Below are positions 1-64,000 of a stretch of 64,000 nt of DNA, one piece after another. The notes beneath the pieces were generated by a model. The model worked only from the letters and a program-made list of their open reading frames with translations. It was not told where the DNA came from and did not search any database. The DNA comes from a bacterium (GTDB lineage Bacteria; Bacteroidota; Bacteroidia; Flavobacteriales_D; Sanyastnellaceae): positions 1-64,000 of the forward strand of contig JAPOHG010000003.1 in the NCBI GenBank assembly GCA_029979565.1, written 5' to 3'. A program made the translations under genes and the position numbers. Each line of letters begins with the position of its first letter. Positions within the stretch are counted from its first letter, which is position 1.

Positions 1-2
1 AC

Positions 3-3000
3 TACGAGCGTTACGTAGTCATTCAGCCTGGTATTGCCAAAGGACCTGAGGACAGCGAGCTCGGGGTAAACGATTTCTTGACCGAAGAAGAGTACCTCGA
101 TATCCTCGAGACACTTCCTAAGGAAAACCAGTACCTGGACGACAAGGATCCGAACAAATTCGTCGCCAAAATGGGGGCGGAGGCGTTGCACGACATGCTC
201 GCCAACCTCGATTTGGATGAGTTGTCATACAACTTGCGTCACTCGGCCAATACCGAGACTTCTCAGCAGCGCAAGAGCGAGGCGTTGAAGCGATTGCAGG
301 TGGTGGAGAGCTTCCGTGATGCCAACTCGCGCATCACAAACAAGCCGGAGTGGATGATCGTGAAGGTCGTTCCGGTCATTCCGCCAGAATTGCGTCCATT
401 GGTTCCACTTGATGGTGGCCGATTCGCAACGTCTGATTTGAATGATCTGTACCGCCGTGTCATCATCCGTAATAACCGCTTGAAGCGATTGGTGGAGATC
501 AAAGCACCTGAGGTCATCTTGCGCAACGAAAAGCGTATGCTTCAGGAAGCGGTGGACAGCTTGTTCGATAACAGCCGCAAATCCAGCGCTGTGAAGACGG
601 AAAGCAACCGCCCGCTCAAGTCACTCTCTGATAGCTTGAAGGGTAAGCAAGGTCGCTTCCGTCAAAACCTGCTCGGTAAGCGTGTAGACTACTCTGCACG
701 TTCGGTCATCGTCGTAGGCCCGGATTTGAAATTGCACGAATGCGGCTTGCCAAAGAATATGGCGGCTGAACTCTACAAGCCGTTCATCATCCGCAAGATG
801 ATTGAGCGTGGCATTGTCAAAACGGTTAAGTCAGCGAAGAAAATCGTAGACGCCAAAGACCCTGTCGTTTGGGACATCCTTGAAAATGTAATGAAGGGAC
901 ACCCTGTACTACTCAACCGTGCACCAACGCTGCACCGTTTGGGTATCCAGGCGTTCCAGCCCAAGTTGATCGAAGGCAAGGCCATTCAGTTGCACCCGCT
1001 CGCTTGTACAGCATTCAACGCTGACTTCGATGGTGACCAAATGGCGGTTCACTTGCCACTCGGCAGCGCGGCCATTTTGGAAGCGCAGTTGCTCATGTTG
1101 GCTTCGCACAACATCCTCAACCCTGCGAACGGAGCACCGATTGCGGTACCGTCACAGGACATGGTGTTGGGCTTGTACTACATGACCAAAATCCGCAAGG
1201 GCACCAAGGACGAGCCGGTGAAGGGCGAGGGCATGACCTGCTACTCCCCCGAAGAGGTGCGCATTGCATACCAAGAAGGCCAGCTCGACTTGCACGCGGA
1301 GATCAAGATGCGTCACGTTGATATCGACGGAAACGTCAACATCATCGAGACCACGTGTGGCCGCGTTCTGTTCAACGACCACGTGCCGTTGGAAGCGGGC
1401 TACATCAATGAGCTCTTGACGAAGAAGTCGTTGCGTGGCATCATCTCGCACGTTCTGAACAGCACCAACGTACCACGCACGGCGCAATTCTTGGACGATA
1501 TCAAGAACTTGGGCTTCTACATGGCCTTCAAAGGCGGCTTGTCGTTCAACTTGAACGACGTTATCATCCCAGGTGAGAAGGAAAAGTTGGTCGATCGTGC
1601 GACAGAGCAAGTGGCAGAAGTGATGGAGAACTACAACATGGGCCTCATCACCAACAACGAGCGCTACAACCAGATCATTGACATTTGGACGCACACCAAC
1701 TCGAAGTTGACCAACATCTTGATGGATCGCATTGAAACCGATAAGCAAGGGTTCAACTCGATCTACATGATGATGCACTCCGGTGCACGTGGTTCGAAGG
1801 AGCAGATTCGTCAGCTCTCTGGTATGCGTGGTCTGATGGCCAAGCCGCAAAAGTCTTCAGCGACAGGTGGCCAGGACATCATTGAGAACCCGATCCTCTC
1901 CAACTTTAAGGAAGGACTTTCCATCCTCGAGTACTTCATTTCGACGCACGGTGCCCGTAAGGGTCTGGCGGATACGGCCTTGAAGACAGCGGATGCGGGT
2001 TACCTGACCCGTCGTCTCGTGGACGTCGCCCAAGACGTCATCATCACAGAACAAGATTGCTTGACCTTGCGCGGTGTGGTAGCTACCCCACTTCGCAAGA
2101 ACGATGAAATCACCGAAGGCATTGGCGACCGCATCGTCGGCCGTACGGCGCTGAACGATGTCGCGCATCCAAAATCGGGTGAGGTATTGGTTGCGGGCGG
2201 TCAAGAAATCGACCACGCAACGGCCATGGCCATCGAAGAGGCGGGCATTGATGAGGTGGAAGTTCGTTCGGTATTGACGTGCGAGTCGATGTCAGGTGTC
2301 TGCGTGAAGTGCTATGGTAAAAACCTTGCGACTGCTCGCACCGTACAAGTCGGTGAAGCGGTTGGGGTTATCGCTGCACAGTCCATCGGTGAACCAGGTA
2401 CCCAGTTGACGCTGCGTACATTCCACGTTGGTGGTACGGCATCGAAGATTTCGGATGAAAACGAGATGAAGGTCAAGTTCGACGGGGTTGTCGAGATCGA
2501 CGACTTGCGCGAAGTGGCCCGAACCAATGCAGAAGGAGAGAAGGAGACCGTTGTGGTTTCTCGTTCGTCTGAATTCAAGGTGGTCGATCCAAAGACCGGC
2601 GTCGCCTTGAGCACGACCATCCTGCCTTACGGATCGATTCTCCAGAAATTCCCTGGTGACAAGATCAAGAAGGGCGAGTCCATTTGCACATGGGACCCTT
2701 ACAACAACGTGATCATCAACGAGGAAAAAGGTTTGATCAAGTTTGACATGATCGAGGAAGGCGTGACCTACCGCGAGGAGTTGGACGAACAAACCGGTTT
2801 CCGTGAGATCGTCATCACCGAGACCAAGGACAAGAAGAAAAACCCTGCAATCCTCATCGTTGACAAGAAGGGTGAGGTGTTGAAGACGTATTCGTTGCCA
2901 GTGGGCGCTCACCTTTCTGTTAAAGAAGGGGATGAGGCGAAGGTTGGACAAATCCTGACGAAGATTCCACGAGTGGCCGGTAAGTCCGGCGACATCACAG

Positions 3001-3884
3001 GGGGTCTGCCACGTGTGACGGAATTGTTCGAAGCGCGTAACCCATCCAACCCAGCGGTTGTATCTGAGGTGGACGGTATCGTCTCTTACGGCAAGATCAA
3101 GCGTGGTAACCGCGAGATCATCGTAGAGTCTCGTCGCGGAGATATTTACAAGTACATGGTGCCGCTTTCGAAGCACATCCTCGTTCAGGACAATGATTTT
3201 GTCCGAGCCGGTATGCCGCTTTCCGATGGAGCCATCACGCCTGTCGACATCCTCGACGTGATGGGCCCAACCGCGGTTCAAGAGTACATCGTCAATGAAA
3301 TCCAAGACGTTTATCGCCTGCAGGGGGTAAAGATCAATGACAAGCACTTCGAGGTCATCGTTCGACAGATGATGAAGAAGGTGGTCATCGAAGACGCCGG
3401 CGATACACGCTTCCTCGAGAAGCAATTCGCTGAGAAGTCTGACTTTATGCAAGAAAACGATCGCATCTTCGGCATGGTGGTCATCACCGATGCAGGAGAC
3501 AGCGAGGATTTGCGATTGGGTCAAATGATCACAGCGCGTCAGTTGCGCGATGTGAACAGCTCGCTTCGTCGACGTGACATGGCGGTGGCCGAAGGCCGTG
3601 ACGCCATCCCAGCAACCGCACGACCGCTGTTGCAAGGCATCACGCGTGCATCGTTGCAGACCAAGTCCTTCATCTCAGCGGCGTCGTTCCAGGAGACCAC
3701 GAAGGTCTTGAACGAAGCGGCGGTGAGTGGAAAACAGGATTTCTTGAACGGCTTGAAGGAAAATGTGATCGTCGGTCACTTGATTCCGGCCGGAACGGGA
3801 ACCCGCGCGTTCACCGAGAAAAAGGTGATTACGCGCCGTCCAAACTTGGAGCTTGCTCCAGCAGAGGAGAAGGCGGAAGCTTAA
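3..3884 (+). CDS. rpoC: DNA-directed RNA polymerase subunit beta' (5' truncated by window edge)
   Basis: Open frame from nt 3 ([15 protein letters not shown]...); contains [15 protein letters not shown] catalytic motif and other RpoC blocks; ORF-track Met at 78 is internal. Confidence 0.98.
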
Positions 3885-3906
3885 TCCAACGTTCCCGTTG
3901 CATACG

Positions 3907-3936
3907 AAAAAGCCCGTCGCGAGACGGGCTTTTTTC
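3907..3936. terminator. Rho-independent terminator after rpoC
   Basis: Perfect 8-bp stem AGCCCGTC-gcga-GACGGGCT (3911-3930) flanked by A-run and T-run. Confidence 0.9.
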
Positions 3937-3977
3937 GTTTGTGGCCTTCGCGTGGAATGCACACCATAATGGGCTGC

Positions 3978-5468
3978 TTACTGCTGTTCACCAGAAGAAA
4001 TTGCCCGCGCGGCCGCTTCAGCGGCATCCTCTTGATCAGGCGCTGCCTTCGGTGCTGCAGCTCCGCTGTATCCGAATAGCCGGTTCTCTTTGATGATGCG
4101 GTCCACAAAATCGGGCACCATGTCTTCCCAACCGTCCTGGCCGGTTTTGATGAGTTCCAGAGCCTCTTTGCTGAAAATGCCCAACACATCTTCATCGTAT
4201 GGGATATCGATGATGCGCTTATTGAAGCGGAGGTAATCAAAAAGGGGTTGCATACGCGGATGCAGGGGCGTATTGTCCACCTTCCACAGTTCCCCCGAGG
4301 GCTCATCCATCCAAGGATAGAGGTACATTTTGAGATCTCGGCTGAAGAGAATACCGAACGCTTCCAAAATTCCGCCGTTGAGGTTGCGGTAGTACTTTTC
4401 ATCAAAGACCATCGACAGCGTATTGGCACCCATGATGATGCCCATGCGTTTATTGCTGTGTTGGGAGAAGAATTCGACGAGTTTGAAGTACTTCTGGTAG
4501 TTGGAAATGAGCACGGTTTGGCCAATGGAGCATAGCACGTCGGCTCGATCAAGGAAATCCTGCTCATCAATGTCACCCTCTGCAGAGAGGTTGTTGAGTG
4601 TGATTTCGAAGAGTACTTGAATATTGTCTTCATCCACACGGGCCTCTTGCTTGAACTGCTGAAGCCCTTTGGCAATCATGTCGATGCTGACCTTGGTGAC
4701 CGGACGGAAGGAACCGCGAATGGCCAGGATGTTTTTTTTGTAGAGGACATCCGCCGCTTGTCGGTTTCTCCCGTCGGGAGAGAAGATGACCGCATCGGTC
4801 ATGCCGTTCTTGACCAATTGAAGGGACAGCAGGCGGTTGTCCACCGCTTCAAAATCCGGCCCGTTCATCTCGACCATGTCAATTTCTACCTGGTCGCGGT
4901 CGAGGTTGTCGTAAAGCGATTGAAGGAGTTCCTTGGGCTTCTTGTAAAAGAAGACGCATCCGTAAACAAGATTGACGCCGAGCAGTCCTACGGTTTGGTG
5001 TTGCAACAGGGCATCGCTCTCGTGCAATCGAGCGTGGAGGATGACTTCATTGGGTTCTTGGTCGGGAGCGGTCTGGAACTTGAGACCAAACCAGCCGTGA
5101 CCTTGATTCGTTTTGTGGTAATTGATGGTCGCGACTGTATTCGCAAATGCGAAGAAGTGCTTGGTGGGATGCTCCTCGCGGTCCAACCGATCTACCATCA
5201 ATTGGTATTCGTGAGCGAGCATTTTGTGCACACGGCTTTCACAAACGTACCGTCCGTTTTTTTCTTCCCCGTAGATGGCATCTGAAAAGTCCTTGTCGTA
5301 TGCCGACATGGCTTTGGCGATGGTTCCCGAAGCTCCTCCGGCACGGAAAAAGTGCCTGACGACCTCTTGGCCTGCACCGATTTCAGCGAATGTGCCGTAC
5401 AGGTCCTGATTCAGGTTGATGCGGAGTGCTTTCTGTTTTGCAGAGAGGACGACACGGTTGGAATCCAT
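3978..5468 (-). CDS. Conserved Bacteroidota protein of unknown function (homologues often annotated as nicotinate-nucleotide adenylyltransferase, doubtful)
   Basis: Long ORF; recalled family blocks AEIGAGQEVVRHFFRAGGASGTIAKAMSAYD, HARLHESDALLQHQTVGLLGVNL, DNLDRDQVEIDMVEMNGPDF. Confidence 0.8.
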   Translation of the reverse strand: MDSNRVVLSAKQKALRINLNQDLYGTFAEIGAGQEVVRHFFRAGGASGTIAKAMSAYDKDFSDAIYGEEKNGRYVCESRVHKMLAHEYQLMVDRLDREEHPTKHFFAFANTVATINYHKTNQGHGWFGLKFQTAPDQEPNEVILHARLHESDALLQHQTVGLLGVNLVYGCVFFYKKPKELLQSLYDNLDRDQVEIDMVEMNGPDFEAVDNRLLSLQLVKNGMTDAVIFSPDGRNRQAADVLYKKNILAIRGSFRPVTKVSIDMIAKGLQQFKQEARVDEDNIQVLFEITLNNLSAEGDIDEQDFLDRADVLCSIGQTVLISNYQKYFKLVEFFSQHSNKRMGIIMGANTLSMVFDEKYYRNLNGGILEAFGILFSRDLKMYLYPWMDEPSGELWKVDNTPLHPRMQPLFDYLRFNKRIIDIPYDEDVLGIFSKEALELIKTGQDGWEDMVPDFVDRIIKENRLFGYSGAAAPKAAPDQEDAAEAAARAISSGEQQ

Positions 5469-5526
5469 GGCAATTCTGATTTCAGTGTTGGGCCTGTTTC
5501 AACAAATGTACGAGATGAACAGGGCG

Positions 5527-5534
5527 TACCTTTG
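5527..5534 (+). promoter_or_regulatory. -7 promoter box TACCTTTG, 4 nt before ATG 5539
   Basis: TACCTTTG-gttc-ATG; matches TAnnTTTG. Confidence 0.7.
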
Positions 5535-5538
5535 GTTC

Positions 5539-6321
5539 ATGCAGGTTGAATTCACATTTCTCGGTACGGGTACCTCTCAAGGAGTGCCCATCATTGGCTG
5601 CAGATGTGAAGTTTGTCAGAGTCCTGATGAGCGCGATCAACGTTTGCGTAGCTCCCTGCTGGTAAAAGCTGGGGGAGCAACAGCGGTGATTGATACCGGA
5701 CCTGATTTTCGGCAACAATGCCTCCGTGCACAGGTGGATGCCCTGGACGCCGTGGTTTTCACGCACGAACACAAGGACCACGTCGCGGGATTGGATGACA
5801 TCCGTCCGTTTAATTTTCGAAGCCGGAAGGACATGCCGGTTTACGCAACGCCACGCGTGCAGGAAGCCTTGCGACGCGAATTCAAATACATTTTTGAAGC
5901 GGACTACCCCGGTGTGCCGAGGGTCCAGCTTATGCAGCTGAATGACGAGCCGTTTGCGGTTGGTGATGCCATGTGGTGGCCCCTGCCGGTCATGCATCAT
6001 CGGTTACCCGTCATGGGTTTTCGAATCGGCGGATTGGCGTATATAACGGATGCGAATCAACTGTCGGAATTGGCACTGGAACGACTGAATGGGGTGGATG
6101 TGCTCGTCTTGAACGCCTTGCGACGGGAAGCACACCTATCGCATTTCACGCTGGAAGAGGCATTGAAATGGGCGTCAATAATTGGTGCCCGACAAACGTA
6201 CTTTACGCACATCAGTCACCAATTGGGCCTTCACGAATCCGTCAACGCGGAATTGCCGCATGGAGTGGCCTTGGCGCACGACGGTTTGGTCGGCACAACG
6301 AATGAAGTCGGGTTGGATTGA
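5539..6321 (+). CDS. MBL-fold metallo-hydrolase (PhnP/YycJ-like)
   Basis: MQVEFTFLGTGTSQGVPIIGCRCEVCQS..., VFTHEHKDHVAGLDD; start set at ATG 5539, 4 nt after a TACCTTTG box, rather than track start 5416. Confidence 0.88.
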   Translation: MQVEFTFLGTGTSQGVPIIGCRCEVCQSPDERDQRLRSSLLVKAGGATAVIDTGPDFRQQCLRAQVDALDAVVFTHEHKDHVAGLDDIRPFNFRSRKDMPVYATPRVQEALRREFKYIFEADYPGVPRVQLMQLNDEPFAVGDAMWWPLPVMHHRLPVMGFRIGGLAYITDANQLSELALERLNGVDVLVLNALRREAHLSHFTLEEALKWASIIGARQTYFTHISHQLGLHESVNAELPHGVALAHDGLVGTTNEVGLD

Positions 6322-6339
6322 CCGTATTTTAGCACGACC

Positions 6340-7251
6340 ATGACGTTGCTCCTCCTCCGAATTTTTTCCCGTTTGCCTTTTCGCGCTTTGCACGTGATCA
6401 GTGGGTTCGTAGCGCGGTTGGCGTCAGATGTGGTTGGGTATCGCCGACCCGTGATTCGGGGCAACATTGAGCGCAGTTTTCCGGAACGTTCCAAAGCCGA
6501 GCACAGGAAGATTGAACGCGCATACTACTTGCATTTTGCGGATATTACCTTGGAATCCATCAAGAATTTCTGCATCACCGATGCGGAGGCCCAGTCGCGT
6601 ATGTGCCATGTGGGGGTGGAGGCCTTTGAGCCATTTTTTAAGGCTGGTCGGAGCGTGCTCATCGCCGGGGGGCATTACAACAATTGGGAGCTCTATGCCA
6701 TGACGGCCAATCAAAATCTGCCGCACGATGTCATGGCCGTTTACAAGCGGTTGTCTGACCGCGCGATGGATGAGGCTGTGCGCGATTCGCGCCAACGGTT
6801 CGGGTTGGAAATGGTCCGCACCGTAGACGCCCAAGCGTGGATGGATGCCCACGCGCGAGGGGCGCGTCCCAAGGCGGTGGTGATGGGGTTTGATCAAAGT
6901 CCTGCTGACCCGGTCAAATCGTGGTGGAATCAATTCCTGAATCAAGAAACGGCATGGTACTTCGGCCTCGAGAAATGGGCGCGGATGTACGATTTACCGG
7001 TCCTATACGGACACATCAAGAAGCTCAGCCGCGGCCGCTACGAAACGCATTACGAATTGGTCACCGACGCGCCAAACGACTTACCTGATGGAGCGATCCT
7101 GCAACGGTGCATTGATTTATTGGAAGCCGATATTCGTCAAATTCCGCATCAATGGCTCTGGTCCCACAAGCGGTGGAAGCACGAGCGGCCTGAAGCGATG
7201 CCATTGAACCCAAGGCCTGAAGCAGAAGCAAAAGATGTTCAGCATGCATGA
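6340..7251 (+). CDS. Lysophospholipid/lipid A acyltransferase family protein (LpxL/HtrB-like)
   Basis: VLIAGGHYNNWELYA, MGFDQSPADP and WLWSHKRWKHERP motifs. Confidence 0.85.
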   Translation: MTLLLLRIFSRLPFRALHVISGFVARLASDVVGYRRPVIRGNIERSFPERSKAEHRKIERAYYLHFADITLESIKNFCITDAEAQSRMCHVGVEAFEPFFKAGRSVLIAGGHYNNWELYAMTANQNLPHDVMAVYKRLSDRAMDEAVRDSRQRFGLEMVRTVDAQAWMDAHARGARPKAVVMGFDQSPADPVKSWWNQFLNQETAWYFGLEKWARMYDLPVLYGHIKKLSRGRYETHYELVTDAPNDLPDGAILQRCIDLLEADIRQIPHQWLWSHKRWKHERPEAMPLNPRPEAEAKDVQHA

Positions 7252-8518
7252 GGTGCCACTAGCCGAACGAATGCGTCCGAGGACGTTGGAGGACTATTTG
7301 GGGCAAGGCCATTTGGTGGGTGAAGACCAGGTGCTGCGCCGCTCGGTCGAAGGGGGGAATGTGCCTTCGATGATTTTATGGGGCCCTCCAGGTGTCGGTA
7401 AAACGACACTAGCGAAGATCATCGCGTCTCAATCGAATCGACCATTTCATGAGCTTTCTGCCGTCCAAAGCGGCGTCAAAGAAGTGCGTGAAGTCATCGC
7501 AAGTGTGAAACGTTCAGGCATGTTCGCTGGACGGGCCATCCTGTTCATCGATGAGATTCATCGGTTCTCCAAATCGCAGCAAGACAGCCTGCTCGGTGCG
7601 GTGGAACAAGGCTTGGTTACCTTGATTGGAGCCACGACGGAGAACCCTTCTTTTGAGGTGATTCCGGCATTAATAAGCAGATGTCAAGTATATGTTTTAC
7701 AGTCCTTTGAAGAAAGTCAGCTCAAGCAAATTGTGAGCCGAGCAATAGCGGAAGATGAAGTCTTGCGCCTCCACACAATCGAAGTGAAGGAATGGGAGGC
7801 GTTGTTTCGCGCGAGCAGCGGTGATGCTCGGCGATTGCTGAATGCGGTGGAGTTGTTGGTGGGTCTATCCACGGAGGATCCGGTGGTGATTGACAACGAA
7901 TCTGTCAAGGCAGCTCTTCAATCGACCACTGTCCGTTTCGACAAAAAGGGCGACACCCATTACGACATTGCTTCAGCCCTCATCAAAAGCATACGCGGAA
8001 GCGATCCGAACGCGGCGGTGTATTATCTAGCCCGTATGTTGGCCGGCGGTGAAGACCCCAAATTCATCGCGCGTCGGTTGGTCATCTCAGCTGCTGAAGA
8101 TATTGGCTTGGCCAATCCTACGGCTTTGGTCATGGCCAATGAGACCTTTGCTGCGGTAGAGCGAATCGGCCTGCCCGAGGGTAGAATTCCGCTAAGTCAA
8201 TGCGTGATTTATTTGGCAACGAGCCCGAAGAGCAATGCGGCGTACACTGCCATCAACCAGGCCATGCAGTTCGTCCATCAAACGGGAGATTTGCCCGTTC
8301 CACTTCATTTGCGGAATGCCCCCAACCAATTCATGAAAGACCAAGGATTTGGCAAGGGGTATCAATACGACCACGACGCAAACCAAGGGGTCTCAGGGCA
8401 GGAGTTTTTGCCCGATGAAATTGCGGGTACCGCTTTCTACGTGCCCGGTAACAATCCCAAAGAAGCCAACATACGCAAGGCCATGCAGGCCATTTGGAAG
8501 GAGAAGTATGGATTTTGA
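7235..8518 (+). CDS. rarA: Replication-associated recombination protein A (AAA+ ATPase)
   Basis: [52 protein letters not shown]. Confidence 0.95.
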   Translation: MFSMHEVPLAERMRPRTLEDYLGQGHLVGEDQVLRRSVEGGNVPSMILWGPPGVGKTTLAKIIASQSNRPFHELSAVQSGVKEVREVIASVKRSGMFAGRAILFIDEIHRFSKSQQDSLLGAVEQGLVTLIGATTENPSFEVIPALISRCQVYVLQSFEESQLKQIVSRAIAEDEVLRLHTIEVKEWEALFRASSGDARRLLNAVELLVGLSTEDPVVIDNESVKAALQSTTVRFDKKGDTHYDIASALIKSIRGSDPNAAVYYLARMLAGGEDPKFIARRLVISAAEDIGLANPTALVMANETFAAVERIGLPEGRIPLSQCVIYLATSPKSNAAYTAINQAMQFVHQTGDLPVPLHLRNAPNQFMKDQGFGKGYQYDHDANQGVSGQEFLPDEIAGTAFYVPGNNPKEANIRKAMQAIWKEKYGF

Positions 8519-8523
8519 GCCGG

Positions 8524-10227
8524 TCAGCGCATGAGGACCCAGCGCCGACTGACGAGGATCGCATCCGCCCCGGTCAATTGAAAAACATACAATCCATTCG
8601 GTAGAGATTCCTCTACGTGAATGTACCCTTGAAAGTCCCCGTCATCTGTTGACCACAGCGGTACGGGTCCTTCCTGCAGCAAATGACCGCCTGAATTGAA
8701 AAGCTGCCAATGGTTCGGTTGTGTATTCCCGCGGTACAGCCATCTCAGGGTGCCGTCGTCGCTCGGGTTGGGAAAAATCAGGGATTCCGAATCCCCTTCC
8801 GGAGTCCATGAGGCTGCTCCTGCGCTGTCGAGCAATTCATATGCCCGTCGAAAGTCTGGAATGCCATGGCCCATGCTGTCATTGGGTTGAGCATAAAGGT
8901 GAGCAGACGCGGTAATGGCGTTCCGGATGTCAAGAGCGGTTGCCGTGGGGAAGGCCTGCCATAAGCACGCCGCTGCTCCGCACAAAATGGGCGAGGAGAA
9001 GCTGGTTCCGTTGCCCCGGCGAATGGTGGAATCTGCAAACGGATAGGCGGCTTGCACCCCCAATGCCATGACATCGGGCTTGACCCGACCGTCCGCAGTG
9101 GGCCCCCAACCGCTGAACACGGCGTGTTGGCCATCTGCATCCACAGCGCCGACCGTCAATATACCATCCGCATCTGCAGGAGCTGTGATGTAATGCCAGG
9201 CTGCTGCTCCACTGTTGCCCGCGCTGGTGGTGCACAGGATGCCTTTTTGCGCGGCCCATTCGGCGGCTTGGCTGATGCGCGTGGTTGTGCCGTTCAGGTC
9301 ATCGTACACGTGGTTCATGGTGCTGTCGTCAAACAAGCTGTAACCGAGGGAGGTGTTCATGAGATCAACGCCTACACTGTCCGCATGCTCAGCAGCGGCC
9401 ACCCAGTAGTCCTCTTCGATGAGGTATTCGCTGTACGCGTCTTCGGTTCGGTACAAGACGAAGGTCGCGTCCGGCGCCGTTCCGATCAGCGAATCTTCCA
9501 AATGTCCGGCCATGGTACCAAGGACGGCTGTGCCGTGCCGGTGGTGGGCGAACAATCCACCTTGGGAGTACATAGCATCGAGGCCTTCTTGGATTCGTCC
9601 CTCGTTCCACGCCCGTTGGAAAATGGGCAGGCTCTCTGTGTTTTCAAATCCGGCATCCAACACTGCGATGGTCATTCCCTCGCCGCGAAAACCGAGTCCG
9701 TGCAGCCAGTCGGCATTCATTTGTTCCAGCGGCGCCAGCCCGCCACCGTATGCAGATGGCTCAACAGCCGCTCGAAAAGGCGCGGCTAGGGCGGGTTCCC
9801 GGACTTCGCCTTCAACGCATTGTACGCTTTTGACCGATGTGACCATGGGCAACTCGAGCAGCGTGAACGGGTCGAATGCGGAGTCGACCACTGCAACGGT
9901 CACGGCATTGAACCACTTGCTTTGCAAAATGACTTTGATGCCTTGCATGGCTCGAAGAGCGTCGACGTAGGAAGGGGGAATCGGCAGGTCATGAGTGGTA
10001 ATGGCGATGTTTTGGAGGGCCCGTCTGTGGATGGCCTTCGGGCTCAAAAATTCCACAGGAGCGTCCAAAGTGTACGGGGTGGAATACCCCGCAGGCAATT
10101 CGTCCGCTACTTTGCCCTCAAATTGAACCCAAAAACGGTCGGGAGCCGTTTGGCCGTGGGCCGTTGGTTGCAGACCGAGGAACGAGGCGGCCGCAAGCGC
10201 AGCTCCAAACGCCCGGAACCAATTCAT
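8524..10227 (-). CDS. S8 (subtilisin-like) serine peptidase with T9SS type A C-terminal domain
   Basis: Catalytic blocks TIAVLDAGF, HRHGTAVLGTMAG, NGTSFSSPILCGAAA; signal peptide; C-term SLIFPNPSDDG...LPNGLYVFQL. Confidence 0.92.
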   Translation of the reverse strand: MNWFRAFGAALAAASFLGLQPTAHGQTAPDRFWVQFEGKVADELPAGYSTPYTLDAPVEFLSPKAIHRRALQNIAITTHDLPIPPSYVDALRAMQGIKVILQSKWFNAVTVAVVDSAFDPFTLLELPMVTSVKSVQCVEGEVREPALAAPFRAAVEPSAYGGGLAPLEQMNADWLHGLGFRGEGMTIAVLDAGFENTESLPIFQRAWNEGRIQEGLDAMYSQGGLFAHHRHGTAVLGTMAGHLEDSLIGTAPDATFVLYRTEDAYSEYLIEEDYWVAAAEHADSVGVDLMNTSLGYSLFDDSTMNHVYDDLNGTTTRISQAAEWAAQKGILCTTSAGNSGAAAWHYITAPADADGILTVGAVDADGQHAVFSGWGPTADGRVKPDVMALGVQAAYPFADSTIRRGNGTSFSSPILCGAAACLWQAFPTATALDIRNAITASAHLYAQPNDSMGHGIPDFRRAYELLDSAGAASWTPEGDSESLIFPNPSDDGTLRWLYRGNTQPNHWQLFNSGGHLLQEGPVPLWSTDDGDFQGYIHVEESLPNGLYVFQLTGADAILVSRRWVLMR

Positions 10228-11315
10228 TGCTTTTCGCTGCTTTTTAGCGTCCCATTTTCGTAGGTCTCAATGAGCAACAACCGACCGTTCAGGCCGTAGT
10301 TGTAGACATCGCCGTCCAATTTGCCATTCACGTATTCCCCTTCCCGTCGGATGGCTTCGCCGGTGAGGACGCGTTTCCGCAAGGCGTCTCCGGTTTCGGG
10401 GTCAATGGACTCTTCAATGGTCCATTCGCCCGCATCGTGCCATTCGCGGAAAGGTCCGGTCTTCAGTTGGTCCACCACCTCAAATTCTTCCTTGGGCCTG
10501 CCGTCGGAAAAAGTCAACAAGACGGGTCCGTTCTCATATATTTCCTTCAGCATTTCACCTTTGTCGAACTGCCTCGTGGTTTGCACCGTCCCGTCTTCCA
10601 TGAAGGATTTCCAGTATCCGTTTTCTTTACCGGTGTCGTACAATCCCACCGTTTGGGGCCTTCCGTTGGCGTAATTGATTTTGCACAGGCCGTGGAACAC
10701 GCCGTTGCGGTACCCGATTTCTGAAAGCAAGGTTCCGAATTCATCCCACGTCTTCCACGTTCCGTCTCGCTGACCGTCAACGTATGATCCTTCTTCGAGG
10801 CGTTTTCCATTTTTACTCAAGGTTACCGAAGGGCCTTGAAGGATATCCATGTTGTAGTTTTCCTTGAGCCGTACTTGACCGCTGGCATCGTAGTACACCC
10901 ATTCGCCTTGTTTGAGGCGCATCGGCTCGCCTTGTTCGTTGAGTTTTCGGCTGGTCATGTACATGCCTTCCGCCTGCAGCGAGCCGCCTTGCCGGTACAA
11001 TTTGGTGAATGCCTTGCGCCCGTTTTCGATGTGTGTCACTTCGGACATCAACTCGCCGGATTCGAAGAAAAACTTGAACTGGCCCGATGGTGTGCCGTCT
11101 TTGAATTGGCCGACGTAGTAGAGGTTCCCGTTCGGCCAGACACGGATCCACTTGCCTTCTTTGTTGTTCTTGGCGTTGTTGACATTGAAATCAATGCCGG
11201 CCTCCCCAACGGGGTAGTTGCCTCCGGAGGGAGTTCCCGGTTGTGCCCACAGGGCTTCACCCATGAACAGGGCAATTGAAAGTAGGAGGGTAGCAGGGGT
11301 GACGTTGCGCATCAT
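10224..11315 (-). CDS. MORN-variant repeat protein (YwqK-like antitoxin-repeat family), secreted
   Basis: Repeated G.w..y...G.l......y..G pattern; signal peptide MMRNVTPATLLLSIALFMGEALWAQ; start refined from 11333 to 11315. Confidence 0.8.
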   Translation of the reverse strand: MMRNVTPATLLLSIALFMGEALWAQPGTPSGGNYPVGEAGIDFNVNNAKNNKEGKWIRVWPNGNLYYVGQFKDGTPSGQFKFFFESGELMSEVTHIENGRKAFTKLYRQGGSLQAEGMYMTSRKLNEQGEPMRLKQGEWVYYDASGQVRLKENYNMDILQGPSVTLSKNGKRLEEGSYVDGQRDGTWKTWDEFGTLLSEIGYRNGVFHGLCKINYANGRPQTVGLYDTGKENGYWKSFMEDGTVQTTRQFDKGEMLKEIYENGPVLLTFSDGRPKEEFEVVDQLKTGPFREWHDAGEWTIEESIDPETGDALRKRVLTGEAIRREGEYVNGKLDGDVYNYGLNGRLLLIETYENGTLKSSEKQ

Positions 11316-11449
11316 GGTAGCGAAATTAAACAATTGGCGGGTGGTCCCATGGGTTAGAACGGATGCGTTCGTGCGAATTGTACACGGTCCATGGACACAG
11401 GGCTTTCCTTGTGTACTTTTGCCCTCCCAAACACCATTATTTCAGAACC

Positions 11450-12388
11450 ATGAAAGTAACCGTAGTCGGAGCAGGAAATGTCGGTGCAACGTGTGCCAAC
11501 GTCCTGGCTACCCGCGAAGTAGCGAATGAAGTTGTTTTGTTGGACATCAAGGATGGATTTGCCGAAGGCAAGGCCTTGGACATCTGGGAAACGGCTCCCA
11601 TCAACTTGTACGATACCCGCACGGTTGGCGCTACCAACGATTACGTCAAAACGGCCGGCTCTGATGTGGTGGTCATCACGAGTGGATTGCCGCGCAAGCC
11701 TGGCATGAGCCGCGACGATTTGATCGCGACCAATTCCGGCATTGTGAAGAGCGTGACCAACAGCATTCTCGAACACAGCCCGGAGGCGATCATCATTGTG
11801 GTTTCGAACCCGCTCGATGTGATGACCTACTGCGCATACCTCGCTGCGAACAAGCCTTCGAGCAAGGTGATGGGCATGGCGGGCATCCTGGATACAGCGC
11901 GCTACCGCGCGTTCTTGGCCGAAGCTTTGGATTGTTCACCGAAGGACATTCAAGCGGTGTTGATGGGTGGCCACGGCGATACCATGGTGCCGCTTCCACG
12001 TTACACCACCGTTGGAGGCATTCCTGTGACGGAATTGATCGATGCCGACAAGCTCGATGCCATTGTGGAGCGCACAAAGAAAGGAGGCGGCGAGATAGTC
12101 AACCTCCTGGGGACATCTGCTTGGTATGCACCCGGCGCCGCTGCGGCACAAATGGTTGAGGCCATTGTGCGAGATCAGAAGCGCATCTTCCCCGTTTGCG
12201 CCTGGCTGACGGGAGAGTATGGCATCAACGATTTGTATTTGGGTGTTCCTGTGAAGCTCGGAAAGAACGGCATCGAAAAGATCATTGAGTTGGACCTCAA
12301 TGATGAAGAAAAAGCCTTGCTTGCCGAAAGTGAGAAGGCCGTCCGTGGTGTGGCCGAAGTGCTCGACCGCATGAACGCCGAAGCGTAA
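11450..12388 (+). CDS. mdh: Malate dehydrogenase
   Basis: MKVTVVGAGNVGATCANVLA, SGLPRKPGMSRDDL, VVSNPLDVMTY, GGHGDTMVPLPRY. Confidence 0.96.
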   Translation: MKVTVVGAGNVGATCANVLATREVANEVVLLDIKDGFAEGKALDIWETAPINLYDTRTVGATNDYVKTAGSDVVVITSGLPRKPGMSRDDLIATNSGIVKSVTNSILEHSPEAIIIVVSNPLDVMTYCAYLAANKPSSKVMGMAGILDTARYRAFLAEALDCSPKDIQAVLMGGHGDTMVPLPRYTTVGGIPVTELIDADKLDAIVERTKKGGGEIVNLLGTSAWYAPGAAAAQMVEAIVRDQKRIFPVCAWLTGEYGINDLYLGVPVKLGKNGIEKIIELDLNDEEKALLAESEKAVRGVAEVLDRMNAEA

Positions 12389-12397
12389 GCTACCGGA

Positions 12398-12413
12398 AGC
12401 GCCTCCTGGCGCT
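12398..12413. terminator. Short GC-rich hairpin between convergent genes
   Basis: Perfect 6-bp stem AGCGCC-tcct-GGCGCT between the mdh stop and the convergent gene stop; no clear U-tract. Confidence 0.4.
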
Positions 12414-14679
12414 ATTGAACGACAACCCGCACGGTTCGGATCAATCCGCCCGCTGCGGGTTGCGTCGTTAAGAGGTACAGGCCCGGCGTTGCCGGAGCCA
12501 TCAGCAAGTTGGATCCTGCTCGTCGCATTCCCAAGGCCTCGACCATTCGTCCCTGAGCATCGAACCACGCCACGCGGCTCCGTTGAGGCAACATGATGCG
12601 AATCGGACCGCCTGTTCGCGCCGGGTTTGGGGCAATAATCGGGAGAGAAGGCAGCTGGTGGCCGGTGATATCTACAGTCGTACCATTGAACCACCGCAAC
12701 CCACCGTTTTGAATGCCGACGACCAATTCGGGAATGCCATCGCCAGTGATATCGCCGAGGGTTCCACTGGAACGCAGTCCTCGCATGGCCTCGTTCCAAG
12801 ACGGGCCCGAGGCCTCGAGCGGTGCAAGAATGTCTTCCGAATCGAGTGTGCCGAAGTATTGGATTTCCCCCAGCTCATTACCAGCAGCAATGTGAAGCCC
12901 GCTGCCATCATCGTACAAGCACGGCGTGGAGTACCCGTTGATTCCGAGGGCATTGTTGACTTGGATGCCGCCCCAGTTCGCTTCAGTTTCGGGCGTGGTT
13001 TGGAGGCACCAAGCGGGGGTTGAAGCCGAACCGCAATTCAGGTACAGCGACAAGGTGCCGTTCTTTTCTCCGACGACCAGATCCAGCAGCCCGTCACCAC
13101 TGACATCGATCAATTGCGGGGCGGCGAATTGCCCGACATCAATGGCCTCACCGTCTGCATCTTGAACGGCCAATTGGGATAAGGTCCACGCCGGCCAGCT
13201 GCCGGGTTCGGCCTCGTTGCTGTATGCGTGAAGCAAGCCCAGTTCATCTCCGACGATAAGATCGATATCGCCGTCGCCATCCCAATCGCCAAAGGCCGGG
13301 TGGCCGCTTTCAATGCCGTTGAACACAAAATCAATGGCATTCCAAGTATGCCATGCAAAGGCGGGTTGGGATGCAGTTCCCGTATTCTCGAAGAGGGCCA
13401 GTGCCGTTGGGGTGTTGTTGACGCCTTCGTACCGTTCCTTGTTGCCAACGGCGAGGTCCAAATCGCCGTCCCCATCCAGGTCGTGAAGAACGGGAATGGC
13501 CCCACGTCCCACATCAATGGTGCCGTCTTGGATCCAATGGTCGGAGGCCAATGCCCACAGGGGTTCATCGGCAGTTCCTTGGTTTTCCCACAGCTGAACG
13601 CACTGGTCGTCATTGATTTCCAAGGCAATGTTGGGGGAGATGATCAAGTCCCAATCGCCGTCTTCATCCGGATCAATCGGATACGCAGCAGGGAACCGTT
13701 GGAGCACAATGCTATCGGCTTCACCGGTGTGCGGCACGAGGGCAGGGAAGGCCATATCCACCCAGGCGGTGCTGTCTTGGCCATCGGTGGCATCCTCCAG
13801 CATGAGGCCGCTCATGGTCGGGTAGGTGACGTCCGAGATGAGCAGGTCGTGGAAATTTTCTCCGTCGCATTGCAAAGCCGTGATCGCTCCCCCGGCGTGA
13901 ACGCCGTCTCGCTGGGCTGCTTCCCCTTCGGTGGGAGCTGGTCGACCTTCAGGATCGACCACATTGAAACTGCAGTTGTGATCGGCTCCGATAAATAGCG
14001 TGTTGTCCTCCGATCCCTCGGATACCATGCCGTAACACCGGTTCGTGCAGACCAGGTCCAGCCCGCAAGCCGATTGTCCAGAAAACCGGTACAGGGAAGT
14101 GCTCGTCTCGGTGAAGCAAATAAAGTCGAGGTCGCCGTCGTTGTCCACGTCGAAAATGGCGGGCTTGTCAATGGTCAAACACACCAGTGGCAGTTCTTGG
14201 GCCCCAGTTCCGAAATCCCAACTGGCTGAAAGCGGCAGTGCGTAAGGCTCGAACGCTGGAACTCCCGGTACCGTTGTGGCGTTGCGGTAGACGTGGATGC
14301 TGTTTTGGTAGCCGGTGAACAGGTCGGGCAGTCCATCGCAATCAAAATCGCGCAACAAGGCCCAGTGCTTAAGAGCGGGCCATCCGAGGCACCAGTCCGG
14401 ACGCTCGTGCCAATCGCCGGTCTCTGTTTTTTCAAACACCAAAATTCGGCTACCGTCTCGATCGAAGGCAAACAAATCCATGTCACCGTCCCAATCCATG
14501 TCTATTTCTGACCACTGCGGGGCACTCATTCCACCTGTGAAAGGGTGAGGCATTGCCGTCTCATCGATGGTCACTTCGGGCCCCTCGGAAAGGCTCCAGC
14601 CCCACGGGGTTTGCCCAACAGCCGAACGGTGTAAAATCAATAGCGCAAACAGGGTGAGGCAGAACTGACGGGGCTTCAT
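12412..14679 (-). CDS. FG-GAP/VCBS-repeat secreted protein with T9SS C-terminal domain
   Basis: Repeated DxDxDGDxDL motifs (DMDWDGDMDLFAFD, DLDGDGDLDLAVGN, DWDGDGDIDLIVGD); C-term IAPNPARTGGP...TPGLYLLTTQ. Confidence 0.92.
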   Translation of the reverse strand: MKPRQFCLTLFALLILHRSAVGQTPWGWSLSEGPEVTIDETAMPHPFTGGMSAPQWSEIDMDWDGDMDLFAFDRDGSRILVFEKTETGDWHERPDWCLGWPALKHWALLRDFDCDGLPDLFTGYQNSIHVYRNATTVPGVPAFEPYALPLSASWDFGTGAQELPLVCLTIDKPAIFDVDNDGDLDFICFTETSTSLYRFSGQSACGLDLVCTNRCYGMVSEGSEDNTLFIGADHNCSFNVVDPEGRPAPTEGEAAQRDGVHAGGAITALQCDGENFHDLLISDVTYPTMSGLMLEDATDGQDSTAWVDMAFPALVPHTGEADSIVLQRFPAAYPIDPDEDGDWDLIISPNIALEINDDQCVQLWENQGTADEPLWALASDHWIQDGTIDVGRGAIPVLHDLDGDGDLDLAVGNKERYEGVNNTPTALALFENTGTASQPAFAWHTWNAIDFVFNGIESGHPAFGDWDGDGDIDLIVGDELGLLHAYSNEAEPGSWPAWTLSQLAVQDADGEAIDVGQFAAPQLIDVSGDGLLDLVVGEKNGTLSLYLNCGSASTPAWCLQTTPETEANWGGIQVNNALGINGYSTPCLYDDGSGLHIAAGNELGEIQYFGTLDSEDILAPLEASGPSWNEAMRGLRSSGTLGDITGDGIPELVVGIQNGGLRWFNGTTVDITGHQLPSLPIIAPNPARTGGPIRIMLPQRSRVAWFDAQGRMVEALGMRRAGSNLLMAPATPGLYLLTTQPAAGGLIRTVRVVVQ

Positions 14680-14749
14680 GTGGGCAAGTTATCCGATTCC
14701 TGTTGATTACTTCGCATGTTTCCTCAAATGTGACCGACCGGGTTGGAAA

Positions 14750-14757
14750 TAAGTTTG
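14750..14757 (+). promoter_or_regulatory. -7 promoter box TAAGTTTG, 4 nt before ATG 14762
   Basis: TAAGTTTG-ggcc-ATG. Confidence 0.7.
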
Positions 14758-14761
14758 GGCC

Positions 14762-15172
14762 ATGCCATCATTCAACCGCGAACAACGCCTTTGGGTTGCT
14801 TGGGGATTGCTGTGTGTTGGTGCCTCCGTCCTGCTCGCTGCATACGGTCGCCACGGCATGGCCACGGCAGAACTTCAGACCCGATGGGGCATCGCCGTTG
14901 AATATTTTCGGTTCATGGGGTTGGGGCTCGTGACCATGGTGGTCGTCCGCACGCTAAGTGGAGGCATGAACGACCGGATGTGGGCCGAGCGAATGCTGGT
15001 GTTGGGTACATTGCTTTTTGCCGGTACCGTGGGGGCCGAGGGTGTCGCACCGGATTCCAAACTTTTGGGTCAATTGGGATGGGTCGCCCCATTGGGTGGT
15101 ATCCTCATGGCATTGAGCTGGTTCACATTTGTTGTTGAATTTCTTCGAAACAAACGTCCTTTTCCTACCTAG
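14762..15172 (+). CDS. DUF423-like small membrane protein
   Basis: About 4 hydrophobic segments; AAYGRHGM...RWGIAVEYFRFMGLGL resembles the DUF423 N-terminal signature. Confidence 0.65.
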   Translation: MPSFNREQRLWVAWGLLCVGASVLLAAYGRHGMATAELQTRWGIAVEYFRFMGLGLVTMVVVRTLSGGMNDRMWAERMLVLGTLLFAGTVGAEGVAPDSKLLGQLGWVAPLGGILMALSWFTFVVEFLRNKRPFPT

Positions 15173-15204
15173 CAATTCACCTATCTTTATCACTGAGGAA
15201 TGCA

Positions 15205-16824
15205 ATGATCAGTTCTCTCATGAAACACGTTGGAAACACCCCCTTTGACGCGTCGTTGGATGCCGTCAAACTGGAAGGAGTGGCTCGCGCCCACTGGAAC
15301 CTTCCCCCTGCCAAACTTATTTTACAAACCCTGCTTCGGGGCGAGGGCGTCCTGACGGATGCCGGAGCGCTTGCCGTGTCGACCGGTGCATTCACCGGAC
15401 GATCGCCCAAGGACCGTTTTCTCGTCAAGGACGAGCTCACCGCGGATCGCGTCGATTGGGGCGACATCAACCAGCCCATGGAGGCCGTCCAATTCGATCG
15501 GCTGCATGAAGACATTGCTCGCCATCTTAAAGGCCGGAGTGTGTTTGTCCGAGACGCTGCTGTCGGGGCCGATTCTGCTTCACAGATCAAGACGCGTGTC
15601 ATTTCCGAAAAAGCATGGGCGAATCTATTCGTTTCCAACATGTTCATTCGGCTGGATGAAGAAGACGTACTGGTGCCATCTCCTGAATGGACCGTCATTT
15701 GTGCCCCTTCTTTTCAGGCGAGCCCGGAGGTTCACGGGTGCCGACAGGCAAACGTAACGGCCGTGAGTTTTACGAAGAAGTTGATCCTCATTGCCGGTTC
15801 CGCCTACACGGGCGAAATCAAGAAGGGCATGTTCTCTGTGATGAATTTTGTGTTGCCGACGGTGCACAAAGTATTTCCCATGCACTGCTCGTCCAATGTC
15901 AATGATGCAGGGGAGACGGCGGTTTTCTTCGGCCTTTCCGGCACGGGCAAAACCACGCTTTCGAGCGATGTGGACCGGACCTTGATTGGTGATGACGAAC
16001 ACGGATGGGGCGAAGACGGTGTGTTCAACATGGAAGGTGGCTGCTACGCCAAAACCATCGACCTCGATGGAGACAGAGAACCCCAGATCTACAATGCCAT
16101 CAAGTTTGGCGCGATGCTCGAAAACATCGGATTTCAGCAGGACGGGGTGACACCGGATTACTTCGACGCTTCCATCACGCAAAACACCCGGGTTTCTTAC
16201 CCGATTACGCACATCCCTGGCGCGTCCACAGACGGGACGGGTGCCCACCCCAAAGACATCTTCTTTTTGACCTGCGATGCGTTCGGTGTGTTGCCTCCCA
16301 TCAGCCGTTTGGATGCGGGACAAGCGATGTACCACTTCCTATCCGGGTACACCGCGAAAGTTGCAGGAACGGAAGTCGGAGTCACGGAACCGCAGGCGAC
16401 CTTCTCGGCTTGTTTCGGCGCACCGTTCATGCCTTTGCCTCCGACCGACTATGCGGAAATGCTCGCGGAGAAGGTGGAGCGGCACGGCGCGCGCATTTGG
16501 CTCGTCAATACCGGCTGGACCGGTGGAGGATACGGGGTAGGAACACGTATGAAGCTCAAGCACACGCGGGCCATGATCCGCGCCGCCATGAACGGAGGAC
16601 TCGACGGCGCCCCGATGTACAAGGACCCTGTATTCGGACTGCATTCGCCAACGGCTTGTCCCGGTGTCCCAGATGAGGTGCTGATTCCGGCGAAGGTGTG
16701 GGAGGACGCCTCAGCATATCAAGCTGCGGTGGCCAAACTAGCCCAGTTGTTCAATTCGAATTTTGCGCAATTCGAACACGCGGCCAATGCCGCCATGCTG
16801 GAAGCAGCGCCGGTCTCTGCTTAA
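15205..16824 (+). CDS. pckA: Phosphoenolpyruvate carboxykinase (ATP)
   Basis: TGAFTGRSPKDRFLV, GLSGTGKTTLSSD, GDDEHGW, LVNTGWTGGGYGVG. Confidence 0.97.
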   Translation: MISSLMKHVGNTPFDASLDAVKLEGVARAHWNLPPAKLILQTLLRGEGVLTDAGALAVSTGAFTGRSPKDRFLVKDELTADRVDWGDINQPMEAVQFDRLHEDIARHLKGRSVFVRDAAVGADSASQIKTRVISEKAWANLFVSNMFIRLDEEDVLVPSPEWTVICAPSFQASPEVHGCRQANVTAVSFTKKLILIAGSAYTGEIKKGMFSVMNFVLPTVHKVFPMHCSSNVNDAGETAVFFGLSGTGKTTLSSDVDRTLIGDDEHGWGEDGVFNMEGGCYAKTIDLDGDREPQIYNAIKFGAMLENIGFQQDGVTPDYFDASITQNTRVSYPITHIPGASTDGTGAHPKDIFFLTCDAFGVLPPISRLDAGQAMYHFLSGYTAKVAGTEVGVTEPQATFSACFGAPFMPLPPTDYAEMLAEKVERHGARIWLVNTGWTGGGYGVGTRMKLKHTRAMIRAAMNGGLDGAPMYKDPVFGLHSPTACPGVPDEVLIPAKVWEDASAYQAAVAKLAQLFNSNFAQFEHAANAAMLEAAPVSA

Positions 16825-16841
16825 AATTCGCCAGCGGCGAA

Positions 16842-16849
16842 TACCTTTG
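16842..16849 (+). promoter_or_regulatory. -7 promoter box TACCTTTG, 4 nt before ATG 16854 (rsmE)
   Basis: TACCTTTG-ggcc-ATG. Confidence 0.7.
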
Positions 16850-16853
16850 GGCC

Positions 16854-17555
16854 ATGCGATTCTTTTATGCGCCCACGGTTGATGCGGTTCACGCATTGAA
16901 CCCCGATGAGTCCAAGCATCTGGTCCGCGTGTTGCGAGGGCAGGTGGGGGACTGTGTCGGTTTGGTTGATGGCAAAGGCCACCGGTATGAAGGCGTCTTG
17001 ACGGAAGCGGATAAACGCCGTTGTGTGCTGTCCACGAAATTGGTGGAAACCCAGCCAGCGCCCGCATTTCCCCTCACGTTGGTCATTGCACCCACGAAAA
17101 GCACCGACCGCTTTGAATGGCTCTTGGAGAAGGCCATGGAATACGGGGTTCGTAAAATTCAACCCGTGTGGACGGAACGGAGCGAACGGAAAACCGAAAA
17201 GGCAGAGCGCTGGGAAAAGATTTTGGTCAGTGCATTGAAACAATCCCAGCAGCTATGGCTCACCGAGTTGGCGCCGGCGGTATTGTGGCAGGAGTGGCTG
17301 AACGCAGGTGAGGCCAGTGCGAATCAAGGCTTTGTCGCCCACTGTGAACCAACTGAAAAACAGCACTTGTTTGATGCGATAGCGACGACGCAACCATGCT
17401 GGGTGGCCATCGGGCCTGAAGGCGATTTTACGCCATCAGAGATTGAGGCGGCACGGTCAAAAGGCGCCGTCGCCGTTTCCCTTGGAGAGCAGCGCCTGCG
17501 CACGGAAACGGCTGGATTGGCAGCCATTCAAATGCACGCGCTCGCGCACCGCTGA
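16854..17555 (+). CDS. rsmE: 16S rRNA (uracil1498-N3)-methyltransferase
   Basis: C-terminal WVAIGPEGDFTPSEIEAARSKGAVAVSLGEQRLRTETAGLAAI; start at ATG 16854 after TACCTTTG box. Confidence 0.93.
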   Translation: MRFFYAPTVDAVHALNPDESKHLVRVLRGQVGDCVGLVDGKGHRYEGVLTEADKRRCVLSTKLVETQPAPAFPLTLVIAPTKSTDRFEWLLEKAMEYGVRKIQPVWTERSERKTEKAERWEKILVSALKQSQQLWLTELAPAVLWQEWLNAGEASANQGFVAHCEPTEKQHLFDAIATTQPCWVAIGPEGDFTPSEIEAARSKGAVAVSLGEQRLRTETAGLAAIQMHALAHR

Positions 17556-17558
17556 TAC

Positions 17559-17840
17559 TTACGTCATGTCCGGTTGGACCGGCATCGGCATCCAATGCGT
17601 CACGTCGTCGAAGAAGTGATTGCTGTTGCCTTCTCCCGCCCAGAAGTGACGCCCGTGCTTTTCGCGTTTTTCGGCCTGGTCCGCAAAGTAATCTGCGCAG
17701 AATCGAAGCACGATGACTTCCCGAATTTCAAAGGCCTGGTCCTTGCCCGGGAGGAACACCCTGTTCTCAGGGATGAACGCCAAAACGCGTTGGTCGTCTT
17801 CCGGCAAACAGTCCGCTACAGCAATCCAGTCACCGGTCAT
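17559..17840 (-). CDS. DUF551-like domain protein
   Basis: MTGDWIAVADCLPEDDQRVLAF...VTHWMPMPVQP; ATGA overlap with the stop of the upstream enoyl-CoA hydratase gene. Confidence 0.6.
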   Translation of the reverse strand: MTGDWIAVADCLPEDDQRVLAFIPENRVFLPGKDQAFEIREVIVLRFCADYFADQAEKREKHGRHFWAGEGNSNHFFDDVTHWMPMPVQPDMT

Positions 17841-18622
17841 GATCCTTTGAATTGGGGTGCACGCTTTTCGAGGAATGCTGAAACGCCTTCGGCATAGTCT
17901 TCGGTTTTCGAAGCTTCCATTTGCAGGTCCCGCTCGGTGGTGAGGTGGTCCGAGAGCGCTGCGTTCCATCCAGCATTGAAGGCACGTTTGGTCAAGCCCA
18001 ATCCCCGGGTGGGCATCTGGGCAAGGCGTTCGGCCAGCGCAGCCACTTCGGCCTCGAAGTCCTCATCGGCCACAGCTTTGTGGATGAGCCCGATGGCCTG
18101 AGCTTCGGAGGCGCTCAACTTGTCTCCAAGGAAAGCCAATGCTGCGGCTCGTTGCATGCCCACCAGGCGCGGTAAGAACCATGTTCCTCCGCTGTCGGGA
18201 ATGAGGCCGATTTTGGAGAATGCTTGGATGAAGCGAACGGAGTCCCTTGCCACGGTCAAGTCACAGGCCAGTGCGATGTTCGCTCCGGCTCCGGCTGCTA
18301 CGCCATTGATAGCGCCGATCACGGGCTTTTCCATGGATCGGATGCGGCGGATGCTTTCGTTGTAGGTCTGTTCGACGATTTCAGTGAAATCTGGTGCATC
18401 CGGCGCGGTGACTTCCTTGAGGTCTTGTCCCGCGCAGAAGGCCTTACCGTTGCCCGTTATGACCACGCAACGCACGGTGCCATCAGAGGCCGCGTCATCA
18501 AGGGCTTCTTGAAACGCTTGTCCCATGTCCTGGTTGAAGCTGTTGAATACCGATGGTCGGTTCAACGTGATGGTGCAGATCCCGTTGTGCGTCGAAGTCA
18601 GAATGGTGGGTTCTGTGGTCAT
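17837..18622 (-). CDS. Enoyl-CoA hydratase/isomerase family (PaaG-like)
   Basis: ITLNRPSVFNSFNQDM, GNGKAFCAGQDLKE, GAINGVAAGAGANIALACDL. Confidence 0.9.
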   Translation of the reverse strand: MTTEPTILTSTHNGICTITLNRPSVFNSFNQDMGQAFQEALDDAASDGTVRCVVITGNGKAFCAGQDLKEVTAPDAPDFTEIVEQTYNESIRRIRSMEKPVIGAINGVAAGAGANIALACDLTVARDSVRFIQAFSKIGLIPDSGGTWFLPRLVGMQRAAALAFLGDKLSASEAQAIGLIHKAVADEDFEAEVAALAERLAQMPTRGLGLTKRAFNAGWNAALSDHLTTERDLQMEASKTEDYAEGVSAFLEKRAPQFKGS

Positions 18623-18631
18623 GCTCTAAAG

Positions 18632-20533
18632 TTAACGACGGATGAGGATGTGCGTGCACTTCGAACCCACGCGAAGGAGGTAGACTCCAGTTGGGAGGAA
18701 GCTGATGTCAATGCGCGAAGTCGCCGCATCAGCAATCAATTTCTGGGTGGCTACGAGTTGGCCAGTGAGGGTGTGCAAGGTGGCGGTTTCTTCATCCTGG
18801 AATCCCGCGACGTACACGGTTTCATAGGCCGGATTGGGCCACACGTGAAACGATTGATTGTGCTCCGTGACAGAAGAAGGGATCCAAGCAAACTGTGTTG
18901 CGAATTCGCATCCGGATTGATCCACAACAATGACCTCGATTTCTGCGCCATCCATCAACGCTTCGGCAGCATCGGAGCAGGGGCCTTCCAGGGTTAATTC
19001 GTCTCCCGTGCAGACTTCGGAGCCATTCACCATCCAATGGACCGTGTAGGTTCCATTGGCTCCGGCCACATCGACAGAGGCTGCCCCGGGTTCAATGTTC
19101 AAGGTGGCCGATAGGGTGCAGGGTTGACAAACCAAAAGGGGAGCAGGGTCCAACTCCCACGCACCCATTGGTGTAAGGTCCACCGAATTGAACACCGGGA
19201 ATTGTGCCGGGTAACGCGTCGCGCGGAAAAGCAGGTTGTCATTCATACCGAGTTCTGTGCCCTGTGCTATGGTTGTTCCACCTTGAAGAGGCACACGGTA
19301 ATACCAGGCCGTATCACCCGTCGCTGTGAACTCATAAATTTCTCCGGTGCGTCCGCTCAGGATGAGGTTGTTGCCGTTGGGCAGCCGTTCGAAGTTGGAA
19401 AGACCGCTGCTGAAAAAATCGGTTGGGTTCGGTGCCGTCCAGTTCCAATCGAAATCAACCGGGGCATAGGTGGCGGTATCGTTGATTGTGTTCATCATGT
19501 AGGCCGTGTAGGCCTCTGTTTCGATGAGTTCTGGCGCAATCAAATGGGCACTGGAATAAGGGCCTGTTGGGCCCGGGTTGCGGTTGTTGAAGACGGCGAT
19601 TTTGCCAAAATCAGGTGAGCCTTGGTGGTAGGGTGCATCCAACCAGCGGGCGGCATGCTGGTAGTGAAGGAGCTGGTCTTCACTCGTGCCCCGATCATAC
19701 GCTTCCGGGTTGCCCCAGCGCCAAATCAACCCCCCGTTCGGAGCTCCCTTATCGATGATCCACAATTCATCGAAAGTCGGTACGCTCAGTAAGATGTGAT
19801 CCAGGGCCGGGTTGTAGTCGATGCTGTTGATGTGGAGCCAATCCGGTGCTGCCGAACTGGGGGAGCCGAAATTGAGGTTCACACGTTGGGGCGCAAATTC
19901 AGGGACGCCAAAATTGGCTTTGGTGGAATCGAAATCTTGAACGAGGTGGTCCCACACCCGCCACTCCCAAATGACATCGGCCCCTCCCGATTCGTTGGGC
20001 AACAATTCGATGATGCGTTCGCTCCAAAGCTCGCCGTCTTCCAGCAGTTCGGGGTCACGTCCGGCCTCCACTGCTGCAATGGAATCGATGCGCTCCCAAG
20101 CGATGGCCAACACAGTTCCTGCGTTGGTCAATGCAAAGTCGTGGTGCAAGCGCCCCGTCGAATCATTCAGGGTATAGTTCCATTGGATGTTGTTGTTCCA
20201 GGAACGTCCTTCAATGACGGCACCTCCTCCACCGGCCCAAATCGCGTCGCCCTGGAAATTGGCCGGGCGGTGTGCCCAGATCAAGCTACCCATTGGCGTC
20301 AAATAGGCACTGTTGCCCGGGCGGCGAAGCGAGTCATTGGTCCACATGTGCACCACCTCTCCGCAGGCATCAATGAGCCGGGCATGCGGTTGATTGTGGG
20401 GGTAAATCAGGGTATAACCGTCTGCGTACAAAGCCGGATCGTAAGCAATCGTTCCAACGGTATTGGATTGACCGCAAACCCAAGCCAAGGGCAGCATACT
20501 CAGCAGTGCGGCGATACAGGGTGTGGTTTTCAT
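18632..20533 (-). CDS. Arylsulfotransferase (ASST)-like secreted protein with T9SS C-terminal domain
   Basis: GYTLIYPHNQPHARLIDACGEVVHMW, DWLHINSIDYNPALDHILLS; C-term VWPNPAYETVYVAG...LPTGVYLLRVG; start refined to ATG 20533. Confidence 0.8.
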   Translation of the reverse strand: MKTTPCIAALLSMLPLAWVCGQSNTVGTIAYDPALYADGYTLIYPHNQPHARLIDACGEVVHMWTNDSLRRPGNSAYLTPMGSLIWAHRPANFQGDAIWAGGGGAVIEGRSWNNNIQWNYTLNDSTGRLHHDFALTNAGTVLAIAWERIDSIAAVEAGRDPELLEDGELWSERIIELLPNESGGADVIWEWRVWDHLVQDFDSTKANFGVPEFAPQRVNLNFGSPSSAAPDWLHINSIDYNPALDHILLSVPTFDELWIIDKGAPNGGLIWRWGNPEAYDRGTSEDQLLHYQHAARWLDAPYHQGSPDFGKIAVFNNRNPGPTGPYSSAHLIAPELIETEAYTAYMMNTINDTATYAPVDFDWNWTAPNPTDFFSSGLSNFERLPNGNNLILSGRTGEIYEFTATGDTAWYYRVPLQGGTTIAQGTELGMNDNLLFRATRYPAQFPVFNSVDLTPMGAWELDPAPLLVCQPCTLSATLNIEPGAASVDVAGANGTYTVHWMVNGSEVCTGDELTLEGPCSDAAEALMDGAEIEVIVVDQSGCEFATQFAWIPSSVTEHNQSFHVWPNPAYETVYVAGFQDEETATLHTLTGQLVATQKLIADAATSRIDISFLPTGVYLLRVGSKCTHILIRR

Positions 20534-22224
20534 TCGACTAGGAATTTGTGGGTCACGGGAACTTGAATGGGACCGTCGCCCTTTCCTCGGTGTAAAATTG
20601 CGACATACAGTCCCGGTGGCCAAAATTGAATATCAACGGTTGTCTCAAAGGTGGCAGTCCCGGTCCAATGCAATCGCCCCATGGCATTGAAAACAACGAT
20701 ATTGGTTGGCACGATGGGGTCCAAGTTGCTGATGTTTAGAGATTTGTTCGCAGGATTGGGCCACATGCGAATGGATTGGTCGGTCGCGATTTCTTCCACT
20801 TCAACGCTGCAATCCAATGGAATGGGGTTCAGTTCTAGTGGGTCACTCGGCTCGAGGTTGCGTCCTTCCAAACCCGGATGAGACGCTGGTACAGATGTAG
20901 CTCGGAACACCCCATTTTGGACCGGATTGCTGCCCTGAGTCAGGGGGCCAGTGCCCGTGATGGGGTTGATGTATTCCCACACGAGATTGCCCGCATTGTT
21001 CAGTTCGAAAAACCGTCCATCGGCTCCTTGGCAGATGAGGTGGTGGCCATCGGTCAGTTCGGTGTACCCGGAGATGTTGGGAGAGTAAAAGTTGAAGTCG
21101 GGGGTCGAGGGATAGGTCCATGCAGCCGTTTCAGGCCCGAAGGCTCCATTGTCGGGATCGCCGAACCCGCCGTTCCCGTCCAACGGGACGTGGATGTGCT
21201 GAACCGTGCTGTAATTACCGTCGGGACGCCCCACACCGTTGTTGTACACGCTGATGCTCAACCCGTCTGGGTTGGCCATGAATTGGGCGTCGTGTTGGCC
21301 GAAAAACTTTTGGTTGCTTTCATCCCCTTGGCCGTACGCCACCGGATTGCCCCAGCGCCAGAGCAGGTCTCCGCCTCTGCCATGCTGTCCTCCGCTGCTT
21401 CCGGCTGCTTCTTCGGTGGTGGTGCTGTGGTCGATGATCCACACTTCGTTCCAATGCCGGCTGCTCAATGCGATTTCATCGCGTTCCGCGTGGTAGTGAA
21501 TGCTGTTGACATGCATCCAGTCGTATGCCGCTTCTTGCCCGAAGCCCGGTCCTTCTGATTCGGCCACGGCCTCAAAATTGATGTTGAAACGCCTGGGGTG
21601 ATCCGATGGCTCGCCGAAATCGGGAAGGGCGGGGTCCGTATTTTGAATGAGGTGTTCCCACGGACTCCAAGACCATACGACCTCGCTTCCTGAATTCGGA
21701 AGCGGAGCCAATTCGACCACACGTGTGACCCAAACCTCTTCCGATGCGAGTTCAGGCAATTGGCCGCGTGCAATGGCATCTTCAGCCAACCATTTTTCCC
21801 ACAGGATGGCGAGGATGTTGCCATTGGGCATGACGGCGATGTCGTGGTGCTGGTGCTGGGAAAATGTCGCGAGGGTGTCGGTCCACAACAGATTTCCCTC
21901 CCAATCGAATCGTTCAATGATGCCCCCAATTCCACCGCCTTGAAAATGGCCTGTTTGATGGCGTCGCGTTCGAACAAGGTCCCCGTTGTCCATGAAGTAA
22001 GCCATCAAGCCGGGACGCCCCTCCGTTTCCCAGTGGTGGACGTGCCTTCCGCATTTGTCAATGATATAGGTGGTTTCGGAGCCGTTTGGACTGAAAAGCA
22101 CATAATCTTGATTGGCATCGGGCTCCAGGTTCATGGTTCCCACGGTGGCTTGCCCCAGGGTCGTTGAGACGAATGCAAACGCACACCCTGTTAAGAGGAG
22201 ATTGTGCAAGCGGGACAAACTCAT
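20530..22224 (-). CDS. Arylsulfotransferase (ASST)-like secreted protein with T9SS C-terminal domain (paralogue of next gene)
   Basis: DYVLFSPNGSETTYIIDKCGRHVHHW, DWMHVNSIHYHAERDEIALSSRHWNEVWIIDHS; C-term MWPNPANKSLNIS...PPGLYVAIL; start refined to ATG 22224. Confidence 0.8.
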   Translation of the reverse strand: MSLSRLHNLLLTGCAFAFVSTTLGQATVGTMNLEPDANQDYVLFSPNGSETTYIIDKCGRHVHHWETEGRPGLMAYFMDNGDLVRTRRHQTGHFQGGGIGGIIERFDWEGNLLWTDTLATFSQHQHHDIAVMPNGNILAILWEKWLAEDAIARGQLPELASEEVWVTRVVELAPLPNSGSEVVWSWSPWEHLIQNTDPALPDFGEPSDHPRRFNINFEAVAESEGPGFGQEAAYDWMHVNSIHYHAERDEIALSSRHWNEVWIIDHSTTTEEAAGSSGGQHGRGGDLLWRWGNPVAYGQGDESNQKFFGQHDAQFMANPDGLSISVYNNGVGRPDGNYSTVQHIHVPLDGNGGFGDPDNGAFGPETAAWTYPSTPDFNFYSPNISGYTELTDGHHLICQGADGRFFELNNAGNLVWEYINPITGTGPLTQGSNPVQNGVFRATSVPASHPGLEGRNLEPSDPLELNPIPLDCSVEVEEIATDQSIRMWPNPANKSLNISNLDPIVPTNIVVFNAMGRLHWTGTATFETTVDIQFWPPGLYVAILHRGKGDGPIQVPVTHKFLVE

Positions 22225-23243
22225 GGCGACGGCCAAACGGCTTTTTTCTTCGCTGCGGGGATGAAGCTGTGTGCGAGCGCCCAATCGACGCATTGCCGAA
22301 GCTGTTCCGGGGTAAATCCCATGTGTTCGTGAACGTGCTGAAATTCCCGGTTCAGGTGCGTGACCATGATGCCCGGGTCATCGGTATTGATGGTCGTATG
22401 CACTCCGGCTTCGAATAATTCTCTAATGGGGTGGGCATGCAGACCATCGCATGCGCCGGTCAACCAATTGCTCGTAGGGCAGAGCTCAAGCGGGGTTTCG
22501 GTGCGCACCAGCAAGTCGACGACTCGAGGGTCTTCAATGGCTTGCAGCCCGTGGCCGATGCGGTCGGCGCCCATGGCTTCGATGGCCGTAGTGATATTTT
22601 TGGAAATGCCAGTCACGCGGGGTTCTCCGGCGTGTACGGTGATGCCCAGCCCGCCGGCTTTTGCACGTTGAAACAACGGAATGAAGGGTTCAGGATCGAA
22701 GTCTACTTCGTTGTCCGCGAGGTCCAATGCGAGGAACCCATTTTTGTGGTTTAAGGCAAAATCCACCCAATATGCATTGTCCTCAGCGGATTTGGTGCGT
22801 TGCAAAATGCAGATGAGGCCGACGGCGATTGGATACATCGCTTCGGCCCGCGTGACACCGCGTTGAATGGCTTCTTGTAAGGCATCGGGCGAGATGTGGG
22901 TGTGTTTGTCCAACAAAAAACTCGGAGCATAGCGCAATTCGAGGATGCGCACATTGGAATGGAGGTACATGTCCTCGCACACTTCGAAGGCCACTTGCTC
23001 AATGCAGTCGGCAGCATCGAGCACGTCGCGGGTGTTGAGGAATTTATGCAAAACGGAAGGCAACTCTCCCATGGGGGATTGTATGAGAAAGGCCTCGGCG
23101 AATTTCACCTCGTCCGCCACGTCGTATCCACGCTCCAAAGCGAACCGCTTCAGGGTTTCTTGCCGAATTGCCAACTCCAAATGGCAGTGGAGTTCCACTT
23201 TGGGCATGGCCTGTATGGTCGAATCGATGGGTTTCGCTTCCAT
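22221..23243 (-). CDS. add: Adenosine deaminase family protein
   Basis: MPKVELHCHLELAIR, ITVHAGEP, RIGHGLQAI, LELCPTSNWLTGA, INTDDPGIM. Confidence 0.88.
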   Translation of the reverse strand: MEAKPIDSTIQAMPKVELHCHLELAIRQETLKRFALERGYDVADEVKFAEAFLIQSPMGELPSVLHKFLNTRDVLDAADCIEQVAFEVCEDMYLHSNVRILELRYAPSFLLDKHTHISPDALQEAIQRGVTRAEAMYPIAVGLICILQRTKSAEDNAYWVDFALNHKNGFLALDLADNEVDFDPEPFIPLFQRAKAGGLGITVHAGEPRVTGISKNITTAIEAMGADRIGHGLQAIEDPRVVDLLVRTETPLELCPTSNWLTGACDGLHAHPIRELFEAGVHTTINTDDPGIMVTHLNREFQHVHEHMGFTPEQLRQCVDWALAHSFIPAAKKKAVWPSP

Positions 23244-23247
23244 GACT

Positions 23248-23255
23248 CAAAGGTA
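23248..23255 (-). promoter_or_regulatory. -7 promoter box TACCTTTG, 4 nt before ATG 23243 (add)
   Basis: TACCTTTG-agtc-ATG on - strand. Confidence 0.7.
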
Positions 23256-23278
23256 GGACGGCAGTGGACTCCTTGCTG

Positions 23279-23286
23279 TACTTTTG
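23279..23286 (+). promoter_or_regulatory. -7 promoter box TACTTTTG, 5 nt before ATG 23292 (smpB)
   Basis: TACTTTTG-ttgcc-ATG. Confidence 0.7.
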
Positions 23287-23291
23287 TTGCC

Positions 23292-23729
23292 ATGGCCGTT
23301 GAGATCAAAAATAAGAAGGCGTCTTACACCTATTTCTTGACGGATGAATTCACGGCCGGAATCCAATTGGTCGGTTCAGAGATCAAGTCCATCCGAGCGG
23401 GGAAGGCCAGCATAGGTGAGGCCTATTGCCGTTTTAATGGGGGAGAGTTTTTCGTTTACAACATGTACATCGCCGAATACCCCAATGCCGGTTACATGCC
23501 GCACGAGGTTCGGCGTCCCCGAAAGCTCTTGCTGCAAAAAACCGAGCTAAAGAAATTGGAAAAGCGATTGAAGGATGTCGGCGTCACCGTGGTACCCGTG
23601 AAAATGTTCATCGCGCAAAGCGGATACGCCAAGGTGAACATTGCAGTGGCGAAGGGGAAGAAGCTGCACGACAAACGCGCATCGCTCAAGGATAAAGACC
23701 AGGCTCGGGATTTGGACCGCTTATCCTAG
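23292..23729 (+). CDS. smpB: SsrA-binding protein
   Basis: IKNKKASYTYFLTDEFTAGIQLVGSEIKSIRAGKASI...; start corrected from 22896 to ATG 23292. Confidence 0.96.
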   Translation: MAVEIKNKKASYTYFLTDEFTAGIQLVGSEIKSIRAGKASIGEAYCRFNGGEFFVYNMYIAEYPNAGYMPHEVRRPRKLLLQKTELKKLEKRLKDVGVTVVPVKMFIAQSGYAKVNIAVAKGKKLHDKRASLKDKDQARDLDRLS

Positions 23730-24296
23730 GCGAACGTTACTTGCGGAGACGCGGTAGTTTTCTGTGAAGGCGTCCCAGTCCCAAAGGAAGTGCGCCATCA
23801 GTCCTTTGAGCTCGCGTTGAATGTTCGGCTCTGGTGTGTTCATGTCGCGGAAGTACGGCTCTTGAAACTGGTTCAAGTGGTACTTATAAAAGATGGCGCG
23901 GGTCATCGCTGTCACGAGGTTCTTGGACGGCCGGTTGATCTGCTTCATGAACGACCGGTAATTCTTCACTTTGGAAGTGAAGGCATCGGGCGTTAAGCTG
24001 AATGCCAGGGCAAATTTGGAACATATGTGTTGGATGATTTGCCGGTCGACGCCGCTGTCGAAGTGCTTGGGGATGAGCTGAAGGTTGGCTGAAACAATGA
24101 TCATCAAGAAACGGCCGTAGTCCTCTTGGTCGAGGTTGGGTCGTTGGATGAAGACAGGCGATTCATTGAGGAAGGCAGCGATTTCCGGCCAGCCTTGCTC
24201 CACTGTTTCAAAAGTGGTTTCCACGAAGAGGGCTGCCACCTGTTCTTCGGTGAGTTTCCGCCTCTTCATCCAACTAAAAAGCCCGAGGTTCTTCAT
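23721..24296 (-). CDS. Hypothetical protein
   Basis: 191-aa ORF, convergent 9-nt overlap with smpB; TAGATTTG box on - strand 10 nt upstream of ATG. Confidence 0.75.
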
Positions 24297-24407
24297 CGTT
24301 GGGAATCAAATCTATTTCCTGAGCACACGCTTCTGAGGGGTTGTGTTGCCTTCGCTATCAACAGATTTTTCCACAGCCAACACGCGGAATCGCATTATTT
24401 TCGCGCC

Positions 24408-25436
24408 ATGTACAAGACGCTAAAGCCACTGATTTTTAAACTGCAGCCCGAAAAGGCCCACGAGTGGACAATGGCGTTGTTGACGTTTGTCTGCGCAATT
24501 CCCGGGGTGCGGTCGCTGTTGCGGTCGCTGTATGCTGTGCATTCCGACGAATTGGCGGTGGAAGTCGCCGGACTGAAGTTTCCCAATCCGGTGGGATTGG
24601 CAGCGGGTTTTGACAAGGATGCGCGCTGGTTGAAACAGATGCGGGTGTTGGGATTCGGCTTTGTTGAAATCGGTACCGTGACCCCTTTGCCGCAAGAAGG
24701 CAATCCCCAACCCCGGCTGTTCCGCTTGCCAAAAGACAAGGGCATCATCAACCGGATGGGCTTCAATAATTCGGGGATGGCAGCGGCAGCAGCCCGTTTG
24801 CGGAAGCGTCCATCGGGCTTAATTGTCGGCGGAAACATTGGAAAGAACAAGATCACGCCCAACGAAAAAGCCGAATCGGACTACGTGCAGTGCTTCAACG
24901 CACTCTACGACCATGTCGACTATTTCGTGGTCAACGTGAGTTCACCCAACACACCAGGCCTGCGCGAATTGCAGGAGAAAGAACCGCTTCAGCGGCTCCT
25001 TGAAACCCTCATGAAGGAGTGTTTGAATCGGCCCGTAGAGCGTCCTATTTTCCTGAAAATCGCACCGGATTTGACCAATGACCAGCTGGACGATATCGTC
25101 GAACTCGTTCAGGAAACGGGCATTGCAGGGGTGATTGCGACGAACACCACGATTTCAAGGGCCGGGTTGCGGACTTCGGCCGAGGAAGTTGAGCAGATGG
25201 GTGCAGGTGGTTTGAGCGGTGCGCCAGTTCGCGAACGTTCAACCGAAGTCATTCGGTACCTGCACGGGCAGTCCAAAGGTGGGTTCCCGATCATTGGCGT
25301 CGGAGGCATCTGTGGCCCCGAAGATGCCCAAGAAAAGCTCGAAGCTGGAGCGAGCCTCGTGCAGGTCTATTCGGGCCTGATTCATGAAGGGCCGGCATTG
25401 GTTAAACGCATCAACCGGGGCCTATTAGGGCGTTGA
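24408..25436 (+). CDS. pyrD: Dihydroorotate dehydrogenase (quinone)
   Basis: [58 protein letters not shown]; start at ATG 24408. Confidence 0.96.
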
Positions 25437-25442
25437 TTCCCT

Positions 25443-26312
25443 TCAGCCCCACGCCTCTTCGAAGCTCGGCGCAAGCCCGGTAGCCCGAATCCCTTTTTCA
25501 GTCGCTTCCAATCGGCAACACGCGTTGACGGCGTCATGTTCGAAAAACAGCATCCAATCTTCTCGGTGTGCCTCTTCCAACAACAAGGCCTTTTCTTCCA
25601 TGGTGAGCAAGGGGCGGGTGTCGTATCCGATGACCCAAGCCATGGGCAAGTGTGCCGCGGCTGGGGTCAAATCCGCCATGTATGCGACCCGCGTTCCTCG
25701 GTAAGAGACGACCGGCAGCATTTGGCTATCGGTGTGGCCATCGGCAAAAAAGATGTCCAGACCCGGGAAGCGATCGCCAAAAGGTTCCCGATTCCACCGT
25801 CCATCGCGGGCGATGAAACGAAGCTGTCCGCTTTCCTCCAATGGCAATAGGTTCTCGCTCAGGAAACTGGCTTTTTCGCGTGGATTCGGGTTCATGGCCC
25901 AGTCCCAATGGCGCTGGCACGTCCAGAACTGCGCGTTGGGGAAAGCCGGTGTGAGCAAGCCGTTGGTGTCGCGTTCAACGGCACCGCCGACGTGATCAAA
26001 GTGCAGGTGCGTGAGCAAAACATCGGTAATGTCCGCACGGGAAAAACCGCGCACAGCGAGCGATCGATCAAGTGAGTCGTCGCCGTGCAGGTGGTAGTGG
26101 CTGAAGAATTTTTCCGATTGCTTCGACCCAATCCCAGTATCCACCAGCAAGAGGTTGTCACCATGCTCAACGAGCAGGCATCGCATGGCCCACGAACAGA
26201 GGTTGTTCGCGTCCGCGGTCATGTGCCGAGACCACAACGACTTCGGGACCACACCGAACATGGCACCGCCGTCCAGCATGAAGTTCCCTGTGTGGATGGT
26301 GTGAAGTTGCAT
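25443..26312 (-). CDS. MBL-fold hydrolase
   Basis: LLVDTGIGSKQ, VLLTHLHFDHVGGAV, FFADGHTDSQMLPV, YMADLTP. Confidence 0.85.
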   Translation of the reverse strand: MQLHTIHTGNFMLDGGAMFGVVPKSLWSRHMTADANNLCSWAMRCLLVEHGDNLLLVDTGIGSKQSEKFFSHYHLHGDDSLDRSLAVRGFSRADITDVLLTHLHFDHVGGAVERDTNGLLTPAFPNAQFWTCQRHWDWAMNPNPREKASFLSENLLPLEESGQLRFIARDGRWNREPFGDRFPGLDIFFADGHTDSQMLPVVSYRGTRVAYMADLTPAAAHLPMAWVIGYDTRPLLTMEEKALLLEEAHREDWMLFFEHDAVNACCRLEATEKGIRATGLAPSFEEAWG

Positions 26313-26321
26313 GGTGAAAAT

Positions 26322-27038
26322 TTAGGGGATAAGAAGCGCTCCGGCCATTCCGACCATGAGCAAGTCCTCGATGATGGTCACCGTGCTCATGGGCAGGTTG
26401 AACACCGTACCCAGGCATGCACATTGAATTTGTTGTCTCCGGCTAACGGCTGCGATGACCCCGATGGCGCTGAAGCCCATCAATGCCACCGTGCTCAAGG
26501 CGACGCGAAAGGAGCCGCCTTCAAATGCCCAGGCCAAGCCCAACGCCAATTCGAGGAAAGGGTAGACGAATCCATACGCCGGTACGGCCTTGGCCAACAA
26601 ATCGTACGACCGATAGCTCTCAGCGAACCCTCGAATATCGAGGAATTTGAAAAACGAAAAAACCAAGAAGAATCCACCCATGAAGTACTCCATCCAAGCG
26701 GTCATGGTGCCTGCGGTTTGCCACGTGATTCCGGTTGCCACGACCGAGATGAAGAGGCCGATCAAAATGAGCGGCCAATAGGTTCGCCAATGCACCGGTT
26801 TTAGCGCAGCTGCTGTGTCGGTGTTCGAAGCGGTGGGGCCCACCGAATACTTCGGGAATTGCGCCAGTTCGGATGAAACTTCCGACACGTCGATGGGGCG
26901 ATTGGCTCTGACGGTCGCTTGTCGGGCATCGAGGTCCACTGTCACCTCGGAGACAGAATCGATTTGCTGCAAGGTGTAGGTCACTTTTGCAGCACAACCG
27001 CTGCAGGTCATGCCTTCAATTGTGAACGTCGATTTCAT
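26322..27038 (-). CDS. Heavy-metal-associated (HMA) domain fused to MauE/DoxX-like membrane domain
   Basis: N-term GMTCSGCAAKVTYTL (HMA); C-term four-helix region with QIQCACLGTVFNLPMSTVTIIEDLLM (MauE-like). Confidence 0.8.
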   Translation of the reverse strand: MKSTFTIEGMTCSGCAAKVTYTLQQIDSVSEVTVDLDARQATVRANRPIDVSEVSSELAQFPKYSVGPTASNTDTAAALKPVHWRTYWPLILIGLFISVVATGITWQTAGTMTAWMEYFMGGFFLVFSFFKFLDIRGFAESYRSYDLLAKAVPAYGFVYPFLELALGLAWAFEGGSFRVALSTVALMGFSAIGVIAAVSRRQQIQCACLGTVFNLPMSTVTIIEDLLMVGMAGALLIP

Positions 27039-27114
27039 AGTGCGAAGTTCGAGGAATTCGAGTGAAACGCGTTGAAATCAGCCGTATTTTTGTCCCTCAC
27101 ACAGGTCCGTATTT

Positions 27115-28491
27115 ATGCAGTTGAACGAACTCACAGCCCTTTCCCCAATCGACGGTCGTTATCGAAGCAAAACAGCTGAGCTTGCACCTTATCTGTCGGA
27201 GTGGGGGCTTATGAAATACCGGGTGGAGGTAGAGGTGGAATATTTCATTGCACTGGTGGGAGAACCCGCATTGAAAACACCGAAGTTGGAGCCGAATACC
27301 CTGCGTGACCTTCGAGCGATCTACACGCAGTTTTCGGAATCGGATGCCGAAAAAATCAAAGCATTTGAGCGCGTCACCAACCACGATGTCAAAGCGGTAG
27401 AGTATTTCATCAAGGAGCGCATGACGGAATTGGGCTGCGGAGCGATCCAGGAGTTTGTGCATTTTGGGTTGACGTCTCAGGACGTAAACAACACCGCCAT
27501 TCCGCTGTCCCTGAAGCGCGTTACCGAAGAGGTGTTCATTCCGTACCTCGATGAGGTGCGCGCGACGCTTTTGGCCCAAGCACGGGAATGGCGTGAGATT
27601 CCCATGTTGGCGCGTACCCATGGCCAGCCGGCCTCCCCGGTGACACTTGGCAAAGAATGGGCCGTGTTCGTGGACCGCTTGAACGTGCAACTCAGGAAAT
27701 TGAAAGCCCTTGATTACCCGGCCAAATTCGGTGGGGCCACCGGCCAGTTCAATGCCCACCATGTGGCCTATCCCGATTCAGATTGGATGGCCTTTGCCAA
27801 TCGGTTTGTTGGCGAAGGACTCGGCTTGACGCGCAGCCAGATTACGACGCAAATTGAACATTACGACGGCTTGGCTGAATGGTGCGACACGGTGCGCCGC
27901 ATACACGTTATTTTGATGGACTTGTGCAAAGACGTCTGGACCTACATCAGCCACGAATACTTCAAGCAAAAAATCAAAGCCGGTGAGGTGGGCAGCAGTG
28001 CGATGCCACACAAAGTGAATCCCATAGATTTTGAGAACGCTGAAGGCAATTGGGGGGTGTCCAACGCGCTTTTGCAGCATTTTGCGGAGAAGTTGCCGAT
28101 GAGTCGGTTGCAGCGGGATCTCACCGATTCAACGGTGTTGCGGAATTTGAGCGTTCCCCTCGGTCACAGTCTGGTCGCCTTGCAATCTTTGCAAAAAGGA
28201 CTGGGTAAATTGTTGTTGAACGCCGGAGCCATTCAGGCTGACCTCGATGCCAACTGGGCAGTGGTCGCGGAAGGCATTCAGACCATCTTGCGAAGGGAAG
28301 GGTACCCTCAACCCTACGAGGCGTTGAAGGCGTTAACACGACAGAACACGGTCATCACGAAGGAGAGCATCCAGGCCTTCATCGAGACCCTGGATGTTTC
28401 CGAGGAAATAAAACAGGAGCTCCATCGTTTATCCCCAAGTAATTACATTGGGCTGTCTGTCCAGTTGGTGGACGGGTTGAAGGACCATTGA
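27115..28491 (+). CDS. purB: Adenylosuccinate lyase
   Basis: LTALSPIDGRYRSKTAEL, KAVEYFIKERM, GEVGSSAMPHKVNPIDFENAEGN. Confidence 0.96.
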   Translation: MQLNELTALSPIDGRYRSKTAELAPYLSEWGLMKYRVEVEVEYFIALVGEPALKTPKLEPNTLRDLRAIYTQFSESDAEKIKAFERVTNHDVKAVEYFIKERMTELGCGAIQEFVHFGLTSQDVNNTAIPLSLKRVTEEVFIPYLDEVRATLLAQAREWREIPMLARTHGQPASPVTLGKEWAVFVDRLNVQLRKLKALDYPAKFGGATGQFNAHHVAYPDSDWMAFANRFVGEGLGLTRSQITTQIEHYDGLAEWCDTVRRIHVILMDLCKDVWTYISHEYFKQKIKAGEVGSSAMPHKVNPIDFENAEGNWGVSNALLQHFAEKLPMSRLQRDLTDSTVLRNLSVPLGHSLVALQSLQKGLGKLLLNAGAIQADLDANWAVVAEGIQTILRREGYPQPYEALKALTRQNTVITKESIQAFIETLDVSEEIKQELHRLSPSNYIGLSVQLVDGLKDH

Positions 28492-28492
28492 T

Positions 28493-30313
28493 TTGAAGCG
28501 ACTTCGCGAGTTGATTGGGTATGTGTTGCCGTACAAGGCCAACTTGTCGGTTAACCTCGTGTGCAACATCCTGAATGCCTTTTTGTCCCTCTTCACGTTT
28601 CTGAGTGTCGTTCCTTTTTTGCGCATTCTCTTCGGAGGAGAAGGCGCGGCAGCACCCGTGGAGTTGCCGGCGGATGCTGCCGGAATCGAACAATTGAGCG
28701 GTCAATTTGACGCTTTCGTGCACGCCGTTGGACCTGAGGTGGCACTCCTTTACATCTGCTTGGGCATCGTCGGGGTCACGGTGTTGAAGAATGCCGTGGG
28801 CTATGCGGCCTTGTTTTCGCTGGCGACGATTCGAACCGGCGTCAGCCGTGACTTGCGGAATGCGATGTACGTCAAGGTGCTGAAATTGCCGATGGCGTGG
28901 TACTCCGATGCGCGGAAAGGGGATGCGATTAGCCGCATGACCAATGACCTGATGGAGGTGGAATTCAGCATCATCGGTACGGTTGAAATCCTGTTCAAGG
29001 CGCCCATTGCCATCTTGGTGTCCTTGGGCACGTTGTTTTACTTGAGTTGGGAGCTGACCTTGTTTTCCATCTTGTTCTTGCCGCTCAGCGGTTTCGTCAT
29101 CAGCCGCATTGCGAAGAGCTTGAAATACGCCGCCCGGAAGGGAAAGGAGGAATTGGGTGGACTCGTATCCATCTTGGAGGAGACCCTGGCGGGCATGGCT
29201 GTGGTCAAGGCGTTTCATGCTGAAGAACGCTTTCTTCGCCGATTTGACGCATCGAACCAACGCTTCTTCAAATTGATGCGCCGGCTGTACAAGCGCGAAT
29301 ACCTGTCATCGCCGGTCTCGGAAACGGTTTCGCTCACCGTCATGGCGGTGTTGTTGTGGTTTGGAGGCAGGCTCGTTTTGAGTGGAGAAGGCGGGTTGAC
29401 CGGGGACTGGTTCATCGGGTACTTGGTGGTGTTTTCCCAAATCATTCCGCCTGCTCGTTCCATCAGTGACGGATGGTTCCGCATTCAAAAAGGGGCGGCA
29501 TCGTTGGATCGCTTGGATGAGGTGTTGGAGGCAGCTGAAGAGGTCAATGCAGGAACCGCTGAGGCCCGGCCATTGGAGTCAGAGATCCGCTTCGAGAACA
29601 TCACCTTTGCTTACGGGGCTGAACAGGTGTTGAAGGATGTTTCGTTTACGGTCAAAAAAGGCGAAACGGTTGCCCTGGTCGGACCAAGTGGTTCAGGCAA
29701 AACCACCTTGATGCACCTCCTGGCCCGTTTCTATGACGTTCAAGCTGGCCACATCGCTTGGGACGGAGCCGATGTCAGCACGTTTGAAATGTCCAGCTTC
29801 AGAGCACAATTGGGCCTGGTCACGCAAGAATCTCGGATTTTCAATGCTTCAGTAGCGCAGAATATTGACCTGAATTCGCTGGCCGGAGGGCAGGTGGATG
29901 AGCAACGGCTTGAGGCGGCTGCCGAAGCGGCCAATGCGCGAGAATTCATCGAAGCCATGGAGGGACAGTGGAACGCGAATGTTGGAGACGGTGGCGGCAA
30001 ATTGAGCGGAGGCCAACGCCAGCGCTTGAGCATTGCCCGGGCCGTTTACAAGGACCCGCCGGTGTTGCTATTGGATGAAGCCACATCCGCGTTGGATACA
30101 GCTTCCGAACAAAAGGTTCAGGAGGCCATTGGCAGATTGATGCAAGGGCGGACGAGTTTGGTCGTAGCGCACCGATTGAGCACGGTGCGCTACGCCGACA
30201 AGATCATCGTGTTGGACAAAGGCTGCATCGTAGAAACCGGTACCCACGAGGAATTGATGGCAGAAGACGGCCTGTACCACCGGCTCGTCACCATGCAAGA
30301 CTTGAACCAATAA
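28493..30313 (+). CDS. ABC transporter, permease plus ATP-binding (MsbA-like); TTG start
   Basis: TMD followed by VGPSGSGKTTLMHLLARFYD, LSGGQRQRLSIARAV, PVLLLDEATSALDT. Confidence 0.92.
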   Translation: MKRLRELIGYVLPYKANLSVNLVCNILNAFLSLFTFLSVVPFLRILFGGEGAAAPVELPADAAGIEQLSGQFDAFVHAVGPEVALLYICLGIVGVTVLKNAVGYAALFSLATIRTGVSRDLRNAMYVKVLKLPMAWYSDARKGDAISRMTNDLMEVEFSIIGTVEILFKAPIAILVSLGTLFYLSWELTLFSILFLPLSGFVISRIAKSLKYAARKGKEELGGLVSILEETLAGMAVVKAFHAEERFLRRFDASNQRFFKLMRRLYKREYLSSPVSETVSLTVMAVLLWFGGRLVLSGEGGLTGDWFIGYLVVFSQIIPPARSISDGWFRIQKGAASLDRLDEVLEAAEEVNAGTAEARPLESEIRFENITFAYGAEQVLKDVSFTVKKGETVALVGPSGSGKTTLMHLLARFYDVQAGHIAWDGADVSTFEMSSFRAQLGLVTQESRIFNASVAQNIDLNSLAGGQVDEQRLEAAAEAANAREFIEAMEGQWNANVGDGGGKLSGGQRQRLSIARAVYKDPPVLLLDEATSALDTASEQKVQEAIGRLMQGRTSLVVAHRLSTVRYADKIIVLDKGCIVETGTHEELMAEDGLYHRLVTMQDLNQ

Positions 30314-30323
30314 ACCCACCGGA

Positions 30324-30713
30324 ATGCGTCAAAAGAAGACCCGTATGGGGGCATTGCTCAACAACCGTTGTCCAAAGTGCTACGAAGGAAAACTCTTTTG
30401 TTCAAGCGCGTACAACTTGAAGCGGTTGAGTGACATGCCCCCGACTTGTCCAGTGTGTGGGGAAGATTTTGGGCGCGAGCCAGGATTTTATTTTGGCGCC
30501 GCCTACGTTTCTTATGCGCTGACCGTCGCGTTGTGGGTCGCGTTGTTTGTGGCGCTTACCTGTTTGGATCAATGGGGCTGGATAACCTTCACCTTTTTCG
30601 AGGATGTTTCTTTTTTCTTGACAACAGGAATCGTGCTCGTGGTCCTCTTAATGCCCATACTTATGCGGTTGAGCCGATCGATTTGGTTGCACATGTTTAC
30701 ACGAAAAACGTGA
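30324..30713 (+). CDS. DUF983 family membrane protein
   Basis: NNRCPKCYEGKLF...MPPTCPVCGEDFGREPGFYFGAAYVSYAL. Confidence 0.85.
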   Translation: MRQKKTRMGALLNNRCPKCYEGKLFCSSAYNLKRLSDMPPTCPVCGEDFGREPGFYFGAAYVSYALTVALWVALFVALTCLDQWGWITFTFFEDVSFFLTTGIVLVVLLMPILMRLSRSIWLHMFTRKT

Positions 30714-30913
30714 ATCCGGCTGGGCTGAAAAAATCAAAGGGGCCCCTCCGTTGAGGGACCCCTTCTCACCAAATCGCCTGATTCATTTACGCTCAAATTC
30801 GAGCGTGGCAAAACCAAAACCTAACTGCTATTACGGGGGCAGCTCTTTTTTGGTTACACTTTTCTGAAAAAAAATCGATATTTCCACATAAACAACTGAA
30901 AACCAGTAGTTTA

Positions 30914-32011
30914 TTATTTGGAATTTTTTCGAGACATCTCCTCGTTTTGCACCCGGATGCTCTCTTTGTGAACCTGTTCGAGGTAGGTTTCTATGAATTC
31001 CGGACCCAAACCTGCCGCTTCAGCCCATGCACCTCGGGTCTTGAATACTTCTTTCCATCGCTTCATCTGCAGGATGGTCATGCCATGGTTCTTCTTGTAT
31101 TGGCCGATTTCACGGGCCAAGTTCATGCGGGCTTCAAGCAGCTCAATGACCTGTTCGTCAATGGAGTCCATTTGCAAGCGAAGGGCATCGAGGTTGGCGG
31201 GATCTGCTGGCTTGGAATGCACGTCTCGGATGGTTAGCCTTTCGATGATGGCCTTGTATTGAGCAGGGGTGACCTGCTGGTCGGCATCGCTCATCGCCGT
31301 TTCCGGCTGGCAGTGGCTTTCCATCATGAGGCCGTGCATGCCTAAATCCATCGCTTTCTGTGCGACGCGCTCGAGCAGCTCACGTTTGCCTGCGATGTGG
31401 CTCGGGTCGCAAATGATGCGCAAATCGGGCATGGCCATTTGAAGCGCAATAGCGATTTCCCACATGGGTGCGTTGCGGTATTCTTGCTGGCCGTAGCGGC
31501 TAAAACCGCGGTGGATGGCCCAAACCGGTGCATCCGTTGCTTTGCGCACGCGTTCAATGGCTCCCATCCACAAGGACAAGTCAGCGTGCATCGGGTTTTT
31601 GACAAAAACCGGAACGTTGGTTCCTTCGAGTGCCGTGGCGATTTCTTGCACGGCGAAAGGGCTGACGGTGGTTCGGGCACCAATCCAAAGCACATCGATG
31701 CCCACCTTCAAGCAGGATTCAACGTGTTGGGCATTGGCCACTTCGGTGGCTACGGGAATGCCGGTTTCGTGCCTTGCCGAAATCAACCAATCCAACGCGG
31801 GGGCTCCGCGTCCCTCGAATGAATTGGGCCTTGTGCGCGGTTTCCAAACTCCCGCTCGAAACAGGTGGATGCCCATTTGTTGCAATGCCCGCGCTGTTTC
31901 CAATACTTGTTGCTCGGATTCAGCGCTGCACGGGCCGCTGATCAAAAACGGCCTTTCGACTCCAGCAATGGACGCACTTTGGAGCGCCCCGATGGGGTTG
32001 TTGGTAACCAC
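30914..32011 (-). CDS. Bifunctional 3-deoxy-7-phosphoheptulonate synthase/chorismate mutase type II; GTG start
   Basis: FLISGPCSAESEQQVLETA, FRAGVWKPRTRPNSFEGRG; C-term LDALRLQMDSIDEQVIELLEARMNLAREIGQYKK; start set at in-frame GTG 32011 because the track ORF runs through tRNA genes. Confidence 0.92.
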   Translation of the reverse strand: MVTNNPIGALQSASIAGVERPFLISGPCSAESEQQVLETARALQQMGIHLFRAGVWKPRTRPNSFEGRGAPALDWLISARHETGIPVATEVANAQHVESCLKVGIDVLWIGARTTVSPFAVQEIATALEGTNVPVFVKNPMHADLSLWMGAIERVRKATDAPVWAIHRGFSRYGQQEYRNAPMWEIAIALQMAMPDLRIICDPSHIAGKRELLERVAQKAMDLGMHGLMMESHCQPETAMSDADQQVTPAQYKAIIERLTIRDVHSKPADPANLDALRLQMDSIDEQVIELLEARMNLAREIGQYKKNHGMTILQMKRWKEVFKTRGAWAEAAGLGPEFIETYLEQVHKESIRVQNEEMSRKNSK

Positions 32012-32015
32012 AGAA

Positions 32016-32023
32016 CAAAGATA
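32016..32023 (-). promoter_or_regulatory. -7 promoter box TATCTTTG, 4 nt before GTG 32011
   Basis: TATCTTTG-ttct-GTG on - strand. Confidence 0.7.
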
Positions 32024-32133
32024 AGCCGCAGCGCAGGTCAAATGATGCAAATGCACATCTGAATCCGTGCGTGGGGTTCGAACCAACTTGAGCGGTACAA
32101 AAAAAGCCTTGGCTGCGCCAAAGCTTCTTTGAG

Positions 32134-32215
32134 TACCCGGAACTGGACTCGAACCAGCACGCCCGAAGGCACAGCCGCCTGAAGACTGCGCGTCTACCAA
32201 TTTCGCCACCCGGGT
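32134..32215 (-). tRNA. tRNA-Leu (CAG)
   Basis: ACCCGGG/TCCGGGT acceptor, anticodon stem CAGTC-TTCAGGC-GGCTG, T-arm GCTGG-TTCGAGT-CCAGT. Confidence 0.92.
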
Positions 32216-32225
32216 AGGAGTGAAG

Positions 32226-32309
32226 TGCCCAGGGCGGGACTCGAACCCGCACGCCCTAACGGACACATGGCCCTCAACCATGCCTGTCTACCAATTTCAG
32301 CACCTGGGC
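32226..32309 (-). tRNA. tRNA-Leu (GAG)
   Basis: GCCCAGG/CCTGGGC acceptor, anticodon loop TTGAGGG closed by CATGG/CCATG, T-loop TTCGAGT. Confidence 0.93.
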
Positions 32310-32314
32310 GGTGC

Positions 32315-32346
32315 AAAAAGAAGGGCGCCTCAGACGCCTTCTTTTT
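32315..32346. terminator. Bidirectional hairpin between tRNA-Leu(GAG) and tRNA-Lys
   Basis: AAAAAGAAGG-GCG...CGC-CTTCTTTTT near-perfect inverted repeat. Confidence 0.6.
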
Positions 32347-32347
32347 G

Positions 32348-32421
32348 TGACCCCTCTGGGACTCGAACCCAGGACCCTCTCATTAAAAGTGAGATGCTCT
32401 AACCAGCTGAGCTAAGAGGTC
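32348..32421 (-). tRNA. tRNA-Lys (TTT)
   Basis: GACCTCT acceptor, anticodon loop CTTTTAA, T-loop TTCGAGT. Confidence 0.95.
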
Positions 32422-32442
32422 ATAAATCCCCGTTTGGGGGGG

Positions 32443-32470
32443 CAAAGATAGTCAGATTTTTTATCCGCAA
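32443..32470 (-). promoter_or_regulatory. Predicted promoter of the tRNA cluster
   Basis: On - strand TTG-N17-TATCTTTG, ending 21 nt upstream of tRNA-Lys. Confidence 0.65.
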
Positions 32471-32629
32471 CCTTATGCAGCCGAAAAAGTGAGGAATGAT
32501 GGGCGACTTCGCAATTTGGGCCCAACAGTTCCGTCGTCTGCAACCATCCTAGCCCCGTAGTTGTTTATCTTTCGCGGATGAATGGCACAATGAGCTGATG
32601 CTCCTGTCTCATCAACATGCAAGCCTGAA

Positions 32630-35026
32630 ATGAAACCATTCTTTATGAATCGATTGATTGCCTTTTTCGCCATGACAGCGCTGCTGTTTTCGGCATCGTC
32701 AGCTCAGGAAATCGCCATTTCCAACACGACGCTGGAAACCTGCCAAGGATTCCTTGTGGACACGGGGCTCAGTGCCGGGGATTACGGTGCGAATGAGGAC
32801 ATTACCATGACGGTATGCCCGGAAGCTCCAGAGACGATCATTACGCTGTATTGGGCATTGGCCAACTTGGGTCCCGGGGACATCCTTCAAATATTCGATG
32901 GTCCCGATGATACCGCTCCCATCCTTGGTACCTACATTGAATACGAAGCACAAGGATTGGAAATCTTCGCTTCAGAAGACAATCCTACCGGATGCCTTAC
33001 GCTGCATTTCACTTCGGATGCAGCTGGTGAAGGTAGTTTTGTAGCAGAGATGAGTTGCGGTTACCCGTGCGAACGTCCGTTTGCCATTGTAGACAGTGGC
33101 GAACCGATTCCACACTTGGCTTGCCCTGGGGAAGAGATCACATTCGATGCCTCCAATTCAACTGTTGCGGATAATTTTGAAATCGTTTCGTGGGAATGGG
33201 ATTTTGGGGACGATAACACATCGAGCACGGGTCCCGTCGTTAGCCACTCGTTCGACAATCCAGGTGCCTATAAAGTCCAGCTGTCCATCGCTGACAACAA
33301 CATCACCGAGGACGATCCTGACGGTTGTTCAAATAACAATCTAGTCGATCACTTGGTCTTAGTGTCCACAGAGCCGGATTGGACTGGAACTTCTTTGGAC
33401 GCGACCATTTGCTCAGGTCAGCTATTTGATTTGGAAGGCGTGGTCAATGGTGTGACTTACGATTCGGAACCCTCGGGTAATTTTGGGGGCGGGTTGTTCA
33501 TTCCCGATGATCAATCTCAATGCTTTGAAGCTGAATTGACGTATACGGCATTTGCTCCAGGAGCAGTAATCGAAAATGCCAATTCGGATATCGTTAGTTT
33601 GTTCATGAATTTCGAACACAGCTACATGGGAGATTTAACCATCTCATTGATTTGTCCAGATGGTTCGAGCATGACGCTGCACGAGCAAGGAGGGGGCAGT
33701 ACATACTTGGGAGAGCCTATTGATTTGGATAATCTGCCAAACGATGAAGGAGTGGGATACGATTATTGGTGGTCACCGACTGCAACAAATGGAACATGGG
33801 CGGAGGAATCGTGGTCTTACTCTACCCTTCCAAGTGACACATACAGTGCAACCTCGCCTTGGACATTGCTCAATGGTTGTCCGCTGAATGGAACGTGGTC
33901 CATCGAGATTTGCGATTCATGGGGCTCGGACAACGGATTTATTTTTGATTGGACTGTCAACTTCAATCCTGAACTTTACCCGGAGCCAATCGTCTTCACA
34001 CCGGTGTTTGGCATGGATTGCGACAGCACTTCATGGGATGGACCCAACATTTACGATGAGAGTGAAGATTGCAACGACGTGACCATCGTGGCGGTGGAAT
34101 CAGGTACATACACCTACACGGCAACCAACAATTTTGGATGCACCTATACGACCGATGTGGAAGTCACTGTTGTGGACGGACCCGAAGTCACCGTTGCAGA
34201 GCCGGAGGGATATTGTGGTTCACCGGTGGAATTATTTGGGGACGTTTTGAACGAACAACCCGGCTTCAATTACTCTTACGATTGGGAACCCTCGGACTTG
34301 GTCAGTGGCAACGGGGCGAACGTCACAGTGGACGGGTTGACGCAGGATACGGTGATGACCTTGACGGTATCGGTCACCGGAGGCGATCTCGATAACTGCG
34401 AAGTTTCACAAAACGTCGAAGTTGACTTTTTACCACCTCCTAGTCCGGTCGTAGGCAACGGGCTTGTTTGTCCAGACGACGCCTTGGACTTGGTGGCTTT
34501 GAATTTCACGAACGAAGGACTGCTCGATACCGACTATACCTACGAGTGGACTTTCCTCGATGAGGTGGTGGGTTCAGGCGCTGTTTACCAAGCCACCGAA
34601 GAGGGGTATTACGAAGTGCTGGTATCGATGGTGGCGCCGTGCACATGGACCACCACAAGCCAATTCACGGTGGAGGAGGACATCTGCGAATTGACCATTC
34701 CCAATGTGATTTCGCCCAATGGCGACGGACAATGGGATGCGAAAAACGATGCCTTCATTGTCCAAGGATTGGACAGCGATCGGTACGACGGTAGCACCAT
34801 CCGCATCTACAACCGATGGGGTCAAATCGTATACAGCAGCGATGACTTCGGTAAAACCTCGGGTTGGAGTCCTGCTCCCGATGAAGCCGCTGAAGGCACC
34901 TATTTCTACATTTTGGGCATTGCACGTGTTGATGCGGAATTGGTCATCAACGATGTCAACGGGCAAACCATCGACCAAGGAGAAGGATACAAATACATCA
35001 ACGGCTCCTTTACGCTGGTGCGTTGA
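32630..35026 (+). CDS. Secreted multidomain protein: CUB-like, PKD-like, proprotein-convertase P-like domain, T9SS type B (gliding motility-associated) C-terminal domain
   Basis: FDASNSTVADNFEIVSWEWDFGDD (PKD); MNFEHSYMGDLTISLICPDG...NGTWSIEICDSWGSDNGFIFDWTVNF (P-domain); C-term ITIPNVISPNGDG-like block ELTIPNVISPNGDGQWD...IYNRWGQIVYSS. Confidence 0.9.
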   Translation: MKPFFMNRLIAFFAMTALLFSASSAQEIAISNTTLETCQGFLVDTGLSAGDYGANEDITMTVCPEAPETIITLYWALANLGPGDILQIFDGPDDTAPILGTYIEYEAQGLEIFASEDNPTGCLTLHFTSDAAGEGSFVAEMSCGYPCERPFAIVDSGEPIPHLACPGEEITFDASNSTVADNFEIVSWEWDFGDDNTSSTGPVVSHSFDNPGAYKVQLSIADNNITEDDPDGCSNNNLVDHLVLVSTEPDWTGTSLDATICSGQLFDLEGVVNGVTYDSEPSGNFGGGLFIPDDQSQCFEAELTYTAFAPGAVIENANSDIVSLFMNFEHSYMGDLTISLICPDGSSMTLHEQGGGSTYLGEPIDLDNLPNDEGVGYDYWWSPTATNGTWAEESWSYSTLPSDTYSATSPWTLLNGCPLNGTWSIEICDSWGSDNGFIFDWTVNFNPELYPEPIVFTPVFGMDCDSTSWDGPNIYDESEDCNDVTIVAVESGTYTYTATNNFGCTYTTDVEVTVVDGPEVTVAEPEGYCGSPVELFGDVLNEQPGFNYSYDWEPSDLVSGNGANVTVDGLTQDTVMTLTVSVTGGDLDNCEVSQNVEVDFLPPPSPVVGNGLVCPDDALDLVALNFTNEGLLDTDYTYEWTFLDEVVGSGAVYQATEEGYYEVLVSMVAPCTWTTTSQFTVEEDICELTIPNVISPNGDGQWDAKNDAFIVQGLDSDRYDGSTIRIYNRWGQIVYSSDDFGKTSGWSPAPDEAAEGTYFYILGIARVDAELVINDVNGQTIDQGEGYKYINGSFTLVR

Positions 35027-35028
35027 GC

Positions 35029-36942
35029 ATGAACGAGGGGATTGAAGAGCTTGGAAGACTCGCGCAAGCGCTGGTCGAAGAACAGCGTGAAGACGAGCGG
35101 AGGTTGGCAGCGGTCCTTGAAAAACAAAGCCTTCGTGTTCGAAAGGCAGAGGGCCTGACTTGGGCACCGGTGACCATTGAGAATCAAGGGTTCACTTTTG
35201 GGGGCCGCATCAAACTCACCTTGAAAAAGGGCCAGAACGGCGGATTGGACGATGCTTTTCGCGCAGGTTCACCGGTGCATTTTTACCAAGCCAATGATGC
35301 GGGATTGCCCGCGGATGTGGGTGCTATCCGGCGGGGCATTGTGCGGAAAAGTCGAAGCGATACGGCCGAAGTAATCCTTGATGGTGAGCCCCTGGAGCCC
35401 GCCTCACTGCATGAGCGTTGGACCTTGGATGAGCGTGCCGATGACCGCACCTACCGGCTCATGGCGGAAGCGCTCAGTCACTGGATCAATACCGAGGATG
35501 ATTCAGAAGCATCGATGCGCAACGGCCTGATGGGGCGAGGCGCCGAAGGGTTGCTCAAGGAAACGTCCCCCATCGAGCACCCTTCCTTGAACCTTGGCCA
35601 ACGCACTTGGGTGGCCATGGCGGAGGCGGCAGATCAATTGGCCATCTTGCACGGACCGCCAGGTACAGGCAAAACCACCACCTTACTCGCCTTCGTTCAG
35701 CGCGCAGTTGCTCGCGGTGAACGCTTGCTCCTGACCGCTCCGAGCAATGCTGCCGTGGATTTGCTTGTCAAAGGATGCGTTCGTCAGAAGACCACACCCG
35801 TTCGCATCGGCCATCCGGTTCGGTTGGATGCGGATGTGGTGGAATACGGTTTGGATGCCCACGTGGAAAAGGACCCGGAATTCAAGCAAGTCAAGGACTT
35901 GCGGAAGCGTGCCGAGAAAGCGTGGAAACAGGCCAACACCTACCATCGGAATTTCGGAGCCGAGCAACGTGCTGAACGTCGAACCGCCCGGAGCGAGGCC
36001 CGGTCGTTGGAGTCCGAAGCCAATGCCATGGAGGCCTACCTTTCGGAACGCATCGTGCGCACCGGTCAAGTTGTTTGTGCGACGCTCGCAGGCTGTGCTG
36101 ATGACAACTTAAAGGGTCAATCATTCGATTGGGTCATCATTGACGAAGCCTCTCAGGCGATGCTCCCTGCGGCGTTGATTGCTATGCAGCGTGGACCTCG
36201 GCTCATTTTAGCCGGCGATCCGCTCCAGCTGCCGCCTGTGGTGAAGAGCGACGAAGCCCGAGCGGGTGGGTTGGCGGTGAGCGTCTTGGAACGGACCATG
36301 CAGGGTGACCACAACGCCACGGTGTCCCACATGTTGACTGACCAATACCGGATGGCCCCGGACATCATGCAGCTCGCCTCGGACTTGTTTTACGACGGAA
36401 GGCTGTGCGACGCCCGTTCGTCAGACGTTGTTCATGACGGCCACGCCGTGCAGTTCATCGATACCGCTGGTTGTGGGTTTGACGAGGACAAGGAGCCGAT
36501 CTCAGGCAGTACCTGCAACCCCGACGAAGCGAAATTTTTGGTTCACCGCTTGGTCGAGCTCACTGCGGAGTTCCCGGAGCATGCGGTGGCTGTGATTGCG
36601 CCGTACCGTGCGCAGGTCGATGTCTTGAATCGCTGCATCGATGACGCCTGCAACGGCGATGTGGATCTTCGGCAGCGGATCGAATGCTCCACAGTGGACG
36701 CGTTCCAAGGCCAAGAGCGGGACGTGGTATTCATTTCATTGACCCGGAGCAATGCATCGGGTGAAATCGGCTTCTTGAAGGAATACCGGCGCATGAACGT
36801 GGCGATGACCCGAGCGAAGCACCGCTTGATTGTCATCGGGGACGGGGCAACCGTCGGACAAGATGCGTTCTATGCCGACTTGTTCGAAGCCGCTGAAGAC
36901 CGCGGCTTTTATCGCAGTGCCTGGGAGTGGATGAGCCTATAA
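35029..36942 (+). CDS. UPF1/IGHMBP2-like superfamily 1 helicase
   Basis: ILHGPPGTGKTTTLLAFVQ, DWVIIDEASQAMLPAAL, DQYRMAPDIM, STVDAFQGQERDVVFISLTRSN, NVAMTRAKH. Confidence 0.93.
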   Translation: MNEGIEELGRLAQALVEEQREDERRLAAVLEKQSLRVRKAEGLTWAPVTIENQGFTFGGRIKLTLKKGQNGGLDDAFRAGSPVHFYQANDAGLPADVGAIRRGIVRKSRSDTAEVILDGEPLEPASLHERWTLDERADDRTYRLMAEALSHWINTEDDSEASMRNGLMGRGAEGLLKETSPIEHPSLNLGQRTWVAMAEAADQLAILHGPPGTGKTTTLLAFVQRAVARGERLLLTAPSNAAVDLLVKGCVRQKTTPVRIGHPVRLDADVVEYGLDAHVEKDPEFKQVKDLRKRAEKAWKQANTYHRNFGAEQRAERRTARSEARSLESEANAMEAYLSERIVRTGQVVCATLAGCADDNLKGQSFDWVIIDEASQAMLPAALIAMQRGPRLILAGDPLQLPPVVKSDEARAGGLAVSVLERTMQGDHNATVSHMLTDQYRMAPDIMQLASDLFYDGRLCDARSSDVVHDGHAVQFIDTAGCGFDEDKEPISGSTCNPDEAKFLVHRLVELTAEFPEHAVAVIAPYRAQVDVLNRCIDDACNGDVDLRQRIECSTVDAFQGQERDVVFISLTRSNASGEIGFLKEYRRMNVAMTRAKHRLIVIGDGATVGQDAFYADLFEAAEDRGFYRSAWEWMSL

Positions 36943-36950
36943 AGAGCGAC

Positions 36951-37442
36951 TTAAACCGCCTCGGGTTCCGCAACCAGGTCAGGAGCTCCATGCAGTGCAT
37001 GGCTGCCTCCCTCTTCTTCGAGTGGAAACACCTCGGTGATTTTTTGGAAAATCACGGAAGGAATAACGAATCCCACGCCCACTTTGGACATGTGCTTGCG
37101 CACCTTGTCATAGGCATCCCGAACGTCCGTGGCCGACAACAGAATATGCTGGTACGATTCTTTCTCTTTGCCGGCTTTTTCATCCAGGCTGGTGAGGGCG
37201 ATTTTGACCTTGAACCACTGGTCGGCATCATCGAATCGAATCACCTCAACGAGGTTGGACTTGGTGATTTGTACAATCTCGAAGGGGCGAATGCCTTCTT
37301 GTTCGCAAATGCCCGTCATCCGTGCTTCTGCCTCGGTGTAATTGTAGGCATCGAGAACGAAGGATTCGGTAGCCTTCACTTCCGCACCTTCGGCATCGTG
37401 GCGGACGTATTTAACCTTGCAAGTGAACCAGTGTTTCGTCAT
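36951..37442 (-). CDS. DUF4494-like protein
   Basis: KHWFTCKVKYVRHDAEGAEVKATESFVLDAYNYTEAEARM; recalled Bacteroidota family. Confidence 0.75.
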   Translation of the reverse strand: MTKHWFTCKVKYVRHDAEGAEVKATESFVLDAYNYTEAEARMTGICEQEGIRPFEIVQITKSNLVEVIRFDDADQWFKVKIALTSLDEKAGKEKESYQHILLSATDVRDAYDKVRKHMSKVGVGFVIPSVIFQKITEVFPLEEEGGSHALHGAPDLVAEPEAV

Positions 37443-37446
37443 GGAG

Positions 37447-37454
37447 CAAAAGTA
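37447..37454 (-). promoter_or_regulatory. -7 promoter box TACTTTTG, 4 nt before ATG 37442
   Basis: TACTTTTG-ctcc-ATG on - strand. Confidence 0.7.
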
Positions 37455-37598
37455 CTGCCGGGCTCACGCTGGGCGTCTTTGCTATGCAATTCAACGATGA
37501 ACAATTCATTCACAACGGGGCAATTCACATTCGATGTTCAATAAAGGCTGAGCAGGTGCCTTTTGTTGGGCAACGATTCGTTGTAGTTTCATCCTTCC

Positions 37599-38249
37599 AT
37601 GCGCGATGAGTACAAACACAAAGGCTTACGCCGGCAAATGCTGCAAGAGCTTCGTGAAATGGGCATCGAGAACGAGTCGGTTCTTACGGCCATGGATCGG
37701 GTGCCGCGGCATTTTTTCTTGTCGTCCGCATTCGAACAATTCGCGTACCAGAATACGGCGTTCCAGATCGGCGCAGGACAGACCATCAGCAAGCCCCATA
37801 CGGTAGCCAGGCAAACGGAATTGCTGCAGCTCGAGCCTGGAGCCAAGGTATTGGAGATTGGGACGGGAAGCGGTTACCAGTGTGCCGTACTCTGTGCCAT
37901 GGGATACAAGGTTTATTCCATTGAGCGCCAGCGGCTCTTATTCGATAAGGCTGGGCCGTTGTTGAAATCAATGGGCTTCAAGCCCGACTTGTTTTACGGA
38001 GATGGGTACAAAGGCAAGGCCGTATTCGGTCCTTTCGATGGCATCATCGTGACATGCGGTGCCCCGGAAATTCCGGAGGCGCTGTTGATGCAATTGGCCG
38101 TCGGTGGCCGATTGGTGATTCCAGTTGGGGAAGGCGACACCCAGCGCATGTTTACGTTTGAACGGACCGGCGAAAAGGAATTCAGCCGCCAGGAGCACGG
38201 TGAATTCGCCTTCGTTCCGATGTTGGCATCGCGAGCGCAGGATGCCTAA
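37599..38249 (+). CDS. pcm: Protein-L-isoaspartate O-methyltransferase
   Basis: DRVPRHFF, FQIGAGQTISKPHTVARQTELL, VLEIGTGSGYQCAVL. Confidence 0.95.
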   Translation: MRDEYKHKGLRRQMLQELREMGIENESVLTAMDRVPRHFFLSSAFEQFAYQNTAFQIGAGQTISKPHTVARQTELLQLEPGAKVLEIGTGSGYQCAVLCAMGYKVYSIERQRLLFDKAGPLLKSMGFKPDLFYGDGYKGKAVFGPFDGIIVTCGAPEIPEALLMQLAVGGRLVIPVGEGDTQRMFTFERTGEKEFSRQEHGEFAFVPMLASRAQDA

Positions 38250-38869
38250 AGCAATCCTCCGACCGCACCCAACCCTTCCCGCACCACAACCGCTGATCCT
38301 TCCGTGCAATCGATGACGGTTGAGGCATCCACCGAACCGTATCCGCTGTCGATAACGGCTTCTACTTGACCTTCAAACCGTTCGGCAATGAGTTCAGGAT
38401 CGGTGGTGTATTCAACCACCTCGTCTTCGTCCCGCACAGAACTGACCACGAGCGGTCGGTCCAGGCGCTCAATCAGTGCCAACAGCGTGCCGTTGTCGGG
38501 AACCCGGATGCCAATGGTTTTGCGCTTGCCCATAAACCACTTGGGCACATTGTTATTGGCCGGTACAATGAAGGTATAAGGCCCTGGAAGGGCTTTTTTC
38601 ATCATTTTGAAAATGGCATTGCTCAGCGGCCGGGTGTAACTCGACAAGTGGCTCAAATCAGCACAAGCGATGCTGAAGCGAGCGCTTTTCAACGGGATTC
38701 CCTTGAGGGCAGACATGCGCTCTAAGCCTTTCGCAGATCCCAGCAGACAGGCGAAGCTGTATACGGTATCGGTGGGCACGACAATAACGCCGTCCCGTTC
38801 AAGGAGTGCAACGGCTTGATCCAAGCGGCGTTCATCCGGGTTGTCCGGGTGAATCCGCAGCAGCATCAA
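38246..38869 (-). CDS. L-threonylcarbamoyladenylate synthase (Sua5/YciO/YrdC family)
   Basis: [51 protein letters not shown]. Confidence 0.9.
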
Positions 38870-39522
38870 CCTTGGGCTTTGGCGTGGTCGGCGAGGAATT
38901 GCGCCAACCCGTTATCGGTTAACGGGTGCTTGAGCAATCCTTTGATGGCACTGAGTGGGCCGGTCATGATGTCGGCACCGATTTCAGCGCATTCGATGAT
39001 GTGCATCGTGTGGCGCACGCTTGCGGCGAGAATTTCCGTCCCGAAATCGTAGTTGTCGTAAATGACACGGATTTTCTCAATCAGCTGCAAACCGTCCGAG
39101 CTGATGTCGTCGATGCGTCCTACGAACGGACTGACATAAGAAGCACCCGCTTTGGCGGCGAGAAGGGCCTGACCTGGAGAGAAAATCAAGGTGCAGTTCG
39201 TGCGGATCCCATTGTCAGTGAACCAGCGAATGGCGCGGATGCCGTCGGCAATGGCGGGTACCTTGACCACGATGTTGGGGTGGAGGGCAGCAAGGGCTTG
39301 ACCCTCGGCAATCATCCCTTCAAATTCGGTTGAAATAACTTCGGCACTCACGTCCCCGTCTACGATTTCGCAGATGGCTTTGTAATGAGCCTTAACGGCG
39401 TCATCACCTGTGATGCCTTCTTTGGCCATCAGGGATGGATTGGTGGTTACTCCGTCCAGCACGCCGAGGGCTTCGGCTTCGCGGATTTGATCGAGGTTGG
39501 CGGTGTCGATGAAAAATTTCAT
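38866..39522 (-). CDS. Transaldolase/fructose-6-phosphate aldolase family
   Basis: [51 protein letters not shown]. Confidence 0.94.
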
Positions 39523-39594
39523 GCCGCGAAATTAGCACATCTCAATGGTTTGCTTGGTGCTTTTGGGGGTTGTATCTTGATAAAAAGCACCGAG

Positions 39595-39936
39595 ATGGCA
39601 AACTGGACTGAAGCGGAATTGGCGGAGTTTGAGCGACGCGTGGCGACCAAGCTCGAAATCCTGGACGAGCGCATTGAAGAGTACCGGGAATTGACCAAAC
39701 CCATTCCGCCGGAAAATGCCATCGGACGGGTCAGCCGCATGGATGCCATCAACAACCGGAGTGTCAATGAGGCGGCACTGCGCACAGCTGAGCAGCAAAA
39801 GGCGGATTTGTTGCGGGCCTTGGATCGGTTGAAGGATGACAAATTCGGACTGTGCCACGCATGCGGAGAACGCATCCCCATCGGCCGAATATTGTTGGTG
39901 CCTGGGGCGACGAGGTGCGTTAAATGCGCGAGCTGA
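39595..39936 (+). CDS. TraR/DksA-type zinc-finger protein
   Basis: ALDRLKDDKFGLCHACGERIPIGRILLVPGATRCVKC (C-x2-C...C-x2-C). Confidence 0.88.
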   Translation: MANWTEAELAEFERRVATKLEILDERIEEYRELTKPIPPENAIGRVSRMDAINNRSVNEAALRTAEQQKADLLRALDRLKDDKFGLCHACGERIPIGRILLVPGATRCVKCAS

Positions 39937-40057
39937 TTCCCGGTGTGGGTAGCGATTGTGTACAAGTCTCAAATTTTGTTTGAAACCTCGCATACGAAAG
40001 CCAAGAACGGCGCGTTTTAGGCGGTGAATGGCCGTGTGTCCTGCTATTTTTGTGGCC

Positions 40058-40969
40058 TTGCTGTTCAAAGCCAAATCCGTGAGAACGATTCACAACTCTG
40101 CATTCCGTGTGTTCCCCGCCTGCTTGTTGTTGCCGGGATGTGTTGCCGCGCTGGTCGGGTGCATCGAACCGTGGGACGGCCCGCCTCATTTCTTGCACGT
40201 AGAAGACATCGCATTTGTTCCGGATGCGAACCAAGGCGAACCCACAAGCCGCATTGAGGAAGTGTGGGTCTATTCCGAAACGGATGTGCTGGGCGCCTTT
40301 CCTTTGCCGGCTGACATTCCTTTGAGTCCTCAAGCCCTTGGCGAAAATACAACGCTGACGCTCAGCGCCGGAATTCGTGCCAACGCCATCAGTTCGACCC
40401 GCCAGCCTTACCCTTTTTACGAAGCAGTGGAAGTGCCGATGGCCTTGGAATTTGGTGGGAGGGACACCCTCGAGATGTCCGTGGGCTACACGGATTGGAC
40501 AGAAGTGGTCATTGCGGAGGACTTTGAAACGGCCAATCGTTTCGAGCCTGCGATTACGAGCACCGCCGACATCGTTCGCACTGAATCGGAGGCGTTGGTG
40601 CTCGACGGAACGAGCAGTGGATTGGTTGTGTTGGATTCCGATCACCAAACGCTCATTTCATCCACCAATGAACAGCAGTACAATTTGCGGTCAAACGGAC
40701 CGGTCTGGCTTGAACTGGATTACGCTTGCACCCAGCCTTTTTGGGTGGGTCTGTACGTGAAAGATGCCGTTAATGCCCAACGCGTCCCAATTCTTGTGCT
40801 CAATTCTACGGAGGGTGAACGCAACAAAATTTACTTGGATTTAGACCCCGTGGTGCGCACGACGCCTGACGCTACACATTACGAGCTGACCCTAGATGCT
40901 TATTACGATGGCTCCGCAGATTCAACATTTGTGGTTGTCGACAACTTCAAACTTTTGCGTTACCCATGA
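40058..40969 (+). CDS. Hypothetical, probable lipoprotein; start likely TTG 40058 or later GTG (track start 40028)
   Basis: N-terminal hydrophobic segment ending LVGC (lipobox-like); TATTTTTG box at 40045-40052, 5 nt before in-frame TTG 40058. Confidence 0.65.
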   Translation: MLFKAKSVRTIHNSAFRVFPACLLLPGCVAALVGCIEPWDGPPHFLHVEDIAFVPDANQGEPTSRIEEVWVYSETDVLGAFPLPADIPLSPQALGENTTLTLSAGIRANAISSTRQPYPFYEAVEVPMALEFGGRDTLEMSVGYTDWTEVVIAEDFETANRFEPAITSTADIVRTESEALVLDGTSSGLVVLDSDHQTLISSTNEQQYNLRSNGPVWLELDYACTQPFWVGLYVKDAVNAQRVPILVLNSTEGERNKIYLDLDPVVRTTPDATHYELTLDAYYDGSADSTFVVVDNFKLLRYP

Positions 40970-42378
40970 TGCGTAAAGGATTGCTTGCTGCATACATCGT
41001 TTCGGACTGGTTGGCCGGTGCCGCCTCGTGGACGGTTTTGTTTGTTTACCGCAAGGTCATGTTTGAACAGGCGGATGCTTTGGACTTTGCACACCTTGTA
41101 TCCGACGCGAGGTACCAGTTGGGTTTGGCGATGGTTCCCGTGTTCTGGTTGGTCTTACATGCCCTGGCAGGCATGTATTTGAGGCCGATGAAGCGCCACC
41201 GCATTTTGGAATTGGGACAAGTTACCCTAACCACACTGGTCGGTGTCTTGGTGCTGTTTTTCGCTCTTTTGCTGGACGATGCCATCGTTTCTTACCGTCA
41301 ATACTACGCGTCCTTGAGCGTATTGTTTGTGGGCCATGGGTCCCTCACATTGCTCGGTCGCATGGCCATCACCACACGAACAGTGAAGAAGATTCACAGC
41401 GGACAGTGGAGCTTCCCGACCCTCGTGATTGGAGGCAATGAGCGCGCGTTGCGGACCATTCAGGAAATGAAATTGCTGCGCAAGAATCCGGGGTTCGATT
41501 TCATAGGCTTTATCCAAGCCAATGGATCGGATACGCAATTGGAGGCGTTGATGCCCAACTTGGGAAAAGTAGCCGACCTTGAACGGGTCGTGAAGGCCAA
41601 GGGCATCCAAGAAGTCATCATTGCCATCGGCTCTGGCGACCATGCCATTCTGGAATCGGTATTGAACAGTGTGGAGGGCAACTCGGTTGCCGTTCGCATC
41701 ATCCCTGACATCTATGACATCCTGAGCGGTTCGGTTCGCATGTCGAGTATTTACGGGGCGCCATTGATTGAGATTGATCGGGAAATCATGCCTCAGTGGC
41801 AACGGTCACTAAAGCGCATCATGGATTGGGTGGTCAGCATTTTGGCGCTGGTTCTATTGAGTCCGCTGCTGATTGTGATCAGCGCCACGGTCTGGGTCAC
41901 GAGCAAAGGGCCGGTTTTTTTCTTGCAAGAGCGCATCGGATGGCATGGCCGACCGTTCCGAATCATCAAGTTTCGAACCATGGTGGAGGATGCTGAAAAG
42001 GCTGGTCCTCAGTTGAGCAGTGAAAACGATCCCCGCATAACGCCCATCGGACGAATTTTGCGCAAGTCGCGCCTGGATGAATTGCCGCAATTTTTCAATG
42101 TCCTCAAAGGGGACATGGCGCTCGTCGGTCCACGTCCTGAGCGGGCCCATTTCATCGCTCAAATTGTGCAGCGTGCCCCGCACTACAATCACCTCCAAAA
42201 AGTACGACCCGGCATCACGTCTTGGGGACAGGTGAAATACGGGTATGCGGAAAACGTAGACGAGATGATTCAGCGGCTTCGTTTTGATTTGATTTACATC
42301 GAAAACATGTCGATTGCCTTGGACATCAAAATCCTCTTCTACACGGTCCTAACGGTGTTAAAAGGACGCGGAAAGTAG
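40966..42378 (+). CDS. Polyprenyl glycosylphosphotransferase (WcaJ/WbaP-like exopolysaccharide initiator)
   Basis: N-terminal TM helices; C-term LKRIMDWVVSILALVLLSPLL, GWHGRPFRIIKFRTM, LRKSRLDELPQFFNVLKGDMALVGPRPE. Confidence 0.93.
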   Translation: MMRKGLLAAYIVSDWLAGAASWTVLFVYRKVMFEQADALDFAHLVSDARYQLGLAMVPVFWLVLHALAGMYLRPMKRHRILELGQVTLTTLVGVLVLFFALLLDDAIVSYRQYYASLSVLFVGHGSLTLLGRMAITTRTVKKIHSGQWSFPTLVIGGNERALRTIQEMKLLRKNPGFDFIGFIQANGSDTQLEALMPNLGKVADLERVVKAKGIQEVIIAIGSGDHAILESVLNSVEGNSVAVRIIPDIYDILSGSVRMSSIYGAPLIEIDREIMPQWQRSLKRIMDWVVSILALVLLSPLLIVISATVWVTSKGPVFFLQERIGWHGRPFRIIKFRTMVEDAEKAGPQLSSENDPRITPIGRILRKSRLDELPQFFNVLKGDMALVGPRPERAHFIAQIVQRAPHYNHLQKVRPGITSWGQVKYGYAENVDEMIQRLRFDLIYIENMSIALDIKILFYTVLTVLKGRGK

Positions 42379-42421
42379 GTTGTTCGACGAATAAATATTG
42401 ATTTTAAGCGATATTTGAGGG

Positions 42422-43549
42422 GTGAAACTTTCACGCCCACATCCAATCGCTTGTACGTGGTTTCGCACGGGAATGACGACTGCCATGGCGCTCGCCTGCT
42501 GGACGGTCCTTATGGCGCAGACGGAGCCCAACCTGAGTGTCCGGTCTTACCGCACGCAACAGTTGATCATGGCCAACGTGGGGCATTACCTGGAAGGTGC
42601 TGTTCAGGTGGACATCGAGGCGGGAACGGTCACATGGAATGCCTCGCTCCGGCAAGTGGAGCAGAATATTTTATCGGTGATTGAGGAGGTGGCTGCCTAC
42701 CAAGCCATGGATGGAGCTTTGAAGCGGATCGCTTTGTCGTCCGAAACCACAGCGTTGATTGAGCGCGTTTCGAATCTCTCCTTTCGAGATCTCCGCCATT
42801 GGCGCATGGCCGAGGGGCTTTCGGAGGTGGAACAGTGGTATGTGATGGTGCAATCGGCTTTGGATGAAGTTCGGATGCAGGTGGCCATTGATCTCAAGGT
42901 GCACCTAAATCAAACCTTGATGGATGCGTTGCTTGCTTCACGTACAGCAGAGGTTGAATCCACAGGATGGCTAGAAATTGATGAAGGACAATCCCTCCCT
43001 GCGATGGATTGGGAGCAATCGGATGCCACCGCGACGGATTTATCCCTGGATGATGCATCGGTATGGCCAGCAGTCCCTTCGGCAGATGCTGAAATGGCCT
43101 TGATCCTGGAGCGTATTCTGCAGTTGATTGAAAACCAAGAAGCGAGGTTGACGCAACTCGAATCGGGTACAGCCGGATCGATGCACACTCCGTCGGGTTC
43201 GCCCGGACTGGCTGCCGGGGCATTGCGCCTCCCCGAATTCATCGACGTGTCATTTTACTCCGGTTCAGCGAAGTTGACCTTGGGCGCTCAGTTGCAACTC
43301 AACGAAATCATCGAAGTCATGGGACGCCATCCGCAGGTGCGCGTCGTGTGCACGGGTCACGCTGATTTACCAGGAGACCGCCAATCGAACTTGGCCTTGT
43401 CGCGGCGTCGAGCCGAGTCGGTGCGCTCGTATTTGCTTCAAAGCGGGATTGAGCCAGCTCGGGCTTTGCTCAATTTCTTTGGGGAGGAGCGGGCCTCAAC
43501 CACCGGCCCTTCGGATCGCCGGGTAGAGGTTCGGTTTTTCCTGAATTGA
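42422..43549 (+). CDS. OmpA-family C-terminal domain protein; GTG start
   Basis: C-term VSFYSGSAKLTLGAQLQLNEIIEVM...VCTGHADLPGDRQSNLALSRRRAESVRSYL...DRRVEVRF. Confidence 0.85.
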   Translation: MKLSRPHPIACTWFRTGMTTAMALACWTVLMAQTEPNLSVRSYRTQQLIMANVGHYLEGAVQVDIEAGTVTWNASLRQVEQNILSVIEEVAAYQAMDGALKRIALSSETTALIERVSNLSFRDLRHWRMAEGLSEVEQWYVMVQSALDEVRMQVAIDLKVHLNQTLMDALLASRTAEVESTGWLEIDEGQSLPAMDWEQSDATATDLSLDDASVWPAVPSADAEMALILERILQLIENQEARLTQLESGTAGSMHTPSGSPGLAAGALRLPEFIDVSFYSGSAKLTLGAQLQLNEIIEVMGRHPQVRVVCTGHADLPGDRQSNLALSRRRAESVRSYLLQSGIEPARALLNFFGEERASTTGPSDRRVEVRFFLN

Positions 43550-43595
43550 GGTTTGCACCCGATTCTTGTTGACCTTTGCAGAAGATTGTGCGAAC

Positions 43596-44216
43596 ATGAA
43601 GCTCATTTGCATCGGTAGAAATTATGCGGATCACGCGTCCGAGTTGGGCAATGCCGTACCGGCTGAGCCGCTGTTTTTTTTGAAGCCGGACAGCGCAGTT
43701 CTTCCGCATCGTCATCCTTTTTACATTCCACCGTGGACCCGTGAGGTGCATCATGAAGTGGAGCTGCTCGTGCGGATTACGCGCAATGGAAAAAGCATCG
43801 CACCTGAATTTGCCCACCGGTATTTCGATGAGGTGTCTTTGGGCATCGACTTCACGGCCAGGGATGTCCAGTCTGCGCTGAAAGCCAAGGGACACCCTTG
43901 GGAAAAAGCCAAGGGCTTTGACGGTTCAGCGGTATTGAGCAAAACGTGGCTTCCCAAATCAACGTGGAAAAGCGGATGGGAGCGGGTGCCGTTTGCATTG
44001 CAGAAGAACGGTCAAGTGGTGCAGAAGGCAACGGCTGAATCCATGCTGTTCCATGTGCATGACCTCATTTCCCATGTTTCTCAGTACATGACGCTGAAGA
44101 TGGGTGATATCCTTTTCACGGGCACGCCCGCGGGTGTTGGGCCGGTTGCGGACGGGGATGTCCTGGAAGGCTTCCTGGACGAACAACCGATGTTTCGCGT
44201 GCAAGTCCATGGCTGA
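43596..44216 (+). CDS. Fumarylacetoacetate hydrolase family protein
   Basis: MKLICIGRNYADHASELGN, GIDFTARDVQ, GDILFTGTPAGVGPV. Confidence 0.93.
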   Translation: MKLICIGRNYADHASELGNAVPAEPLFFLKPDSAVLPHRHPFYIPPWTREVHHEVELLVRITRNGKSIAPEFAHRYFDEVSLGIDFTARDVQSALKAKGHPWEKAKGFDGSAVLSKTWLPKSTWKSGWERVPFALQKNGQVVQKATAESMLFHVHDLISHVSQYMTLKMGDILFTGTPAGVGPVADGDVLEGFLDEQPMFRVQVHG

Positions 44217-44727
44217 GCAGGTATTTTTAGTCGGATACATGGCGGCGGGGAAGACCTCGGCTGCATTGGCCTTGTCCCAGCAGTCGGGTCTCCCGATGAT
44301 TGACCTCGATGAAGAGTTTGAACGGCGGGAAGGGCGAACCATTCCAGAAGTCTTTCAGCAAGACGGAGAAGCCGCATTTCGATCCAAGGAAAGCGCCCTG
44401 TTGCGAGAGGTTGCCGGACAAACAAAATTCGCCATCGTTGCCTGTGGTGGAGGTGCCATGATCAACCCACAAAATGTCCAAACGATGCGGGACCACGGCT
44501 TGATTGTGTGGATTGATCCGCCGCTCGAAACCATTTTAGAGCGGTTGCGCGCGAATCCTGGAGATCGGCCGCTTTTGCAGGCCATGGGATTTCCCTCGAA
44601 CGAGGACCAACTGCGCGCACACTACGAGGACCGTCGAGCCGGGTATGCGCAAAGTGACGAGCGCATCGAAGACCTTTCCGAGCCGGTGCTAACGGCGTTG
44701 GTCGCGCGAATCAGTCGTGAAGGGTAG
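44209..44727 (+). CDS. aroK: Shikimate kinase
   Basis: VFLVGYMAAGKTSAALALSQ, DLDEEFERREGRTIPEVFQQDGEAAFRSKES, VACGGGAM. Confidence 0.92.
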   Translation: MAEQVFLVGYMAAGKTSAALALSQQSGLPMIDLDEEFERREGRTIPEVFQQDGEAAFRSKESALLREVAGQTKFAIVACGGGAMINPQNVQTMRDHGLIVWIDPPLETILERLRANPGDRPLLQAMGFPSNEDQLRAHYEDRRAGYAQSDERIEDLSEPVLTALVARISREG

Positions 44728-45223
44728 CGGCGTCGCTTGCACTCTCCGTTGCTTCGATGCTCACTTCAATGTGCTCCTTCAGGTTGGTGCTTAGCGTCAA
44801 TCCACAAAAGTCCGCACGAACCGGGAAAGAACGATGTTTGCGGTCGATCAAGACCGCTGTAGCGACACGTTTTGGTCCTGCACTGAGAATGTGGTGAACT
44901 GCATACATGAGCGTTTTGCCTGAGTTCAATACATCGTCCAGAACGATGACCGATTGACCTGACAAGGTATCCAGCGACTCGCTCAATGTGATGGCTCCTT
45001 CAAGGGGATTGGATTTGTTCAGTTCGAGGATAGAGGCCTTTACCTGAAGCTCTCCGATGGCCTCGATGATTTCACCGATGCGTTTTCCTACCGGTTCGCC
45101 GTTGCCTGCTATGGTGATGAGGTGTAGCACGTCTTCCGTGTGGAACGCCTCAATGATCTGCCGGGCAATCCGCTGAAGCTTGCGCTCGATTTGATTGGAT
45201 TCAAGGATGCGGGTGCTGCTCAT
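44711..45223 (-). CDS. Phosphoribosyltransferase (PyrR/Hpt-like)
   Basis: SVIVLDDVLNSGKTLMYAV PRPP-binding motif. Confidence 0.88.
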   Translation of the reverse strand: MSSTRILESNQIERKLQRIARQIIEAFHTEDVLHLITIAGNGEPVGKRIGEIIEAIGELQVKASILELNKSNPLEGAITLSESLDTLSGQSVIVLDDVLNSGKTLMYAVHHILSAGPKRVATAVLIDRKHRSFPVRADFCGLTLSTNLKEHIEVSIEATESASDAATLHD

Positions 45224-45226
45224 GGC

Positions 45227-46684
45227 TCAAAGGTCTGCTGTTTTTTCGAATACTCCAACCGCCTCCACATGCGCCGTATGTGGAAATTGATCCACCAAGG
45301 TCAGTTTCGTCAATGCATAGCCAGCTTCGGCCAATGTCGCGATATCGCGCGCTTGGGTGGCCGGGTTGCAGGAGACGTACACCATGCGTTTGGCTCGGAT
45401 GCGAATGACTTTGCGGAGGGTCTTGGGGGAGATGCCCGCACGCGGTGGATCGAGGACAATGGTGTCAATTTTGCCGACATATTCCGGGTATTCCAGCAGG
45501 AATTTGCCCACATCGGCGGCATGGAATTCCACATTTTGAATGCCGTTTTTCTGGGCGCTTCGACGGGCGTCGATAATGGCCTGCTCGACGATGTCCACGC
45601 CGATGACTTTCCGGGAGGAGGCGCGTGCGAGCAACTGCCCGATGGTGCCCGTTCCGCAGAATAAGTCCATGACGTAGCCGTCGGATGAGGCGCCGTCCGT
45701 CCAATCGGCCGTTGCTTCGGAAACAGTCATTTCATACAACCGCTCGGCGCTTGCCGGATTGGTTTGAAAGAAGCTTGCCATTTCGACATCAAAGTCCAAT
45801 CCATGCAGGGTTTCCGTAACGAAAGGGTCGCCGTAAATACAGGTGCTAGCACCTGCTCTCGCTTCGACCCGTTCGCCTTTGTCATCGTTCACGGTGTGGA
45901 GTACGCCTTGAAGGCGATCTCCGAATAACGCTTTGAACTCGGCGATGCATGCCTCACGGTCGAAATGGGCAATGCCATCGGATGTGGTGACCAGGTTGAT
46001 GAGCAAGCGCTGGGTGGCGATGCTTTTGCGCACGACGAGGAAGCGAAAAAAGCCTTCGCGACGCGGGGGATGCCATGCGGGCAACCCGGTTGATTCGAAC
46101 CATTGACGCAATTGGGGCAAGGCGTTTTCGACGTTTGCATCGAAGAGGCCAGAATCTCGGTTGAGGTCTTCCACGGCCCACCAGGTACCCCGCCGCTTGA
46201 AGCCCAGCCCAAAGCGGTCCTCTTTCTCACCGGTTTCCGGATTGTGGACGATGGCGGAAAAGCTGTACTCCATCTTGTTGCGGTAGTGCCAGTTCGCCGG
46301 CGAACCAATGAGGCCTTGGTATACGCGATCGAGGTGCTCGATATTTCCGATTTTGCGGTACAGCTCCAGAGCGGTTTGTTCCTTCAATGCGTGTTGATCC
46401 TCGATGGGCAAGTGTGCATACGGAGCCCCGGGTATTTCTTGGTAGGGAATGGATTCTTCGCGGGGGGACCGTTCCAGCACATCTTCCAATTTGCATTCCG
46501 CGTACTTGGATTTGCACTTCACCACGCGGGCATTGACCCGTTGTCCCGGAAGGGCATTCTGCACAAAAATCACGAAAGGTCCTCGCTCTGTTTCTTGCCG
46601 AGCAATGCCCTTGCCTCCGAATGCAACGTCTTGAATGTCAAGGGTTAGCACTTGGTTTTTCCGGAAGAGTCGTTCGCGTCTCAC
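45227..46684 (-). CDS. rlmD: 23S rRNA (uracil-C5)-methyltransferase, RlmD/RumA-like; GTG start proposed
   Basis: TRAM-like N-term, DLFCGTGTIGQLLA, DTIVLDPPRAGISPKTL, MVYVSCNPATQARDI; in-frame GTG at 46684 follows TACTTTTG box. Confidence 0.9.
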   Translation of the reverse strand: MRRERLFRKNQVLTLDIQDVAFGGKGIARQETERGPFVIFVQNALPGQRVNARVVKCKSKYAECKLEDVLERSPREESIPYQEIPGAPYAHLPIEDQHALKEQTALELYRKIGNIEHLDRVYQGLIGSPANWHYRNKMEYSFSAIVHNPETGEKEDRFGLGFKRRGTWWAVEDLNRDSGLFDANVENALPQLRQWFESTGLPAWHPPRREGFFRFLVVRKSIATQRLLINLVTTSDGIAHFDREACIAEFKALFGDRLQGVLHTVNDDKGERVEARAGASTCIYGDPFVTETLHGLDFDVEMASFFQTNPASAERLYEMTVSEATADWTDGASSDGYVMDLFCGTGTIGQLLARASSRKVIGVDIVEQAIIDARRSAQKNGIQNVEFHAADVGKFLLEYPEYVGKIDTIVLDPPRAGISPKTLRKVIRIRAKRMVYVSCNPATQARDIATLAEAGYALTKLTLVDQFPHTAHVEAVGVFEKTADL

Positions 46685-46689
46685 GGGGG

Positions 46690-46697
46690 CAAAAGTA
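46690..46697 (-). promoter_or_regulatory. -7 promoter box TACTTTTG, 5 nt before GTG 46684 (rlmD)
   Basis: TACTTTTG-ccccc-GTG on - strand. Confidence 0.7.
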
Positions 46698-46724
46698 CGC
46701 TGTTCGGCGCTGTATCTTGCGCCC

Positions 46725-47585
46725 ATGGTCAGGTTGCGATTCAATTTGTTTGGCGTGGGGATGGTGTTGGCCTTTGGAATGGCATGGACGGGAGTTCACG
46801 CGCAGTCCAATGCCGAGCTTTCGGTTTGCACGTTCAACGTGCGGTACGACAACCCCAACGATACCATCAAGTGGCACGAGCGGCGAAATGAAGTGGCGCT
46901 TGCGATGCGGTATTTTGACATTGTCGGCGTGCAAGAGGCCCTGCCCAATCAGTACGAAGACCTCAATGGCCTGATGCCCAAACACAAGGCGTTTGGAACG
47001 GGGCGTAATGCCGACGGATCGGGCGAAGCTTGCCCGGTGTATTGGAACGCAGAGCGCTTTGACTTTTTGCAGGGTGAAACGCGATGGCTGTCGTTGGAGC
47101 CCAATCAGCCTGGAAGCGTTGGATGGGACGCAGACCTGCCAAGGATTGCAACGGTGGTGGTGCTGTTCGACCGCAAGCGGCAGCAAACCGTACGGGTTAT
47201 CAATACACACTGGTCTCATGTAGGGGAGGATGCGCGCTTGAATGCAGCGGCGCTTGTGGCGGGCTGGACCGGTTGGGGTGCTTCTGGATCCGATGAATTG
47301 GTTGTGGTGTGCGGGGATTTGAATGCGGAGCCTGTATCGGAACCGGTTCAATCCCTGATGGCATCAGCAGACTTAATCGACACCTACGACACGGCGCGTT
47401 ACCGGTGCCGAAAATCATTTGGGACGTACACGACGTTTCTGCCCGAGAACCTCGCCAACGCCACTCGGATTGATTACATCTTGTACCGAGGGGCTGCTTC
47501 CGTTGATTGGGTCTGCGCCGATGAAGTGCTCAAGTACGGCGTGTACATCTCCGATCACATGCCCTACCACGCCATTCTGAAATGA
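46725..47585 (+). CDS. Endonuclease/exonuclease/phosphatase family protein, secreted
   Basis: SVCTFNVRYDNPNDTIKWHERRNEV, VGVQEALPNQ, NTHWSHVGEDAR, VVCGDLNAEP, SDHMPYHA. Confidence 0.9.
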   Translation: MVRLRFNLFGVGMVLAFGMAWTGVHAQSNAELSVCTFNVRYDNPNDTIKWHERRNEVALAMRYFDIVGVQEALPNQYEDLNGLMPKHKAFGTGRNADGSGEACPVYWNAERFDFLQGETRWLSLEPNQPGSVGWDADLPRIATVVVLFDRKRQQTVRVINTHWSHVGEDARLNAAALVAGWTGWGASGSDELVVVCGDLNAEPVSEPVQSLMASADLIDTYDTARYRCRKSFGTYTTFLPENLANATRIDYILYRGAASVDWVCADEVLKYGVYISDHMPYHAILK

Positions 47586-49006
47586 ACAATTCCAAAGCCA
47601 TTGCCCAAATTGCGGGGCCCATTGCGGCCGCTGTGGTGTGGTGGCTTTCCAGCAGCCAAGGGCTGCCGGACGAGGCGACCCGCGTTTTGGCTGCGGCTGC
47701 ATGGATGCTCATTTGGTGGATTGCTGAGGCGGTGCCGTTGGGCGTGACGTCCGTATTGCCAATGGTGTTGTTTCCGATCATGGGCATCGCATCGATTGCA
47801 GAGACGACGGCACCGTATGGTTCCCATTATGTGTTTTTGTTCATGGGCGGCTTCCTCATTGCGCTTGCATTGGAACGGTGGGATTTGCACAAACGATTTG
47901 CACTTTCAGTGTTGGTCTTGGCCGGTGGCAATCCACGCTGGCTCATCGCCGGTTTCATGGTAGCGACAGCTGCGCTCAGTATGTGGATATCCAATACCGC
48001 CACCACGCTCATGATGCTGCCCATTGCCCTGTCCGTCTTGCACAAAGTGGATGCGAAAACCCACCCCAATTTTGCGTTGGCTCTGCTGCTTGCAACGGCA
48101 TATTCGGCGAACCTCGGGGGCATCGCAACCCTCATTGGTACCCCGCCGAATGTGGCCATGGCAGGGGTGCTGGAAGACCAGTTCAACATCGAGGTTCCCT
48201 TTTTGGAGTGGACAATGATGGCCTTGCCGTTTTCGGTGTTGATGTTGGTTGTCGTGTACGTTTTGTTGACCCGCGTGTTGACCCCGGTGGCTCCAGGAAG
48301 CCTCAGCCAAGGCCACCATGAAATTCGATCCGAGCTCGCTGCATTGGGTTCCTGGAAGCCAGCCGAGCGCCGTGTAGCGGTGGTGTTTGCCTTGACGGGG
48401 CTGCTGTGGGTAGGACGCCGGTGGTTGGTCGCATGGACAGGCCTTGAGATGAATGACACCACCATCGCTATGGCTGCAGGCGTTGGCCTTTTTCTCATTC
48501 CAAGCGCCGAGCGTGATTCAGCGCGGTTGCTCACGTGGCGCGATACCCGAAACCTGCCATGGGATATCCTTCTCCTTTTCGGCGGTGGATTGACGCTGGC
48601 CAAAGCCCTGGGAGATGCCGAAGTGTTGGCCATGGTAGCCGAGGCCATGGCGGCTTGGGATGACATCAGCCTTGGGGCACTGGTGTTGTTGTTTGCAGGG
48701 GCCGCCCTGCTGTTGACCGAGGTGATGAGCAACTTGGCGTTGACCGTAGTGATGGTGCCCATCGTGGGGCAAATTGCCTTGGAATGGGGCGTCAATCCCA
48801 TGCTGCTGGTTATCCCCGTTACGATTGCGAGCAGTTGTGCGTTCATGCTGCCCATGGCCACGCCGCCGAATGCCATCATCTTTGGCAGCCAGCGCATCAC
48901 CATGAAGGAAATGGCGTCGGTGGGATTGCTGTTGAATGCAATCGCGGCCGTGCTCGCATGGGCCTGGGGGGTGTGGGTTTTGCCGGAGTGGTTGGAGTTG
49001 CTCTAA
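47582..49006 (+). CDS. SLC13/DASS-family anion:sodium symporter
   Basis: WWIAEAVPLGVTSVLPMVLFP, MFMGGFLIALALERW-like block, GGIATLIGTPPNVAMAG, SNLALTVVMVPIV, ATPPNAIIFGS. Confidence 0.92.
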   Translation: MNNSKAIAQIAGPIAAAVVWWLSSSQGLPDEATRVLAAAAWMLIWWIAEAVPLGVTSVLPMVLFPIMGIASIAETTAPYGSHYVFLFMGGFLIALALERWDLHKRFALSVLVLAGGNPRWLIAGFMVATAALSMWISNTATTLMMLPIALSVLHKVDAKTHPNFALALLLATAYSANLGGIATLIGTPPNVAMAGVLEDQFNIEVPFLEWTMMALPFSVLMLVVVYVLLTRVLTPVAPGSLSQGHHEIRSELAALGSWKPAERRVAVVFALTGLLWVGRRWLVAWTGLEMNDTTIAMAAGVGLFLIPSAERDSARLLTWRDTRNLPWDILLLFGGGLTLAKALGDAEVLAMVAEAMAAWDDISLGALVLLFAGAALLLTEVMSNLALTVVMVPIVGQIALEWGVNPMLLVIPVTIASSCAFMLPMATPPNAIIFGSQRITMKEMASVGLLLNAIAAVLAWAWGVWVLPEWLELL

Positions 49007-49011
49007 CTTTG
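49004..49011 (+). promoter_or_regulatory. -7 promoter box TAACTTTG, 4 nt before GTG 49016 (aroQ)
   Basis: TTG-N21-TAACTTTG-ctgt-GTG. Confidence 0.75.
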
Positions 49012-49015
49012 CTGT

Positions 49016-49444
49016 GTGAAGCGCATTGCCATTTTGAATGGCCCCAACTTGAATTTATTGGGGACCCGAGAGCCGGAGGTGTATGGCCAACGGTCCCTGA
49101 AAGAGCTGGAAGCCGAATGGGTGGCATTTGGGCAAACGCACGGGGTGGAAATCACCTGTGTTCAATCAAATGTTGAAGGCGAACTGATCGATGCCATTCA
49201 GGCCCACGGATTCGATGCAGATGCCATCCTGATCAATCCCGGAGGCTACACCCATACCAGTGTTGCCATTCGCGATGCCATCGCTGCAGTGGACGCTCCG
49301 GTTTATGAAATTCACATTTCCCATCCGGATGCGCGCGAGGAATTCCGAAAGACTTCGCTGGTGCGTGAAGTCTGTGCAGGAGGGGTAAGTGGCCTCGGTG
49401 TTCAGGGGTACATGGCTGTGCTTGAGTCCTTGATTACCGGTTGA
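49016..49444 (+). CDS. aroQ: 3-dehydroquinate dehydratase type II; GTG start
   Basis: ILNGPNLNLLGTREPEVYG, QSNVEGELIDAIQ, ILINPGGYTHTSVAIRDA, VYEIHISHPDAREEFR. Confidence 0.96.
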   Translation: MKRIAILNGPNLNLLGTREPEVYGQRSLKELEAEWVAFGQTHGVEITCVQSNVEGELIDAIQAHGFDADAILINPGGYTHTSVAIRDAIAAVDAPVYEIHISHPDAREEFRKTSLVREVCAGGVSGLGVQGYMAVLESLITG

Positions 49445-49550
49445 TCACGAATGCTTTCTGCAAGGTCAATAGACCGTTGTCATAACCGGGATTAGCCGAG
49501 GCTCGAAGTTTGAGAAGGTAAAGGGGCGTCACTGAATTACACAACCACAC
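49434..49550 (-). pseudogene. Possible remnant of a T9SS C-terminal domain
   Basis: 39-codon frame QVWLCNSVTPLYLLKLRASANPGYDNGLLTLQKAFVINR* preceded immediately by in-frame TGA; resembles TPGLYLL/PTGVYLL ends of other T9SS cargo in window. Confidence 0.4.
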
Positions 49551-49598
49551 TTGTCAATTCATTAGTGCAGCGTTCAGTAAGAGCCTCATATTAGGCCC

Positions 49599-49760
49599 AT
49601 GAACAACATCGAAAGCATCGAAGAGCTAAGATCTTACCACGCACGGCTGAAAGAAGTTGTGACGGCCTTAAACCGATTTCAGAAAAGCACTAATCAAAGT
49701 GTCACACCTACACAAGTCTCTAATTCGTCTCGGGGACAACGAACCGAAAGTGCACGTTAG
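49599..49760 (+). CDS. Candidate small protein, 53 aa
   Basis: MNNIESIEELRSYHARLKEVVTALNRFQKSTNQSVTPTQVSNSSRGQRTESAR*; below ORF-track cutoff; stop shares TTAG with convergent gene stop. Confidence 0.4.
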   Translation: MNNIESIEELRSYHARLKEVVTALNRFQKSTNQSVTPTQVSNSSRGQRTESAR

Positions 49761-50314
49761 AACTTCCTCAGCCCCTTGTCAATCAACTTGGCCAGCTGCG
49801 CGGCTGATTTGTTGTCGAGTTGCTTGCCCAAAACGAAACGCCCGCGGAGGTAAGTGAACTGAAGGGAATCGCCGCCCATGATCCAAAAGCTCTGGTCGAG
49901 GTTTTGCATGAATTTGGTGGGATCGCGTTGGACGACTTCCATTTTCTTGATGTTGCCTTTGATGAAGAAACGTGCACGGCCGAGGTCGCTGAAGGCGTTT
50001 TTGACACTCATGCCTTCCGCTGTGATGCGGACCATTTCCCGTCCGATTCGCCGCCACAAGATGACCTTGAGCACCCGGAAAGCGAAGAAGGCCCAGAAGG
50101 CCATGAAGATGAGAAAGAAGGTGCGGTCGCTGCCTGTGGCACCGACCATTTCCATGGCCGTTGCTCCACCCACAGCCAACCAGGCCAAGAACCAGCCTTC
50201 GAGCATCATGCGCTGGGTGCGCGGGATGGATTGCCCGATGATGATGGTGAGGGCATCCTCGTGCCAAGCGTAGGTGATGCGGTCTCCGATGGACTGAACA
50301 GTGGACGAAGGCAT
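49757..50314 (-). CDS. Hypothetical membrane protein
   Basis: 185-aa ORF with two hydrophobic segments; follows bshA in same orientation. Confidence 0.75.
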   Translation of the reverse strand: MPSSTVQSIGDRITYAWHEDALTIIIGQSIPRTQRMMLEGWFLAWLAVGGATAMEMVGATGSDRTFFLIFMAFWAFFAFRVLKVILWRRIGREMVRITAEGMSVKNAFSDLGRARFFIKGNIKKMEVVQRDPTKFMQNLDQSFWIMGGDSLQFTYLRGRFVLGKQLDNKSAAQLAKLIDKGLRKF

Positions 50315-50324
50315 GCGTCGGTAC

Positions 50325-51455
50325 TTACGGGGTGAGGCGGTGGTAGATGGCTTCGTAATGGGGAAGGATTTTCATGACGTGAAATTCCTGAGCCCGGGCC
50401 AGCGCTGCCGCTTTGAACGCGGCACGTTCATTGCGCTCATCAAGCACGGCGTGGGCATACCGGGCCATGGCATCAACGTCTCCAACGGGGGCGAGGTAAC
50501 CGCAGACCCCGTGTTCGATCACTTCGGGCAACCCGCCGGCATCCGAGGCGATGACGGGCACGCCCGCGGCCAAAGCTTCGAGTGCGGAAAGCCCAAAACT
50601 TTCGGTTTCCGAAGGCAACAAGAACAAGTCGCTGACCAGCAGCGGCTCGATTGGGTTCTTGATTTTACCGATGCTGACCACATCCGAACGAACGCCTCGC
50701 TCTTCAGCACGCTTTTCCGCTCGAACCCGCTCGGGACCGTCTCCGACCAAGAGCAACTTGGCCGGTTGCTTGGCGCGAACGCCTGCAAACACATCGACAA
50801 CGTCCTCGACGCGTTTGACCGGCCGAAAATTCGAAATGTGCGTGATGATCGGTTCTCCGTTCGGGGCTACCGCTCGGCGGAATTGTTCATCGGCTTTTCG
50901 TTCGAAATGGGACGGGCAGATGAAGTTGTGGATCACTTCAATTTCCCGGTTGACGCCGAACATCTTGAGCGTGTCTGTTTTGAGGCTGTGGGAAACCGCT
51001 GTGACTGCATCGGACTCGTTGATTGCGTGGGCGATCACCGGTTCAAATGCCGGGTCCTTCCCGAGCAACGTGATGTCCGTGCCGTGCAGCGTGGTGACAA
51101 TGGGCAATTGTATGCCTTCTTTGGCGAGGATGTCGCGCGCGGTGATGGCTGCACTCGCGTGCGGGATGGCGTAATGCACGTGCAAGAGATCGAGGTCGTG
51201 GGTTTTGGCCACCTCGACCATTTTGGAGGCCAACACCAACTCATAGGGCTGGTAATCAAAGAGCGGATAGTCGCTCACCCGGACTTCGTGGTAAAAAAGG
51301 TTTCTTTTCAAGCTTCCCATCCGGGCCGGAGCGCTGTAGGTGATGAAATGGAGCTCGTGGCCCTTTTCTGCGAGCGCCTTGCCCAATTCCGTGGCGACCA
51401 CGCCAGACCCTCCAAAGGTGGGGTAACACACAAAACCAATGCGCAGGTTCTTCAT
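50325..51455 (-). CDS. bshA: N-acetyl-alpha-D-glucosaminyl L-malate synthase
   Basis: MKNLRIGFVCYPTFGGSGVVATELGKALAEKGHELHFITY, GT4 motif ESFGLSALEALAAGVPVIASDAGGLPEVI. Confidence 0.94.
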   Translation of the reverse strand: MKNLRIGFVCYPTFGGSGVVATELGKALAEKGHELHFITYSAPARMGSLKRNLFYHEVRVSDYPLFDYQPYELVLASKMVEVAKTHDLDLLHVHYAIPHASAAITARDILAKEGIQLPIVTTLHGTDITLLGKDPAFEPVIAHAINESDAVTAVSHSLKTDTLKMFGVNREIEVIHNFICPSHFERKADEQFRRAVAPNGEPIITHISNFRPVKRVEDVVDVFAGVRAKQPAKLLLVGDGPERVRAEKRAEERGVRSDVVSIGKIKNPIEPLLVSDLFLLPSETESFGLSALEALAAGVPVIASDAGGLPEVIEHGVCGYLAPVGDVDAMARYAHAVLDERNERAAFKAAALARAQEFHVMKILPHYEAIYHRLTP

Positions 51456-54394
51456 TCCATTTCGCTGTTGAATCGGGAGGGTATCCCGTAGGCTTTATAC
51501 ACTTGGTGCTGCACTTTGGTTCGCACGTCCCACTCGATCAATTTGCGGTTTTCAGCAGAGGGGTAGGTGCGGTTGCTCAGAAACACGAAGACAATATCGT
51601 GGTCTGGATCTGCCCAAGCCAACGTTCCGGTAAACCCGGAATGGCCAAAACTTGATTCGCTCACCTCGTCGCACGTCGGGCCGGCATCCGATTCGTTGGC
51701 GGGACGATCAAAACCACATGCTTTCCGGTGGTCCGGATCTGGATCCACGCGCTGGGTCCACGCTTGTATGGTCTCCGGTTCGAAGAAATCCACGCCACCG
51801 TAGGTTCCGCCCATGCGGAGCATGTACATCAGCCGGGCCAGGTCGTAAGCATCTCCGAAAAGGCCCGCATGCCCGCAGATTCCCCCCAACATGGCCGCAC
51901 CCGGGTCATGCACATCGCCCCGCACGGTGCATTTCCGAAACAGGGTGTCTTCTTCCGTTGGAGCGATGGCTGTTCCGCCCTGCGACGCCGGGTTGAAGCC
52001 CAGACTGTTCCATTGGGCCGGTGCATAAAACGATTCCCTCACGTAGGCATCAAGCCCTTTGCCGGTGAGGCGTTCGATGATGCGCTGGATGGCGTAATAC
52101 CCCAAATCGCTATAACGGTGGGTGCCAACGGGGTCGACCTCCGCGCTAACGATGCGATCCCAAATGGAATCGCGCCAGGCGGGGCGCATGTAACACGCAT
52201 CTGAGATGCGTTCCGAATGCACGTCGGTCCGCACTGGCGAGAACGCGGTACTGTCTTCCAATGCCTCCAGGTAAAAAGGAATCCACGATTGCAGGCCTGC
52301 ACGATGGGAAAGCACATCCTGGAGTTGTCGGCTGCCCATGTCCGTTTCCAAGAGTTCGGGAAGGTAGGTGTCGAGGCTCGCATTGAGTGCAATCTTGCCC
52401 TCTTCTTCTAGCTGCATGAGCGACAGGGTTGAAGCCGCAATTTTGGTGATGCTGGCGAAGTCGTACAGCGCACTCGCTTGCACCGGCTGATCCCCATCCA
52501 ATGTCCCGTAGATGCCGTCGTGAACAATGGAGCCTTGATGTGCAACCACGACCCGACACCCCGGCATGGCGCCGCCGTCGATGGCGTCATAAACGATGCT
52601 ATCGATGGCGGATTTGGTCGAAAGGGGAACGGCAGAAAATCCCAGCCGCAATCGGCCCATCCACGGAATGCCAAAACCTTCGGGGAAATGACCCGTAGCG
52701 ACAGGCAGATGCCCTGCTGCGGGTCCAGCGCCGGCCAAGGCTTGCGTGACGGCATCCACCGTGCGCATGTCGTCTTGGTACGCGATGACCACGGCATCAG
52801 CCAGCGCGATGCTGGCATTGAGACGATCCAGCAGGTAGGGGCTTCCGTACACGACCAAGGCCAGGGGTACGTTGCGATCATGAGCGAGGGCGGCGCAGCG
52901 TTCAATTTGCTGTATTTCACCGGATGTGATGCCGTGCGAACGAGCCGCGGAATGGGATGTGCCCCCGATGTGCAGGACCGCCCAATCGGGCTCGGCCTGG
53001 ATCATGGATTTCCAAGAGGCGCTTCCGTTGGCCTCGAATTCTTCGGAATTCAGGCTCAAACTTTTGGAAGAGAACCCCTTGCCCATTATGGCATTGAGTA
53101 AGGATGCACTTGCGTCTGCAGCACCTTCTTGAAATCCCGAAAACACCTGCACAACCTGCTTCACGTTGGCACCGAAAGGCAAGGTCGGTCTGTCGTTTTT
53201 GATAACCGTCAATGCTTGACCAATCAGTTGCCGATGGAGGGTTTCAGCTTGCGGGGAGTCCCAGTGGCCTGTTGGAGGTTGATCGGCTTGGCTCCAAGAT
53301 TTGGCGCAGAGCACGCGGTGGCATTTGGCGGCAACAGCCGAGGAGTCCAGTCGGCCCTGGCGCACGGCCGCTTCAATTTCTGCGATGGTGCTGGCGGGTT
53401 CTCCGGGGAACAGGAGCACATCATTGCCCGCGAGCAAGGCATCCACATGCGGTGTGGATGTTGCCGTGAAGGATGTAAAGCCTTTCATGGTCATGGCATC
53501 GGTGAACACGAGTCCTGCGAACCCCATTTCCTGCCGAAGCAATTGGTTCACGATGGCATGCGAAAGGGTGGAGGGTTGATTGGGGGTAGAATCCAGCGAG
53601 GGGATGAAGAGGTGCGCCGCCATCATGGCGCCAACACCATCGGCAATCAATGAACGAAACGGTGCAAGCTCAATGGAGTCCAATCGATTGCGGTCGTGCC
53701 GGATCATCGGCAGGGCATAATGCGAGTCGGCATCGGTGTCGCCGTGACCTGGAAAATGTTTGGCCGTGGCGAGAACACCCTCGTCTTGAAGGCCTTTGGC
53801 GTAAGCGCCGCCCAAGGAACTTGCCAATGCCGTGGAGCTTCCGAAGGACCGGCTTCCGATGACCGGATTGGCCGGGTTGCTATTGACGTCAACGACCGGG
53901 GCAAAGTTGACGTGCATGCCCATGGCCCGGAGGGAGCGTCCAACTTCCCGACCAAAGGCTCGCGTCAACGCCGTGTCATTGGCTGCGCCGAACGTCAATG
54001 CTCGTGGCCAGGACCGGGTAGAATCGATGCGCATGCCCAAGCCCCATTCGGCATCCGTGGATACCAGCAGGGGGACATTTGCTCGGTTCTGCAGTCGCTT
54101 CAGTCGCTCGGCATAGGGCGATGGAGCGCCTTGCATGGCGATGACACCGCCGAGTTGATGGGTGGTTACCCAGCGCTCCATTTCTTCCCAGTTTTCCCGG
54201 GTAGCGTGGGCATAAATGGGCGGCATGAGCAGTTGAGCGATTTGCTCGCGCAACGTCAACGTTGCCAAAACCGAATCGGCATAGGCCGCGTGAGGCTCAG
54301 CCAAGAAATCAGGCAGCGACGGTTGTCCTGTGGATTGGGGAGTAAATCGGAATAGGGCGCAGGCCAGCGTTGTGGCGAAGAGGCTCCATCTCAT
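51452..54394 (-). CDS. GH3 (NagZ-like) domain fused to beta-lactamase-type serine hydrolase domain
   Basis: VLATAKHFPGHGDTDADSHYALP (GH3/NagZ) in N-half; ALYDFASITKIAAS (SxxK) and RYSDLGYYAIQRIIE in C-half. Confidence 0.9.
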   Translation of the reverse strand: MRWSLFATTLACALFRFTPQSTGQPSLPDFLAEPHAAYADSVLATLTLREQIAQLLMPPIYAHATRENWEEMERWVTTHQLGGVIAMQGAPSPYAERLKRLQNRANVPLLVSTDAEWGLGMRIDSTRSWPRALTFGAANDTALTRAFGREVGRSLRAMGMHVNFAPVVDVNSNPANPVIGSRSFGSSTALASSLGGAYAKGLQDEGVLATAKHFPGHGDTDADSHYALPMIRHDRNRLDSIELAPFRSLIADGVGAMMAAHLFIPSLDSTPNQPSTLSHAIVNQLLRQEMGFAGLVFTDAMTMKGFTSFTATSTPHVDALLAGNDVLLFPGEPASTIAEIEAAVRQGRLDSSAVAAKCHRVLCAKSWSQADQPPTGHWDSPQAETLHRQLIGQALTVIKNDRPTLPFGANVKQVVQVFSGFQEGAADASASLLNAIMGKGFSSKSLSLNSEEFEANGSASWKSMIQAEPDWAVLHIGGTSHSAARSHGITSGEIQQIERCAALAHDRNVPLALVVYGSPYLLDRLNASIALADAVVIAYQDDMRTVDAVTQALAGAGPAAGHLPVATGHFPEGFGIPWMGRLRLGFSAVPLSTKSAIDSIVYDAIDGGAMPGCRVVVAHQGSIVHDGIYGTLDGDQPVQASALYDFASITKIAASTLSLMQLEEEGKIALNASLDTYLPELLETDMGSRQLQDVLSHRAGLQSWIPFYLEALEDSTAFSPVRTDVHSERISDACYMRPAWRDSIWDRIVSAEVDPVGTHRYSDLGYYAIQRIIERLTGKGLDAYVRESFYAPAQWNSLGFNPASQGGTAIAPTEEDTLFRKCTVRGDVHDPGAAMLGGICGHAGLFGDAYDLARLMYMLRMGGTYGGVDFFEPETIQAWTQRVDPDPDHRKACGFDRPANESDAGPTCDEVSESSFGHSGFTGTLAWADPDHDIVFVFLSNRTYPSAENRKLIEWDVRTKVQHQVYKAYGIPSRFNSEME

Positions 54395-55089
54395 TCGCTT
54401 GCCATCGCTTTGCGCGCATGGACCAACAAGAATTGAAACTGTTCTTCGTGGGTCAAATGGCTGTTATCCAGTACGATGGCATCATCGGCTTGACGCAATG
54501 GGCTGACCGCTCTGCTCGAGTCGATGCGGTCGCGTTCGAGGAGGTTGTTGAGTACGTCGTCAAATTTTACATCGGCCTGGGTCGTCTTCAATTGGTCGAC
54601 ACGCCGGTCGGCTCGCACCTGAGGGTCGGCCGTGATGAAAAATTTCAATTCGGCCTTGGGCATGACGACGGTACCGATATCCCGACCGTCCATGATGACG
54701 CCTCCGGACTCCGCCATGCGCTGTTGCAATTCAACAAGCTTGTGACGAATGCGGGGGATGGCGGCGACCAAGCTGACTTTCTTAGCGACTTCGAGGGAGC
54801 GGATTTCCTCTTCGACGTTGGTGCCGCCCAGATGAACTTCAGGTTGCTCGGTCTTGGGGTTGTACTTGAATCCAATGTACATGCGGTCCACTGCTTGGTC
54901 GATTTTCTTCGAATCGATTTCATTGCCTTCCACCAAGCGTTCTTTGATGCAGAAAAGCGTTGCAGCCCGGTACATCGCTCCGGTATCGACGTAGACGAAA
55001 TTCAACTCCTTGGCCAGTGCTTTGGCCATGGTGCTCTTGCCAGCCGAGGAATGGCCGTCGATTGCAATGTTGATTTTTCGCTGTTCCAT
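54391..55089 (-). CDS. cmk: (d)CMP kinase
   Basis: INIAIDGHSSAGKSTMAKALAKELNFVYVDTGAMYRA, GGVIMDGRDIGTVVMPKAELKFF. Confidence 0.95.
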   Translation of the reverse strand: MEQRKINIAIDGHSSAGKSTMAKALAKELNFVYVDTGAMYRAATLFCIKERLVEGNEIDSKKIDQAVDRMYIGFKYNPKTEQPEVHLGGTNVEEEIRSLEVAKKVSLVAAIPRIRHKLVELQQRMAESGGVIMDGRDIGTVVMPKAELKFFITADPQVRADRRVDQLKTTQADVKFDDVLNNLLERDRIDSSRAVSPLRQADDAIVLDNSHLTHEEQFQFLLVHARKAMASE

Positions 55090-55119
55090 CGGGGCTGCAA
55101 TTTAGCGTATCTGATTCGA

Positions 55120-56157
55120 TTATGAACGGGCAAATTGCCGCGGGTTGAATCGGATTCCAATGTGGGTGGAAGCCCCCGCAAAGTGATAGCGCGATCGACC
55201 AATGCGCACGTCAAATTTTCCCAATTCAAATTGGGTTCCGATCGAAAGTCCGTTGCCGTTTAATCGGTCCGTGGCCATCAGCTCGGTGCGGCGCCTGTAG
55301 TCGAAGCCAAACCAAATTTCCATCGCCTCTCCAGCGGACAAAGCGGTACCGATCGTCACGTGGCGCATCAACTGGTCCCCGAATTTGAAGGTCGAGTTTT
55401 CGACGACTTCTTGTGTAATCGGGTCAACTGCATCGTCATACGTACCCGGCGGCGCGAGATCCCACGTTTGCAGATGCTGTGCTTTCAGAAATACGCGAAA
55501 AGGCGCGTTGTTGAAGCCTTTGGTCAGGGCAACTTGCAGGTTGTAAGGCAGCGAACCGGTGGGTTGAGACCCCTTGAGGCCCCATTGATAACCAGCGCCG
55601 GTGACGGCCAATCCCAAGGCAAGTTGTCTTGCCGTCCAGCGGGCGTGGACGAACGCTTCTGCACCTAACCAGCCGGCGACTTCGCGGTTCAAGTGGCGGC
55701 TGCCGATGAACCCTTGTACGCCGAGCGTCCAAACGGAGTCGATGGATCGACTGGAGCCGAAGTAGACCAGTTGATCCCCGCCCCGGAAGTCTTGGGTTGG
55801 GTTGCCTGCCGCATCGTAGCCGCTGAACGTTCCGAGGTCCATGAACCGGCTTCCAATCTGCCGTTTCCAATGGCCTTTGGCCGTTAACTGGTAATTAACC
55901 GCTGTCATGCCCACACCGGCGAAGTAATCGGTGTAGTCAATTGTGATATCGCCTTGGCGAGCGGTGTCGATGAAACAGGGGTTCAATCCTGCGCTGTGGA
56001 CATCCGAATGGAGATCGGCCATCACTGCGCCGCCCAATGCCGCCCCTCTGGCATCCGGGGAGAGCTCGAATACGAGGGATTCTTGACCTTGACCGTGGCT
56101 TGTGTGCGCCTTCAAAATCGCAGCGAGAATCAAAAACGTTGCACGAATGGATTTCAT
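55120..56157 (-). CDS. porQ: Type IX secretion system protein PorQ
   Basis: SPDARGAALGGAVMADLHSDVHSAGLNPCF...YFAGVGMTAVNY...; OMP beta-barrel-like; adjacent to cmk. Confidence 0.85.
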   Translation of the reverse strand: MKSIRATFLILAAILKAHTSHGQGQESLVFELSPDARGAALGGAVMADLHSDVHSAGLNPCFIDTARQGDITIDYTDYFAGVGMTAVNYQLTAKGHWKRQIGSRFMDLGTFSGYDAAGNPTQDFRGGDQLVYFGSSRSIDSVWTLGVQGFIGSRHLNREVAGWLGAEAFVHARWTARQLALGLAVTGAGYQWGLKGSQPTGSLPYNLQVALTKGFNNAPFRVFLKAQHLQTWDLAPPGTYDDAVDPITQEVVENSTFKFGDQLMRHVTIGTALSAGEAMEIWFGFDYRRRTELMATDRLNGNGLSIGTQFELGKFDVRIGRSRYHFAGASTHIGIRFNPRQFARS

Positions 56158-58586
56158 CCTCGATCTGCTTTGGATTGCAGCACCGCCCGGTCAACCACTT
56201 CCATGATGTCCGAGACAAACGTGAAAGTCAGCCCTTTCAAGTAGCGCGCATCAATTTCGTCGATGTCCTGTCGGTTGCGCTCGCAAAGGATGATTTCTTT
56301 GATTCCGGCGCGCTTCGCAGCGAGGATTTTTTCTTTGATGCCCCCGACGGGTAGCACCTGTCCGCGCAAGGTGATTTCACCGGTCATGGCAACGGCTTTC
56401 CGAATTTTTCGACGGGTAAATGCGGAGACCATGGCGGAGACCATGGTGATGCCGGCACTGGGGCCGTCCTTTGGAATGGCGCCTTGAGGCACGTGCAAGT
56501 GTACGTTGCGTTTGTTGAGCTCATCCGCGTCCAATCCGAGCTCCTCGGCATGCGACTTGATGTACTCCAGAGCGATGATCGCACTTTCTTTCATCACGTC
56601 TCCCAGGTTGCCGGTCAAGGTCAGTTTGCCATTGCCTTTGGTCAGCGACGTCTCGATGAACAAAATATCACCACCGTGTGGCGTCCAGGCGAGTCCGGTC
56701 ACAACCCCTGGGGTATCGTTGCCTTGGTAGCGGTCTTTTTCACGGGAAGGACCGAGGACGTCGGGAAGTTGGTCAGTTGTGACTTCAACGGTGAATGCCT
56801 CTTCAAGTGCGAGCTCTTTGGCCCGGTTGCGGACGAGTTTTCCAATGCGTTTTTCCAACCCCCGCACACCGCTTTCAGACGTGTACTGCTCTACGACAGC
56901 TTCAATGGTTTTGACCGGCAGCTTGAGTTCCTTTGACGTGATGCCCGTCTCGGTCAGGTGCTTGGGCACCAAATGCCGTTTGGCAATTTGCACCTTTTCC
57001 TCCACTGTGTATCCGGTCACCTCGATGATCTCCATCCGGTCGCGAAGGGCCGGCTGAATGGAGGCCAGGCTGTTACATGTCGCCAGAAACATGACGTTGC
57101 TCAAGTCGTAATCGAGGTCAAGGTAATTGTCGTGGAAAGCGTTGTTCTGTTCCGGATCTAACACTTCAAGCATGGCACTGGATGGGTCGCCGTGGTGGTC
57201 CCGACCGAGTTTGTCGATTTCGTCCAACACGAAAAGGGGATTCGATGTGCCGGCCTTTTTTAAGTTTTGCAGGATGCGACCGGGCATGGCTCCGATGTAT
57301 GTCTTTCGGTGTCCCCGGATTTCGGCCTCATCGCGCAGGCCACCCAAGCTCATCCGCACGTATTCGCGACCAAGGGCTTTGGCAATGCTGCGGCCCAGGG
57401 AGGTCTTTCCGACACCGGGAGGGCCATACAGGCAAATTATCGGTGCCTTGAGGTCGCCCTTGATTTTCAGCACAGCCAGGTGTTCAATGATGCGCTCCTT
57501 GACTTTCTCGAGGCCATAGTGGTCCTCGTCAAGCACAGCTTGGGCATGATGGAGGTCGAAGTTGTCCAGGGACTTCTTTTCCCACGGCAAGTCCAACATC
57601 AAATCGACATAATTCGCTTGAACGCTGTATTCCGCACTCTGGGAATTCATGCGTTCCAGTTTCACAATTTCTTTGTCAAATGCTTCTTTGGCGTGGGCAG
57701 GCCATTCCATGGACTCCGCGCGCAATTTGCGTTCTGCCACTTCCTGTGCTTGCGGGTTGTTGCCCAGCTCTTCCTGAATCTGCTTCAGCTGCTGGTTGAG
57801 GAAATACTCGCGCTGCTGTTGGTCAAGTTCGCCCTTGACTTTGGTTTGGATGTCGCGCTTCAGGGAAAGCATTTGCTTTTCCTTGTTGAGCAACTCCAAT
57901 ACCCGGCGGGCCCGGGCCTTGATGCCGGCCACTTCCAAGAGTGCCTGCTTTTCTTCCACCGGTGCGTTCATGTTCGAACCGATGAAGTTGACCAAGAAGG
58001 TCAAGCTCTCGATGCTTTTGATGGCAAATCCGGCTTCGGATGGGATGTTGGGGCTGAGTTGAATAATTTCGACGGCAAGCTCCTTTAAGCTTTGCATCAG
58101 TGCCTCGTGTTCCTCGTCTTTCGGAGGGAGGTTCTCCGCGTCGTATTCGACGACGCGCGCTTTCATGTACGGTTCTTCTTGTACAATCGAAGTCCATTTG
58201 AACCGTTTTTGGCCTTGAAGGATGACCGTATTGCTGCCATCCGGCATCCGCAACATCTTGATGACTTTGGCCACCGTTCCGACGTCGTTCAAGTCTTCAC
58301 CATTCGGGATTTCGATGTCATCGTTTTTCTGGCTCACTACACCAATGCGGTGTTCCAATTTGTGGGCCTCCTTGACCAATCGGATGGATCGGTCTCGACC
58401 AACGGTGATGGGTATGACGACGCCTGGAAACAAAACAGTGTTGCGCAGCGATAAGAGAGGGAGGTCTTCCGGCACCTCCTCTTTTTGCATCGCCTCCTCG
58501 TCTTCGGCTGAAATGAGCGGAATGAACTCGTGGTCCTGGGCATCACTCAATCCCCATCCTTCTTCGTCGTGTTGGTCTTCAAACAT
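56154..58586 (-). CDS. lon: ATP-dependent protease La
   Basis: [74 protein letters not shown]. Confidence 0.98.
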
Positions 58587-58680
58587 GTGTTGCCTGGTTC
58601 TTTCTTAGTGGTGGTTCCTAGGACAAATGCCATGCCACGGCGATTTCGGACAATGTGTCAGCAGGAATTGTCAGGTGTGC

Positions 58681-59838
58681 TCAATCGAAACGAGTCTGAG
58701 CGGCCTGATGTTGTGCACGCCACTGGCTAATTTCTTCCTCGCTTAGTGCAGCTCCTCTGCGTGCCATGACCCGTTCGGCGGTGGCGATGAATTTGTCAAA
58801 GTCATGCAGCTGCCAGGTGTCGTTACCTCCCCATGCGAATGGCGGGATGTGCTTGGGTTGAAATCCTCCGCCGTAGATGTTGCAACCGGCACCAACAACG
58901 GTTCCAGTGTTGAACATGGTATTGATGCCACATTTGCTGTGGTCGCCCATGAGCACGCCACAAAACCGAAGACCGCTGGCGACGTATTTTCCGGCTGCTT
59001 CATCCCAAAGGCGCACATCGCTGTAATTGCTTTTCAGATTGCTCGAATTGGTGTCCGCTCCAAGGTTGCACCATTTGCCAATGACAGAGTTTCCTAAAAA
59101 TCCATCGTGGCCTTTGTTGCTGTACCCAAGGAAGGCGCAGTTTGAAACTTCTCCGCCGATCCGACAGTTCGGGCCGATGGCAGTAGGACCGTAAATGCGT
59201 GACCCCATCTTGATGACGGTTGCTTCAGCCAACGCAATGGGCCCCCGGAGGTGAGATCCTTCTTGGATTTCGACGTCTGGTCCAATAAAAATCGGACCGG
59301 TCGTGGCGTTTAAAGTGCATGCCGTGAGTTTGGCGGACGGGTGGATCCAAATCTGATTCGAAGGTCCCAACAGCGTTACATGGCTGGGGACAACTGGTGC
59401 AACGAGCTCCCACGCTTGAATCAGGAGCTCAGTCTGGTCGTTCAGCCATCCATTCAACCGACTGAACAATTCCGTGGCATGTGTAACCATTTCGATTCCA
59501 TCCATTCCAATGGTCAGGTGTTCACTTTGTTTATCTGTGCTGGCTTGAAATAAAGGTGTCTCCTCGGCATAAAGGGATTGACCGGGCTTCAGGTCTGCCA
59601 AAACAGAAAATGCATGCCCTGAGGGAATCCAACGGTCATTCAACTTACCGCTTTTCAATAGGTTGAGAACTTTTGCTTTGGTTTCTTGTTCGGATTTTAA
59701 GAAGAAGCGGCTTGCTTCGCGGGACCACCATTCACTCAGTTTGAAGGCGCCAACGCGCAATCCACCGAGTGCATGGGAAAAGCCATAAGGATGCAGTGCA
59801 GCCCAATGGTCATCCGAGAAGAAGGCGAGGTGCGACAT
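58681..59838 (-). CDS. GlmU-like putative sugar nucleotidyltransferase (left-handed beta-helix C-terminal half)
   Basis: PIFIGPDVEIQEGSHLRGPIALAEATVIKMGSRIYGPTAIGPNCRIGGEVSNCAFLGYSNKGHDGFLGNS hexapeptide pattern; start refined to ATG 59838. Confidence 0.85.
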   Translation of the reverse strand: MSHLAFFSDDHWAALHPYGFSHALGGLRVGAFKLSEWWSREASRFFLKSEQETKAKVLNLLKSGKLNDRWIPSGHAFSVLADLKPGQSLYAEETPLFQASTDKQSEHLTIGMDGIEMVTHATELFSRLNGWLNDQTELLIQAWELVAPVVPSHVTLLGPSNQIWIHPSAKLTACTLNATTGPIFIGPDVEIQEGSHLRGPIALAEATVIKMGSRIYGPTAIGPNCRIGGEVSNCAFLGYSNKGHDGFLGNSVIGKWCNLGADTNSSNLKSNYSDVRLWDEAAGKYVASGLRFCGVLMGDHSKCGINTMFNTGTVVGAGCNIYGGGFQPKHIPPFAWGGNDTWQLHDFDKFIATAERVMARRGAALSEEEISQWRAQHQAAQTRFD

Positions 59839-59899
59839 GGTTCGATAAGGTAACACGGTAAAGGTAGTCAGTTAAAACGAGCACAGGGTACAAAGGAGC

Positions 59900-60802
59900 A
59901 TGAAGGAGAGAGGAATAGCACAACAATTCTCGATCAAGGACTTGGAGCACTTCACCGGCATCAAGTCCCACACGATTCGTGCGTGGGAACAACGTTACAA
60001 ACTTCTTGTTCCCAAGCGAACGGTTACCAACATTCGTTACTACAGCGGAGACGATTTGAAGAAGCTGTTGAACGTTGGCTATTTAATTCAGCACGGCGGT
60101 AAAATTTCCAAGATTGCCCAGTTGTCCGACGCGGCCTTGATTGAAAAGGTTCGGGACATGCAAATGGAAGAGGGAGGGCTCAGCGCTGTTTTTAGCCAAT
60201 TGAAGCTGAGCATGCTGAATTACGATGAAGCGCTCTTCAAGCAGGTTGTGGATGAATACACACACGAGCATGGGCTAGATCGCACGGTTTTGGACGTGTT
60301 CTTGCCGTTTTTGTCCCAGATTGGCGTACTCTGGCTAACCAACACCATTTGCCCGGCCCAAGAACACTTCATCAGTCATTTGATGCGGCAGGAGTTGCAC
60401 GCAGCGGTGTCGCATTCGGCCATACCCTTCCGTGAGGACCATCCGCCAATCGTTTTGTTTTTGCCTGAGCGTGAAATCCACGACATCAGCTTGTTGTTCA
60501 TCCATTTTCTTTGCAGAGCCAACGGATTGAAGAGCATCTTTTTGGGGGCGAGTGTCCCGTTCAATGATTTGGTCACGGTGGGTGATCAATTCCCCAACGC
60601 TGTATTTGTGACCTATTGCACCACGCATCCTTCCTCCTCGGAATCGGCGGATTATGTCGAGCTGATTAAAGCTGAATTTGCCGGTACGGAAAATCAGTTC
60701 CTACTCGGCGGTAAGGTGTTTGAAGGCGTGGAAGGGAGCAATCGAGTGAAGACCGTTACCGACGGTGCAGCCCTTGCTAGTGCTTTGTTTGCGGAAGCCT
60801 GA
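59900..60802 (+). CDS. MerR-family regulator with B12-binding-like C-terminal domain (CarH/LitR-like)
   Basis: SIKDLEHFTGIKSHTIRAWEQRYKLLVPKRTVTNIRYYSGDDLKKLLNVG; CPAQEHFISHLMRQ; LPEREIHDISLLFIHFLCRANGLKSIFLGASVP. Confidence 0.88.
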   Translation: MKERGIAQQFSIKDLEHFTGIKSHTIRAWEQRYKLLVPKRTVTNIRYYSGDDLKKLLNVGYLIQHGGKISKIAQLSDAALIEKVRDMQMEEGGLSAVFSQLKLSMLNYDEALFKQVVDEYTHEHGLDRTVLDVFLPFLSQIGVLWLTNTICPAQEHFISHLMRQELHAAVSHSAIPFREDHPPIVLFLPEREIHDISLLFIHFLCRANGLKSIFLGASVPFNDLVTVGDQFPNAVFVTYCTTHPSSSESADYVELIKAEFAGTENQFLLGGKVFEGVEGSNRVKTVTDGAALASALFAEA

Positions 60803-60906
60803 CCGCTTGAATCCTCTGACCGCTGCGCGGGGTTTTGCACGGCTGAACTCTTAAATTGTTTAAAGATTTAGCTGAAAAGTTGAACAAAACCTTGTTTCCA
60901 AGGGAA

Positions 60907-60942
60907 TTTTGTTTAATCTTTGGCTCGAATCATTAAACAAAA
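60907..60942. promoter_or_regulatory. Perfect 11-bp inverted repeat in the sigma-factor promoter
   Basis: TTTTGTTTAAT (60907-60917) - N14 - ATTAAACAAAA (60932-60942), ending 4 nt before ATG 60947. Confidence 0.75.
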
Positions 60943-60946
60943 GGTC

Positions 60947-61450
60947 ATGAGCACACTTGAATTTAATGCCCTACTTGTCGCGAATCGTCAATTCCTCAAG
61001 GGCTTTGCCATTGGTTTCACGCGCGACACCCAAGATGCTGAAGACCTGATACAAGATACGATGGTCAAAGCCTTGAGGTACAAGAACAATTTTAAAGAAG
61101 GCACGAACATCAAAGGGTGGTTGTACACCATCATGCGCAACATTTTCATCAACAACTACAAGCGCAAGAAATTCCAGAACACCATTCTGGACACTACCGA
61201 TAATCAATATTACCTCAATTCAGGATCCATGCAATCGGATACGGTAACAACCGTGATCAACGAGCAAGATATCCGAGGTGCCATTGACGACCTGAAACCA
61301 GAATTCAAAGTTCCTTTCAATATGTTCATGGAGGGCTTTCATTACGATGAGATTGCCGAAGAGTTGGGCATTCCAATGGGAACGGTCAAGAGCCGGATTT
61401 TTCATGCCCGCCGGAAGCTGAGTGCGCAATTGACGGCATTCCGCCACTGA
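60947..61450 (+). CDS. RNA polymerase sigma factor, ECF/sigma-70 family
   Basis: DTQDAEDLIQDTMVKALRYKNNFKEGTNIKGWLYTIMRNIFINNYKRKK; region 4 FHYDEIAEELGIPMGTVKSRIFHARRKL. Confidence 0.94.
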   Translation: MSTLEFNALLVANRQFLKGFAIGFTRDTQDAEDLIQDTMVKALRYKNNFKEGTNIKGWLYTIMRNIFINNYKRKKFQNTILDTTDNQYYLNSGSMQSDTVTTVINEQDIRGAIDDLKPEFKVPFNMFMEGFHYDEIAEELGIPMGTVKSRIFHARRKLSAQLTAFRH

Positions 61451-61451
61451 G

Positions 61452-61495
61452 GAACCCAACGTGCATGAGGTGCTGCATGCAACCTCTTGGGGTTC
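61452..61495. other. Predicted compound hairpin in intergenic region
   Basis: GAACCCAA...TTGGGGTTC enclosing GAGGT...ACCTC and GCATGC. Confidence 0.45.
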
Positions 61496-61548
61496 ATGGT
61501 GGTTTGCTCTTTTGGTAGTATTATTACAGTGCCTAGAACAATCACCTC

Positions 61549-64000
61549 ATGAACCGATCGTTTCCATCAATTCCAGCGGTACTCCTTGTGGCAGTGTCAT
61601 TGATTGGATTCGGCCTGCAAACCCAAGCGCAGCTTGAGGTAGAGACAGGCCTTTCACTGGAGGAATATGTCAACGACATCCTTCTGGGCAGCGGCATTCA
61701 AGCTTCAAACATTACGTACCAAGGCGGAACCAACCAACTCGGTTACATGACGGGTGGGGATGAGGTCTTTTCGATTAGCTCGGGTCTCGTATTGAGCTGC
61801 GACGTCGCTGAGAATCTCGAATGCCCAACGGACTTTTTGACGTGCGATGGATGCCTCGGCACGGGCTTCAGCGACCCTGACCTGTTGGACATCGCAAACT
61901 CGGTCCCAGGCATGATTGGGGAGTCGTTTTCTGTGAACTCGGTGAACGACGGCTGCGTCCTTGAATTTGACTTTGTCGCCGCTGGGGATACGATCAGCTT
62001 CAATTACGTTTTTGGTTCGGATGAGTACGAGACGTGGATCAACACCCAATACAACGACGTCTTTGCCTTTTTCTTGAGCGGGCCCGGAATCACAGGGCCA
62101 TACGACAGCCCAGCAGGTTTCCCTGACGGTGCTGTGAACATAGCGGGTGTGCCGTTGACTGATCCCATTCTGCCGATTACGATTTCATCTGTTAATTCCG
62201 GGACGAATTCCGAGTATTACATCGATAACCAAGGGGGAACGGATGTGTGCATCAACGGCTACACCGTACCATTCACAGCGGAATACCCTGTGGAATGTGG
62301 TGAAACCTATCACATCAAACTGGCCATTGCCGATGGTTCAGACACCGCCTTGGAATCCATTGTGGTGTTGGAAGAAGGTTCGTTCGAATCCAACGCGGTG
62401 GTGCAAATCGATTTGTCCATCGACGTCGGGGGACCAGAAGCGAATACCATTTACGAAGATTGCGGTCAAGCAACCTTAACGTTTGAGCGCCCTGTGGAAA
62501 CCATCCTCGAAATCCAAGAGATGGTGTACATCAATTACGGCAACAGCGAGGCGACCAACGGCGTGGACTACGGACAACCACAACCCGATGGAAGCTTACT
62601 TCCACTGCCGGATTCGGTTGTATTCGAGCCCTTTGTGAGCATTGTTGCTTTCGACCTCATTGCTGAAATCGATGGCATCACCGAGGGCCCCGAGCTGGTG
62701 GAGATGCAAATTGAAAACGTGGCAGCTTGCAATGGGGGAGGACTGACGACCTATTTCTCGTTCTACATCGCTGAGGACCCACCACCGTTCGAGGTATCTG
62801 ATTTCTCAACGACGATTTGCCAAGGGGACGAGATTGAGGTTGGTCCTATTGTATCAGGTGGTTACGGCAACTACACTTTTGATTGGGACTGCCCGGAAGG
62901 CGATGATGAAGCGTTGTTGCTCATGTCGCCGGATGACGATTGGTCGTGCATTGTGACCGTCGGAGACACGTGCGACTTGGCAATGAATCCCATTGATGTC
63001 GAGGTGGCCATCGAGGTGTTGGAATTTCCACCATTGGAAATTGAAATCACCACGCCTTCGCCGGTTGTATTGGAGTGCAATGGCACAGCGACCATTTCTT
63101 CCACAGCTTCGGGCGGTGATGGGGTCTATTCGTACCAATGGACCGATCAGGACGGCAGCAATTTGTGGGGTTCATGGTGGGATCCAAGTCAGTTGGATCT
63201 GAGCACTTGGGCCGGGGCGGACGAAGTTTTCATCACCCTCACCGATGGGTGTGGATTCGAGGTGATGGACAGCATCGAGGTGGAGTACAATATTCCGCCG
63301 ATTGAGATCACGGTCGATGAAAGCGTTGATGTCCTGTGCAACGATCCCTTCACCGTCACAGCATCTGCGGACGGCACGGCTCCGTTCTTTTACACGTGGT
63401 TCAACGGCAACAATTGGTTGGATTTTGATGCCACCCTGAACTGGCAAACCAGTGCGGATGCTTCGTTGGTTCTTGAAGTATCCGACAACTGCGGCCAAAC
63501 GGAGACGGCCAACGTTGAAATCATCGTCGAAGCTCCAGACGTTGAGGTGAGCCTCCCGCAAGATTTAGTTGGTCCGTGCACGGAGGTTTTCGACCTCGAT
63601 GCAAACGTTACCAGTGGCAGTGGTGGCTACCAATACACGTGGTTCCAGAACGGAATCAACATGAATGAATCGGATGCGAGCATTGACGTGCAGTTGGGAG
63701 AGAGCGCCACAATTTCGGTCAACGTCAACGACGGCTGTGGCCAAAGCGGCACAGCCAGTGCGCTCATCACAATCGACAATCCGCCATTGGTGGTGGAATT
63801 GGGTCCTGATATCTATGCGAGCTGTGTGGATTTCACGAACATTCCCGTCGAAGTCGTCAGCGGAGCAGGCGGTTACGCTTATGACTGGTTTGTCAGCGGC
63901 GAACCGTACGATCAAGGCTCGGACATAACCATCCAATCCTACGGAACGGTGCCGGTTTCAGTAGTCGTTACAGACGGCTGTGGCGGTTCAGACAACGACT
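61549..64000 (+). CDS. Large secreted adhesin-like protein with choice-of-anchor L-like N-terminal domain and Ig-like repeats (3' truncated by window edge)
   Basis: Uninterrupted frame from ATG 61549 to window end; MNRSFPSIPAVLLVAVSLIGFGLQTQAQ signal peptide; ILLGSGIQASNITYQGG...; repeated (V/T)(S/N/T)D(N/G)CG modules. Confidence 0.88.
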   Translation, partial: MNRSFPSIPAVLLVAVSLIGFGLQTQAQLEVETGLSLEEYVNDILLGSGIQASNITYQGGTNQLGYMTGGDEVFSISSGLVLSCDVAENLECPTDFLTCDGCLGTGFSDPDLLDIANSVPGMIGESFSVNSVNDGCVLEFDFVAAGDTISFNYVFGSDEYETWINTQYNDVFAFFLSGPGITGPYDSPAGFPDGAVNIAGVPLTDPILPITISSVNSGTNSEYYIDNQGGTDVCINGYTVPFTAEYPVECGETYHIKLAIADGSDTALESIVVLEEGSFESNAVVQIDLSIDVGGPEANTIYEDCGQATLTFERPVETILEIQEMVYINYGNSEATNGVDYGQPQPDGSLLPLPDSVVFEPFVSIVAFDLIAEIDGITEGPELVEMQIENVAACNGGGLTTYFSFYIAEDPPPFEVSDFSTTICQGDEIEVGPIVSGGYGNYTFDWDCPEGDDEALLLMSPDDDWSCIVTVGDTCDLAMNPIDVEVAIEVLEFPPLEIEITTPSPVVLECNGTATISSTASGGDGVYSYQWTDQDGSNLWGSWWDPSQLDLSTWAGADEVFITLTDGCGFEVMDSIEVEYNIPPIEITVDESVDVLCNDPFTVTASADGTAPFFYTWFNGNNWLDFDATLNWQTSADASLVLEVSDNCGQTETANVEIIVEAPDVEVSLPQDLVGPCTEVFDLDANVTSGSGGYQYTWFQNGINMNESDASIDVQLGESATISVNVNDGCGQSGTASALITIDNPPLVVELGPDIYASCVDFTNIPVEVVSGAGGYAYDWFVSGEPYDQGSDITIQSYGTVPVSVVVTDGCGGSDND

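Follow-up and report, generated by a model that had tools for sequence, protein, structure and literature searches.

The TAnnTTTG element that stands 4–5 nt before many start codons in this DNA is very probably the usual −7 promoter element of the primary sigma factor, positioned to make transcription begin at the start codon itself, in an uncultured Bacteroidota lineage rich in leaderless genes. We observed the motif, its spacing, its frame specificity, a bias in gene context, and the conservation of both starts and spacing. The distance from box to +1 is carried over from Flavobacterium transcript maps; by this analogy, the 5′ ends of the box-led genes would lie at the start codons and their mRNAs would be translated leaderless.

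A sequence-only reading of the window (the whole 64-kb stretch of DNA analysed) had listed ten exact and nine near-match boxes 4–5 nt before proposed starts, and the coordinates, strands and spacings of all 19 sites read back as claimed. The exact boxes on the forward strand precede a PhnP-like MBL-fold hydrolase (5527–5541, TACCTTTG-gttc-ATG), a DUF423 protein (14750–14764, TAAGTTTG-ggcc-ATG), the 16S rRNA methyltransferase RsmE (16842–16856, TACCTTTG-ggcc-ATG), SmpB (23279–23294, TACTTTTG-ttgcc-ATG), a TTG codon discussed below (40045–40060, TATTTTTG-tggcc-TTG), and the 3-dehydroquinate dehydratase AroQ (49004–49018, TAACTTTG-ctgt-GTG), whose box begins with the TAA stop of the preceding gene (49004–49006). 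On the reverse strand, they precede adenosine deaminase (ada, divergent from smpB; 23241–23255, TACCTTTG-agtc-ATG), DAHP synthase/chorismate mutase (32009–32023, TATCTTTG-ttct-GTG), a DUF4494 protein (37440–37454, TACTTTTG-ctcc-ATG), and the 23S rRNA methyltransferase RlmD (46682–46697, TACTTTTG-ccccc-GTG). The last is divergent from a gene of the endonuclease/exonuclease/phosphatase family starting at 46725, which has a near match of the TAnnTTGY type (46713–46727, + strand, TATCTTGC-gccc-ATG), as does an FG-GAP repeat protein (14677–14691, − strand, TAACTTGC-ccac-ATG). The other near matches lie before dihydroorotate dehydrogenase (pyrD; 24396–24410, + strand, TATTTTCG-cgcc-ATG), an OmpA-family protein (42410–42424, + strand, GATATTTG-aggg-GTG), and, on the reverse strand, a MORN-repeat protein (11313–11328, TAATTTCG-ctacc-ATG), enoyl-CoA hydratase (ECH; 18620–18634, TAACTTTA-gagc-ATG, the box beginning with the TAA stop of the gene upstream), an MBL-fold protein (26310–26324, TAAATTTT-cacc-ATG, a weak match of the TTTT type), transaldolase/FSA (fsa; 39520–39534, TAATTTCG-cggc-ATG), and a phosphoribosyltransferase (45221–45235, GACCTTTG-agcc-ATG, a GAnnTTTG match).

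Such a list could arise from base composition, which supplies letters resembling TTTG and ATG, together with selective reading of the window. The near matches had indeed been picked by eye, and the two strands of the window contain only slightly more exact boxes than expected (26 vs. 16.9 from dinucleotide shuffles, of which 3 in 100 reached 26). However, ten of these 26 boxes lay 4–5 nt before proposed starts, where random placement predicts 0.02 (binomial P ~7e-25, taking the starts proposed in the sequence-only reading as given). Beyond the window, the analysis covered 830 kb of the same assembly and parts of seven other genomes. The numbers of exact boxes followed by an in-frame ATG at k = 0 to 9 (k being the nucleotides between box and start, with starts from a custom gene caller) were 0, 2, 1, 1, 34, 8, 3, 3, 0, and 3 in the 830 kb, and no out-of-frame ATG followed an exact box at k = 4 or k = 5. 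The histogram that the sequence-only reading had proposed as a check thus has its peak at 4–5 nt. The claimed spacing is real but needs a correction: 4 nt is the mode, and the commonest single box-to-start spacing in this genome, and 5 nt is minor. In the 1.96-Mb assembly, TAnnTTTGN4ATG occurred 66 times vs. 13 for the reversed control, and all 22 genomes of the genus were enriched in the same way (1554 vs. 284 in sum). Base composition as the cause was considered separately: family f17 has equally few control matches (little A+T), yet TAnnTTTGN4ATG is depleted there (282 vs. 404 over the first 30 rows), so a low A+T content is not by itself enough to generate the pattern. With one spacing and one frame (34 vs. 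0 out of frame), the reversed-pattern control, and conservation over about 20 genomes, chance has practically no probability left.

The boxes could also be real promoters in front of misassigned starts, with translation beginning downstream and the leaders being of ordinary length. This appears to be true at 40058, where an ATG lies 30 nt upstream and the box, though retained in the orthologues, is not followed there by a start codon; the proposed TTG is not conserved and is probably not a real start. A choice of start made without regard to the box also differed at 20 of 63 box-linked sites when the custom gene caller was applied to the 830 kb. Against this reading, family profiles align from residues 1–9 of the box-linked starts in many cases, including RsmE, SmpB, AroQ, Lpd, GpsA, peptide deformylase, and SSB. 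Residues 1–230 of RsmE match positions 1–231 of its NCBIfam profile and residues 1–140 of AroQ match NCBIfam positions 1–140, while residue 5 aligns to position 3 in SmpB and in the PhnP-like hydrolase (NCBIfam PRK02113) and to Pfam position 1 in the DUF4494 protein; in the phosphoribosyltransferase, residue 4 aligns to Pfam position 3, and in the TRAM domain of RlmD, residue 9 to position 4. For DAHP synthase/chorismate mutase, an in-frame extension upstream overlaps tRNA genes at 32134–32309. The start codons thus appear to be true for many box-led genes, with 40058 as a failure.

Comparison of congeners bears on the same question. Nearly all of them retain the start codon (ATG; GTG for aroQ) at a fixed distance from the box. 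In smpB, ada, aroQ, fsa, and pyrD, the 4–5 nt spacing holds across some 18 genomes of the genus, and in rsmE it largely does so, while the letters of the spacer vary. Of 18 genus loci of ada, 17 have the exact box at k = 4 and the eighteenth has TTTA; for smpB the count is again 17 of 18 (k = 5 in the present genome), and three further genera of the same family also have the smpB box at k = 4. For aroQ, GTG was present in all 19 genus loci and the box at k = 4–5 in 18 of them; for pyrD, 17 of 18 loci have a TTTG or TTCG box at k = 4 or 5, and for rsmE, 15 of 19 have one at k = 4; the DUF4494 gene has a conserved k = 4 box with TTTG or TTT plus another base. The situation at ECH is mixed within the genus, some congeners having the box at k = 18–27. 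All 19 genus loci of fsa have the box at k = 4; in other genera, the protein starts with the same M-K-F, and the box, where one was found, lies at k = 17–29. Since the start codon is unchanged, it is the promoter that moved and not the start. Orthologues with the box elsewhere thus share their first residues, and we consider misassignment of the starts very unlikely as the explanation.

A further possibility is that the box is a translation-initiation signal, i.e. an enhancer or ribosome-binding motif in a leadered mRNA, and not a promoter. It does sit at the usual distance of a ribosome-binding signal, Bacteroidota lack Shine–Dalgarno sequences and use A-rich motifs upstream, and enrichment of A at −11 to −13 is seen before operon-internal genes here too. 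The full box, however, preceded only 4 of 154 operon-internal genes (co-directional, gap below 15 nt) vs. 39 of 200 divergent genes (Fisher 3e-7), and boxes are 14-fold denser in intergenic sequence than within genes. Enrichment at first or single genes with depletion inside operons is what is expected of leaderless genes. The position of the fsa box at 17–29 nt in relatives and a consensus that equals the sigma −7 element, including the few G at the N positions (G at two N positions: 5 of 42 leaderless boxes vs. 61 of 184 other boxes, P = 0.008), also speak against a translation signal, which we regard as highly improbable. The identification of TAnnTTTG as the −7 element is supported by its fixed spacing, frame specificity, enrichment at divergent genes and scarcity inside operons. 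The strict box covers about 20% of divergent genes and about 10% of called genes, so the 'many genes' of the sequence-only reading are not all genes.

Among variants of the box, TAnnTTCG is a true one here (15 at k = 4 vs. a background of 1.5); GAnnTTTG was enriched at k = 4 (7 vs. 1.2) and TAnnTTGY weakly so (8 vs. 1.7). The TTTT variant was not enriched at k = 4, and TATAAT of the E. coli type gave no signal at k = 0–9. A C directly before the start was found in 40 of 48 box-led genes vs. 296 of 593 other genes (P = 7e-6). Positions −36 to −33 of the aligned k = 4 sites were not biased towards T or G and hence displayed no −33 TTTG/TTG element, in agreement with the sequence-only reading, which had seen no consistent −33 TTG at most sites. 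This is not disqualifying, since the element is weak or without clear form in F. johnsoniae too (PMC6847099). RpoD of the same genome is a primary sigma factor of the Bacteroidota type, with 289 aa and without the long N-terminal part; it is 86% identical to its best match, from a Flavobacteriales MAG, and 81–84% identical to many Flavobacteriaceae proteins.

A Shine–Dalgarno signal was considered as an alternative, but no clear AGGAGG, AAGGAG, or GGAGG peak was present at k = 0–9. The core of the anti-Shine–Dalgarno sequence varies in the lineage (UCUCC, ACUCC, and UUUCC), most MAGs being without 16S. The rpsU gene, sought for a complementary Shine–Dalgarno sequence, was not found in the sequence stretches examined.

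In the mechanism that we propose, polymerase would bind TA(H)(H)TT(T/C)G and start transcription approximately 5 nt beyond the final G, so that the start codon would supply the first nucleotide of the message, and the leaderless mRNA would be taken up by ribosomes through its 5′-terminal AUG or GUG. Transcript maps of two Flavobacterium species have the box at −12 to −5, or 4–5 nt from +1, and +1 approximately 5 nt after its G (PMC6847099, PMC9723704); a 4-nt spacing accordingly puts +1 on the start codon. Leaderless expression, which we infer, passed every sequence-level test, including the N-terminus checks and the conservation of spacing; it would be a common mode in this family for genes with their own promoter, next to a smaller set with leaders of about 10–30 nt. 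A wider proposal is that most promoter-led genes of the family shifted to leaderless expression as the −7 box moved onto the start gene by gene, recently for some (fsa), with no visible use of Shine–Dalgarno sequences, a drifting anti-Shine–Dalgarno core, and ribosomes specialised for 5′-terminal AUG or GUG; we put this forward tentatively, its chances being a little short of even.

From published transcript maps it has been concluded that leaderless mRNAs are rare in Bacteroidota and do not account for the missing Shine–Dalgarno sequences; the present lineage seems to depart clearly from this view. The layout can be read from DNA alone by a phylum-specific box, and the lineage provides a natural setting for tracing leader loss gene by gene between close relatives, as well as a practical rule for calling gene starts in such genomes.

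Short or absent leaders make up 3.7–13% in the published Bacteroidota RNA maps: 87% of leaders exceed 10 nt in F. johnsoniae (PMC6847099), 5.5% are leaderless in F. psychrophilum (PMC9723704), and 3.7% of 5′UTRs are under 10 nt in B. thetaiotaomicron (PMC7366714). Leaderless-type genes number about 9 per 100 here vs. 0.5 in Flavobacteriaceae loci. Promoters of the Bacteroidota primary sigma factor (sigma-ABfr) resemble the present ones in the TAnnTTTG box (TAHHTTTG as mapped in F. johnsoniae, PMC6847099), in the few G at N positions, and in the weak or absent −33 element, whereas their leaders are mostly longer than 10 nt; here the commonest spacing is 4 nt and TAnnTTCG is also used. The near matches at 46725 and 14679, both TAnnTTGC, agree in form and position with TAnnTTGY, the SM5 class of F. 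psychrophilum promoters (PMC9723704), which is only weakly enriched here. The main bacterial survey reported leaderless (TA-led) genes in one of 37 Bacteroidetes/Chlorobi genomes (2.4%) and by its own account detects only Pribnow-like promoters (PMC3160421), so TAnnTTTG-led leaderless genes could have been missed. The leaderless genes of Actinobacteria and Deinococcus-Thermus likewise have their box at a fixed distance, roughly 10 nt ahead of the start codon, and are concentrated among first or single genes; theirs is a TANNNT box of the Pribnow type (PMC3160421), whereas the box used here is TAnnTTTG.

All 19 sites in the window at which the sequence-only reading had placed an exact (10) or near-match (9) TAnnTTTG box before a proposed start codon agreed with their description when read back. 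The window contained 26 exact boxes, as compared with 16.9 expected from shuffling, and 10 of the 26 lie 4–5 nt before proposed start codons, a number for which random placement gives 0.02. The frequency of the box in the window is not striking; its position is. In the assembly containing the window (contig 33; 1.96 Mb in 96 contigs, 80% complete, GC 55% in the portion read), TAnnTTTGN4ATG occurred 66 times versus 13 times for the reversed control.

In 830 kb of this genome, 658 genes were called by coding potential without the use of upstream signals; gene starts other than those checked individually come from this caller, which was built for the analysis. The distance k between each exact box and in-frame ATGs near the gene start was then counted. 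The results for k = 0 to 9 were 0, 2, 1, 1, 34, 8, 3, 3, 0 and 3, with no out-of-frame ATGs at k = 4 or 5 and a low, broad excess at 15–25 nt, and the in-frame peak at k = 4 bears out the fixed spacing claimed earlier. When single-base variants were scanned, TAnnTTCG (15 versus a background of 1.5), GAnnTTTG (7 versus 1.2) and TAnnTTTC (7 versus 0.7) also peaked at k = 4, and SD-like motifs gave no clear peak in the same distance scan.

In 63 of 636 genes, a TTTG or TTCG box preceded, by 4–6 nt, an in-frame start close to the coding boundary. The frequency was 39 of 200 for divergent genes; for co-directional genes it was 12 of 102 at gaps of 15–60 nt and 4 of 154 where the gap was under 15 nt (divergent versus shortest gaps, Fisher 3e-7). 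It is very unlikely that the box is a ribosome-binding signal, since such a signal would not avoid operon-internal genes. The box was 14 times denser between genes than inside them, G was almost absent from its two N positions, as is likewise the case in mapped F. johnsoniae promoters (PMC6847099), and C directly preceded the start codon in 83% of the box-linked genes. No −33 element was visible at the box sites, as had been noted from the sequence.

Divergent pairs with approximately 32–50 nt between start codons carried box-like elements on both strands (window 23243–23292 and 46684–46725; C22:51340–51373 and C87:43840–43891 of G000), leaving the two back-to-back putative promoters with hardly any shared space for upstream elements. 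Upstream of aroQ (49004–49011, forward strand) and the enoyl-CoA hydratase gene (18627–18634, reverse strand), the box begins with the TAA stop of the preceding gene, which packs promoter, stop and start within 15 nt; the aroQ overlap appears to be conserved in much of the genus.

NCBIfam and Pfam profiles start at residues 1–9 of the proposed proteins, both in the window (RsmE, SmpB, AroQ, RlmD, DUF4494, phosphoribosyltransferase and transaldolase) and outside it (Lpd, GpsA, RibB, MtaB, peptide deformylase and SSB). For the DAHP synthase GTG at 32011, a longer reading frame overlaps the tRNA genes lying before it. The proposed TTG start at 40058 was the one not supported, as orthologues retain the box without a start codon after it.

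Across about 18 congeneric genomes, the box stays at a distance of 4 nt even though the four spacer letters vary. The box of smpB is exact in 17 of 18 loci (the 18th has TTTA), and a further three genera of this family share its k = 4 layout. The distance is likewise conserved for ada (17/18) and transaldolase/FSA (19/19), and the box lies at k = 4 for RsmE (15/19) and at k = 4 or 5 for dihydroorotate dehydrogenase (17/18) and AroQ (18/19, GTG being kept in all). For DUF4494, the position is kept within the genus and the last base varies; for enoyl-CoA hydratase, both box layouts occur within the genus. Beyond this genus, in both the family and the order, FSA has the same M-K-F start with the box, where found, 17–29 nt away; within the genus the predicted promoter has shifted onto an unchanged start codon.

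A nearly invariant string, TAGATTTG-ATTCCCAACG-ATG, precedes the 191-aa gene starting at 24296 (reverse strand) in most of the genus (window 24297–24314, reverse strand; 10 nt spacing). Its spacer letters are conserved, G occupies the N positions, and a similar string precedes the gene's counterpart in another genus of the family. The protein had no Pfam match. The string, found once in 830 kb, has the look of a special element, regulatory or part of a leader, and not of a standard box.

The box spans −12 to −5 in F. psychrophilum (PMC9723704) and is separated from +1 by 4–5 nt in F. johnsoniae (PMC6847099). With these Flavobacterium positions, a 4-nt spacer would make +1 coincide with the start codon's first letter. 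Transcripts from genes with the box-N4-start arrangement would be leaderless, and their translation would presumably depend on a 5'-terminal AUG, or GUG for AroQ. As a sequence architecture the arrangement is well supported; leaderless transcription from the predicted promoters is strongly, but not finally, supported.

Using one pipeline for all genomes, we compared the excess of TTTG/TTCG boxes at k = 3–6 per 100 genes. It was 9.3 in the window's genome, 9.4 in G362 of the same family, 8.1 in UBA3431, 7.3 in one genome of family f24 (another class), 6.7 in a Cryomorphaceae MAG (a small sample), 1.4 in one sister-family genome (G041, 163 kb), 0.5 in 45 named Flavobacteriaceae loci, and 0.1 in Flavobacterium Root186. 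In the window's genome the excess was 59 at k = 3–6 versus 30 at 10–45 nt, approximately twofold, from which we roughly estimate that two thirds of the detectable close promoters may be of the leaderless type. The box-N4-ATG pattern was enriched in 22 of 22 genus genomes and in G362 (74 versus 2 for the control), and among 297 genomes across the phylum its ratio was near 1 in most families; the assemblies are mostly MAGs, and ratios summed from these two sets are approximate. Four f24 genomes (G144, G136, G113 and G101) displayed the same 4-nt signature (e.g. 56 versus 8), which in an unrelated family suggests independent origins. In family f17, TAnnTTTGN4ATG fell below the reversed control (approximately 282 versus 404, first 30 rows), as if leadered lineages avoided box-adjacent ATGs.

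The 3' end of 16S rRNA also varies within the order (for example at locus L314, 725–745, reverse strand). The core anti-SD is UCUCC in G354 of the window's genus (GGATTATCTCC) and in several f2 genomes, multi-copy ones included, ACUCC in G521 of the same family, UUUCC in four f52 genomes, and the canonical CCUCC in other genomes of the order; UCUCA has been described in Chryseobacteria. An assembled 3' end was available for one genus member only, whose 16S region shares 94% identity with a second member's, in support of the binning.

Searches of non-subscription papers turned up no Bacteroidota lineage described as leaderless-rich. One survey covered 953 bacterial genomes and, by its own account, could detect only Pribnow-like boxes; of its 37 Bacteroidetes/Chlorobi, 1 had leaderless genes, at 2.4% (PMC3160421). 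Among published transcript maps, 3.7% of 5'UTRs are under 10 nt in B. thetaiotaomicron (PMC7366714), the leaderless share is 5.5% in F. psychrophilum (PMC9723704), and leaders of 10 nt or less make up 13% in F. johnsoniae (PMC6847099).
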